Translations under genes and position numbers: made by a program
Shown here: one piece after another, positions 1 to 37,764 of the stretch
How positions within the stretch are numbered: position 1 is the first letter of the stretch
Layout: each line of letters begins with the position of its first letter
The notes under the pieces: model-generated
The model's input: the letters and a program-made list of their open reading frames with translations, nothing else
Database searches by the model: none
What the model was told of the DNA's origin: nothing
Assembly (NCBI GenBank): GCA_007120385.1
Contig: SKNT01000008.1
Coordinates: 1-37,764, forward strand
Length of the DNA: 37,764 bases
Source: Balneolales bacterium
GTDB lineage: Bacteria > Bacteroidota > Rhodothermia > Balneolales > Natronogracilivirgulaceae
Direction of reading: 5' to 3'

Positions 1-1
1 T

Positions 2-1567
2 GCTCAGGATTACTGGCATCAGCCGGGTTTCGGTCCCACCCGAAACGAAGAACCCCGGCGCTATTCCCGCTGGTACACCTGGAAGCCGGACTACCGCGCC
101 GGACTCGAACTCATCGCCAAGCCGGAATCCGGCGAAACCCGCATCTACGAGGCCTTTTTGCAACTGCGCTACGGGCCGTTCCAGGTAACAGGCGGACGCC
201 GGGCCTACACAACCGGCTTCGCTTACCATCCCCTGTCCGCCGGATCCATGGGCATGAGTCCCAACTACGCCCCCTTCCCGCGCATCACTGTGGGCGTCCC
301 GCACTACATCCCGGTTCCGTTCACCTTCAGGCATCTGGAGATTAAGGGCCACTATGCGCACGCCTGGCTGGACGATGACCGCTTCACAACCGATCCCTGG
401 CTGCATGAAAAGGGCGTCTACCTGCGCACACGCAGTGACTGGCCGGTGCGTCTGCAGGGCGGGTTCACCCACTTTGCGATGTGGGGCGGCACCCATCCCG
501 AGCTGGGTCCGGCCCCCGCACGGTTCGAGGACTACCTGCGTGTGGTTTTTGGTCGCAGCGCCGATCCCGGGCATGAATCCGCCATCGATTTTCCGCAATG
601 GGTAGCCAACGCCATTGGCGATCACCAGGGTGTCATTGAATTCGGGCTTGGATGGGAGCTCTTCGGGATGGAGTGGGACGCCTACCGGCAGATCTTTTTT
701 GAGGATGGAAGCGGGATGCGGTTCTACCACAACAAGGATGGGCTGAACGGACTGCGCATCCGTCCCGGTTCAGGCACCTCGCCATCGAACAGCATCTCAT
801 CAGGCAGGGTCGTCGGCGCTGGCAGCGGCAGCATGGGCAGCAGCAGAGCGGGAAGCGGCGGAAGCGGCGGAGGTGACGGGAACCGGTGGATCCGGACCAT
901 ACTGGTGGAATATCTGAAGACCACGTGGCAAAGCGGTCCGGGCCCTACAGATCCCCCAGAGGGCCCCGATGATCCTTTTTACGATCCGGAGGAACCCTAT
1001 TTTGACACGGACTACCCCTACAATTTCGGCGGACGGGACCAGTACTACAACCACTATGTCTATCGAAACGGCTGGACCTACCGTGATTTCAGCATGGGCT
1101 CCCCCCTGCTCCTGCAGCAGGCGCGGGGACGATTTTACTATCCCGACGGCGATTTCACCTGGCGGCGTTTTGTCAGCAACCGGGTGCAGGCCTGGCACAT
1201 TGGACTGGAGGGGGAGCTTTCTGGTCTGGAGGATGCGGAATTGGCCCCAATTGCGACTCTGGGACGCGTACTGACGGGTTACCGGCTGATGGTGACGCGG
1301 GCGCGCCACAAGGGAACGTACGACAACATCGACATTTTCAACCGCATCATTAATCCCGATGCCCCTTTTGCCGACAGACCCCGGCAGTACCATACCATGC
1401 TGGAGCTTTCGGGCCGGCTGCCGTGGTTTGACCGTGCGTTTACGTCCGACCGTACTTCTCCCCTGAATGAACTCCGCCTGACGATGGCGCTGAGTCTGGA
1501 TGCGGGCGAACTTGCCCGTCACACCGGAATCCTTATCGGCTTGCGCTGGGGCAATGCGCCATTCTGA
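2..1567 (+). CDS. Wzi-like capsule assembly outer-membrane protein (5' partial)
   Basis: The frame is open from base 2 with no start in view, so the gene begins outside the window; the TTG at 158 is internal. The product resembles the Caps_assemb_Wzi family of outer-membrane beta-barrels: many aromatic, alternating strands, 'YGPFQVTGGRR' near the visible N-terminus, and a C-terminus with barrel-like strands ending in 'LIGLRWGNAPF' (terminal Phe). In E. coli Wzi anchors capsule on the cell surface; FCB-group homologues usually sit in exopolysaccharide loci, which fits the neighbours. A Gly/Ser-rich low-complexity stretch (about bases 765-885) followed by an acidic Pro/Asp/Tyr-rich stretch (about 935-1035) interrupts the barrel and probably forms a long surface or periplasmic loop. 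It is the only plus-strand gene and converges on the next one. The family call is from pattern recognition. Confidence 0.82.
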   Translation, partial: AQDYWHQPGFGPTRNEEPRRYSRWYTWKPDYRAGLELIAKPESGETRIYEAFLQLRYGPFQVTGGRRAYTTGFAYHPLSAGSMGMSPNYAPFPRITVGVPHYIPVPFTFRHLEIKGHYAHAWLDDDRFTTDPWLHEKGVYLRTRSDWPVRLQGGFTHFAMWGGTHPELGPAPARFEDYLRVVFGRSADPGHESAIDFPQWVANAIGDHQGVIEFGLGWELFGMEWDAYRQIFFEDGSGMRFYHNKDGLNGLRIRPGSGTSPSNSISSGRVVGAGSGSMGSSRAGSGGSGGGDGNRWIRTILVEYLKTTWQSGPGPTDPPEGPDDPFYDPEEPYFDTDYPYNFGGRDQYYNHYVYRNGWTYRDFSMGSPLLLQQARGRFYYPDGDFTWRRFVSNRVQAWHIGLEGELSGLEDAELAPIATLGRVLTGYRLMVTRARHKGTYDNIDIFNRIINPDAPFADRPRQYHTMLELSGRLPWFDRAFTSDRTSPLNELRLTMALSLDAGELARHTGILIGLRWGNAPF

Positions 1568-1679
1568 CCATGCGGTCTGCCGGCTCCGGTCCTGTCACGG
1601 GACAGCAAGCCCGGGCAGGAATCAGGGCACCCGGAAACCCTGACCTATCTATGATACCGGAACTGCCGGTCTGAATTTA
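1568..1679. terminator. Convergent intergenic region with candidate hairpins
   Basis: This 112-bp gap lies between two convergent genes, where termination of both transcripts is expected. It holds two short inverted repeats: TCAGGG/CCCTGA (1622-1643, 10-base loop) and ACCGG/CCGGT (1656-1670, 5-base loop). A third small one, CTGTC/GACAG, lies near 1590-1604. None is followed by a clear T-run on either strand, so the terminator role is inferred mostly from position. Confidence 0.35.
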
Positions 1680-3959
1680 TCAGAATGAAAAGGAGAGACC
1701 GATTGCAGCATACTCTTTGTAAACTTGATTACCAATCTGCAGATAATCAAGCCGTGGAGTCAGTGCAATTTGCGTACGTGCGGGTGAAGTCATATCTGAA
1801 GCTCCCGTACCGGTTCCGCTGTTGCCGCCGGCAAAGAACGTGCCGGAAAATGACTGCTGGACATCAATCAGGCTGTAAATCCAGGTTCCAAGAGTAGCTA
1901 CGCCAAGTCCGATCAGCACTTCGTTTGAGGGTGTTGGTCCCGGATAGTGGTAGCGGTAGGCGGCTCCGGCAAGGGTTGAACCTGCAAAGGCAGTAAAGGT
2001 AAGTCCCAGTATATACCCTTTATTTCTTTCTCCGATATAGATTTGTCCCAGGCCGGGATAGAGTGCTGACAGCAGGATGGCGTCTCTTTTTACAGGCCCG
2101 TTGATCCGGCCGTAACCGTGCGTTCCGTCATGGATGACATCGGTCCGGTATCCTTCAAACGTACCTGCTACGGGCACTTCGCGGTATGCTGGAAACCGGC
2201 GGTTCAGGTCCAGCAGACTGTATGTCCAGACCGCAGCGGAAGCCGCACCTAAGGAGATCAGAAGGGCGTCGCCGGGATTTGATCCTTCATTCGTCATGCG
2301 CAAGACGGAGCTGGTGATTGTGGCACCGGCCAGGGCCGTGAACGTGGCGGCCATGTAGCCTCCCCGGCGTCGTTCCCCGATATGGATATGACCCAACCCG
2401 GGGTAGAGACCGCTGCGTATTACGGCCGGATGCTCTTTCAACTCCCTGCGGATCAACGGTCTGGCGCCTTCGGAGCGTCTGTCCACCACATTCAGTTTTT
2501 CGTGGTCTTCAGTTGCTGTTACATAGATGTAGCGTATATGGCTATCGGATTTGATGGCGACAGGGTGGCTGTTGTTGGAGGTGCGTTCAAGCCACTGGAA
2601 GCGGTTGCTGAAGCTGAACATGTTGAAGCGGAAATCGGCCCGGTTGTCCCTGTAGTAGTCCAGGTGGGAAAAGTGGAGCGGGTGACCCAGGTCAGGGTCG
2701 TTCTGCACCCAGATGATGCCTTCTGCGGGTCGCCTGTCGTATTCAATGGTGGCCCAGCGGGGTGCGCTTCGGGGATAGGCATGCACCGGTTCGGCGAAAA
2801 ATCTTCTGGCCGGCCGTTGAAGCAGCATTCCGGTCCATGCGCTGCGGTTTTGGTCAAACTCCACCCGGATCAGGCGGATGGCCTTGGCGGGCCGGCTTGT
2901 TTCCCTGGAATCGGTGATTTCGGTACCGGCCCGTATGGTGTTGCCGGAGCCTCCCTCCTCCCCGGACGGTTCTGCATATTCATACCATGCCAGGAAGCGG
3001 CCTGAAGGCGCCCATGAGGGACGCTGGTGGTGGCGCATCACCCCTTCCTCATCATCAACAGAGACGCGGTGGGCAACGGGCAGTCTTCCATCCTGAAGGG
3101 AAGCGGTGTCGATGACGTAGATGGATTGGTGTCCGGCGCGGCTGCCCTCTTCGGGGCGCGATTGATAGGCGATCAGTTGGCCGTCAGCCGACCAGGCCGG
3201 GAAAAAGCTGCCGTTGGCATGGCTGGTGATGCGGCGCGGCTGCATTTTGCTGAAATCACGTTTGCGGATGGTTGTTCCGATATCCTTATCGATATAGATC
3301 TGGCCGTCGGCCGAGAAGGCCAGGGCGCTGCCATCGGGTGAGAATACGGGGTTGGTGACCACGCTGCCGTATGCGATTGGAAAAACAACGGTTCGCAGGG
3401 TTTCCCCGGATGATACAAATCCCAGGTGCAGCTGAGTTTTTCCAGCATGGGAGGCCACGAAGGCGAACCACTGGTAACCGAACTGGTCCAGTGCCGGGCG
3501 CCAGACGAAGTCCCCTTCAAAATAACCGCTTCCCAGCCCTGCTTCGCGCATAATCTGTTCGCTCTGTGCTCTCGTGATGGAGCGCAGATGCCCCTGAACG
3601 GTCTGTTCGCGGCGGGTCTGGTGCACCACGCGGCGGTCCTCCCCGGAGGTCACATGGTACAGGTGCAGATGGCGCCGGTTGCCGTCCATTCTGGTGTAGG
3701 CGATGATATCGGGATCGGATGGCGACGGAGCGGGATAGCTGATCCGGCCCTCCGGAGTGCCTGAAGCGGCGGAAGCGGATTCAGCCGGCATGGCCCGGGC
3801 AGACTCCCCTGCTGCCGGTGGCAAAAGCATCAGGCCGGCCAGCACGGCAAAGATTGCCAGAGTGTGCGGCAAAGTGCAGGACCGGTGCTCATTCGTGCCA
3901 TTTCGAGTCCGTTTTGTTTGTGCCCAAACCCGGTTCCTGGTTCCGTAAAAGTGCCCCAT
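1680..3959 (-). CDS. TolB-like beta-propeller protein with duplicated DUF5683-like membrane domain
   Basis: The start is placed at the ATG at 3959, giving 759 residues. The frame stays open to 4085, but that extension overlaps the upstream epimerase gene. The chosen start leaves a positively charged N-region, then a signal-like hydrophobic core ('LAIFAVLAGLMLLPPAAG'). Next come PD40/WD40-like propeller blades ('NPVFSPDGSALAFSADGQIY', 'PAWSADGQLIAYQS', 'RPSWAPSGRFLAWYE'). From about residue 519 a module with 'YPGLGHIHIGER' and two hydrophobic segments occurs, repeated from about residue 632 as 'YPGLGQIYIGER'. Each copy ends in a 'YSLLD'/'YSLID' hydrophobic segment. The motif recalls DUF5683 proteins common in Bacteroidota. 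Probable envelope protein with a periplasmic propeller; function unknown. No convincing Shine-Dalgarno precedes the start. Confidence 0.7.
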   Translation of the reverse strand: MGHFYGTRNRVWAQTKRTRNGTNEHRSCTLPHTLAIFAVLAGLMLLPPAAGESARAMPAESASAASGTPEGRISYPAPSPSDPDIIAYTRMDGNRRHLHLYHVTSGEDRRVVHQTRREQTVQGHLRSITRAQSEQIMREAGLGSGYFEGDFVWRPALDQFGYQWFAFVASHAGKTQLHLGFVSSGETLRTVVFPIAYGSVVTNPVFSPDGSALAFSADGQIYIDKDIGTTIRKRDFSKMQPRRITSHANGSFFPAWSADGQLIAYQSRPEEGSRAGHQSIYVIDTASLQDGRLPVAHRVSVDDEEGVMRHHQRPSWAPSGRFLAWYEYAEPSGEEGGSGNTIRAGTEITDSRETSRPAKAIRLIRVEFDQNRSAWTGMLLQRPARRFFAEPVHAYPRSAPRWATIEYDRRPAEGIIWVQNDPDLGHPLHFSHLDYYRDNRADFRFNMFSFSNRFQWLERTSNNSHPVAIKSDSHIRYIYVTATEDHEKLNVVDRRSEGARPLIRRELKEHPAVIRSGLYPGLGHIHIGERRRGGYMAATFTALAGATITSSVLRMTNEGSNPGDALLISLGAASAAVWTYSLLDLNRRFPAYREVPVAGTFEGYRTDVIHDGTHGYGRINGPVKRDAILLSALYPGLGQIYIGERNKGYILGLTFTAFAGSTLAGAAYRYHYPGPTPSNEVLIGLGVATLGTWIYSLIDVQQSFSGTFFAGGNSGTGTGASDMTSPARTQIALTPRLDYLQIGNQVYKEYAAIGLSFSF

Positions 3960-4048
3960 GAGATAATGATTTAGAATACGTAATGTTCTGGATGATTCTG
4001 CCCCAAACATGCGAAAAAAAAAGCTAAAAAACATGAAGGAAAGGCCCT

Positions 4049-5107
4049 TCAGGCGTCCCGGCCGCCGAAATATTCCCGGTACCATGCCACAAAGGCCGCA
4101 ATCCCTTCCGGAACAGCTACTTTAGGCTGGTATCCGGTGTACTCGAACAGGCTCTTGACATCGGCCCAGGTGCGCGGCACATCGCCGGGCTGGATATCCA
4201 TCATGTTTTTTTCTGCTGTAACGCCAAGCTGTTTCTCAAGCTCGGAGATGAATTCCATGAGGGCGACGGGCTGGTTGTGGCCGATATTGAAGATCTGGTA
4301 TGGTGCGAAGCTGGTGGCCGGGTCGGGAGCATCCCCTTTCCAGTCGGGGCTGCCTGCAGGCGGTTTAGGGATCAGCCGGACGATACCCTCGACGATATCG
4401 TCGATGTAGGTGAAATCGCGCTCCATGCGGCCGTGGTTGTATACGTCGATCGGCTTGCCGGATGTCATGGCCCGGGCAAAGAGGAACAGGGCCATGTCGG
4501 GCCGGCCCCACGGACCGTAGACGGTGAAAAAGCGCAGTCCGGTGGACGGGATGCCGTACAGGTGGCTGTATGTATGGGCCATAAGTTCGTTGGCCTTCTT
4601 GGTGGCAGCGTACAGGGAGACGGGGTGGTCGACGTTGTCGTGCACCGAGAACGGCATGTTTGTATTGGCGCCGTAGACCGAGCTGGACGAGGCGTAGACC
4701 AGGTGCGAGACGGGGTGGTGCCGGCACGCTTCCAGGATGTTAAGGAATCCGGTGATGTTGCTGTCGATGTAACTGTGGGGGTTCTGCAGGCTGTAGCGCA
4801 CTCCGGCCTGCGCGGCCAGGTTGACTGCTGCGTCAAACCCGCTGTCGGCAAACAGGTTGTTCATGGCGGTGCGGTCGGACAGGTCCATGCGCACAAAACG
4901 GAACTTGCCGGAGGTGACAGGAGCGGGGTCCGGCGGTCTGGCGGGATCCACATCCACCCCGAGCCGGGCAAGCCGGTCCTTTTTGAGTTGGGGGTCGTAA
5001 TAGTCGTTGAGGTTGTCGAGGCCTGTGACGGTGTGGCCGTCATCAAGCAGGCGCCTGGACAGATGATAGCCGATAAAGCCGGCTGCGCCGGTTACCAGAA
5101 TGTTCAT
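4049..5107 (-). CDS. UDP-glucuronate 4-epimerase-like NAD-dependent epimerase
   Basis: This 352-residue extended short-chain dehydrogenase begins with the NAD-binding motif 'TGAAGFIGYHL'. The following 'LDNLNDYYDPQLKKDRL' is characteristic of the UDP-glucuronate 4-epimerase subgroup. The active-site Ser is in 'YASSSSVYG' and the catalytic pair in 'YAATKKANE' (YxxxK). 'RFFTVYGPWGRPDMA' and 'RDFTYIDDIVEGI' are further family signatures. Expected reaction: UDP-glucuronate to UDP-galacturonate in the cytoplasm, supplying an acidic sugar to the polysaccharide. The length is normal and the frame intact. It lies between envelope-protein genes rather than beside the other nucleotide-sugar genes. A related UDP-hexose epimerase specificity cannot be ruled out. 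Confidence 0.88.
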   Translation of the reverse strand: MNILVTGAAGFIGYHLSRRLLDDGHTVTGLDNLNDYYDPQLKKDRLARLGVDVDPARPPDPAPVTSGKFRFVRMDLSDRTAMNNLFADSGFDAAVNLAAQAGVRYSLQNPHSYIDSNITGFLNILEACRHHPVSHLVYASSSSVYGANTNMPFSVHDNVDHPVSLYAATKKANELMAHTYSHLYGIPSTGLRFFTVYGPWGRPDMALFLFARAMTSGKPIDVYNHGRMERDFTYIDDIVEGIVRLIPKPPAGSPDWKGDAPDPATSFAPYQIFNIGHNQPVALMEFISELEKQLGVTAEKNMMDIQPGDVPRTWADVKSLFEYTGYQPKVAVPEGIAAFVAWYREYFGGRDA

Positions 5108-5138
5108 GAAGCGGTGTGTTGCGTATTTCGATGGTTTG

Positions 5139-5165
5139 CGTATCGTCGGTGTTTCAGGCGATACG
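5139..5165 (-). promoter_or_regulatory. Perfect 7-bp inverted repeat upstream of the epimerase gene
   Basis: CGTATCG (5139-5145) and CGATACG (5159-5165) form a perfect inverted repeat with a 13-base loop, 32 bases upstream of the epimerase start. A second small inverted repeat, CGGTA/TACCG, lies at 5182-5196, just past the stop of the barrel/SPOR gene. Neither is followed by a T-run. The pair may act as an operator or leader hairpin for the epimerase, or as a weak terminator for the upstream gene; the sequence does not decide between these. Confidence 0.35.
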
Positions 5166-5226
5166 GGGATGATGCGTTGAGCGGTACATGCTACCGGCTA
5201 AATAATCAATTGAAGGTCGGCGTGGT

Positions 5227-6510
5227 CTACCGGTCAGATTCGTGCTGGTGGATGAAGGCATCGTCGAAGATGTCGAGTACTCCGGTGAGTACGTCGTCGG
5301 CTTGGTCGATGCTGCTCAGGTTGCCGACCTGGACGGTATAGAGCCCGTTCGGGAGCTGATATACGAAGAATGAGAGCCGGTCCGTCTCGTAGCCGCGCTG
5401 GGCGAGGCCGTTGCGTGTCATTTCCAGTGCACGATGGGTGAAGCGTGTACTCCATGCGGCATAGGTCTGGATGTAGAAGCCCGGTTCAAGGGTGCGGGTC
5501 AGGTGGGCGATGCCGGCGGCTTCGTGGATGCGGTTGATGCGCCGGATGTCACTGTCGACCTTTGACTCCATCTCATTGATCTGGGCTTCAAGCATTTCGA
5601 TGGTGCGGCGGGCCTGTTCCAGTTCGCTCTGCGATGCTTTCTCCTGCATTTCCCGGTTGAGCTGGGCCAGGCGTGCATCCTGCTGGTCCAGGTCTGCCAG
5701 AATCCGGTCCCAGTCGTCCGCGCGTTCGGTGACGGCGGCATCCACATTCCTCCTCCATTCCTGTGTAGCCGGTACGGGGGAGTACCAGCGTGAATGCGGG
5801 CGTCTGGAGCTGCCCATGTTGAAGACGAGTCCGGCCATCAAACCGGCAATACGGTCATTGTCACGTGCGCCGTTGATGTTGCTGTGGCCGTCCACGTGGT
5901 AGCCCCGATTGAACTGGTGGTACATGTAGTCAAGCGAGAGGTCTACTGCGCTGCCCAGGCGGATACGCGTACCAAGGCCGAATCCGTAATGGCCGTGGTG
6001 GATATCCCGGTCCGGCTGCCCATCCAGATTGGTCCATTCGCTCTGTCCGTAACCGATATTAAGCGAGATATAGGGGCTGAACCAGGAGTGGCCTTTGTCG
6101 AGGTTGGTCAGGTTGAGCAGATACAGGCTGAGACCGAAGGACACCGACTGGTAGGTATTCTCATAAGTTGACAGTCCGTCGTCATTCTCGATCATGGTAT
6201 ACACATAGCGCACATTGGCGGCAAGCGAAGGGTTGAACATGTATTCGATACCGCCTCCGAAAGCCGGGTTCACCCAGCCGGAGTTGACGCCGGTGGATCC
6301 GGAGAACGGTGTAAAGCCCGTACCGACGCGGGCGGCGAACGAGCCGCCGTACACCTGCAGGCTCCACTTGCGGAGATCCGGGCGCGGCGGGACGTTTTCG
6401 CGGTCCTGGGACAGTGCAGTTTCAGGAAGGCCGATCATGGCAGTCAGGACGATGACAAGAGTCGCTGTGATCAGTCGGGATGAAAAGCGTGATACCATCG
6501 GGATATTCAT
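5227..6510 (-). CDS. Outer-membrane beta-barrel protein with coiled coil and SPOR-like C-terminus
   Basis: The 427-residue product begins with a signal peptide ('LITATLVIVLTAMIGLPETALSQ'). Residues about 40-250 are a small barrel with alternating aromatic strands ('WSLQVYGGSFAARVGTGFTP', 'FGGGIEYMFNPSLAANVRYV', 'YGFGLGTRIRLGSAVDLSLD'). Residues about 262-335 are a charged heptad-like coiled coil ('LDQQDARLAQLNREMQEKAS'). From about residue 344 a SPOR-like module follows ('GFYIQTYAAWSTRFTHRALE', 'GLYTVQVGNLSS'), a fold that often binds denuded peptidoglycan. The likely role is linking the outer membrane to the cell wall. The barrel is clearly related to that of the neighbouring gene at 6960-7724, which lacks the coiled coil and SPOR part, so the two are diverged duplicates. 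SPOR is called from motif shape and needs a profile search. Confidence 0.75.
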   Translation of the reverse strand: MNIPMVSRFSSRLITATLVIVLTAMIGLPETALSQDRENVPPRPDLRKWSLQVYGGSFAARVGTGFTPFSGSTGVNSGWVNPAFGGGIEYMFNPSLAANVRYVYTMIENDDGLSTYENTYQSVSFGLSLYLLNLTNLDKGHSWFSPYISLNIGYGQSEWTNLDGQPDRDIHHGHYGFGLGTRIRLGSAVDLSLDYMYHQFNRGYHVDGHSNINGARDNDRIAGLMAGLVFNMGSSRRPHSRWYSPVPATQEWRRNVDAAVTERADDWDRILADLDQQDARLAQLNREMQEKASQSELEQARRTIEMLEAQINEMESKVDSDIRRINRIHEAAGIAHLTRTLEPGFYIQTYAAWSTRFTHRALEMTRNGLAQRGYETDRLSFFVYQLPNGLYTVQVGNLSSIDQADDVLTGVLDIFDDAFIHQHESDR

Positions 6511-6959
6511 GGCTGTGATTTTTGGTATGTGAAATACAATTTTTGCAATGGCAACCAGCAGCTATCACAATGTTTTAAAAAATAGTTCAGTTGGTCAGAT
6601 TCCTGTTTTATTTCATGGATAAATGGATAAGCTGAGTTGCAGTATAATTGCAGACAAACCTTGATTAGTTCAAATTTACCAAAAGAAAACCGGATAGTCT
6701 TTACTACACTTCAAATCAAAGTGAGTGACTGTACTTATAGTTTCAGTGGAATATAGCGTGACGATGAGACAATAACAACCATATGGAAGCTTCCTGCCTT
6801 CTGCTCTTACTGCCTGTATCAATACCGGTTCGGGGCTTTGCTTCCTGAAGCAGTAGATGGTGCAGGTCGGGCGCTGTTGTGGAAACAGGCATCCCGGAAC
6901 GTGGAGAGGAAGCCCGGAACGAGGTGAGGAAGCCCGGGAACGGGCTTTTCGCCGCCGGA
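6511..6959. other. Long intergenic region, AT-rich on the left, tandem repeat on the right
   Basis: This 449-bp gap separates the two barrel genes. Bases 6511-6770 are clearly AT-richer than the coding DNA and probably hold the promoter of the 5227-6510 gene, but I could not find a convincing -35/-10 or Bacteroidota-type -33/-7 pair. Bases 6893-6947 hold a short tandem repeat and hairpin (listed separately). A small minus-strand frame overlapping this gap has no recognisable protein features and runs into the neighbouring coding sequence, so I do not call it a gene. Confidence 0.6.
6893..6947. repeat. 20-bp tandem repeat ending in a hairpin
   Basis: CCCGGAACG recurs at 6893 and 6913 and, with one added G, at 6933, exactly 20 bases apart. 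The repeated unit reads CCCGGAACGtggagaggaag, with two full copies and one partial. The last copy forms the hairpin AAGCCCG-ggaa-CGGGCTT (6930-6947), with a T-tract on the plus strand. It lies just downstream of the stop of the minus-strand gene at 6960, so it could terminate or stabilise that transcript. The T-tract, however, is on the opposite strand from the one expected for a minus-strand terminator. Confidence 0.6.
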
Positions 6960-7724
6960 TTAGATGAATATGAGATTCGGGGAGGCGTGGCGGGCTCGCC
7001 GGAACCAGCGGGCGCTTTGCCTGTCAGAGCTGCCAAGTTTGACCGAAATGCCGAGTTTGAAGCCAGCCAGTCGCTGTGTCTCGTAGAGTCCGGACCGGGT
7101 TTGACCGTCTACACGGATGGCCGGATTGTAGAATGTGTAATAATAGGTGGCCGTGGCGTCGATCCGGTCGTTTATGCGGTACCGTGTTCCGGCACCCAGT
7201 CCGTAGTGACCGTGCCAGCCGCTGCGGTCGGACCGGTTGCGCAGGTTTGACAGGTTGCTTTTGCTGTAGCCGGTGCGCATGGTCACGTACGGGTTGAGGC
7301 GATCGGTAAGAAAGTTGGCGTCAAACAGCTTGAAAAGATATAAATTCACACCCAGATTGAACATCTGATAGTCATTCTTGAAAGAAGCGGCACCGTCCCG
7401 GTTTTCAATGGATGAGAAGACGTAACTGGCTTTCAGCCCCACATTCAGGGAGACCATGTATTCCGCATCCACACTGAAAGTCGGGTTGTAGTAGCGCGAG
7501 ACACTGCCGAGCGACCCGGTGTACGGTGTTAATCCGCGGCCGATAGCGCCCATGTATGTTCCGGTGTTCACCTGGACGTTCCAGCGATTCAATTCCGGCA
7601 AAGGTTCCTGACTGCCTGACTGTTGCGCCATGACGGACATGCTGCCGGTGAAAAGGATAAGGATCGCCAGGGCAATTACGGCCGGCGATTTTCGTCTGCA
7701 AATGGTGGTATTGAACGACATCAT
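6960..7724 (-). CDS. Outer-membrane beta-barrel protein, paralogue of the 5227-6510 barrel
   Basis: The start is set at the adjacent ATGs at 7724/7721; the frame continues to 7769 but adds residues ahead of a good signal peptide ('VIALAILILFTGSMSVMAQQ'). The mature part has alternating aromatic beta-strands ('WNVQVNTGTYMGAIGRGLTP', 'YNPTFSVDAEYMVSLNVGLK', 'GHYGLGAGTRYRINDRIDAT'). The order matches the neighbouring barrel, including the shared 'G.G.TP.(S/T)GS.G' and 'HGHYG.G.GTR' patterns. It stops after the barrel and lacks the coiled coil and SPOR-like tail. Likely a small outer-membrane porin-like or structural protein. No specific function can be assigned. Its position in the polysaccharide locus may be incidental. 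Confidence 0.72.
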   Translation of the reverse strand: MMSFNTTICRRKSPAVIALAILILFTGSMSVMAQQSGSQEPLPELNRWNVQVNTGTYMGAIGRGLTPYTGSLGSVSRYYNPTFSVDAEYMVSLNVGLKASYVFSSIENRDGAASFKNDYQMFNLGVNLYLFKLFDANFLTDRLNPYVTMRTGYSKSNLSNLRNRSDRSGWHGHYGLGAGTRYRINDRIDATATYYYTFYNPAIRVDGQTRSGLYETQRLAGFKLGISVKLGSSDRQSARWFRRARHASPNLIFI

Positions 7725-7874
7725 GGGTATTACAGCGTAATATGAATTCACTTCAGCACAGTATATCAAGAAACCGCATTGAAATGCAACCGGATGTTGC
7801 CCGAATGAGTCATCCGGAACGGACGGTTGAGACCGGGCGCCTGCCAGCGGAAATTACGGCGGCTCCTGACGGAA

Positions 7875-9230
7875 TCAGGCTTTCCAGACCTGTCCTTTCC
7901 TGACTCCCTCGCGGCCGTTCATTGCGTTGCGCGTGTCGATGATGCAGTCGGACCAGTGTGCAAGGGCGTTGTAGTCTACATCGGAATGATCGGTGGCTAT
8001 GACCACGGCATCAAAATCGGAGATGGTTTTTTCGTCCCAGGCAACCGACGGGGTGCCTGCCCAGTGGCCGTGCTCACGGCTGGGTTTGATCACCGGAACG
8101 TACGGATCGTAATAGGCCACTTCGGCGCCCATGTCCGTGTACAGGTCCATCAGCTTGTACGTAGGCGATTCGCGGTCGTCGTCTACGTTGGGCTTGTATG
8201 CCAGGCCGATCAGCAGGATTCGGCTGCCGTTGACCGACTTTTTGAGCGCGTTAAGCGCTTCAATTGTGCGGCGGAGCACGTAGCGGGGCATGTCGGTGTT
8301 CACTTCCCCTGCCAGCTCGATGAAGCGGGTGTTCTGATCATACTGGCGCGCCTTCCACGTGAGGTAGAACGGGTCTATGGGGATGCAGTGTCCGCCCAGG
8401 CCGGGTCCCGGTGTGAACTTCATGAAGCCGAATGGTTTGGTGGCGGCCGCATCCAGCACTTCATGAACATCGATGCCCATGGCGTGGAAAACCACCTTAA
8501 GCTCGTTGACCAGGGCTATGTTGACCGAGCGGAAGATGTTCTCGGTGAGTTTGACCGCCTCGGCGGTGCTGGTGTCACTGACGGGCACGGTCTGCACGAT
8601 GGCGGTGTCGTAGAGTGCGCAGGCGAGCCTGAGGGCATCGGCGCCGTGACCGCCCACCACTTTCGGGATTTTCGCGGTATTGAAACTGACGTTGCCCGGA
8701 TCCTCGCGTTCGGGGCTGTAGGCCACGTAAAAATCGGTTTCGGCGCTGAGTCCGGAGATCTCCTCCAGCAGCGGAATGATCAGTTCTTCGGTGGTGCCCG
8801 GGTAGGTGGTCGACTCCAGGATCACGAGCTGTCCGCGGCGCAGGTACGGGGCGATGGTGCGCACGGTGCCTTCGACGTAGCTCATGTCCGGCTCACGGTG
8901 TTCGTCCAGAGGCGTGGGTACGCAGAGCAGCACGGCGTCTGCTTCGGGGATGCGGCTGAAGTCGGTGGTGGCGCCACACAGATCCGATTCCGCCAGTTTC
9001 CGCATCATGGGTTCGCCAAGGTGTTTGATGTAGGAGCGGCCGGCCATTATGGCATCGACTTTGTCGGTGTCGATATCGAAGCCGAGCACGGGCATCTGTC
9101 TCTCGTGGAAAGTCCACATGAGCGGCAGTCCGACATAGCCCAGGCCGACAATACCGATGGTGTAGTTTTGGTTCTGGATGCGGTCAAGAAGGGCGTCGAG
9201 GCCTTCGGTGGCGGTGGTGTGTTGCGTCAT
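7875..9230 (-). CDS. UDP-N-acetylglucosamine/UDP-glucose 6-dehydrogenase family (WbpA-like)
   Basis: This 451-residue protein has the three-domain UDP-sugar dehydrogenase layout. The N-terminal NAD site is 'GIVGLGYVGLP' (residues 26-36). 'YSPEREDPGN' and 'KVVGG' are typical of the WbpA/VipA subgroup. The catalytic Cys282 lies in 'GPGLGGHCIPIDPFY', and 'LIGLAYKPNVDDDRESPT' marks the C-terminal domain. The expected reaction is NAD-dependent double oxidation of C6 of a UDP-hexosamine, giving a UDP-HexNAc uronic acid for the glycan. The subgroup features favour UDP-GlcNAc over UDP-Glc. The gene has its own 5' space (122 bp), so it may have its own promoter. A small CCTGA/TCAGG inverted repeat at 7865-7879 overlaps the stop codon. 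Confidence 0.9.
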   Translation of the reverse strand: MTQHTTATEGLDALLDRIQNQNYTIGIVGLGYVGLPLMWTFHERQMPVLGFDIDTDKVDAIMAGRSYIKHLGEPMMRKLAESDLCGATTDFSRIPEADAVLLCVPTPLDEHREPDMSYVEGTVRTIAPYLRRGQLVILESTTYPGTTEELIIPLLEEISGLSAETDFYVAYSPEREDPGNVSFNTAKIPKVVGGHGADALRLACALYDTAIVQTVPVSDTSTAEAVKLTENIFRSVNIALVNELKVVFHAMGIDVHEVLDAAATKPFGFMKFTPGPGLGGHCIPIDPFYLTWKARQYDQNTRFIELAGEVNTDMPRYVLRRTIEALNALKKSVNGSRILLIGLAYKPNVDDDRESPTYKLMDLYTDMGAEVAYYDPYVPVIKPSREHGHWAGTPSVAWDEKTISDFDAVVIATDHSDVDYNALAHWSDCIIDTRNAMNGREGVRKGQVWKA

Positions 9231-9352
9231 GGGGTAATTACCGTTACAATCTTGCTGATTTCGTTAAAAAATAGAGCCGGAAATTAACAAGATGCCGCAT
9301 CGGAAAAAAGAAAAAACTCCAGAATAAGCGGAAACCGGCCCGGATCTATCGG

Positions 9353-11398
9353 TCAGTTGTTCTTCATATTGTCAGAACCGGAAACGCTGCTGGCAGATAA
9401 AACCGGATTTGCAGTTTGCTTTGATTTCCTGCTTGTTTTCACGGCAGTCTGCAATCCCTGCAACGGCTGTTGTATCGCGGGTGCCAGGGAAATATCTCTG
9501 CTGCCGGATTTCACCGGTGTCAGCTCGTCTGTCTCTGATGATTCATCGCTCTGATCCTCTTCAGCGGAGAACTCACAGGAGTAACTGGGGACAATGCGCT
9601 GGAACTGTCTGCGAATTTCATTGCCGTCCTGTTTGAGGGCTGCATCAAACAGGTCCCTGAGCAGTCCCTCGAATTCATTGGCGCCCGGACCGTTGGCCAT
9701 TGCCTTGAAGATTTTTGCATGGCGGGTCGTGGTGGTGCCCTCTTCGTCCGTGAGCAGCTCTTCATAGAGTTTCTCGCCGGGACGGATGCCGCTGAAAGCG
9801 ATCTTGATGTCCACATTCGGGGTAAAACCGCACAGGCGGATCAGGTCGCTGGCCAGATCCACGATCTTGACGGGGCTTCCCATGTCCAGTATGTAAATGG
9901 AGCCGTTGTTATTGAGGCCGCCGGCCTGCAGGACGAGCTGGGAGGCCTCGGGGATGGTCATGAAATAGCGGGTCATATCGGGATGGGTGACGGTTACCGG
10001 TCCGCCGTTTTCGATCTGGCGCTTGAAGAGCGGCACCACGCTTCCGCGGCTGCCGAGCACGTTGCCGAATCTCACGGAAACGAAGGACTGGTTCTTGCCG
10101 GCTCGCTTCGATGCCCGGTGCACCACATATTCTGCTACCCTCTTGGAGCAACCCATTACTGACGTAGGGTTGACCGCCTTGTCTGAAGAAACGTTCACGA
10201 ACCGCTCCACACCATATTCGAGGGCAAGTTCGGTCAGGTTGCGCGTGCCGCCGACATTGTTGAGAACGGCCTGGTCCGGGTTGTTCTCCATAAGCGGAAC
10301 GTGCTTGTGGGCCGCTGCATGGAAAATAACTTCCGGGCGGTATTTCCGGAATATGTGCTCCAGGGAGCTGCGGTCGCGAACATCGGTGATGAGCGGGGTG
10401 AATCTTATGTTCGGATAATCGGTGCAGAATTCACGTTCCACCTGGAAAATGCTGTTTTCGCCCCGTCCAAGCAGCAGGACATGCGTCGGGCTGAACTTGG
10501 CAAGCTGGCGGATGATCTCACTGCCGATGGAGCCGCCGGCGCCGGTGACAAGCACGGTGCGGCCGTAGAGGTACTTGGAGATCGGGGCCACGTCAAGTTC
10601 TACCTGTTCGCGACCCAGGAGGTCGGTCACATCCACCCTGCGGAGTTTTGCAATATTGAAGTTGCCCTTGAGCAGCTCATAATAGCCGGGCATGATCTGC
10701 GATTCGATGCCAACTTCCTGGGCCATGGTGACCACTTTTCGTATTACATCCCCATCGGCGGTCGGCATGGCAATGATCACCTTGTCTACCCGAAGCCGGT
10801 GCGCGACTTCCGGCAGCTCGTCCAGCGAACCGAGAATGGCATATCCCAGGTACCATTCCTTCTCCTTGGTCGGGTTGTCATCCAGGAAGCCGACTATTTC
10901 CATGTAGGATTCGGGGTGGCGGCGCACTTCGCGTGCCAGCATGGTACCGGCCTCACCGGCGCCGGCAACCAGGACGCGGGATACTTTGCGGGCGGATCGG
11001 CGCACATCGGACCGGCGTATGGTTTCGTTGCGGATACGGGAGAACAGGCGCACGCTGCTGAGCAGCAGAATGGTGAGAACGGCTTCAATTACCGGAACAC
11101 TGCGCGGAAGGTAGAATCCTTGGCGGATGAAGAAAATACCAGCAATAATGATGAGTGTAACCACGGCCACACCCTGAATGATGCGGAACAGGTCCCAGAT
11201 GCCGATCCGGGTCCAACTCTGGCGATGGAACTGGAACAGGTAAAGAACGAGAGCTTTTATGGGCACTGACATGGCCGTCACCATGGCAATATCGTTGGCA
11301 TGTTCGGTCACCTGCATTTCGATGCGCAGGAAATAGGCCAGTGGAAGTGCCATTGTCCAGATTAAAAGGTCGGCCAGGTATTTGTATAGGTTTCTCAT
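9353..11398 (-). CDS. Membrane nucleoside-diphosphate-sugar 4,6-dehydratase (WbpM/CapD/FlaA1 long form)
   Basis: The 681-residue product has N-terminal hydrophobic segments, then a CoA-binding-like Rossmann domain ('VLVAGAGEAGTML', about residues 142-154), then the catalytic SDR domain with 'TGAGGSIGSE' from residue 285. The active site is 'NVSSDKAVNPTSVMGCSKR'. The usual Tyr of YxxxK is Met415 with Lys419, the normal state in long-form WbpM/PglF dehydratases. The expected reaction is UDP-GlcNAc to the 4-keto-6-deoxy sugar at the membrane, the first step towards bacillosamine, QuiNAc or FucNAc sugars. After about residue 600 there is a Ser/Glu/Lys-rich tail of about 80 residues, probably disordered. 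It lies 13 bp downstream of the hydroxyacid dehydrogenase and is the last gene of that run. Confidence 0.92.
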   Translation of the reverse strand: MRNLYKYLADLLIWTMALPLAYFLRIEMQVTEHANDIAMVTAMSVPIKALVLYLFQFHRQSWTRIGIWDLFRIIQGVAVVTLIIIAGIFFIRQGFYLPRSVPVIEAVLTILLLSSVRLFSRIRNETIRRSDVRRSARKVSRVLVAGAGEAGTMLAREVRRHPESYMEIVGFLDDNPTKEKEWYLGYAILGSLDELPEVAHRLRVDKVIIAMPTADGDVIRKVVTMAQEVGIESQIMPGYYELLKGNFNIAKLRRVDVTDLLGREQVELDVAPISKYLYGRTVLVTGAGGSIGSEIIRQLAKFSPTHVLLLGRGENSIFQVEREFCTDYPNIRFTPLITDVRDRSSLEHIFRKYRPEVIFHAAAHKHVPLMENNPDQAVLNNVGGTRNLTELALEYGVERFVNVSSDKAVNPTSVMGCSKRVAEYVVHRASKRAGKNQSFVSVRFGNVLGSRGSVVPLFKRQIENGGPVTVTHPDMTRYFMTIPEASQLVLQAGGLNNNGSIYILDMGSPVKIVDLASDLIRLCGFTPNVDIKIAFSGIRPGEKLYEELLTDEEGTTTTRHAKIFKAMANGPGANEFEGLLRDLFDAALKQDGNEIRRQFQRIVPSYSCEFSAEEDQSDESSETDELTPVKSGSRDISLAPAIQQPLQGLQTAVKTSRKSKQTANPVLSASSVSGSDNMKNN

Positions 11399-11411
11399 GA
11401 TATTGTTCCTC

Positions 11412-12380
11412 TCAATCTTGTGCTCTTGATATAGTCACGGGATCCTGATGTATGCCGGACGGTCCCTGAACCGGCTCCCTGACGATAGCGGCAAACATGT
11501 TTTCCATGTATCGCTGGGTGGTTCCGGCCACGTGCGGTGTGATTACTACCTGAGGCATGGCCCAGAACGGATGATCCGGCGGGAGCGGCTCCTCACCGAA
11601 GACGTCGAGAATGGCCCCGGCGGGAATGCCGCTGCGCAGGGCCTCGACCAGTGCGGGTTCATCGACCACCGGACCGCGTGATACGTTTACAAGCAGTGAA
11701 CCGGGGCGCATGCGTCCCAGCACTCCGGCATCGACCAGTCCGTTTGTTTGCGGGGTGAGCGGCACACTTAAGACCAGGATGTCGCACCATGCGGCCAGGT
11801 CGCCCACATCGCCCACGCCATAGACCTTCTCCACCCCTTCCAGATCGCGCGGTCGCACGTCGCAGCCGCGGATTGTGAGGCCGAACGGCCGGGCGCGTTC
11901 CACCACGCGGGTGCCGATATTGCCCAGGCCGACGATCCCCAGACGGGCGCCGGTCAATTCGGAGAGCCAGGTGCGCTGCCACTCGCGTTTGCGCTGCTGG
12001 TCGCGGAAGCGATGAAACTGTTTTACATGGACCAGGATCCCGCCGATAACATATTCGGCGATGGCGACGGCGTTCACGCCGGATGATGTGGTAACGGCAA
12101 TGTCTTCCAGGTCGAGATCCATTTCATCCAGAATATCACGTCCGGAGCTGGTGAGGTGGATGCGTTCCGGACGCGGGATGCGTGCCAGGGCTTCGGGCAG
12201 CCAGTCGAGCTGCGGGGTGATGACCAGGTCGAACGCCTCCCCGGCGGGGATCTCCTCCGGGCTTCCGGCAAAAAGGCAGACCGTTCCCGGCAGGCAGCGG
12301 GCGGACAGCTCCTCAAGGTGCGTCCGCTGCCGGTCGAGTACATCCGGTTTTTGCAGGAAAAGGGCGTTTCTGTAGGTCAT
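11412..12380 (-). CDS. D-isomer-specific 2-hydroxyacid dehydrogenase (copy 1)
   Basis: The 322-residue product has the NAD fold 'LGIVGLGNIGTRVVE' and the three catalytic residues of the family: Arg in 'VNVSRGPVVDE', Glu in 'DVFGEEPLPPDHP' and His in 'VITPHVAGTT'. It should interconvert a 2-keto acid and a D-2-hydroxy acid with NAD(P)H. It overlaps the aldolase upstream by ATGA (12377-12380), so the two are probably translated together and may act in sequence: the aldolase makes or breaks a 4-hydroxy-2-keto acid, the dehydrogenase reduces or oxidises it. The substrate is not predictable. A second, divergent enzyme of the same superfamily is encoded at 26414-27358. Confidence 0.88.
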   Translation of the reverse strand: MTYRNALFLQKPDVLDRQRTHLEELSARCLPGTVCLFAGSPEEIPAGEAFDLVITPQLDWLPEALARIPRPERIHLTSSGRDILDEMDLDLEDIAVTTSSGVNAVAIAEYVIGGILVHVKQFHRFRDQQRKREWQRTWLSELTGARLGIVGLGNIGTRVVERARPFGLTIRGCDVRPRDLEGVEKVYGVGDVGDLAAWCDILVLSVPLTPQTNGLVDAGVLGRMRPGSLLVNVSRGPVVDEPALVEALRSGIPAGAILDVFGEEPLPPDHPFWAMPQVVITPHVAGTTQRYMENMFAAIVREPVQGPSGIHQDPVTISRAQD

Positions 12381-13213
12381 ACGGTCAGGGCCTCCCTTTT
12401 TGACGACAGAAAATTACGCACGGCGATGACCAGCTTGCGGCGGTTATCCTCAAGCTGTTTCTGGCTGGATTTACGGAATCCATCCAGGCATTCGTCGAGC
12501 CGTTTGATCTCATTGGGCAGGTTGATCCTGGATTTGAGTTCTTCGACGTCGTTGATGCCCATGCGGAACGAGCGCGAGAGGATCACCATCTCGGAGTGCA
12601 GGCGGATGTGTTCTCCGAGGATCAGCTTTGCCGGCACGGCGTCTTTGCGGCCCACGCGGGCGATGCCGCCAAAGCCGAACCGGATGTCGTGGTTGTGGAT
12701 CTTGCGGGCGGCGTATTCCACTATGCCTCCGCTGAGCAGTTCGAACATGAAATCGAGGCCCATGCCCAGATGCAGGTCGTTCAGACCCAGGTGTATCTCG
12801 TCGATGCCTGCGCTGTACTCCAGGATATCGTCGATTCGTGTAAGCGCCTGCGGGGTTTCCAGCAGCAGGCAGAGCCGGACGCGGCCGTCGATGAGCCGGA
12901 TTGTTTTCTCCACCTCGTCAGCCGTGTTGAACATCGGCAGCATGATCACATCGGTACCTGCCTCGATCGAGGAATCGATTTCCATGTGGGACTCGGAATG
13001 CACCGCGTTGATTCGCGTCATGATCTCGGCATCGGGGAGCCGGTTCCGAATGGCCGCCACATCGTCGGAGGTGCTCAGCGCCATATGGGTGTCGAGGAAA
13101 CCCTGCCGTTCGTACTTGCCCATCCACTCCATATCCACGAAGATGCGGTTCACCCCGCTTTTCCACGCGAATTCGGCCATATCAGGTTCATTTGTGATAA
13201 ACATGTAGATCAT
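12377..13213 (-). CDS. HpcH/HpaI (citrate-lyase beta-like) aldolase family protein (copy 1)
   Basis: The 278-residue product resembles the PEP/pyruvate-binding TIM-barrel aldolases. Visible signatures are 'GVNRIFVDMEW' near the N-terminus, 'IEAGTDVIMLPMF', a Glu in 'LLLETPQAL' in the position of the metal-binding Glu, and 'IHLGLNDLHLGMG' carrying the conserved Asp. A C-terminal helical extension rich in Lys/Arg/Asp follows. Family members cleave or form 4-hydroxy-2-keto acids using pyruvate or oxaloacetate. It overlaps both neighbours by ATGA (12377-12380 and 13210-13213), so it is co-translated with the initiating sugar transferase and the 2-hydroxyacid dehydrogenase. Substrate unknown. It is quite diverged from the other HpaI homologue at 25516-26316. 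Confidence 0.72.
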   Translation of the reverse strand: MIYMFITNEPDMAEFAWKSGVNRIFVDMEWMGKYERQGFLDTHMALSTSDDVAAIRNRLPDAEIMTRINAVHSESHMEIDSSIEAGTDVIMLPMFNTADEVEKTIRLIDGRVRLCLLLETPQALTRIDDILEYSAGIDEIHLGLNDLHLGMGLDFMFELLSGGIVEYAARKIHNHDIRFGFGGIARVGRKDAVPAKLILGEHIRLHSEMVILSRSFRMGINDVEELKSRINLPNEIKRLDECLDGFRKSSQKQLEDNRRKLVIAVRNFLSSKREALTV

Positions 13214-13860
13214 GAACTCTCCTTAATCTCTTTTTGTGCATATGGGGCCCATTTCTCACGATAGGCGCGCCAGTTTTTTGATTCGTCTCCGTAGATTCCC
13301 CTGGCAGCAAGCACCACCACAGCGGTTTGGAATATAATGCATATATCGCTTATAATCAATGGCTTGCGTGCATATTCAGTATCATACTTAAGCTGTTCTT
13401 CCCAGCTGAGGCTGCGTCGCCCGCGGACCTGGGCCAGGCCGGTGATGCCGGGACGTACGCGGAAGCGGTCTTCGAACCAGTGCGGGACAACCTCCAGCTG
13501 TTCAGGGATGACGGGACGGGGTCCCACCAGGCTCATCTCCCCTTTCAGGATGTTCAGAAGCTGCGGGAGTTCGTCGAGACTAGTCATGCGAAGGAAACGT
13601 CCGGCCCGCGTAATGCGCTGGTCGGCGCCGGCGCTTACGACCTGTTCGGTGTGCTGGTCGATGGTGTCGGGATCGCGGTGGGTCATGGTACGGAACTTGA
13701 GCACATTGAACGGCTCCCTGTTGCGCCCGATGCGTTTCTGTCGGAACAGGACCGGTCCGGGCGAGTCCAGCCTGATCCACACCGCCAGCAGAGCCAGGAG
13801 CGGCGAGAGCACCAGTATCCCCAGAAACGAGGCCGTTATGTCAAACAGTCGCTTCAACAT
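13210..13860 (-). CDS. Initiating sugar transferase (phosphoglycosyl transferase, PglC/WcaJ type)
   Basis: The 216-residue product starts 'MLKRLFDITASFLGILVLSP', the reentrant membrane helix of monotopic phosphoglycosyl transferases. 'FRQKRIGRNREPFNVLKFRTM' (read in two parts) and 'RFLRMTSLDELPQLLNILKG' follow, with the catalytic Asp-Glu in 'SLDELPQL'. 'MSLVGPRPVIPE' and 'RPGITGLAQVRGR' are also standard signatures. Short length without the WcaJ N-terminal helices puts it in the PglC-like class. It transfers a sugar-1-phosphate to undecaprenyl phosphate at the cytoplasmic face, starting the repeat unit. The 4,6-dehydratase nearby suggests a 6-deoxy-HexNAc as first sugar. It overlaps the upstream ParB-like gene by 20 bp and the downstream aldolase by ATGA. 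Confidence 0.93.
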   Translation of the reverse strand: MLKRLFDITASFLGILVLSPLLALLAVWIRLDSPGPVLFRQKRIGRNREPFNVLKFRTMTHRDPDTIDQHTEQVVSAGADQRITRAGRFLRMTSLDELPQLLNILKGEMSLVGPRPVIPEQLEVVPHWFEDRFRVRPGITGLAQVRGRRSLSWEEQLKYDTEYARKPLIISDICIIFQTAVVVLAARGIYGDESKNWRAYREKWAPYAQKEIKESS

Positions 13861-14530
13861 CCTTACCCATTGCTTTTGTTGTTTCTAATTTTTTTACAGG
13901 TTGCCCGTCGCCGTTCATGCTGGTGCGGAAATAATCGGAATGCACCACATGAAGAAGGCATGGAATGCGCTGCAGACCGAGTAAACGGGCCATGACCAGC
14001 CGGTGCATTCCACTGTTATTTCTCAGAAGGCGTCCGTCCCGGGTCACGTTGACCGTCAATTCATCGCAGAATAAAAGTGACTTCTTTTTATTTATACTGG
14101 TCTTCCACCCGGACTCCTTCAGGTCCTTGTAAACTGCTTCTCTGAGAGGAATTTTCTCCCGGTATTTCAAAATTTGTTTTTCAGTCAGGAACCCGTGCGG
14201 CTCAGCATGTTTTTGAAAAATCTCCTCCCAACTCAACCCCTTTCGATAACGCAGATCGATCACTTTGAAGGCGGTCGTTTCTTCAATCTTCTTGTATTCC
14301 CTGTCCCAGTCGCCGGAGATGGTATGTCCGCGGAGTTTTGCAGGTAAACGGTCCTTTCTGTGCAGGGATCCGATAATTTCATCGGGATGAACCCATATGA
14401 TTTCGAACAGGTTCATGTTGAGCCACGGCGCTTTTCCGTTACGGATACTCTTCGCGCGGAGGAGGACGTGAAGATCGTTATAAATCTTTACCGGAAACTT
14501 GATGATGCTGATTAGCTGGTTACTACCCAT
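13841..14530 (-). CDS. Conserved protein with ParB/sulfiredoxin-like motif
   Basis: I set the start at the ATG at 14530, which has GAGG about six bases upstream and overlaps the end of the GT4 gene by 8 bp. The frame itself opens further up, inside the GT4 gene. The 229-residue product is basic with no signal peptide or membrane span. Its C-terminal third has 'VNVTRDGRLLRNNSGMHRL' followed by 'ARLLGLQRIPCLLHVVHSDY'. This resembles the ParB/Srx fold pattern 'dG....GxHRl.Aa..lg...Ipv.v..rH'. I do not recognise a named family. The place between a GT4 and the initiating transferase is unusual for a ParB-like domain, so a nucleotide- or sugar-phosphate-directed enzyme is as likely as a DNA-binding role. 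Confidence 0.6.
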   Translation of the reverse strand: MGSNQLISIIKFPVKIYNDLHVLLRAKSIRNGKAPWLNMNLFEIIWVHPDEIIGSLHRKDRLPAKLRGHTISGDWDREYKKIEETTAFKVIDLRYRKGLSWEEIFQKHAEPHGFLTEKQILKYREKIPLREAVYKDLKESGWKTSINKKKSLLFCDELTVNVTRDGRLLRNNSGMHRLVMARLLGLQRIPCLLHVVHSDYFRTSMNGDGQPVKKLETTKAMGKDVEATV

Positions 14531-15683
14531 GGCTCGCCTCACTGAGGTTGCTTTTAAGTCCGAGAGCATCCAGAATAATCCGGTTGACCTTTCGAACGTC
14601 GTACTTTTCAGCTGCCAGCAGGCGGCTTTTGCCACCCATATCAAGGACTAACGAGGGATTCTGGATAAAATTCTCCATCCGGTCGGCAAGCGCCTCCGCG
14701 GATTTCACGGGAACAAGAAAACCGTTTTCCCCTTCGATGACCGTTTCCCGGCAGCCCGGGGTATCCGTGGTGATAACAGGTCGGCCCACGGCCATGGCCT
14801 CCAGCACGGACCGGGGTGTGCCTTCGCGGTATGAAGGCAGCACATAGACACTGCATTCTTCAAGGTGGGGCCGTACATCTTTCACGCCGCCCGTAAAGCG
14901 GATAATGCCGCGTTGGCGCCATTGCTCCACTTCCTCGGCCGGAAGCGCGTGCGGCAGGTGCGGGTCATGCGGACCCACAACCGTAAAGCGGACCTCGGGG
15001 TATCTTTCCGAGAGGATATGGGCGGCTTCCACGAATTCACGGACGCCCTTGTCCTTAAGCAACCGGGCGATCATCAGGAATGCAAGTGGTTTTTCCGGCG
15101 GCGCGGGAGGCTGCGATTGCGGAAAGCGCTCCAGGTTGATGCCGGATCCGTTGGTACGCACGATTTTTTCGCCGTTCCGCCCGTTAAGCAATCCCAGGTG
15201 CCGGAACAGTTCAAGATCGTCCGGGTTCTGGAAAAAAATGCGGTCTGCGGCGGCCAGTCCGCGCCGGTAGAGACGTGATGCAACACCGCGAAGCAGGCGT
15301 TGCCGCAGTGTTTCTCCCGTAAAAAGGTATCCCATGCCTGTAATCATGGCGGCCACCATGGGCACGTTGCAAGCCCGGGCGGCCATGGAGCCATAGATCA
15401 CGGGCTTGATGGAATAGCTGTAAACGATATCCGGTTCGAACTGCGCAATGAGCTGTTTGAGTTGGCGGTAGGACTTGCGGTCCGACCAGGGGTCCACACC
15501 GGTCCGGCTGAGCTGGATCAGATCGTAGCTGATGCCGAGATCGTGCACCTCCGGGAGAAAATCGTATTCCGGGATGAGGGCATGGACCTGGTGGCCCTGA
15601 GCCTTCATATCCTGAATAAGGTCTCCGCGGTTGGCGATCAGCGACCGGGCGTTTGCTGCTACGAAAAGGATCTTACTGGACAC
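14523..15683 (-). CDS. GT4-family glycosyltransferase (PglA/WbpT-like)
   Basis: The start is placed at the GTG at 15683, giving the N-terminus 'VSSKILFVAANARSL' typical of this group; an alternative GTG at 15749 would add 22 residues. The N-terminal half has 'IVYSYSIKPVIYGSMAAR' and 'AAMITGMGYLF', as in PglA/WbpT-type and other undecaprenyl-PP-sugar transferases. The C-terminal GT-B domain has 'LMIARLLKDKGVREFVEAA' and the nucleotide-sugar site 'LPSYREGTPRSVLEAMAVGR' with the two Glu of E-x7-E. It should add the second sugar to the lipid-linked first sugar in the cytoplasm. It lies directly upstream of the initiating transferase pair. Specificity cannot be read from sequence. Confidence 0.87.
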   Translation of the reverse strand: MSSKILFVAANARSLIANRGDLIQDMKAQGHQVHALIPEYDFLPEVHDLGISYDLIQLSRTGVDPWSDRKSYRQLKQLIAQFEPDIVYSYSIKPVIYGSMAARACNVPMVAAMITGMGYLFTGETLRQRLLRGVASRLYRRGLAAADRIFFQNPDDLELFRHLGLLNGRNGEKIVRTNGSGINLERFPQSQPPAPPEKPLAFLMIARLLKDKGVREFVEAAHILSERYPEVRFTVVGPHDPHLPHALPAEEVEQWRQRGIIRFTGGVKDVRPHLEECSVYVLPSYREGTPRSVLEAMAVGRPVITTDTPGCRETVIEGENGFLVPVKSAEALADRMENFIQNPSLVLDMGGKSRLLAAEKYDVRKVNRIILDALGLKSNLSEASHG

Positions 15684-15749
15684 GGTTGCGGTGTGAAGTT
15701 CTGTTAAAATTGACTGCTGGCGACTGGCCTGCAATTGGCAAGACAGCAC

Positions 15750-15962
15750 AATCGCTCAGCTTTTAAATAAGCTATGCCCTCAAGGCATCTAAAATCAAAT
15801 TCTTCAGATTAGAAAGTCTTAACGATGCTGCTCTGTGAGGTGTGCCCTGAAACGCAGAAAAAGCCGATTCCTGCGGTTTGCAGCTCTGAAACAGATTAAG
15901 ATGTCTTAATGTCGCTATTTCGGGCGGCATTAAAACGGCATTGAGGCCTTATTTCACACGTT
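15750..15962 (-). promoter_or_regulatory. Gap with diverged direct repeats, probable promoter or operator region
   Basis: This gap (up to 279 bp counting to the GTG at 15683) is the largest in the run between 9353 and 37764, so it probably holds a promoter for the genes at 9353-15683. Two imperfect 25-base direct repeats are visible at 15805-15829 and 15892-15916, sharing CAGATTA then GTCTTAA. The second contains a near-perfect palindrome, TTAAGA-TG-TCTTAA (15896-15909). A hairpin ATGCC-ctcaa-GGCAT lies at 15774-15788. CGGCATT occurs twice about 11 bases apart, near 15925-15945. I see no certain -35/-10 pair. Confidence 0.45.
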
Positions 15963-17231
15963 TCATGGGTGAAATAATTTCGAGGTGTAGACCACTTCCA
16001 GTCCTTTTTTCACTTTGCTCTGAACCAGCTTTCTCAATGGGAACAGGTATGGAGTGAGACAGATGGCGAGAGAGATGATTTTGGCGCGGTGCCGCATGCC
16101 GGTACCGTAGTTGGTCACACCCCAGGCGAATGCCACGATCATGCCGAGCAGCATGACCAGCAAGGCGAGGGCGGCGGGATCTTTCCTGATGACAGGGAAT
16201 GACTTGTAAATGCCGAAGAATACAAGAAAGTAAAGCAGGCCGTCAATGAGGCCTACCACGTCCCATATGGAGCCAATCATCCAGGGCATGGGAGCAAAGA
16301 GGAAGTACACGCCCCGAAGCGGGGTTTGCCAGATGACATCCACGGGATTGGAGGCACCCAGGCCCTGCAGGTAGCTGGCCCTTCCCTTCCGATCTTCGCC
16401 GCCCCTCTCTATAATCAGCTCTTCCACCCCGAACTCACTGATGGCCCCCTCACCTCCGATAGTGCTGAGTCCCCAACCGGTGGTATTGAGGTAATGAAGT
16501 CCGACGCCCACAATAAGAATTGCCACGGCTGAACTCAGGAACATGATGATCCGTCCCTTGGCAAGCGATGTCATTATGAGCCAGACCTGGTACACGCCCA
16601 GGCCAAGCAGGGCCATCAGTGCGCCCATATGCAGTGCCGTGCTCAGTCCAAAGCCAACCACCGCAAGCGCAATATGATGGATGCGTTTGAGTTTGATCCA
16701 GGAGACATAGTAGCGTATCCCGAGCGTGAGGAAATAGACAACGAAGGCCTCCCTGAGCAGGTTTTGCGCGTAAACGGCCAGCAATGGGAATAATGCCAGT
16801 ATGAATGCATTCTGCAGGGCGATTTTCCGGGTCCAGAGCATCTGTGAGATGTGGAAGACGTTGTAAACGGAGAACACCCCTGCCAGGATGTTAATGGCCC
16901 GGATGATCGTACTCTCATCTGACCCGACCAATGCGTAGACGGTTCCCATGAAGTAGGCGAAGAGACCGGCCCCGCCGGGAAGCGGCCAGGTGATAAGTTC
17001 GGAGAGCCCGAGCTGGGAAAAAGCAACGGCCCTGCGCTGAAAGCGGCTGGCATCGGCGGCAGTAAGGTACGGCAGGTCCGGCCATATCCAGGTGTCGATG
17101 ATCATGAGGGCGAGGCGGAAGGCAAGCGCTATGAAAAGCACTTTCTGCAGCTTGCGGTCCTGATTTGTAAAGCTGAAAATCAGCCCAATCGTGATCAGAA
17201 CAATAAACCAGGTAATGGAAAAACCTAACAC
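15963..17231 (-). CDS. Polytopic membrane protein, candidate Wzy-type polysaccharide polymerase
   Basis: The start is the GTG at 17231, preceded by AGGA eight bases upstream. The 422-residue product is highly hydrophobic with about ten predicted membrane segments beginning at residue 5. A large central non-membrane loop lies between 'LNTTGWGLSTIGGEGAISEF' and 'NPVDVIWQTPLRGVYFLFAP', and 'NYGTGMRHRAKIISLAICLT' comes near the C-terminus. Early segments contain 'LLREAFVVYFLTLGIRY'. This layout, with an Arg-rich conserved patch before the last helices, is typical of Wzy/EpsG-like repeat-unit polymerases, which are poorly conserved. No other polymerase candidate is visible in the window, and no flippase (Wzx) is seen. 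A membrane glycosyltransferase of another family is the main alternative. Confidence 0.62.
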   Translation of the reverse strand: MLGFSITWFIVLITIGLIFSFTNQDRKLQKVLFIALAFRLALMIIDTWIWPDLPYLTAADASRFQRRAVAFSQLGLSELITWPLPGGAGLFAYFMGTVYALVGSDESTIIRAINILAGVFSVYNVFHISQMLWTRKIALQNAFILALFPLLAVYAQNLLREAFVVYFLTLGIRYYVSWIKLKRIHHIALAVVGFGLSTALHMGALMALLGLGVYQVWLIMTSLAKGRIIMFLSSAVAILIVGVGLHYLNTTGWGLSTIGGEGAISEFGVEELIIERGGEDRKGRASYLQGLGASNPVDVIWQTPLRGVYFLFAPMPWMIGSIWDVVGLIDGLLYFLVFFGIYKSFPVIRKDPAALALLVMLLGMIVAFAWGVTNYGTGMRHRAKIISLAICLTPYLFPLRKLVQSKVKKGLEVVYTSKLFHP

Positions 17232-17291
17232 GTAAAGTATCCTGTTATGAAATTGTGAAAGTTACAGTTTTATTGGAAATCATCATGGTTG

Positions 17292-18758
17292 TCAGCCGGG
17301 CATATCCGGGACGCGGTCAAGCGGGAACAGGCGAACGGCTGCCCGCAGTTTCCCACCGGCACCGGCAGGCAGCTGATCCACCACCCTGACGGTCACCTGT
17401 GCCGACGCGCCCATGATCTCCCGGGTGCGATCGATCAGGATCTGCTCGTCGCCGGCGCTATAGGCATGCTCTGTTTCCACGAAAATTTCGAATTCCGATG
17501 GTTTTTTCTGGATGATCTGCCCCCTGATGACATGCCTGGCCTGTTTGAAAAGCACACTGGCCACGCGTCCGATGAGGGCGCCTTTATCGTTGATGAAAAA
17601 ATCATCCTCCCTTCCCACGATCCGTTGCACCAGGGGCATCTGGCATCCGCAAGGGCAAGATTCGTGCTCTTTCAGCTGAATGAAATCCCCGATTTCGTAG
17701 CGGATCAATGGCATTTTACGGTTTCTGAAACCGGTTACGACCAGTTCGGCCAGCTGTACCGGACCGGTAGCGGTGGTTTTACCGGTGTGAGTGTCCGGAC
17801 CGGTACCGTTAGGGCCGATGCCGGTATGCACCCGGTACTCGAAGTAGCCGGTATCCAGGTGCAGGTGCAGGTTGCCTTCGGGGCATTCGGAGATCATGGG
17901 ACTGCCCTCGGCAGAGGCGTACTGGTTGAACACTTTGGCGCCAAACGCCTTTTCTATGGTCTTGCGCTGTTCACTGTACAGCGTCTCGGCCGTTACACTG
18001 ATGGCGACTGGCCTGAAATCAAGCTTGATATTGTTTGCAAGGATATATCTGGCAATGATGAAAATGGTGGACGGATAGCCGTCGAGCAGTTGTGGACGGA
18101 AACGGTTGAGTTTGCGGATGTAGTGCTTCAGGTTCTCGTCCGTAAGATGGTACGATGACATGAACAGCTGCCGGTCGAAGTAATTCAGAACCCAGAACGG
18201 GGGTTTTTTCTGTTCAGTCGGCACAATGTTGTTTCCGGTGAACCGGGCACTGCGGAATTTCCGGGGAAGTCCGATGCTCCAGTAGTAGCGGTGCAGGTAG
18301 GCAAAGGTACGCTGCTGGGTATCCCTGTCCATGGCGATTATCATCGGTGTTCCCGTAGTTCCGCTCGTAGTGCGTGTAACAGTGGTGGGACGACGATCAT
18401 CGCTTATGGCAATCTTGCCGGCATGATCACGACGCTGTTTCTTGGTCAGTTTTGGCATGCGGAACAGGGCCTCTTCCGGTTCTTTCCGGATCAGCTCCTC
18501 GGTTATTCCTTTCTTCTGCATGACGTTACGGTACCAGGATGATTCCTGCCGGCATTCCAGAAGCATGTCACGGAGCACGTTCTGCTGGAAGAGCCGGATG
18601 TCATGGAAATCGGCTTCCCATAACTTTTTGTGTTGCTCCAGCATGCGGCAGAAATTACCCGAATACCGGTTCCGGTACAAAAGCATGGCCTTGATATTCA
18701 GGATGAGCACCTTCAGGAAATAAGGAGCGTAAATATAAATTTTTTTTGCCAAAGACAT
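17292..18758 (-). CDS. CapK/PaaK-like adenylate-forming enzyme
   Basis: I prefer the ATG at 18758 (488 residues), 16 bp past the upstream gene. The frame also allows a GTG at 18818 that would overlap the GT4 gene by 44 bp. 'TRTTSGTTGTPMIIAMDRD' is the phosphate-binding loop of ANL enzymes. 'NQYASAEGSPMISECPEG' and 'VVTGFRNRKMPLIRYEIGD' are the other CapK/PaaK core motifs, and 'CPCGCQMPLVQRIVGRED' carries a paired-Cys motif usual in the family. CapK proteins occur in capsule and exopolysaccharide loci; a role in acyl or amino-acid side-group activation is suspected but rarely shown. An A8 run lies just inside this start (coding AAAAAAAA, 18740-18747). Confidence 0.85.
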   Translation of the reverse strand: MSLAKKIYIYAPYFLKVLILNIKAMLLYRNRYSGNFCRMLEQHKKLWEADFHDIRLFQQNVLRDMLLECRQESSWYRNVMQKKGITEELIRKEPEEALFRMPKLTKKQRRDHAGKIAISDDRRPTTVTRTTSGTTGTPMIIAMDRDTQQRTFAYLHRYYWSIGLPRKFRSARFTGNNIVPTEQKKPPFWVLNYFDRQLFMSSYHLTDENLKHYIRKLNRFRPQLLDGYPSTIFIIARYILANNIKLDFRPVAISVTAETLYSEQRKTIEKAFGAKVFNQYASAEGSPMISECPEGNLHLHLDTGYFEYRVHTGIGPNGTGPDTHTGKTTATGPVQLAELVVTGFRNRKMPLIRYEIGDFIQLKEHESCPCGCQMPLVQRIVGREDDFFINDKGALIGRVASVLFKQARHVIRGQIIQKKPSEFEIFVETEHAYSAGDEQILIDRTREIMGASAQVTVRVVDQLPAGAGGKLRAAVRLFPLDRVPDMPG

Positions 18759-18774
18759 CGTTTTTTTAGACAGA

Positions 18775-19908
18775 TCAGGTGGACGGAATAATATTTTTTT
18801 CGGATCTGATTGGCTCACCTCGATAAATTATAAGTAGCTGGTTAGCAACTGATTCGGTGGCAAAGCGTTCCTTGACAATATCGCGGGATTTCCTTGCCCG
18901 GTTTGCCAACTCATTTTCCGGCAGTTCCATCAGTTTCCGAACGGCTTCGGCCAGTTTATCGGAGTCGTTTGAAGGTACCAGGAATCCGTTTTTGCCACTG
19001 TGTACTACCTCCGAGTTGCCTCCGACGTCGGTAGCGACGATTGGCAGGCCCGACGCGGCTGCTTCGAGAAGTACGATGGGCAGCCCTTCCCATGCAGACG
19101 ACATGAGATAGGCGTCGGCGCCTTTCATGAGCCGGTCCACATCACTGCGAACCCCGAGCAGGGTAACCTGCCGGTCCAGTTCCAGCCCGGAAACAAGTCC
19201 GGCAATGGCTTCCTTGTCCGGTCCCTTTCCTGCAATTATCAGGCGGGCATTTTCCTTTTCGGCCGCCACTTTCTTGAAGGCATGGATCATGTTCGGATAA
19301 TTCTTCTGTTCGAAGAATCGCCCTACTGCCAACCAGACGAATTGTCCGTTCAGGTCCAGTTCCTTCCGCACCTCTTCACGGATCCGGGCATCAGGGGCAA
19401 ATTTCTCTACATTGACGGGGTTGATGACATATGTGATATTATCCCCCTTGAACCTGGTGCGTTCGCGGTATTTTTCCACCCCTTCCTGCGAAACCGAAGT
19501 GATGAAATCCGGAATCCCGTTGGTGATGCGATAAAGAAAATCGAGGAAGCGGTGCCCCCCCTCCTTGCCCCCGTGGGTGGTCTGTACCAGCCGCCAGGAG
19601 CGTTTTCCCGGGCCGGCTATGCGAGTAAAAAGGTTGGCGTGGATCAGGTGGGAGTGGACCACGTCGGGTTTGAGCCTGCGAATGAGGCGGCGGTACCTGC
19701 CAATGGCTGCGGGAAGCTTCAAAGGGGTCAGGTCCAGACTGTAAACAGAAACACCGTTTGACTCCAGCTCATCTGTCAGCGCCTTTGGCGTGCGCAGGCT
19801 GATAATGGATACATCATGATTGCGGCTCAGGTGAATGGCCTTGTTCACCAGAAGCGTCTCCGCTCCCCCATAATCGAGTCCGGTGATTACATAGACAATG
19901 TTCATCAT
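18775..19908 (-). CDS. GT4-family glycosyltransferase
   Basis: The start is set at the paired ATGs at 19908/19905, giving the standard N-terminus 'MNIVYVITGLDYGGAETLL'; the longer frame overlaps the upstream kinase gene. 'DVVHSHLIHANLFTRIAG' and 'TTHGGKEGG' are typical of GT4 enzymes with an acceptor-side GT-B fold. The donor domain has 'WLAVGRFFEQKNYPNMIHA', 'IIAGKGPDKEAI' and the E-x7-E motif in 'SSAWEGLPIVLLEAAASGLP'. Retaining transferase; cytoplasmic, acting on a lipid-linked repeat unit. Donor and linkage cannot be predicted. Placed between a P-loop protein and the CapK-like gene in a compact run. Confidence 0.9.
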   Translation of the reverse strand: MMNIVYVITGLDYGGAETLLVNKAIHLSRNHDVSIISLRTPKALTDELESNGVSVYSLDLTPLKLPAAIGRYRRLIRRLKPDVVHSHLIHANLFTRIAGPGKRSWRLVQTTHGGKEGGHRFLDFLYRITNGIPDFITSVSQEGVEKYRERTRFKGDNITYVINPVNVEKFAPDARIREEVRKELDLNGQFVWLAVGRFFEQKNYPNMIHAFKKVAAEKENARLIIAGKGPDKEAIAGLVSGLELDRQVTLLGVRSDVDRLMKGADAYLMSSAWEGLPIVLLEAAASGLPIVATDVGGNSEVVHSGKNGFLVPSNDSDKLAEAVRKLMELPENELANRARKSRDIVKERFATESVANQLLIIYRGEPIRSEKNIIPST

Positions 19909-19930
19909 CCTGATGTTATAATGTTGTGGT

Positions 19931-20488
19931 TCAATAGTTTTCAATAATTGTGGATTGCAGTCTCTCACAAATGAATTCGTAGCTCTGCTCCCAGCGTCCA
20001 AGTCGCTGCCGGGCCTCCTCCTCATCTACTCTCCGCGCAAAATGCTCCTTGTCGCGGCCATGGATCCGTCCGAGTACGATATCCACCGGGCACCGCAGGT
20101 AGACTGTATCGTCGTAGACCTGCCGAATGCGCTCCAGAAGCTTCTCCATTTCGCGGCTGGATCGCTCCTGCTCTCCCGGGCTGCTTTTATAGTGCAGCCG
20201 GCTCAGGTTGTAGATAGGTCCCTGGTCGTAGATCACTTTTATATTCTCTTTGCGGGCCAACAACTCAGCCACGATCAGCTTATAATAAATAAAGAAGACG
20301 ATTTTGCGCTTCAGGTTATCCCGGAAACGGAAAGCGAGACGCAATAACGGGATCATGTCGCGGGTGAGCAGCCGGAGCAGGACCCGCAGTTTGAGCCACG
20401 GGGAGACTCGAACTTTTGCCATGCCGGTTTGCCGTTTGACCCAGGTAGATTTTCCTGAGCCGGCGATACCATACACTTCAACGATCAA
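19931..20488 (-). CDS. Small P-loop nucleotide-binding protein (kinase-like, copy 1)
   Basis: The start is a TTG overlapping the stop of the upstream GT4 gene as TTGA (20485-20488), a coupling arrangement. The 185-residue product starts with a Walker A loop, 'VEVYGIAGSGKSTWVKR'. A middle helix set is rich in Arg/Lys. 'YDQGPIYNLSRLHYKS' and 'DTVYLRCPVDIVLGRIHGRD' resemble the lid and NMP-binding regions of dTMP-kinase or adenylylsulfate/shikimate-type kinases. A small-molecule kinase acting on a sugar or modifying group is a reasonable inference. The substrate is unknown. A second P-loop protein lies at 21686-22375. Confidence 0.75.
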   Translation of the reverse strand: MIVEVYGIAGSGKSTWVKRQTGMAKVRVSPWLKLRVLLRLLTRDMIPLLRLAFRFRDNLKRKIVFFIYYKLIVAELLARKENIKVIYDQGPIYNLSRLHYKSSPGEQERSSREMEKLLERIRQVYDDTVYLRCPVDIVLGRIHGRDKEHFARRVDEEEARQRLGRWEQSYEFICERLQSTIIENY

Positions 20489-21672
20489 GCCGCCGGTTCC
20501 TCATGCTTGACTGTTGCCGTTGTTTTGTGCCGGGTCACCTCCTTGAAGAAATCCAGGTACAGGTTGGCAAGACGGGGGAGGTTGAAATTCTCCAGGATGT
20601 GGTTCTTGCCGTTTCGACCCAACTGCCTGCATTTTTCATCATCGGCAAGCAGCTGGCGGATCCTTTGGGCCAGGGTGCCTGTGTCATCGGCCGGGCAAAG
20701 GAATCCGGTCTTGCCGTCTTTGACAGCCATTCCCACGTCTCCGGCGTCTGTAGTAACCACGGGACGTTCCAGATAGAGTGATTCCAGGGCGATCCCGGGA
20801 ACTCCTTCGGTATCGCTTGAGATAAAGAGCAGGTTTGAACCGCTGATAAACGGGGCCACATCGTCCTGGTATCCCCAGAAGATAACGCGATCCGAGATAC
20901 CGAGTTTGCCTGCCCTTGCCTCGGAGTCGCGGCGGAGATCACCGTCGCCCACCATCCAGGCCTCTGCTTCCGGCAGGTGTTCCGCCACTTTTGCAAAAAC
21001 ATCCAGAAAACGGTCGGGTCTTTTCTGCTTCGTGACGTTTCCGAGAAAGAGGACCACTTTACGGTCTTCCGGGCGTTTCAGGTGTTTTCTGGCATCGGAC
21101 CTGGATCCATTATTATTGAAACGGTCTGTGTTAAAAGCACGGGGAATGGCGGTTCCGGGACCATTGAAGGAGTAAAGGCTGCGAAAGTCTTCCAGTGCCT
21201 TCCGGCCAACACCGACGGCTCCGTCAATTCCAGGTACGATCATGTTTCTCATGTACCATTGTTTCAGCACGGAGCGGTTCCAGTAGACCACGCTGTCGAT
21301 TACCCGTACTACGAACGGGATATGGATTTTTTTCCGGCGGAGCATTTTGTTCACCATTCCGCCGTATTTCACGCTTCTGGCGCCGTTCAGCATGACTACA
21401 TCCGGCTGGAAATCCAGAATTTCACGCAGCACGCGGCGTTGCAGGGCGGGATGGCCGGCCGGCATGAGCTCCAACAGGCTCTTCTTGTCTCCTCCGAGGT
21501 AGGTGTCGTCTCCCTCGACTGGAAGGTCCATATCCTGTTCGCCGCTATTGTACAGATAGACGATTTTGCATCGGCACCCTTGCCGGTTCAGCTCCTGTTT
21601 GAGTTCGCGGGCAAAGATCTGCGCCCCTCTTCGAATAGGTTTGTTGTCCAGGATCAGTATTTTCTTGCTCAT
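20485..21672 (-). CDS. GT4-family glycosyltransferase
   Basis: The 395-residue product starts 'MSKKILILDNKPIRRGAQIF'. The N-terminal half has 'QPDVVMLNGARSVKYGG'; the donor domain has 'VVLFLGNVTKQKRPDRFLDV', 'AWMVGDGDLRRDSEARA' and the E-x7-E type motif 'SSDTEGVPGIALESLYLERP'. GT-B fold, retaining. 'RRGAQIFARELKQELNRQG' is a common N-terminal variant of polysaccharide-locus glycosyltransferases. It sits between the two P-loop genes, overlapping the downstream one by 4 bp and following the upstream one after 13 bp. Sugar specificity unknown. Confidence 0.88.
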   Translation of the reverse strand: MSKKILILDNKPIRRGAQIFARELKQELNRQGCRCKIVYLYNSGEQDMDLPVEGDDTYLGGDKKSLLELMPAGHPALQRRVLREILDFQPDVVMLNGARSVKYGGMVNKMLRRKKIHIPFVVRVIDSVVYWNRSVLKQWYMRNMIVPGIDGAVGVGRKALEDFRSLYSFNGPGTAIPRAFNTDRFNNNGSRSDARKHLKRPEDRKVVLFLGNVTKQKRPDRFLDVFAKVAEHLPEAEAWMVGDGDLRRDSEARAGKLGISDRVIFWGYQDDVAPFISGSNLLFISSDTEGVPGIALESLYLERPVVTTDAGDVGMAVKDGKTGFLCPADDTGTLAQRIRQLLADDEKCRQLGRNGKNHILENFNLPRLANLYLDFFKEVTRHKTTATVKHEEPAA

Positions 21673-21685
21673 GGTAATGCTTGTA

Positions 21686-22375
21686 TTACCGGATCACTTT
21701 CCAGCTGTGATCATTACTTGCGGATGGCTTGACAAAGTGCCTGTCCACCTGCTTTCCCGAAGACGCTTTTTCATTCAGGTAGGCATTGAATTTCTCATAC
21801 CATCCATCCACCCAGCCCTGCTCCTGGTATTTGAAATAGAGCAGTTTGTTGAAATCGGTAATTGAGGATTTCCGGTTGAACAGAAGAATTTTTTTTACCG
21901 ATTTGCGGATGTTTTGCGGGATCTTGCTGAACATCTGCGTGATCAGTTTCCGAATGGTGACACCGGCCGGTTGCCGGTCCAGTTTTTTGCCACCCAGCTC
22001 TCCTCTGGTCAGTTGCGAAAGCAGCACCTCCGGTTCCGGCTTGATGATATAAACCGTGATCCTGTTGGACCGGTTGATCATGAAATCAATATTGTCCTCA
22101 TGGTAGCCATTGAGGATTTTCTTAAAAGGTCTCAGGAAGTCGTAGTGAAGCACCATTCCGGGCAGCGGATTTTCACGGGTTGCGTTCATTTTTTTCGCAT
22201 ATTCGCTGGTAATGTACTTCATTGCAGGGACCGATGGCCAGCTGCTGATGTCTTCGGGGAAAATCCTGCGTGTGTCATCATCCAGCTTGCCTGCTGCCAG
22301 GCTCTTGATAAGAGTGCTTTTCCCTGAAGAAGTTGGTCCGGTAATGATCACCAGATGATCTATATATAATTCCAC
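21686..22375 (-). CDS. Small P-loop nucleotide-binding protein (kinase-like, copy 2)
   Basis: The 229-residue product begins with a Walker A loop, 'LVIITGPTSSGKSTLIKSLA' (start GTG at 22375, close to the P-loop). 'DISSWPSVPAMKYITSEYAK' and 'VYIIKPEPEVLLSQLTRGEL' follow. The C-terminal half, 'YFKYQEQGWVDGWYEKFNAY', is like that of other polysaccharide-locus P-loop proteins whose role is unknown. It is not closely similar to copy 1 apart from the Walker motif. It follows the LicD-like gene after 14 bp and precedes a GT4 gene after 13 bp. It may be a kinase for a sugar, a hydroxy acid or an activated side group. Function not assigned. Confidence 0.7.
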   Translation of the reverse strand: MELYIDHLVIITGPTSSGKSTLIKSLAAGKLDDDTRRIFPEDISSWPSVPAMKYITSEYAKKMNATRENPLPGMVLHYDFLRPFKKILNGYHEDNIDFMINRSNRITVYIIKPEPEVLLSQLTRGELGGKKLDRQPAGVTIRKLITQMFSKIPQNIRKSVKKILLFNRKSSITDFNKLLYFKYQEQGWVDGWYEKFNAYLNEKASSGKQVDRHFVKPSASNDHSWKVIR

Positions 22376-22389
22376 CCTGAATTCCTTAA

Positions 22390-23148
22390 TTAGTTCTTTT
22401 CATGGAGGATGCCCCCGTCCTGGGTAGTGTAATCCCAGTCTTTTTTGGGCACCCGCCAGTCTTTTCCGTATTTGTGGATGAGATACTGCTCCGGGCTGGT
22501 ATATATCTGAATATTCTCAATTTCCTCCATCAGTTTCGTTTTGTCAAGGTCAAACTGCCATTCCGGGCACTCCATGTCGATTGTCTTCATGAAGTAGCTG
22601 CGGTAGAACCAGGAGATGGAATTTGCTAACATCCACAAACCCAGGCGGAGGCCGTTCCGGCGGGACCGCTGCACGAGACCCAGGACTTCCTTGATTGTTT
22701 TTTCGATCACTTTGGCCAGGAAATTCTGGTGTTCGAAATCTGAGTAGGATTTCAAATAGCGACCGTTTTTGCCGTAGATGAAGGTCAGGTCCACTTTTTT
22801 GATATCTTCATCACTATTCAGCGATTTCAAGTTGATGCCGAATCTGGAGGTAAGCACCACAAGTCCCTTGTCCATCAGTTTTTTAACATCGGTCAGGCGG
22901 AGCCGGGGCCTGTCATGCTGCATGCAGGAAAGGTCTATGTCGTTGTCCCATTCAATAAGCTTTCCATCGCGCACCAGCCCCAGGAGTGTTCCCTGGTCTA
23001 CCCACGCTTTGCTGTTCTTCAGTATGATATTGTCGGTAAGCCGCAGGAGGGTCATATCACTATCATTGATCCGGAAACCGGAATTTCCAAAGTCCTTTTC
23101 GTCAGAGGTTAACTCACCTTCAATCATAAGCTTATTTGCGGTAGCCAT
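22390..23148 (-). CDS. LicD-family phospho(no)transferase
   Basis: The start is set at the ATG at 23148, preceded by AGGA at a good distance. It overlaps the reductase gene by 17 bp; an ATG at 23127 is an alternative. 'WVDQGTLLGLVRDGKLIEWD' leads into 'DNDIDLSCMQHD', the LicD metal/nucleotidyltransferase-fold signature. The C-terminus 'IQIYTSPEQYLIHKYGKDW' with 'RVPKKDWDY' matches the LicD family end. LicD enzymes move phosphocholine from CDP-choline to glycans; related members are thought to handle other CDP- or CMP-linked groups. Next to a phosphonate reductase gene, I infer a role in transferring a CMP-activated phosphonate (2-hydroxyethylphosphonate) to the polysaccharide. This is inference from context. 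Confidence 0.8.
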   Translation of the reverse strand: MATANKLMIEGELTSDEKDFGNSGFRINDSDMTLLRLTDNIILKNSKAWVDQGTLLGLVRDGKLIEWDNDIDLSCMQHDRPRLRLTDVKKLMDKGLVVLTSRFGINLKSLNSDEDIKKVDLTFIYGKNGRYLKSYSDFEHQNFLAKVIEKTIKEVLGLVQRSRRNGLRLGLWMLANSISWFYRSYFMKTIDMECPEWQFDLDKTKLMEEIENIQIYTSPEQYLIHKYGKDWRVPKKDWDYTTQDGGILHEKN

Positions 23149-24265
23149 TGATGTTCCTGTAATATACGTCAAATAATTCCGAGGTGCTTATTCTTGCCGG
23201 GTTGTTTCCCATCCTCTCCTCGTTGATGCTGTCAAGATACTTTTTGAGTGAGGATCGAGAAGTGAGGCCGGCTTCTGAAACATCCATTCGAAGTCCCATG
23301 TTTTTTTTCAGCCTGGATATGCCTCCGGCCAGGGCATCGGCATCTGACACCTCGAAGAGGGTGAAGAAGTCGCGGCGAACATTTTTCGAAACCACCGGCA
23401 GGTTTTTACGGATGAAGAATTCCATATTCATGGCTACGGCTTCTCCGTGCGGCACGCCAAGATGATCGGTCAGATAGTAGGACATGGCGTGCGGACCGGT
23501 GGTTTTTGAGATATTGATTGCTTTTCCGGCAAAGAAGGCTCCGAGGGCCATGGCTCTGCGGCTTTTGCTGTCGGGATGGTGGCAGAACTGTTCCAGGTGT
23601 GGAAGGATGAGCGTGATGGCATGGCGGGCGTATTCCATGCTGCGCGCGGTGGCGTTGCGCGCCCAGAGCGACTCCATGGCCTGGCACAGAGCATCCATGC
23701 CGCTTGTGGCAGTCTGTGCGGCAGACATGCCTGTAGTCAGTTCCGGGTCCACAACAACGTAAGCCGGCTGAAGCTGCGGCGAGGCAAGGGAGTACTTGGA
23801 TCCGTCGCGGTACATTACGGCGAAGTGGGTGGCTTCGCTGCCTGAACCGGCCGTAGTCGGTACGGCGGTGATCGGTGCCGCTACGGGAAGACCGCTGATA
23901 TCGGGAAAGCCGGCATCCAGTGCCTGCGGATTTTCCAGATATATGGCAACCAGTTTGGCGAAATCCATCACACTGCCTCCGCCTACGGCAATGATCATGT
24001 CGACATGAGCGCCTTTCAGTTGTTCAAGTGCTGCCACCAGGGCTTCATGGGACGGGTTGGTGCCAAATCCGCTGTAACGCGTAACCGAAACACGGCTTGC
24101 CATCTGTTCGAAATAGTCGCGTGCACGGGACCGGTCATAGGACGATCCTCCCGTGAAAAGCAGAACGGACCGGACGTTCCTTTTCTGCAGGATATCGTCC
24201 AGGGCCATACGGAAATCGGTGTCAAGGTATTCAGTCACGCCGTTGCTTCTGAAAAGATTGCTCAA
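23132..24265 (-). CDS. Iron-ADH-family reductase, probable phosphonoacetaldehyde reductase
   Basis: The 377-residue product has the group III Fe-ADH cofactor motif 'GGGSVMDFAK' (95-104) and 'PTTAGSGSEAT'. At the metal site, Asp191 and Gln195 lie in 'DALCQAMES', with His259 in 'GPHAMSYYL' and His273 in 'VPHGEAVAMN'; Gln195 stands where canonical Fe-ADHs have the first His ligand. Directly upstream is phosphonopyruvate decarboxylase, which makes phosphonoacetaldehyde. The inferred reaction is NAD(P)H-dependent reduction of phosphonoacetaldehyde to 2-hydroxyethylphosphonate, as PhpC-type enzymes do in phosphonate pathways. Its position just before LicD suggests the product is the glycan substituent. 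A general aldehyde reductase is the alternative. Confidence 0.85.
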   Translation of the reverse strand: MSNLFRSNGVTEYLDTDFRMALDDILQKRNVRSVLLFTGGSSYDRSRARDYFEQMASRVSVTRYSGFGTNPSHEALVAALEQLKGAHVDMIIAVGGGSVMDFAKLVAIYLENPQALDAGFPDISGLPVAAPITAVPTTAGSGSEATHFAVMYRDGSKYSLASPQLQPAYVVVDPELTTGMSAAQTATSGMDALCQAMESLWARNATARSMEYARHAITLILPHLEQFCHHPDSKSRRAMALGAFFAGKAINISKTTGPHAMSYYLTDHLGVPHGEAVAMNMEFFIRKNLPVVSKNVRRDFFTLFEVSDADALAGGISRLKKNMGLRMDVSEAGLTSRSSLKKYLDSINEERMGNNPARISTSELFDVYYRNINGYRK

Positions 24266-24322
24266 AACTGTTGTGGAAAAGGTTGTGTCGTGTAATATCC
24301 GGGGTTCTTCTTGCCTGCGGGG

Positions 24323-25519
24323 TTAATCGGGGATCGGTCGGGCCGATTGTTTCTGAGCCAGATGATCCATCAGATCGGTCTTGTTTTGGATGGGGGTGCG
24401 TGTGGGCCGTCCCAGGTCCTTTCGTGCGCCCCTTGCAACCTGCACTTCCAGCAGTACGGGGCCGTCGGTACGTGCAAGCCAGTCCAGGGCTTCCCTGAGA
24501 CCGTCCGGATCCGATACCCGCCGGGCTTTGCGATATCCGCAGGCCATGGCAATGGCAGGGATATCAATATCAAATGCAACGGTTGGCTGTCCGCCCACCG
24601 AGTCGTGGGCGCCGTTGTTGACCACGATATGTTTGAATCCTTTGGGTGCGTTTGCACCGATGATGGCGAGCGATCCCATGTGCATGATCAGTGCTCCGTC
24701 ACCATCCACACAGCAGATTGTCCGTTCGGGCCGGCTCAGCGCGGCGCCGAGGGCAATCTGGGAGCAGTGGCCCATGGACCCCACGGTCAGAAAGTCACGG
24801 TGATGGCCCATATTCCCCTGGGCGCGTATCTCGAATATCTCGCGTGAAGGCATGCCGGTCGTGGATACGACGACCGTGTCATCGTCGAGTGACCGGATGA
24901 TGGCCTCCAGCGCTTCCTCACGTTTCATCTGTGGTGCCGCGGACGTACCGGGTCTTTCTTCGGTTTGGGTCGCGGTGCCGCTGTTGCCGGTCTCTTTTCC
25001 CTCCCACTTCACGAAGGTGCCTTTTTGCACAACCAGTGCCACCGGACGGTTTTCCTGCTGTGCCTGCGCCAAGAGACGCCGCACAACCGATGCATAGTCA
25101 CGGGTATCGGGCCCGATCACTTCGTATGGCAGTTCCATGGCATCCAGCAGGCCATTCTGCACACGGCCCTGCTTGACGTGCTGCGGTTCGTCTTTTACTC
25201 CGGGCTCGCCGCGCCAGCCGATCATGAGCAGCATGGGTATGCTGTAGACTTCGCGGTCGGCGATGGAGAGCAGCGGATTGACCGTGTTGCCGAGGCCGGA
25301 GTTCTGAAGGTAGACCATGGCCATGCGCCTGGTGGCGATATGATAGCCGGTGGCCAGGCCCACCGCCGCGCCTTCGTTGGCGGCAATGACATGCTGTTGC
25401 GGAGCCACGCTTGCCGTGATGCAGGCGCAGATCTCCTTGAGCAGGGAATCGGGCACGCCGGTGAAAAAACCGACGCCCTCATCCTGCAGGGTCTTTAGAA
25501 ATTCGTTATTGGATATCAT
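24323..25519 (-). CDS. aepY: Phosphonopyruvate decarboxylase
   Basis: The start is the ATG at 25519, overlapping the aldolase stop by ATGA (25516-25519); upstream residues of the frame lie inside the aldolase gene. The 398-residue product begins 'MISNNEFLKTLQDEGVGFFT' with 'TGVPDSLLKE' and the ThDP-activating Glu in 'AANEGAAVGLATGYH'. 'LLMIGWRGEPGVKDEPQH' and 'KQGRVQNGLLDAM' are characteristic of phosphonopyruvate decarboxylases. The ThDP/Mg motif runs from 'GDGALIMHMGSLA' to 'VNNGAHDSVGGQPT'. Reaction: phosphonopyruvate to phosphonoacetaldehyde plus CO2, the irreversible step that drives C-P bond formation forward. Sulfopyruvate decarboxylase is related, but the PEP mutase in the locus settles the call. 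Confidence 0.93.
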   Translation of the reverse strand: MISNNEFLKTLQDEGVGFFTGVPDSLLKEICACITASVAPQQHVIAANEGAAVGLATGYHIATRRMAMVYLQNSGLGNTVNPLLSIADREVYSIPMLLMIGWRGEPGVKDEPQHVKQGRVQNGLLDAMELPYEVIGPDTRDYASVVRRLLAQAQQENRPVALVVQKGTFVKWEGKETGNSGTATQTEERPGTSAAPQMKREEALEAIIRSLDDDTVVVSTTGMPSREIFEIRAQGNMGHHRDFLTVGSMGHCSQIALGAALSRPERTICCVDGDGALIMHMGSLAIIGANAPKGFKHIVVNNGAHDSVGGQPTVAFDIDIPAIAMACGYRKARRVSDPDGLREALDWLARTDGPVLLEVQVARGARKDLGRPTRTPIQNKTDLMDHLAQKQSARPIPD

Positions 25520-26316
25520 CCCAGATCCGTTTCGTCCAGTTTTTGGCAAATGCCGTTGAGTGCCTGCACCAGGATGGTCATTTCAATGGAATAGCCCAGA
25601 AATGCCATGCCGCTGTCGCGCCAGTGCCGGAGCTGCTGAATGGTGTCGGTGAAGATCCCCAGTTTCACGTTGCGGCGTGCGGCGCGGACGATCAGATCCT
25701 CAACGGCCCGTGTGACGCGGGGATTCTCAATGTCGCCGGGAATGCCCAGCGATTGCGAAAGGTCATACGGACCCACAAAGATCACGTCTATGCCGTCCAG
25801 AGAGATGATCTCGTCGAAGTTGTCCAGGGCCTCGCTGCCTTCCACCTGCATGACCATGAGGCTGCGGTTGGCTTCCGGAAAGTAGTCTTCCCTGGCCATG
25901 GCGCCGTAATTTGCGGCGCGCACAAAGCGGCATACCCCGCGTTCGCCATGCGGATGAAACCGGGCCAGTTTGAGCGCGATTGCGGCCTGTTCGGCACTTT
26001 GCACGGAAGTCACCATGATGCCGTGGGCGCCCAGGTCCAGCGCCTTGCCGATATGCATGCTGTCGTAGCGCTCCACCCGGACAATGCCCAGTGTCGGCGT
26101 GGCTTGCAGCGCCATCAGGTGCGTTTTGAGCGTCTCGGTGGTTATCGGCGAGTGTTCCATGTCCAGCACGGCGAAATCCATGCTGCTGTGGCCGATCGCT
26201 TCGATGACCGAGCTGTCGGTGGTTTTGCAGAATATGCCCAGAACGTGCTTATCCTGCATTTTCTGGCGGAATTCTGACAGTTTATTGGCGAAATGGAAGG
26301 GAGATTGCAGAGTCAT
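25516..26316 (-). CDS. HpcH/HpaI aldolase family protein (copy 2)
   Basis: The 266-residue product carries clear HpaI-type motifs. 'FAVLDMEHSPITTETLK' resembles the 'lDxEHgp' site, 'GAHGIMVTSVQSAEQA' lies in the barrel core, and 'QVEGSEALDNFDEI' carries the metal-binding Glu. 'GIDVIFVGPYDLSQSLG' carries the matching Asp, and 'LGYSIEMTIL' ends the barrel. Family reaction: reversible aldol of pyruvate (or a related enolate) with an aldehyde to a 4-hydroxy-2-keto acid. It sits between Ppd (ATGA overlap) and a 2-hydroxyacid dehydrogenase (97 bp, with a hairpin). Phosphonopyruvate or phosphonoacetaldehyde are possible co-substrates because of the neighbours, but this is speculation. Confidence 0.87.
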   Translation of the reverse strand: MTLQSPFHFANKLSEFRQKMQDKHVLGIFCKTTDSSVIEAIGHSSMDFAVLDMEHSPITTETLKTHLMALQATPTLGIVRVERYDSMHIGKALDLGAHGIMVTSVQSAEQAAIALKLARFHPHGERGVCRFVRAANYGAMAREDYFPEANRSLMVMQVEGSEALDNFDEIISLDGIDVIFVGPYDLSQSLGIPGDIENPRVTRAVEDLIVRAARRNVKLGIFTDTIQQLRHWRDSGMAFLGYSIEMTILVQALNGICQKLDETDLG

Positions 26317-26370
26317 ATGTTGGTCTGTGATGTAGTGACAGGATGTAATTGTCTATGATGAATGCACCGG

Positions 26371-26411
26371 CCGTGCCCGCTTTCGGGGAAACGGATGCGA
26401 AGCCGGCACGG
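26371..26411 (-). promoter_or_regulatory. Hairpin between the 2-hydroxyacid dehydrogenase and HpaI genes
   Basis: CCGTGCC (26371-26377) and GGCACGG (26405-26411) form a 7-bp stem. After one mismatch (C26378/C26404) GCTT (26379-26382) pairs with AAGC (26400-26403), leaving a loop of 17 bases, or less if a G-U pair closes it further. It begins two bases past the stop of the dehydrogenase on the minus strand, within the 97-bp gap to the aldolase. No T-run follows on the minus strand, so I regard it as an mRNA-processing, stability or attenuation element rather than a strong terminator. Confidence 0.45.
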
Positions 26412-26413
26412 GT

Positions 26414-27358
26414 TCAGTACAGAAGGTTGTAGGGAGTCTTGTTCTCGTAGATGCGCAGTGCGTTCCGGGCAGCATTGATCCGCAATTCCCGGGAGGATGC
26501 GGCCGAGTAGTACGAGGTGTGCGGGTTGATGATCAATCGTCCGCGCAGCCACTCCTCACTGTTGCGCCATGCGCTGATGAGTGCATCGTCGGCCGGCGGT
26601 TCCTGCGGCAGCACGTCCATTGCCACGGCGGACAGGTGTTCCGAGCGCAGTGCGTCATGGAGGATGCCGGTATCGGCCAGCAGTCCGCCTCTCGCCGTGT
26701 TGACAAGGGCGCTGCCCGGTTTCATGGCGGCGATGAAACCGGCGTCGATCATGCCGCGGGTCTCGTCGCTGAGCGGCGTATGCACCGATACGATGTCCGA
26801 TGCGGCCAGCAGCTCATCCTGGGAGTCCACCCGCCGGCTCTGAAGCATCTTTTCGTATCCGCGCGGCCGGTATGGGTCGTATAAGACGGTCTGGAACCCG
26901 AGGGCCCGGCATTTTATAAGCACGCTGCCGCCGATGCGGCCCGCGCCGACCACGCCCAGCACGGTGTCGCTGGTGCGCCTGATGGCGGTGTTGACGTTTT
27001 CCTGCCAGTTTGACCGGTAGGCTTTTGCGGCGTGGTCGTAGGTGAATACGCCGCGGACGATGTTCAGTATCATGGCCACGGCGGTATCGGAAACCTCATC
27101 CACCCCGTAGTCGGGATTGTTGCAGGCAACGATGTTGCGCTGTTTCAGGGCAGGCAGGTCCAGGTTGTCGTATCCCACGCCGTAGCGCTGCACGCCGCGA
27201 AGGGCCGGCAGGCGGTCCACGTACTCGCCGGTGATATGGTCATGCCAGACGAGCAGCACCTCGGTGTCGGGGCCGGCTTTTGTGCCGACCAGGTCGCCGA
27301 GGATCTCGCGCTCCACATCCGGCTCTTTGAAATAATCGGTAATGGCTATTACGGACAT
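26414..27358 (-). CDS. D-isomer-specific 2-hydroxyacid dehydrogenase (copy 2, CtBP-like)
   Basis: The 314-residue product has 'VLGVVGAGRIGGSVLIKCRA' (NAD fold) and the catalytic triad: Arg in 'LVNTARGGLLAD', Glu in 'AMDVLPQEPPADD' and His in 'IINPHTSYYS'. 'RGVQRYGVGYDNLDLPALKQ' is typical of the C-terminal-binding-protein/phosphoglycerate-dehydrogenase group. Expected to interconvert a 2-keto acid and D-2-hydroxy acid. It lies six bases after the KdsB-like gene and is co-directional with the aldolase. Clearly different in sequence from the other dehydrogenase at 11412-12380, so this is not a recent duplication. A role in oxidising a hydroxyalkylphosphonate, as PhpE-type dehydrogenases of this superfamily do in phosphinothricin biosynthesis, is possible but unproven. 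Confidence 0.86.
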   Translation of the reverse strand: MSVIAITDYFKEPDVEREILGDLVGTKAGPDTEVLLVWHDHITGEYVDRLPALRGVQRYGVGYDNLDLPALKQRNIVACNNPDYGVDEVSDTAVAMILNIVRGVFTYDHAAKAYRSNWQENVNTAIRRTSDTVLGVVGAGRIGGSVLIKCRALGFQTVLYDPYRPRGYEKMLQSRRVDSQDELLAASDIVSVHTPLSDETRGMIDAGFIAAMKPGSALVNTARGGLLADTGILHDALRSEHLSAVAMDVLPQEPPADDALISAWRNSEEWLRGRLIINPHTSYYSAASSRELRINAARNALRIYENKTPYNLLY

Positions 27359-27364
27359 GCGTTG

Positions 27365-28096
27365 TTATCCCTCTTTTGCGGCAGCTTTCATGCGTTTCTC
27401 GACGATCTTGACATCTTTGGGCTCGTCTATCGCCCAGCTGTCGCCTATCATATCGATGCAGTAGACCGGGATGTCCAGCTCCAGGAACCGGATGATGTCG
27501 AGCTGCTCGATGCGGTCGATTCGGGAATAGGTGCGCTCGCTTACGTAGCGGTCCAGCGCCTGCTTGTTGAAAGCGAACAGCCAGATCGCCTTCTCGGCTG
27601 TGTCGAAGTTGCCGCGGATATCCAGCGGGATGCCGGCACGGGAGGTAAACAGCAGACGTCCGTCGGGCGCGCATACCACTTTTGCTTTCGAGGGGTCCCC
27701 GAAGTCGGTTTCACTGCACTCCGTCTTGCCAAAGACAATGCGTCCGGGATGTTCCCGGTTGTAATCCAGCAGGCGGCGCACATCGCGGGTGTTGACCAGC
27801 GGCTCGTCGCCCTGGATGTTCAGATAGGCGTCGGCGGGCACCTGATCGCTGAGCAGCTTTATGCGCGTGGTGGCGCACTCGGCCGGACCGGTATTCACGC
27901 AGTTCATCCCGTTTTTCTCACAGTATTCGACGATCACGTCGTCTTCGGTTGCCAGATAGATATCCTCTTCGGGGTGCACCTGTGCGCAGCGCTCCCATAC
28001 GTGCCGGATGACCGGCTTGCCCAGGATGTCGATCATCGCCTTGCCCGGAAGACGCGAGCTGGTCATGCGGGCGGGAATTGCAATTACCTGTCTCAT
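27365..28096 (-). CDS. KdsB-like CMP-keto-acid cytidylyltransferase
   Basis: The 243-residue product matches KdsB (CMP-Kdo synthetase) along its length. 'IPARMTSSRLPGKAMIDILG' is the nucleotide-binding start, 'YLNIQGDEPLV' has the metal-binding Asp97, 'RIEQLDIIRFLE' is the lid, and 'AIDEPKDVKIVE' has the second Asp. The KdsB 'SGTER' sugar-binding stretch reads 'CATTR' here (74-78). It should join CMP to a 3-deoxy-2-keto acid or a related acid. No KdsA or KdsD is visible, so genuine Kdo supply would have to come from elsewhere. With the aldolase, dehydrogenases and HAD phosphatase around it, activation of a different keto acid made by this cassette is a reasonable inference. Confidence 0.83.
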   Translation of the reverse strand: MRQVIAIPARMTSSRLPGKAMIDILGKPVIRHVWERCAQVHPEEDIYLATEDDVIVEYCEKNGMNCVNTGPAECATTRIKLLSDQVPADAYLNIQGDEPLVNTRDVRRLLDYNREHPGRIVFGKTECSETDFGDPSKAKVVCAPDGRLLFTSRAGIPLDIRGNFDTAEKAIWLFAFNKQALDRYVSERTYSRIDRIEQLDIIRFLELDIPVYCIDMIGDSWAIDEPKDVKIVEKRMKAAAKEG

Positions 28097-28137
28097 ATTT
28101 TCTTAATTTCGATTACAGTCGGGTTGAACTCAGGTTT

Positions 28138-29022
28138 TCAAAAATCAGCCCGGACCGTGTTGGTCAGGGTTCCCAGTCCTTCAATTGAGACCGAGACGCG
28201 ATCGCCGTCGCGGATCACGGAATCCTCGGCATTTGCGGGGGTGCCGGTCAGGATTACGTCGCCCGGTTCCAGCGTGAAAAAATGCGAAAGAAAACTGACC
28301 ACTTCGGCGTCATTGAGGATGCGTTTGTCCGTGGAGCTGGACTGCATCACCCTGCCGTTGATCGAATTGGTCATTTTCAGGGAGGATGTGTCCACACCCG
28401 TGACAATGGCCGGGCCAAGCGGGCAGAACGTATCCCAACCCTTGGAGCGGGCCAGATGGTGGTCGCGGCCATGGCAGTTGCTCATGGTCACGTCGTTGCC
28501 AATGGTGAAGCCCAGGATATGGTCCGGAGCCTGCTGCGGTGAGACATGGCGGCATGTTTTGCCGATGATGATGGCCAGTTCCACCTCGGTCCAGACCTTT
28601 CGGTCTTCCTGCAGGACAATGGTTTCGCCCGGACCGATGACGGCCGAGGGCGGCTTGAGGAAGATGACGGGTTCGTCGTAGGCCACGCGCTCCCCCACCA
28701 GATCCTTGTAGTTGTAGCCCAGGGCGATGACCTTGCCGGGGCGGACCGGGGCAAGCAGGGCCACCTCGCTCAGCGGGAGGGTCTGTGTGCCAGTGTGTGC
28801 GGCGGATTGTGCGGTGCTGCGCTGCGCGCGATCGGGGGAGTTTCCTGATCCGGCGATGCCGGGGTGTGCCGGTCCGGCGGCATCCAGCAGGGATATGAGG
28901 CTGCCGGCATCTGTGCCGCCTACCCGCTCCCCGCGGATCGATTGTCCCGGCGTGGTCACCATGTCGCCATCAATCACGCCGTAAGCCGTTTCCCCGTTGT
29001 ATCGGTATCGTACAATTTTCAT
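28138..29022 (-). CDS. Fumarylacetoacetate-hydrolase-family protein
   Basis: I set the start at the ATG at 29022 ('MKIVRYRYNGETAYGVIDGD'), with GAGGA upstream. An ATG at 29040 overlaps the GAPDH-like stop as ATGA and is an alternative. 'ALGYNYKDLVGE' and 'PVIFLKPPSAVIGPGETIVL' precede 'WTEVELAIIIGKTCRHV', whose acidic residues bind the metal in the family. 'GFTIGNDVTMSN' and 'GDVILTGTPAN' are also typical. FAH-family enzymes hydrolyse, isomerise or decarboxylate beta-keto, acyl-pyruvate or oxaloacetate-like acids. A low-complexity insert of about 30 residues (near residues 50-80) follows the N-terminal domain. Placed between GAPDH-like and KdsB-like genes; exact reaction unknown. Confidence 0.85.
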   Translation of the reverse strand: MKIVRYRYNGETAYGVIDGDMVTTPGQSIRGERVGGTDAGSLISLLDAAGPAHPGIAGSGNSPDRAQRSTAQSAAHTGTQTLPLSEVALLAPVRPGKVIALGYNYKDLVGERVAYDEPVIFLKPPSAVIGPGETIVLQEDRKVWTEVELAIIIGKTCRHVSPQQAPDHILGFTIGNDVTMSNCHGRDHHLARSKGWDTFCPLGPAIVTGVDTSSLKMTNSINGRVMQSSSTDKRILNDAEVVSFLSHFFTLEPGDVILTGTPANAEDSVIRDGDRVSVSIEGLGTLTNTVRADF

Positions 29023-29036
29023 TCTTGCAGCTATCC

Positions 29037-30065
29037 TCATAGCAGTCGGCTGATGATGTGGTAGACCCGGCTGGTGTACCCCCATTCGTTGTCATACCAA
29101 AGGACGAATTTCAGCATTTTGCCCTTGTTCAGATACAGCCAGCGCATGTCCACCACCGCGGCGTTTTCGTTGCCGAGATAATCGATGGAGATAAGCGAGC
29201 GTCCGTCGAGTTTGAGTACGCCGGGATATTTTTCCGTATAGGCCTCAAGGGCTTCCTGCACCTTTTCCAGGGTGGTGCTTTTTTCCAGGAGGAACACCCC
29301 GTCAATGGATGAGACGATGGAGGTCGGGGTGCGGAAAGAGGAGGCGTGAAGTTTTTCGACGCTATCGGGCAGCACTTTCTGCATGGCGCTGCACAGGGTG
29401 GTCTCCTTGGGGATAAGGCTGCCTATGCTGCTGCGTCCCAGCGCATAATCGCGCCACAGGTGACCGGGACTGGAGACGGACTGCAGGGTGCCGTCCAGCA
29501 GGTTCTGATATGAAAGCCAGGGGTGCAGGGTGGTTACTTCACCGACGTCAATGCCGAATTCGCGCTCAATGAGTGTGTAGAAGGGTCCGAGCGCATTGGC
29601 ATCGCAAATGCTGCTGCTGATGACGTGATGCCGGGATTTGTCGTATTGGTCCGAGTTCACCCCGTACATGTAGGAGAAGTCAATGCCCTGGTTTGGTGCA
29701 TGGGTTACGATCACCTTTTTGACTGACCCGTTGATGATCTCGTGTGCCTGCTTCACATTCTGAAACACGCCTGATGCTTCGACCACCAGATCCACTCCCA
29801 TTTCATCCCACGGCACATTTTTGATCTCCCGCTCCCGAAACACCTTGATGGAATCACCGTTGATTTTGATCAGGTCCCCTTCCACTTCCACCTTGTCATC
29901 GCGAAGTTTGCCGTAGGTGGTGTCGTATTTGAGCAGGTAAGCGTGATTGTGGATGTCTTCGTCTATATCGTTGACCGCGACAATGCGGTACTTCTGGTGA
30001 CGCAGATTGATGCGCGTCAACGCTCTCCCTATCCTCCCGAATCCGTTGATGCCAATTTTTATCAT
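29037..30065 (-). CDS. GAPDH-like dehydrogenase with a divergent active-site region
   Basis: The start is the ATG at 30065, overlapping the HAD stop by ATGA (30062-30065). The 342-residue product has the GAPDH N-terminus 'MIKIGINGFGRIGRALTRIN' and the C-terminal 'WYDNEWGYTSR'. The canonical 'SNASCTTNCLAP' reads 'SSSICDANALGP' here, keeping Cys154 but changing the surroundings. His181 is kept in 'TTLHPWLSYQ'. The phosphate-site region reads 'GRSSIGSLIPKETTL' in place of the usual 'Ni(I)P(a/s)(s/t)TGaa'. Thus it should still form a thioester on an aldehyde, but probably on a substrate other than glyceraldehyde-3-phosphate. Location inside the cassette argues for a specialised, non-glycolytic role. 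Confidence 0.87.
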   Translation of the reverse strand: MIKIGINGFGRIGRALTRINLRHQKYRIVAVNDIDEDIHNHAYLLKYDTTYGKLRDDKVEVEGDLIKINGDSIKVFREREIKNVPWDEMGVDLVVEASGVFQNVKQAHEIINGSVKKVIVTHAPNQGIDFSYMYGVNSDQYDKSRHHVISSSICDANALGPFYTLIEREFGIDVGEVTTLHPWLSYQNLLDGTLQSVSSPGHLWRDYALGRSSIGSLIPKETTLCSAMQKVLPDSVEKLHASSFRTPTSIVSSIDGVFLLEKSTTLEKVQEALEAYTEKYPGVLKLDGRSLISIDYLGNENAAVVDMRWLYLNKGKMLKFVLWYDNEWGYTSRVYHIISRLL

Positions 30066-30688
30066 AACAGATCTCCTAAGTTTGATATGATCTTGTCGAT
30101 TTTGTTTTTCCGGAAATACTCTTTCCATTCTGCAAATTGCGTATAGCCACTCATGAAAATAAAGCCAAGTCCAAACTCTTTTGCTACTTCATGGTCATGG
30201 CGGCTGTCCCCGATGAAGAGCGCGGGTTCCGGGTACTCCAGGCGCCGCAGGTGCTCTGATTTGGTATCGGGGCCGGCCAGAATCCCGTCAAACTGGTCGA
30301 GTCCGTTTCGCCGGAGAATGGCCCGGATCTCGCCGGCATCGCCGCCCGAAAGCACCCAGGTGCGGGCTCCGTCCTGCTGGCAGTTTTGAAAAAACAGTTC
30401 AAAGCCGGGTGTTGTGGAAATGCGTTCGAAGGACTCGCGGTTGCGCCGTGCATAATCCTGTAAAATCTGCCGGCCGGTTTGTGCATCGAAGCGGGAGTAG
30501 ACTTTCTTCTCCCTGGGCACTCCGTTGTTTGCGGTGAAAAAGGAGACAAATTCCGCTGCGGGTTGCGGGGCAAGGTGTTTTGCCACCGAGGCGTGGATAT
30601 TCCGCTTCTTGAGGGTGTTGGTATCGGCGATCACCCCGTCGAAGTCAAAAAAAACGGTTTGGTATCGCACTCCTTCTATCTCAGGCAC
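30062..30688 (-). CDS. HAD-superfamily phosphatase
   Basis: The 208-residue product has the nucleophile motif 'VFFDFDGVIADT', a helical cap, the motif-II-like 'TWVLSGGDAGEIRAILRR' and the acidic motif 'LFIGDSRHDHEVAKEFGLGF'. This is a type I (alpha cap) HAD hydrolase, close in layout to phosphoglycolate phosphatases. Expected to remove phosphate from a small sugar or acid phosphate, for example the precursor of the KdsB-like substrate (as KdsC does for Kdo8P, although KdsC is a capless HAD). It overlaps the GT2 gene by 8 bp upstream and the GAPDH-like gene by ATGA downstream. Phosphonoacetaldehyde hydrolase belongs to the same superfamily, but I do not see its signature lysine region. Confidence 0.84.
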   Translation of the reverse strand: MPEIEGVRYQTVFFDFDGVIADTNTLKKRNIHASVAKHLAPQPAAEFVSFFTANNGVPREKKVYSRFDAQTGRQILQDYARRNRESFERISTTPGFELFFQNCQQDGARTWVLSGGDAGEIRAILRRNGLDQFDGILAGPDTKSEHLRRLEYPEPALFIGDSRHDHEVAKEFGLGFIFMSGYTQFAEWKEYFRKNKIDKIISNLGDLL

Positions 30689-31634
30689 GATTTGACCCTT
30701 TAGATTTGGCGACAGCGGACCCTGTCAGGTATTTGGGAATCTTTTTGAATGGAATCACGCTCAAATAGAGCCTTGTCAGGTAGGAGTACTTCTTCTTTCC
30801 GGTCACCTTGCTGTGTTCCTTGAATGCTTTCATACAGCGGTTGTTGGCAAACATTTTGAGCAATCGGGCGGTTCGGCCCCGGTGTTTTTTCAGCAGGTGG
30901 CGGACGGTGGCCAGTTCGGCATCTGCGGTATTGATCGAGGTGTTGGTCACCATGTTGACCGAATCCTTGTAGTAGCGTGCACCGACATGTGCGCTCCAGG
31001 CCATTCCCTTTGCGTGTTCAATGCAACGCAGCCAGGTGTCGATATCCCCCCCCCGCTTCGATCGTCCAGCCGGGAACCCGCCTGCCTGCCGCATCACTTC
31101 CCTGCGGATGCAGGTAACCGATGTCCAGAGCGGGCGGTATCCTGCCACGAACACCTCCAGGTAGCTGTCCAGGTCCAGGAAATGGTTGCCGCGCGACTTG
31201 TACCGGCTGTAGTATTCCCCCATTATCACAGAGCCGTCTTTTTGGATGATTTCGCGGCCGCAACCCAGCACCCCTGCCTCCGGATAATGGCTACTGAGTT
31301 CAAGATGCTTTTGCAGGTGTTCCGGGAACCATTCGTCGTCGGCATCCAGGAAGGCAACCCATTCGGCTCGGGCTTTTTCGGTACCAAGGTTGCGGGCGGC
31401 ATATCCACCGGGACCGCTCTCCGAGCGGTGATAAATGCGGATGCGCGGGTCGTCAAACTTTCCGATCTCATCCATGCTGTTGTCGGTGGAAGCGTCATCC
31501 ACCAGTATCAGCTCAAAGTCGCCGCAGGTCTGGCGCAGCGCGGACCTGACTGCCCTGCCGACATGCGGTCCCTTGTTGTACACGGGTATAATTACAGAGA
31601 AAAACGGTATCCCTTCACTGGATTCTTTTATCAT
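30681..31634 (-). CDS. GT2-family glycosyltransferase with a G9 tract
   Basis: The 317-residue product has the GT-A fold signatures 'FSVIIPVYNKGPHVGRAVRS', 'LILVDDASTDNS' and the donor-metal motif 'VAFLDADDEWFPEHL' (DxD-type, residues 96-98). 'GGDIDTWLRCIE' is the acceptor-site region with catalytic-base-like acids. An inverting transferase adding one sugar to the repeat unit. On the coding strand a run of nine G (31046-31054) covers codons for Arg-Gly-Gly at residues 194-196; one-base slippage would truncate it just after the donor domain. In this sequence the frame is intact. Overlaps the next gene upstream by ATGA (31631-31634). Confidence 0.9.
   Translation of the reverse strand: MIKESSEGIPFFSVIIPVYNKGPHVGRAVRSALRQTCGDFELILVDDASTDNSMDEIGKFDDPRIRIYHRSESGPGGYAARNLGTEKARAEWVAFLDADDEWFPEHLQKHLELSSHYPEAGVLGCGREIIQKDGSVIMGEYYSRYKSRGNHFLDLDSYLEVFVAGYRPLWTSVTCIRREVMRQAGGFPAGRSKRGGDIDTWLRCIEHAKGMAWSAHVGARYYKDSVNMVTNTSINTADAELATVRHLLKKHRGRTARLLKMFANNRCMKAFKEHSKVTGKKKYSYLTRLYLSVIPFKKIPKYLTGSAVAKSKGSNRA
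31046..31054 (-). repeat. G9 homopolymer inside the GT2 gene
   Basis: Nine consecutive C on the plus strand (G on the coding strand) lie inside the glycosyltransferase reading frame. Poly-G tracts of this length are slippage-prone and drive phase variation of surface-glycan glycosyltransferases in Campylobacter and some other bacteria. The copy here is in frame. Confidence 0.8.
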
Positions 31635-33115
31635 TTCAATGCACTGACGATATTTTGCACGGCGCTATCACCGGTATCCGAGAACAGGTGCTGCGTGTAA
31701 AATGGTTTAGGTTTCATGGAGTCGATTTTTTTTATCAGTGAGGCGACACTGCCTGGTTCAGCAACGTGCGGGTATTGATTGCCGGTGATCTTGCGGAACA
31801 GGTGGCCTATGCGGTGCAGGTAAAGTTCGATTGTATTGATCTTCAGATACAAGGGTATGACGCCGTAGTGAAGTGCTTCCAGTGCCAGTGTGGATGAGAT
31901 CGTGACGCACATATGCGCATTCCGCAGGCTTTCATCAAGGGTGGATCGGAAATAGTCGTGCCATTCGATGTTGGGGATGTCGGCATACTGCTCCTTGACA
32001 TCCTCGGGGATGGGGTAATTCGGGTGACTGCGGATGCGGATCTGATAATCAGGCAGGTCCCGTGCCGTTTGAATGGCCGCTTCCATGAAGCGTTCCAGGT
32101 CATCCTGATTGATAAAGGGCCGCATGATTTTCTGAACGGCGAAGAGAATGATCCGGGGGGATTCAGACGACAGCCTGGCGGCACTGTCTGACTCTGTTCC
32201 GCGCTCTTCAAGTCCGGGATGCCCGACCATCCGTATCTGGATATCGGGGTTGTAGTCTTCGACGCTCTCTCGAAAAAACTCACCCCAGGCCAGGAAGCGG
32301 TCAAACGGCATGTTTCGCCACCCTGTTTTGGGTACGGGTGTGCCGACGAAGCCCCACTGCAGGCAGAAGGATTTGCTCCCGATCATCCGGCTTGCCAGGC
32401 CGGTAATATGGAGGATGGAGGTATCGCCTTCAACGACAAAGGTTTTCTGCGGAAGGTGGTAGCCCCATGTTCCCAGGATTTTGTCTATGGCCCGGCACAC
32501 GGTGTCGGCCCTGAAGTAGCACTGATTCCAGAAGGCCGGAAAATCCCTTCTCTCGCGCATGAAGCGTCGGGTATCGGAGACATCCACATCCCTGCGACAT
32601 TTGTCATAGGCGTAATAGCGCACCGAAGTTCCCGTGTCGCGCAGCTCCTGCTCCACTTTTTGCAGGTAGGGGAAGTATTTTTTCTGGTTTATGGGAATCA
32701 CCACATCTGTGGGCTGCCGGGGACTGCTCTTCAGCACGGACATCAGCCAGTAGCCCACATCTTTGACTATTCTCAGCGGGTACATGAGCGGAGGGGTGCC
32801 AAGCAGATCTATTTTACGGTTGATGACACGTACGATACGCGGTTCATCCACCCTGATCGGATCCTCACGAAACAGCTCCTCAATCTCCGGGTCCGACATG
32901 ATTTGCCAGTACACCTTGTGTTCGATGATCGGTTTCATGGCAAAGCCCTTGTAACTCAGGTCGCCGAAGCGCTGCTCTGTCAATTCTGCGGTTTTGCTGA
33001 TGATGAACTCGTGCAGCATGCGCGAGCTGCTGCGGGTCACGGCACCTGCAATGGGGTCCGGATTGGTTAATCTGGAACGGAATGTGAAAAATCGGGGAGA
33101 TCGGGGTTCACTCAT
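31631..33115 (-). CDS. GT-B-like glycan protein (CDP-glycerol transferase / capsule transferase-like)
   Basis: I take the ATG at 33115 as start, four bases past the PEP mutase stop; a GTG at 33130 would overlap it. The 494-residue product is mostly soluble. 'FVVEGDTSILHITGLASRMI' precedes 'LQWGFVGTPVPKTGWRNMPF', and the C-terminal half has 'IRIRSHPNYPIPEDVKE', 'IEWHDYFRSTLDESLRNAH' and 'TISSTLALEALHYGVIPLYL'. The last stretch matches the donor-binding pattern of CDP-glycerol glycerophosphotransferase-like and KpsS-like enzymes (Ser-Ser/Thr with an invariant Glu). Likely transfers a sugar or a CDP/CMP-linked phospho-group to the glycan. Adjacent to PEP mutase, so a phosphonate transferase role is an alternative to the LicD candidate. 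Confidence 0.68.
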   Translation of the reverse strand: MSEPRSPRFFTFRSRLTNPDPIAGAVTRSSSRMLHEFIISKTAELTEQRFGDLSYKGFAMKPIIEHKVYWQIMSDPEIEELFREDPIRVDEPRIVRVINRKIDLLGTPPLMYPLRIVKDVGYWLMSVLKSSPRQPTDVVIPINQKKYFPYLQKVEQELRDTGTSVRYYAYDKCRRDVDVSDTRRFMRERRDFPAFWNQCYFRADTVCRAIDKILGTWGYHLPQKTFVVEGDTSILHITGLASRMIGSKSFCLQWGFVGTPVPKTGWRNMPFDRFLAWGEFFRESVEDYNPDIQIRMVGHPGLEERGTESDSAARLSSESPRIILFAVQKIMRPFINQDDLERFMEAAIQTARDLPDYQIRIRSHPNYPIPEDVKEQYADIPNIEWHDYFRSTLDESLRNAHMCVTISSTLALEALHYGVIPLYLKINTIELYLHRIGHLFRKITGNQYPHVAEPGSVASLIKKIDSMKPKPFYTQHLFSDTGDSAVQNIVSALK

Positions 33116-33119
33116 GATG

Positions 33120-34427
33120 TCAGCTTGCACCGGGTATCAGGGTGATGATATCTTTGATGGACATCATGTTGTCGCGCGCTTCGTAGGCGCGGCGGTGGGT
33201 CAGGATGCGCCGTGCGGTGTCGACCATGGCCGGGTAGGCGCTGCGCAGCAGCTGGTTGGCGTAAATGACCACATTCACACCGGCTTCGGCCAGTTCCTTT
33301 TCCGTGATGGTATCATAGCTCGAAGGAACGACCACCAGCGGCACATCGCGGTCAAATTTTGCAAAATTTTTACAAAACTCCAGGATTTCGTCCGGTTTTT
33401 TCTCCTTTGAGTGGATCATGATGCCATCGGCACCCGCCTCAATATAGCCCCTGGCGCGTTCAAGCGCATCCTTCATTCCATTCTTGAGGATGAGGCTCTC
33501 TATGCGGGCAATGATCATGAAATCTTCGGTGATCTGGGCGGCCTTGCCGGCCTTGATCTTGCTGCTGAAGTTCTCAATGGTATCCTGCTGCTGGCTGACA
33601 TCGGTGCCGAAAAGCGAGTTTTTCTTGAGTCCCACTTTGTCTTCAATGATTATGGCCGAGACGCCCAGCCGCTCAAGGGTGCGGATGGTGTACCCGAAAT
33701 GTTCGATTTTACCGCCGGTATCGCCGTCAAAGATGATCGGCTTGGTGGTCACTTCCAGCAGGTCGTTGATGTTGCCGATGCGCGCGGTGATGTCGACTGC
33801 CTCGATGTCCGGTTTGCCTTTCATCGTGGAGTCGGTCAGGGAGCTGGCCCACATGCCGTCAAATTCCTGGCGCACGCCGTTGACATCCACATGGGTGTGT
33901 TCGACGATAAGCCCCGACATGCCGCTGTGCGCTTCTATGATGCGGACCACATCCTTGGAATTGATGAGCCGCCGCAGGCGTTTGCGCCGGATATCAGGGG
34001 TAACGCCCACTTCGCGCAGCGCCTTGTTCAGTTTGCTGGAGGATATGCCGTGGGTGTAGGGGATTTCAATGAGTTCGCCGCCCCACTCCTTCAGTGTGTC
34101 GATCACCTGCTGGCGCGTACGCTTCTGCGGGCCCTCCCGCCAGTCGTCCCCGTGCACAACGTAATCGGGCTTGAGCTTTTTCAAGTTCGGGCGGTAGTCG
34201 AGCTGAAACTGCGGCACCACCTTGTCCACTCCTTTCAGGTTTTCGACTACTTCACGGCGTTGTTCGAACTCCAGATAGGGAAGCCGCTTGTAGCTGGCGA
34301 TGGCCTCATCCGTAAGCAACCCCACGGTAAGACTTCCCAGTTTGGCTGCCTCGCGAATGATATTGAGGTGACCCGGATGGACCAGGTCGGCGCTCATTCC
34401 CACGTATACGGTTTTCTGTTTTGCCAT
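33120..34427 (-). CDS. aepX: Cytidylyltransferase/phosphoenolpyruvate phosphomutase fusion
   Basis: The 435-residue product is a two-domain fusion. Residues 1-135 are a nucleotidyltransferase of the glycerol-3-phosphate cytidylyltransferase type, with 'HPGH' at 17-20 and '[13 protein letters not shown]' at 127-139. Residues about 150-435 are a PEP mutase TIM barrel with '[12 protein letters not shown]' (234 on), the diagnostic '[10 protein letters not shown]' (262-271, EDKx5NS) and 'ARIES' (307-311). The mutase makes phosphonopyruvate from PEP, forming the C-P bond. The fused domain probably activates a phosphonate as its CMP ester, giving the donor for transfer to glycan. This fusion is known in glycan-phosphonate loci, for example around the 2-aminoethylphosphonate capsule of Bacteroides. 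It is seven genes away from Ppd but in the same run. Confidence 0.93.
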
Positions 34428-34479
34428 GTCTGAAATAATTAGCGGTTAGTGTTCGGTACAGCCAGTTCGTCCGGACTGT

Positions 34480-35241
34480 TCATTCGTGGACACTCAGGTT
34501 CACGCGCTCATTTTCCATGAGCCGCTGAACCACTATTCTGTCCGGGAGGATGTGCCACTGAAGATTGATCTTGTTCTCCATGTCGGTGCGGATCACCCTG
34601 TGGCTCACCTTGTATATATCCCTTTTCTGAAAGCTGATTCCGGCTATTTCGTAGATGTTGTTGTAACCATGCTCATAAATCGCAAAAAGGACGGCAAAAA
34701 TGCCTGAAGATGGCCGGAAATAGGGTGAATAGTCTTTCCGTTGGAGGATATTGCGTTTGAAAATACCGCTGAAGCACAGTCTGCTGAATTCGTAGGTTGA
34801 CAATTCCTTCCAGGCATCAATTATGCCAAGGGGCATGCGATAGCCGGTGATTTGCCGCAGGATCTGATCCCGTTCCCGGCGCGGGATGACGCGGATGTTG
34901 CCGCGTGGTACGCCCAGATCGGTAAGTATGCTCACACTGTTGTTGTTTTCGGTGTTGTACAGGACAAAACGGGTGTGTGCATACCGCTCCATATCGCTGA
35001 TAAGAGTACCGACCGGTGCCCCGGATTTCTGGTAGCGTCCAATGCGTTCGTAGTTGCGGATGCTGTTTCCGTTCACAAAGTGGATGACTTCCATATCCGG
35101 CGGTATGCTGTCGCTGAAGAGGGTCACACTTCCGTTAACGAAATAGGTTATGTGGCTGTCCGGAAGCATGCTGTCCGGTTTGGAACCCATTATGGCTATG
35201 GTTTTCATGGATTCGTCTTCAGCTGTTGTGCTTTTTTGCAT
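34480..35241 (-). CDS. Putative GT42-like (sialyltransferase-fold) glycosyltransferase
   Basis: The ATG at 35241 overlaps the pyruvyl transferase stop as TGATG; an ATG at 35208 ('MKTIAIMGSKPDSML') is an alternative and gives the more typical N-terminus. The 253-residue product has 'TIAIMGSKPDS' at its start, recalling the nucleotide-binding loop 'GNGPS' of GT42 and related DUF115-like enzymes. 'FRPSSGIFAVLFAIYEHGYN' then 'IYEIAGISF' matches the second GT42-type motif (T/S-SG....A...GY.eIY..Gi.f). Likely a glycosyltransferase using a CMP-activated acid sugar. That would fit the KdsB-like cytidylyltransferase in the locus. Weak family evidence; needs a profile search. Confidence 0.55.
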   Translation of the reverse strand: MQKSTTAEDESMKTIAIMGSKPDSMLPDSHITYFVNGSVTLFSDSIPPDMEVIHFVNGNSIRNYERIGRYQKSGAPVGTLISDMERYAHTRFVLYNTENNNSVSILTDLGVPRGNIRVIPRRERDQILRQITGYRMPLGIIDAWKELSTYEFSRLCFSGIFKRNILQRKDYSPYFRPSSGIFAVLFAIYEHGYNNIYEIAGISFQKRDIYKVSHRVIRTDMENKINLQWHILPDRIVVQRLMENERVNLSVHE

Positions 35242-36608
35242 CAGCCCGGGTTGCTCAGGGAGGAACATAGACCGTACCTGGCTTTGTATGAGTTTTTGTG
35301 TGCCTGGTTAATCAATTTTTTGCGCAGGGTATCTCCTTCCGCAATTTTGGCGGCGGTGTAGTCAATGATGGCCTGGATATTTTCCTTGTCCTCATCCACC
35401 GGAAATACCGGTGATGTGTCATATTCCAGAACATGCTGCAGGCGGTCCGCTTCGTATGCCTTCCCCTGCAGGAAGGTGCAGGGTGTGCCTCCAAGGGAGG
35501 CCATTATCGCGGGATGATATCGTCCGCCGACAAAAGCGCGTGCTCCGGCCAGCAGGCCGGTCCCTGCGAACAGGTTGGCTGTGGATGGCACGAATGGCAG
35601 GTCGAGCCGTTCGCACAGCGGCCTGAGGAATTCGTCGCCGCTGGGATCCGCCACCACCACTGTCAAGCCGGTCTGCTTCATCAGGCCGGTGATGAGTTTC
35701 TCGTAAAATGTCTCGGGATGTCCGGTTTTTATTCGGGTACCCGGAGCGGACGATGACAGGCCGATTGATGTCGTTTGTCTGGTTGCTGAGCGAGTTGGGG
35801 TAGCTGCACTCAGGCAGATGTACCCGGCCGGCCAGCTTTCTTTTTTGCCGAAAATACGGTTGGAGTCCGGCCAGGCCTCCAGCATTTCCGGTGTGTGGGC
35901 ATACAGACCTGAATCAAGCAGCGGTGCATACCGGGTACGCCAGGTAAACAGGGCATCGGGAAACCACTGAACGTTGGACAGACCCATTTCGGCAAGGTAT
36001 TTCATGGAATGCGGATCGTTCATGCTCACGCTGCGGCATTTGGAAAGCGTCCGGAGCAGTATCTGCTGCATTTCGGTGCTGCTGTCCGGGGATGGACCGT
36101 CACCGATCATGCCGTTCAGATAGTAGACCGGTTTTCCGAGTGATGCAGCCAGTTCAACGGCAAACAGCTGAAAAAGCATTTCACGGCGGGGCGTGGAGTC
36201 GAACATAAGGGTGTTGCCTCCATTTACGACCACACTGTCCGACTTCTCAAACCGCTGCTGCACATCGGCAAGAAGCGAATTGCCAAGTTTTGCCTCCTTT
36301 CGGAACAGGTTGAGTGTACGGGCAGGATCGCGGAAGACATAGTCATCACGTCCCCCGATGAGTCGGTAAAGCGTGCGGAATGCGTCGATTTTGCGGATTG
36401 CCCGTGATACGGTACGGCCATGGCGTCCCCTGTTGATGTAGGAACGAAGCGGTCCGGAAGGATGGCGCTTCGTCGCAAGATCCCGTGAGAGCGTATCGAT
36501 TTCCCCCCGGCATCCGAGAATCTGACCCAATGCGATACTTGAGCTCCTGCAGCCCCAGTCACGCGTATTGCGATGGTCACAGACCAGCAGAATGTTGTGT
36601 TTATTCAT
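35241..36608 (-). CDS. Polysaccharide pyruvyl transferase family protein
   Basis: The 455-residue product has the family N-terminus 'ILLVCDHRNTRDWGCRSSSI', 'DSVVVNGGNTLMFDSTPRR' and the C-terminal donor-side motif 'ARAFVGGRYHPAIMASLGGT' with 'PCTFLQGKAYEADRL'. Pyruvyl transferases add pyruvate from PEP as a ketal to a sugar, giving the glycan extra acidity. The middle part has a Ser/Thr-rich low-complexity insertion ('SAATPTRSATRQTTSIGLSS'), not usual for the family. It overlaps the asparagine-synthase-like gene by 8 bp and the GT42-like gene by TGATG. PEP is thus drawn on by two enzymes of this locus, this one and the PEP mutase. Some members of the family have other roles. Confidence 0.83.
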   Translation of the reverse strand: MNKHNILLVCDHRNTRDWGCRSSSIALGQILGCRGEIDTLSRDLATKRHPSGPLRSYINRGRHGRTVSRAIRKIDAFRTLYRLIGGRDDYVFRDPARTLNLFRKEAKLGNSLLADVQQRFEKSDSVVVNGGNTLMFDSTPRREMLFQLFAVELAASLGKPVYYLNGMIGDGPSPDSSTEMQQILLRTLSKCRSVSMNDPHSMKYLAEMGLSNVQWFPDALFTWRTRYAPLLDSGLYAHTPEMLEAWPDSNRIFGKKESWPAGYICLSAATPTRSATRQTTSIGLSSSAPGTRIKTGHPETFYEKLITGLMKQTGLTVVVADPSGDEFLRPLCERLDLPFVPSTANLFAGTGLLAGARAFVGGRYHPAIMASLGGTPCTFLQGKAYEADRLQHVLEYDTSPVFPVDEDKENIQAIIDYTAAKIAEGDTLRKKLINQAHKNSYKARYGLCSSLSNPG

Positions 36609-37764
36609 GAGTGGTTTGGGATTCGGTTTCTTGCAAGAAATGTCTGGCCTGGATCAGGTTGATCATGGCGGTAAACTTCAGGTCAAGGCAACGGTCTCCG
36701 GCTTGGCCAGAGCTGCCGGCCGGGCCGAACCACTTTTCCAGGAAGGGTTCGCTGCAGGCGGCCTCAATTTGCTGCTGCCACTCAGGGGTCTGAAGAAGAG
36801 CGATCCAGTCGATCCAGGGCCCGTCATAGAATTTGCGCAGACCCAGCCGATTGCGGGTTTTCTCAAATATCCAGTAGCTGAAACTGAAGGGAATGTTGAC
36901 CCACCATGGATACGCGGGCATATGCCCTTTGCTGTGCGGCACATGCCGCACGGGTTTGAAAAACGTGTGGAAGGCCCTGTGGTACAGGCGGCGGTTCAGC
37001 TTCCATTGCCGCGGGACGGCAGCGCTGATCTTCACAACTTCATTGCTGGCAAATGGTTCGTAGGACCGGAAAAGGCGTCGGTTCACTGTGATATTGGCAT
37101 TGGCATAACCCATGGTTCTCGGCCAGAACTGAAACCACTCATGGGTGGTCTCATTTCGGTGAAGCCGGACCCGGTCAAGTTGGTTGCGTCGCCTTTCGTC
37201 AATCCGGGCCAAGATGCTGCTGTCAAACAGCTTGCTGTGGCTCGGCTTGCTGTGGCCCTCTCCGGGCAGTGCTTTCTGCGGAAGAAACGGAAGCTTTCGC
37301 TGCAGCCGGGTCTGGTGCCTGTTGTCCCCTTTCAGCAGCGAGTTGGCCAGGAATCCGCCAAAGACAGCATCCAGCCGGTCCAACTCAAATTCCCGGTAAA
37401 AACCCAGGGTGTGTGCGTGGATGCATTGCTGGTCGCTTCCAATCAGCCGCGTGGCCTGCGGAAGCGCATCCAGATAGTGTGTGGTTTTTCGCAGGCCTAC
37501 ACGCAGTTCCATGCCAAAAGCATCGGTAACGCGCCGCGCAAGACGACCCTCACGGTTCATGTTATCCAAAAAAATGAAGGCATCGCGTTTGAGATGCGGC
37601 GGGAGCAGTGCGGCCATCAAACGTGAGTCTTCACCGCCGCTGACAAGCAGTCCCACGTGCGTCATCCCTTCGGTTACCCGGGCTATGCAGCCGCTGACCG
37701 CTTCTTTCAACTGATTTGCCGCCTCTGAAATACTGTTGAATCGGGGCGTATCTGCGGGTTCCCA
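36601..37764 (-). CDS. Asparagine-synthase-like protein (5' partial)
   Basis: The frame is open to the window edge, so the N-terminus lies outside; the TTG at 37710 is internal. The visible part has the PP-loop 'VGLLVSGGEDSRLMAALLP' of the asparagine-synthase C-terminal domain, followed by a long basic region ('WFQFWPRTMGYANANITVNR', 'YEPFASNEVVKISAAVPRQW'). Asn-synthase-like proteins are frequent in polysaccharide loci, where they are suspected to amidate uronic acids or other carboxyl groups of the glycan (WbpS-type). The 6-dehydrogenase and UDP-GalA epimerase in this window provide carboxylated sugars that could be such substrates. Whether the glutaminase domain is present cannot be seen. 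It is the first gene of the visible minus-strand run. Confidence 0.8.
   Translation of the reverse strand, partial: WEPADTPRFNSISEAANQLKEAVSGCIARVTEGMTHVGLLVSGGEDSRLMAALLPPHLKRDAFIFLDNMNREGRLARRVTDAFGMELRVGLRKTTHYLDALPQATRLIGSDQQCIHAHTLGFYREFELDRLDAVFGGFLANSLLKGDNRHQTRLQRKLPFLPQKALPGEGHSKPSHSKLFDSSILARIDERRRNQLDRVRLHRNETTHEWFQFWPRTMGYANANITVNRRLFRSYEPFASNEVVKISAAVPRQWKLNRRLYHRAFHTFFKPVRHVPHSKGHMPAYPWWVNIPFSFSYWIFEKTRNRLGLRKFYDGPWIDWIALLQTPEWQQQIEAACSEPFLEKWFGPAGSSGQAGDRCLDLKFTAMINLIQARHFLQETESQTTHE

Follow-up and report, generated by a model that had tools for sequence, protein, structure and literature searches.

The surface-polysaccharide locus of a soda-lake member of the Balneolales carries two different pairs of an aldolase and a 2-hydroxyacid dehydrogenase. 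Each pair is a conserved gene set and a unit of its own, and the two sets are unrelated. They probably work differently from each other, and each of them probably supplies the glycan with an unusual acid constituent. The locus makes a surface polysaccharide that is probably decorated with phosphonate, and the phosphonate genes next to the pairs make up a third module, separate from both. For the scheme as a whole, i. e. two independent acid-making units in one locus with the products proposed below, we estimate a probability of about 0.5.

Two pairs of distinct ancestry in one locus

The sequence-only reading of the window (the whole analysed stretch of 37,764 nucleotides) had described two such pairs with opposite gene order and had regarded them as too diverged for a recent duplication. 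All of this is borne out: The four open reading frames are found exactly where they had been placed (Table 1), and all of them are on the minus strand, with the aldolase upstream in pair 1 (ALD1, DH1) and downstream in pair 2 (ALD2, DH2). The ALD1 gene overlaps those of DH1 and of the sugar-phosphate transferase PGT by four bases each. A recent duplication of one pair is ruled out, since ALD1 and ALD2 share no meaningful BLAST similarity and represent distinct subfamilies, and DH1 and DH2 are 28% identical across 239 amino acids and belong to separate lineages.

Table 1. Genes of the two pairs and of their surroundings; positions refer to the window.
Gene product	Position	Strand	Basis
CapD/FlaA1-type nucleotide-sugar 4,6-dehydratase	9353..11398	-	Pfam 391 bits; adjoins DH1
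DH1, D-2-hydroxyacid dehydrogenase, pair 1	11412..12380	-	PF02826 181 bits; R/E/H catalytic motifs
ALD1, divergent HpcH/HpaI-superfamily aldolase, pair 1	12377..13213	-	PF03328 43 bits
PGT, polyprenyl-phosphate sugar-phosphate transferase	13210..13860	-	PF02397, Pfam 215 bits; heads PGT-ALD1-DH1 set
LicD-like phosphotransferase	22390..23172	-	PF04991 32 bits
Iron alcohol dehydrogenase, probable phosphonoacetaldehyde reductase	23132..24265	-	PsrA model 169 bits, under cut-off
Phosphonopyruvate decarboxylase	24323..25549	-	TIGR03297 483 bits, cut-off 312.5
ALD2, predicted HpaI-class pyruvate-type class II aldolase, pair 2	25516..26316	-	PF03328 109 bits
DH2, CtBP-like D-2-hydroxyacid dehydrogenase, pair 2	26414..27358	-	PF02826/PF00389
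Cytidylyltransferase, CMP-Kdo synthetase-like (CTP_transf_3)	27365..28096	-	PRK13368 192 bits; best PDB match 1gq9
Fumarylacetoacetate-hydrolase-family protein	28138..29085	-	PF01557 186 bits
GAPDH-like dehydrogenase	29037..30128	-	GAPDH-I 263 bits; Cys175 and His202 kept, phosphate-site residues altered
HAD-family phosphatase	30062..30688	-	Pfam
Fused cytidylyltransferase-PEP mutase, Fom1-like layout	33120..34427	-	PEP_mutase 416 bits, cut-off 320

Both dehydrogenases combine the NAD domain with the catalytic Arg, Glu and His of D-2-hydroxyacid dehydrogenases: DH1 has the motifs SRGP, GEEP and TPHV, and DH2, for which CtBP2 is the best PDB match, keeps R223, E253 and H280. The genome (91% complete) contains no PF03328 genes other than those of ALD1 and ALD2, and about six clear D-2-hydroxyacid dehydrogenases in 2.96 Mb. 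With so few genes of each kind, the rough probability of adjacency, calculated with the clustering of glycan genes ignored, is 0.4% for one pair and about 2e-5 for both, and the pairing is thus well above chance. The co-occurrence proposed by the sequence-only reading was also seen in a survey of the order: 18 of 27 glycan-type HpcH/HpaI genes, as compared to none of 18 other PF03328 genes, lie beside a D-2-hydroxyacid dehydrogenase gene, with the qualification that these places are not independent and that p is 0.09 at the genus level.

The idea that the paired activities form a functional unit holds in part. The pairing does recur, and pair 1 behaves as a unit, as judged from its loci in several phyla and from the replacement of its partner; the two pairs, however, are not one repeated unit. 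It seems unlikely that both are versions of a single device in which aldol addition is followed by reduction to give a hydroxy acid for the glycan, even though both have an aldolase of the HpcH/HpaI fold next to an active-looking dehydrogenase and three dehydrogenase lineages adjoin such aldolases in glycan loci. The aldolases are unrelated by BLAST, another member of the genus (G118) has pair 1 together with phosphonate genes but no pair 2, and in several genomes pair 2 is accompanied by a CMP-sugar synthetase homologue, a GAPDH-like protein and a HAD phosphatase. If the aldol product is to be CMP-activated at its keto carbon, reduction of this carbon would prevent the step, and DH2 cannot simply reduce that product.

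Pair 1 and the exchange of its partner enzyme

ALD1 belongs to the HpcH/HpaI superfamily: its weak match to PF03328 is above the cut-off of 25 bits, the Arg and the metal-site Glu and Asp are present, and the structure model (pLDDT 94) has pyruvate kinase and HpaI as its best folds with a TM-score of about 0.6. Among 41 relatives, R67, E119, D146, D27, E29, K33, R36 and Q37 are invariant. ALD1 shares its fold with the aldolases HpaI, GarL and YfaU, but the sequence similarity is only weak and the catalytic His of HpaI is absent: VDMEW replaces DxEH, and eight aligned relatives do not have a His at this place either. By this residue, ALD1 falls outside the HpaI class II pyruvate aldolases, and it could catalyse another reaction of the superfamily.

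The PGT-ALD1-DH1 set is present in Balneolota, Bacteroidota, Bacillota and Pseudomonadota, with Halomonas/Vreelandella, Idiomarina, Mucilaginibacter, Planococcus, Bacillus and many Clostridia among the carriers. In the loci of 80 ALD1 relatives, a dehydrogenase is encoded nearby in 53 and PGT in 64, and a comparison of dehydrogenase lineages links the DH1 lineage to ALD1. For the 56 of the 80 loci that have enough flanking sequence for a density comparison, 37 D-2-hydroxyacid dehydrogenases were found in the 280 kb adjoining ALD1 and three in the remaining 578 kb. Nineteen of these 56 loci have no dehydrogenase nearby. Stand-ins for the missing enzyme are a class IV aminotransferase (PF01063, 7 of the 80 loci), which a PF02784 decarboxylase can accompany, and an L-lactate/malate-type dehydrogenase (PF02615, three loci); in one locus (L168), ALD1 is fused to a decarboxylase-like domain that is followed by an aminotransferase. 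The partners exclude each other: Among the 56 loci, none has both, 37 have only the dehydrogenase, six only an alternative, and 13 neither it nor a recognised alternative (p = 8e-4, a value owed in part to related loci). The partner changes are scattered over the ALD1 tree, with ten changes of the dehydrogenase label, at least four of which are forced by strongly supported branches.

The partner swaps among enzymes that convert 2-oxo acids, and this exchange points to a 2-oxo acid as the product of ALD1, which would then be reduced or aminated by the partner. We propose, based on the fold, the conserved metal- and pyruvate-site positions and the partner swap, that ALD1 would couple a carbonyl compound with an enolate of the pyruvate type, and that DH1 would reduce the 2-oxo group of the product to an (R)-2-hydroxy acid. 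In the repeat, this acid may end up as a non-sugar or branched constituent, possibly attached to the first sugar, on which the neighbouring PGT and CapD act. The same follow-up enzymes are used in biocatalysis: According to PMC7610986, dehydrogenases reduce the 4-hydroxy-2-oxo acids formed by HpcH aldolases, or transaminases, a branched-chain aminotransferase among them, convert these acids to the amines. Those cascades are engineered, and the passages on them describe no natural glycan pathway, whereas the ALD1 partner swap is natural. A named pathway of the aldolase-dehydrogenase kind in glycan loci was not found in the literature, the coverage of which was incomplete.

It is quite unlikely that the substrate of ALD1 is instead the 4-keto sugar nucleotide produced by CapD, to which the enzyme would attach three carbons derived from pyruvate as a branch, and that the partner then reduces or aminates this branch, so that a sugar acid or amino acid with a branched chain results. 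Two Fimbriimonadaceae loci (L134 and L138) do encode ALD1 fused to a CapD-type 4,6-dehydratase domain, CapD adjoins DH1 in the window and is within reach in 23 of the 80 loci, and some ketones serve as electrophiles for HpcH aldolases (PMC7610986). But the fusion is limited to these two related genomes, most ALD1 loci have no CapD nearby, and CapD is frequent in glycan loci in general.

If the proposed scheme is right, both sets become predictable pathways to as yet uncharacterised acids in the surface glycans of bacteria. The partner swap around ALD1 turns the vague annotation 'aldolase/citrate lyase family protein' into a testable claim, namely that the protein makes a 2-oxo acid. As the PGT-ALD1-DH1 set occurs in the genera listed above and in Clostridia, culturable strains carry it and their glycan is open to analysis. 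Two Rhodobacterales plasmids encode ALD1 as well; its neighbours there are asparagine synthase, a DegT aminotransferase and a NeuB-family gene, and no dehydrogenase is among them.

Pair 2 as part of a putative CMP-ulosonic acid module

ALD2 is predicted to be an HpaI-class pyruvate-type class II aldolase. Its PF03328 score is far above the cut-off of 25 bits, the expected active-site residues H55, R80, Q157, E159 and D185 are invariant in its relatives, and it matches the solved structures of HpaI, GarL and YfaU, sharing their metal, Arg, His and Gln positions. These enzymes are catabolic, whereas ALD2 is encoded in a glycan locus and stays below the NCBIfam equivalog cut-offs (160 vs 369 bits for HpaI, 149 vs 407 bits for GarL). 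The adjacent cytidylyltransferase has the CMP-Kdo synthetase 1gq9 as its best PDB match and is below the cut-off of its best subfamily, KdsB (192 vs 255 bits). The GAPDH-like protein is neither a glycolytic GAPDH nor an E4PDH: It is below both cut-offs (263 vs 367 bits for GAPDH-I, 214 vs 539 bits for E4PDH), and in alignments its phosphate site has ICDAN for the SCTTN region and HPWL for HSYT.

The module HAD–GAPDH-like–cytidylyltransferase–HpaI–DH2 recurs in four other genomes, in one of them as a contig-cut locus. DH2 relatives with 54-62% identity were found in four other genomes among 396, in each case beside an HpaI aldolase, and none of them outside the module. Three of the four genomes also encode the GAPDH-like protein, the HAD protein (34-39% identity) and CTP_transf_3; the contig of the fourth stops beside the pair. 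The aldolases of these loci are just 28-31% identical to ALD2 and their cytidylyltransferases are of a different subtype (33-38 bits only), and the chemistry may therefore differ between loci. The fumarylacetoacetate-hydrolase-family gene is shared by the window and one of the compared loci (G120) only. Two more loci combine HpaI, CTP_transf_3 and HAD with a third dehydrogenase lineage, an SDR and a lactonase-like protein.

The probable product of the module is an ulosonic acid in CMP-activated form, and DH2 would work ahead of the aldolase. In the order that we propose, the GAPDH-like enzyme would oxidise a small sugar phosphate to the aldonate, DH2 would oxidise its 2-hydroxyl to give a 2-oxo acid, the HAD protein would remove the phosphate, ALD2 would perform the aldol addition, and the KdsB-like enzyme would form the CMP-ulosonic acid that is transferred to the glycan. 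In vitamin B6 synthesis, the GAPDH-family enzyme Epd and then the D-2-hydroxyacid dehydrogenase PdxB act on a sugar phosphate. The order of enzyme families is the same, but DH2 is CtBP-like and not a PdxB, and the GAPDH-like protein scores much too low for an E4PDH. As in the CMP-Kdo and CMP-nonulosonic acid pathways (KdsA/NeuB, KdsC, KdsB/NeuA), a HAD phosphatase and a cytidylyltransferase of the same broad families are present and an acid sugar is expected; the module differs in having an HpaI-type aldolase, the GAPDH-like protein and a D-2-hydroxyacid dehydrogenase instead of a PEP-dependent synthase. It is tempting to speculate further that a widespread, undescribed cassette is built around ALD1 and equips the first sugar of bacterial surface glycans with a branch or acyl group derived from pyruvate, the finishing enzyme being interchangeable (a reductase of either stereochemistry, a transaminase, or a transaminase plus a decarboxylase), and that module 2 leads to a new CMP-ulosonic acid by way of an aldolase and without a PEP-dependent synthase; this combined proposal is tentative, with the odds against it.

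Three module loci encode an MptE-like protein, and none was detected within the window. The MptE-like domain of Maf glycosyltransferases resembles a sialyltransferase (PMC11339370). The protein u262 (34480-35268) was considered as a CMP-sugar transferase for its short MptE/sialyltransferase-like motifs but is not put forward as one, as nothing came of hhalign, of a profile search against the PDB or of a structure model built from the single sequence. DH2 relatives with 43-46% identity are present on Rhizobium and Azospirillum plasmids; the single context examined is a non-glycan cluster of ABC-transporter and oxidoreductase genes.

The phosphonate genes as a third module

In the window and in G120, pair 2 lies between the phosphonopyruvate decarboxylase and the PEP mutase fusion, and it might serve the phosphonate pathway instead of forming an ulosonic acid, e. 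g. as a producer or consumer of phosphonopyruvate-like acids. This is very unlikely: In the 20 kb retrieved from each of three genomes with the module (G039, G257, G348), neither PEP mutase nor the decarboxylase has a match, and in G118, which has phosphonate genes but no pair 2, the decarboxylase directly precedes the PEP mutase. That the pairs are chance neighbours is barely credible, common as D-2-hydroxyacid dehydrogenases are and abundant as NAD enzymes are in glycan loci, since this is already contradicted by conservation, i. e. by the near/far contrast around ALD1, by the lack of dehydrogenase neighbours of the 18 other PF03328 genes, and by the presence of every close DH2 relative in the same module.

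The cytidylyltransferase-PEP mutase fusion exceeds the equivalog cut-off and contains EDKXXXXXNS, the PEP mutase motif (PMC6697681), and the LicD-like protein is the probable transferase of the phosphonate to the glycan. The fusion, the motif and the LicD-like transferase are shared with the Fom1-type CMP-hydroxyethylphosphonate and phosphonoglycan gene sets (PMC6697681), which correspond to this third module and to neither pair.

The two pairs in the locus

The genes of the window (G000:C19:1-37764, from a draft genome of 2.96 Mb) are a surface-polysaccharide locus: the annotated genes lie on the minus strand, and profile matches identify a UDP-sugar dehydrogenase, a CapD-type dehydratase, a phosphoglycosyl transferase and several glycosyltransferases, together with a PaaK-like ligase, LicD, a pyruvyltransferase-like gene and a phosphonate module. 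Balneolales MAGs with the label CSSed, which we take to denote soda-lake sediment samples, are its closest relatives that bear a name. Open reading frames and family matches confirm, at the coordinates first given, both pairs of an HpcH/HpaI (PF03328) aldolase and a D-2-hydroxyacid dehydrogenase, ALD1-DH1 and ALD2-DH2; the sequence-only reading had suggested that these two activities form a functional unit making a hydroxy-acid group for the glycan. No PF03328 gene besides ALD1 and ALD2 was found in this genome, and the two share no meaningful BLAST similarity; DH1 and DH2 are 28% identical over 239 amino acids, and both contain the Arg-Glu-His motifs. ALD2 is a genuine HpaI-class protein in which the expected active-site residues are present. 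ALD1 is divergent: the Arg and two metal-site acids are kept and the His is gone. Its structure model (pLDDT 94) matches the folds of pyruvate kinase, HpaI, malyl-CoA lyase and citramalyl-CoA lyase.

Features of the window and of related loci
Position	Feature	Remark
11412-12380	DH1	pair 1
12377-13213	ALD1	pair 1
25516-26316	ALD2	pair 2
26414-27358	DH2	pair 2
17292-18818	PaaK/CapK-like adenylate-forming protein	may serve to activate an acid; NCBIfam 81 bits (below cut-off)
19931-20488; 21686-22375	two small P-loop proteins	amid glycosyltransferases; no firm family
22390-25549; 33120-34427	phosphonate module	cytidylyltransferase-PEP mutase fusion, phosphonopyruvate decarboxylase, Fe-alcohol dehydrogenase, LicD-like transferase
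34480-35268	suspected CMP-sugar transferase	no recognised family; G120 counterpart 65% identical
L134:8001-9893; L138:8001-9893	ALD1 fused with CapD-type nucleotide-sugar dehydratase	Fimbriimonadaceae
L168:7920-10076	ALD1 and PLP decarboxylase-like domain in one protein	class IV aminotransferase follows
L051:7206-8747; L054:8207-9757	HMGL-like proteins (PF00682)	adjoin ALD2-like aldolases; CTP_transf_3 genes near

The phosphonate gene set looks complete, which suggests hydroxyethylphosphonate on the glycan. In G118, a genome of the same genus (88% complete), pair 1 is present and pair 2 was not found; its phosphonate genes are there too, the PEP mutase fusion coming directly after the phosphonopyruvate decarboxylase. 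The window thus contains three separable modules.

Conserved association and exchange of partners at ALD1

Across 124 genomes of the order Balneolales, 49 PF03328 places were sorted by similarity to the genes of this locus, a crude criterion, into 27 glycan-type, 18 other and 4 contig-cut or unclear places. In this survey, proposed with the sequence-only reading, a D-2-hydroxyacid dehydrogenase lies within 1.5 kb of 18/27 glycan-type and 0/18 other places. Many places come from one genus; counted by genus, the figures are 7/12 versus 0/4 (p = 0.09).

Scanning genomes of 84,980 species with an ALD1 alignment gave 373 relatives. Among the best 80 of these, the dehydrogenase is near ALD1 in 53 loci and the phosphoglycosyl transferase in 64. 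In the 56 loci with full flanks (at least 2.5 kb either side of ALD1), 37 dehydrogenases fall within the 280 kb next to ALD1 versus 3 in the other 578 kb. Dehydrogenase-bearing loci occur in Balneolota, Bacteroidota, Bacillota and Pseudomonadota. The ALD1-adjoining dehydrogenases cluster on a tree, separate from the other dehydrogenases of the sampled genomes, so the two genes have in part been passed on as a pair, which makes the counts non-independent.

Seven ALD1 loci lacking the dehydrogenase encode a class IV aminotransferase (PF01063), mostly with a PF02784 decarboxylase, and three clostridial ones an L-lactate/malate-type dehydrogenase (PF02615); both stand-ins act on 2-oxo acids. No full-flank locus combines the D-2-hydroxyacid dehydrogenase with an alternative partner (p = 8e-4); the contig-cut locus L177 has matches to both dehydrogenase types. 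Mapping the dehydrogenase label onto the ALD1 tree takes 10 changes, of which strongly supported branches force at least four. Read most simply, ALD1 would produce a 2-oxo acid whose final form is set by the partner enzyme. Biocatalysis offers a like choice after the aldolase: dehydrogenases reduce, or transaminases aminate, the 4-hydroxy-2-oxo acids that HpcH aldolases form (PMC7610986). In view of the CapD-type fusions in two Fimbriimonadaceae, ALD1 may act on a keto sugar. On two Rhodobacterales plasmids (L221, L222), ALD1 relatives lie beside asparagine synthase, a DegT aminotransferase and a NeuB-family synthase.

The module around pair 2

The window module reads HAD, GAPDH-like, FAH, KdsB-like, DH2, ALD2. 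Elsewhere in the genus it was seen in G120 only; G121 has an aldolase fragment at a contig end. Of 396 genomes of the phylum, a further four (G039, G257, G348, G538) encode DH2 relatives with 54-62% identity, adjoined by an HpaI aldolase in 4/4. The G538 contig stops at this pair; the three complete loci add a GAPDH-like protein (44-49%), a HAD protein (34-39%) and a CTP_transf_3 protein. An MptE-like protein lies alongside all three; its Pfam domain is the sialyltransferase-like Maf_flag10 domain (PMC11339370). PEP mutase and phosphonopyruvate decarboxylase had no match in the stretches read around the outside loci. The GAPDH-like proteins retain the catalytic Cys and His and share changes at phosphate-site residues, which points to a changed substrate. 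A second version, at two loci, comprises HpaI, CTP_transf_3, HAD, SDR, a lactonase/isomerase-like protein and a third dehydrogenase lineage. In the reaction order that we infer for the module, in both versions, a sugar phosphate would be oxidised to an acid, followed by C2 oxidation, phosphate removal, aldol addition and CMP activation. The gene set with HMGL-like proteins and ALD2-like aldolases is a further, putative module.

Follow-up and report, generated by a model that had tools for sequence, protein, structure and literature searches.

A predicted module for making, CMP-activating and attaching 2-hydroxyethylphosphonate in a surface-polysaccharide locus of a Balneolales bacterium

2-Hydroxyethylphosphonate (HEP) is a substituent of the phosphonoglycans of the actinobacterial genera Stackebrandtia and Glycomyces. 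A phosphonate-bearing exopolysaccharide of Stackebrandtia nassauensis and Glycomyces is cited in two reports (PMC8931226, PMC12723261), and two others establish that marine dissolved polysaccharides carry HEP in ester linkage, together with methylphosphonate esters (PMC5649143, PMC9381506). The marine esters are known as a chemical pool and not from a gene cluster, with no transferase assigned to them in the passages that describe them. HEP-bearing polysaccharides are thus already known, and the view taken in a first-pass annotation of the DNA described here, that HEP on a polysaccharide of this group is much less described, needs correction. Among characterized enzymes, Fom1 of fosfomycin biosynthesis, a bifunctional PEP mutase and CTP:HEP cytidylyltransferase, reportedly forms CMP-HEP from HEP (PMC6697681), and a 2019 survey found fusions of a PF01467 domain to PEP mutase in about 24% of PEP mutases. 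Related routes to a cell-surface target are the Pnt pathways with a LicC-like PntC in Atopobium rimae and Treponema denticola (PMC6697681), which share with the locus presented herein a PEP mutase, a phosphonopyruvate decarboxylase (Ppd), activation with CMP and a LicD-like transferase. However, they employ a 2-aminoethylphosphonate (AEP) transaminase and a MobA-like (PF12804) cytidylyltransferase, where our locus has an iron-dependent-type alcohol dehydrogenase (Fe-ADH) and a cytidylyltransferase of the PF01467 type.

In this work, we analyzed a window of 37,764 nucleotides, that is, the whole of contig SKNT01000008.1 from a Balneolales bacterium whose genome is 90.7% complete; since the window edges are also the contig ends, the gene cluster is truncated. 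The minus-strand genes form a long co-directional series, closely spaced or overlapping, that starts with an asparagine-synthase-like gene at the right edge and extends across the interval 22390-34427. Pfam scans of the flanks detected a Wzi-like protein, UDP-sugar dehydrogenase and dehydratase genes, a PglC-type initiating transferase, several glycosyltransferases and a pyruvyltransferase, which identifies a capsule or exopolysaccharide locus. Upstream of the interval (34480-37764, minus strand) lie genes for a 262-aa protein without matches, the polysaccharide pyruvyltransferase and the asparagine-synthase-like protein, the latter cut by the contig end; downstream (9353-22375, minus strand) are found, among others, glycosyltransferases, the PglC-type transferase (13210-13860) and an NDP-sugar dehydratase (9353-11398). 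This region also encodes a 508-aa protein without Pfam match (17292-18818) that resembles AMP-dependent ligases of the PaaK/F390-synthetase type, below the NCBIfam cut-offs, and is unusual for a glycan locus. Both the polysaccharide setting and the phosphonate genes named by the first-pass annotation were recovered, the latter all on the minus strand.

We estimate a probability of about three in four that the locus contains a phosphonate-tailoring module that makes HEP, activates it with CMP and attaches it to the glycan. In the proposed route, PEP mutase would convert PEP to phosphonopyruvate, Ppd would decarboxylate this to phosphonoacetaldehyde, which the metal-dependent alcohol dehydrogenase would reduce to HEP; the cytidylyltransferase fused to the PEP mutase would then form CMP-HEP, from which a LicD-family transferase would link HEP to the glycan through a phosphonate ester. 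HEP as the end product, which had been predicted in the first annotation, and CMP-HEP as its activated form are favored by the resemblance of the fused domain to Fom1, the conservation of the PEP mutase-Ppd-Fe-ADH module across phyla, the split of a residue signature between two types of fusion, the kinship of the Fe-ADH to a sulfoacetaldehyde reductase and the lack of any PhnW/AepZ protein above cut-off, as detailed below.

The cytidylyltransferase-PEP mutase fusion (PepM; 33120-34427, minus strand) scored 415.7 bits with the equivalog model TIGR02320 (cut-off 319.55) and 57.5 bits with PF01467. Its N-terminal Fom1-type cytidylyltransferase domain (residues about 1-140) carries an HPGH motif and K47 and is followed by the PEP mutase, in which the expected EDKx5NS motif is present as a stretch of ten residues. 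The closest match of the fused domain was the Fom1 structure 5x3d (E 2.6e-57); its identity to the Fom1 domain is 64%, with 50-56% for relatives linked to AEP transaminases. Similarity to Fom1, an intact HxGH and an IASYKR block are the sequence features of a Fom1-type HEP cytidylyltransferase, and specificity for HEP is predicted on these grounds. The two fusions are alike in domain order and in the HxGH and IASYKR signature, but the neighbors of the window fusion are Ppd, Fe-ADH, LicD and glycosyltransferase genes in a polysaccharide locus and, in contrast to the Fom1 context, no methyltransferase or epoxidase-type gene of fosfomycin synthesis was found in the window.

Ppd (24323-25549, minus strand) reached 482.7 bits with TIGR03297, above the equivalog cut-off of 312.5. 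The third enzyme, a metal-dependent (Fe/Zn) alcohol dehydrogenase (23132-24265, minus strand; PF00465 over threshold), is predicted to be a phosphonoacetaldehyde reductase. It scored 168.6 bits with TIGR03405, the equivalog for the phosphonate Fe-ADH PsrA (cut-off 423.7), and is thus a relative and not a member of that group; the Fe-ADHs of two sister modules (L051 and L052) are likewise below this cut-off. The nearest solved structure, 6jko, is that of BkTauF, a reductase that makes isethionate, the sulfonate analogue of HEP, from sulfoacetaldehyde (PMC6616044). When the BkTauF site was mapped on 63 module Fe-ADHs, D192, T257, H261, F265 (as Tyr) and H275 were invariant and the Q196 position was occupied by Q or H throughout, so that the catalytic residues are retained in the window enzyme, whereas BkTauF differs in acting on a sulfonate and in serving taurine metabolism. 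By genomic context and by analogy, reduction of phosphonoacetaldehyde is the most likely function of the window Fe-ADH.

Beyond the window genome, 395 genomes of the phylum were examined, six of which encode the fused PepM. All six belong to the same order: two encode PepM-Ppd-Fe-ADH (PepM 76-77% identical), while the other four have an AEP transaminase in the same place of the module (PepM 61-63% identical). The cytidylyltransferase domains of the two types differ in three blocks, namely a first block of ten residues, AIASYKRLP and HGDDW in the Fe-ADH type, shared by the Fom1 domain (5x3d), versus MGTDLIHHGH, AVTKFSRIP and HGTDW in the transaminase type. In a scan of GTDB genomes with a PepM alignment, most of the best 80 loci of a longer list contained PepM-Ppd-Fe-ADH, from many bacterial phyla and from archaeal MAGs; this synteny makes it a conserved module across many phyla. 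One such locus, in a Stackebrandtia MAG (L108), shares both the fusion and the Fe-ADH with the window. The phosphonoglycan systems of Stackebrandtia nassauensis and Glycomyces are actinobacterial and differ from the window locus in the polysaccharide and in the flanking glycan genes. In a set made of the best GTDB loci plus added Bacteroidales loci, an intact HxGH together with Lys47 was found, among the matches listed, in 72 of 72 Fe-ADH-linked fusions and in 0 of 9 transaminase-linked ones. K47 by itself was discarded as a HEP marker, since a transaminase-type fusion (L184) keeps this lysine with a broken HxGH (HPGI), and the combined signature was used instead. This combination was chosen after the data had been seen and, when a tree was built leaving the signature columns out, both the third-step enzyme and the signature were found to switch three times each; with three independent switches, too few for significance, and a post hoc choice, the signature is only a lead. 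The clade that holds the window fusion in that tree is supported and contains 10 rows, of which eight are Fe-ADH-linked and two unlabelled. The motif is also broken in a second AEP-type Bacteroidales locus (L134, HPGL), and L134 and L184 together suggest that the cytidylyltransferase domain is dead in loci with an AEP transaminase. Besides, the fusion occurs in about 20 IMG/VR viral contigs (L025-L045; up to 189 kb) and in two human-gut phage records (MT836947 and MT837901), with Ppd-like and Fe-ADH-like genes after it in most cases; viruses may carry the HEP module.

The transfer step is plausible. The LicD-family protein (22390-23172, minus strand; its true start may lie near 23124) matches PF04991 with 32.2 bits (gathering score 22.6) over 35 residues that cover the N-terminal motif only. 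The block GxLLGxxR...DxDxD is present, with G61, L63-G65, R68, D76, D78 and D80 invariant among 18 proteins, and the core of a modest structure model (pLDDT 63) gave FKRP as its best match. As FKRP structures with CDP-ribitol are available in the PDB and CDP-choline is a known substrate of LicD enzymes, transfer from CMP-HEP is chemically reasonable. Among the matches listed, a LicD gene lies on the same strand and no more than 1.5 kb from the module in 20 of 61 HEP-type loci and is absent from that distance in the other two thirds; LicD genes are also found near AEP modules, so their presence does not discriminate HEP from AEP. Movement of HEP onto the glycan by LicD is made plausible by its position next to the module in roughly one third of the loci and by the FKRP-like core. 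An alternative candidate transferase is the 499-aa glycosyltransferase-like protein that adjoins PepM (31631-33130, minus strand; DUF6716 at 26.4 bits, just under the cut-off of 27); in L051, the gene in this position matches the CDP-glycerol glycerophosphotransferase family. Next to it is a family 2 glycosyltransferase (PF00535; 30681-31634, minus strand). Of the activation and transfer route proposed earlier, with the fused cytidylyltransferase followed by LicD, the activation half is supported, the domain being closest to the HEP cytidylyltransferase of Fom1, and the transfer half is plausible.

Among the tailoring phosphonates of the literature, AEP is the most common (PMC6697681) and, as described above, four genomes of the same order pair PepM and Ppd with an AEP transaminase; a product of this kind would imply a transaminase that the assembly lacks, or one from a family other than PhnW/AepZ. 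Pfam scans of the window proteins detected no aminotransferase family, in line with the first-pass annotation, which saw no AEP transaminase, and the search outside the window that it had proposed gave a best score of 56.6 bits with the PhnW-AepZ model TIGR03301 in the whole 91%-complete genome, where the cut-off is 360.8 and true AEP transaminases of same-order sister genomes, used as positive control, score 370-372. The genome is likely to lack the enzyme, although, being incomplete and with the contig truncated, the assembly could have missed it and its absence is not proven. A dedicated Fe-ADH occupies the place of the transaminase, the fused domain belongs to the type found in Fom1 and in Fe-ADH-linked fusions, and the fusion falls in the Fe-ADH clade; we rejected the AEP branch and regard such a product as very improbable. 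It is less far-fetched, if still unlikely, that CMP-activated HEP is an intermediate of a path that leads to a further phosphonate, such as methylphosphonate, or to a methyl ester, or that it ends on a lipid- or protein-linked glycan and not on the polysaccharide. Methylphosphonate and fosfomycin are both known to derive from HEP (PMC8931226, PMC9381506), and in Prochlorococcus SB, whose phosphonate genes have capsule-like surroundings, the phosphonates were nevertheless recovered with the protein fraction. Against this, the window Pfam scans detected no radical-SAM/B12 or cupin-type oxygenase domain, and LicD and glycosyltransferase genes directly adjoin the module.

The interval had also been annotated as one phosphonate branch, and here our results disagree: pepM and ppd, normally adjacent, are separated by a cassette of six minus-strand genes (25516-30688). 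It encodes a HAD phosphatase (30062-30688; PF00702, homologues in L164 and L172-L174), a GAPDH variant (29037-30128; PF00044/PF02800), a fumarylacetoacetate-hydrolase-family (FAH) protein (28138-29085; PF01557, homologue in L164), a KdsB-like CMP-sugar-type cytidylyltransferase (27365-28096; PF02348, below the NCBIfam KdsB cut-offs), a D-2-hydroxyacid dehydrogenase (26414-27358; PF02826) and an HpcH/HpaI-type aldolase (25516-26316; PF03328, homologues in L162, L163 and L172-L174). A core composed of the GAPDH variant, the cytidylyltransferase, the D-2-hydroxyacid dehydrogenase (homologues 36-62% identical), HpcH and/or FAH and usually HAD is shared with three bacterial genomes of the phylum and with several viral contigs (L162-L164, L167, L172-L174), where no PepM lies in its vicinity; no PEP mutase was present in whole viral cassette records, which matched the cytidylyltransferase part alone, and weakly. 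The GAPDH variants of the carriers have in common the active-site blocks SICD (SICDA in the window) and TT(L/V)HPWL(S/N)YQN (TTLHPWLSYQN in the window), unlike canonical GAPDH. A viral-contig scan with the 2-hydroxyacid dehydrogenase alone gave no matches, whereas the GAPDH alignment did find viral carriers; other GAPDH matches in phages and plasmids were set aside, as they reach at most 37.5% identity and, where annotated, are ordinary GAPDH or erythrose-4-phosphate dehydrogenase. The segment 11412-13213 of the window, next to the PglC-type initiating transferase, encodes another HpcH-like protein and another D-2-hydroxyacid dehydrogenase.

The interruption of the pepM-ppd pair by overlapping or closely spaced genes, and the presence of an HpcH-type aldolase and a KdsB-type cytidylyltransferase, both chemically compatible with such a role, could indicate that the cassette acts on the phosphonate, for example by aldol addition of pyruvate to phosphonoacetaldehyde and CMP activation to give a phosphonosugar acid. 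However, the core exists without PepM in the bacterial genomes and viral contigs mentioned above, and the cassette was found in none of the best 80 PepM loci, with isolated KdsB-like matches in L089 and L096 only. A role in the phosphonate route was rejected for this reason and appears highly unlikely; both observations indicate a separate unit. We think that the cassette probably makes a second CMP-activated acidic donor by an undescribed pathway, a literature search on it having found nothing relevant. Tentatively, and with somewhat less than even odds, the polysaccharide may bear HEP as one CMP-activated substituent and, as another, a new 2-oxo or ulosonic acid that this virus-shared cassette supplies in CMP-linked form.

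As HEP esters of polysaccharides, phosphonoglycans and PF01467-PEP mutase fusions have already been published, the phosphonate branch belongs to a known kind; a complete predicted HEP gene set in a capsule-type locus is a good example of a widespread and little-studied kind, not a new one, and the six-gene cassette is the more novel part. New here are the residue signature, the breadth of the PepM-Ppd-Fe-ADH module and the separation of the second cassette. The combination of HxGH and Lys47 may allow prediction from sequence of whether a fused PEP mutase serves the HEP or the AEP branch. HEP esters make up a notable share of the phosphorus of marine polysaccharides and are a source of ethylene, and the genes that place HEP on glycans are poorly assigned; the window locus, with its many relatives, supplies a compact and testable candidate gene set for this process.
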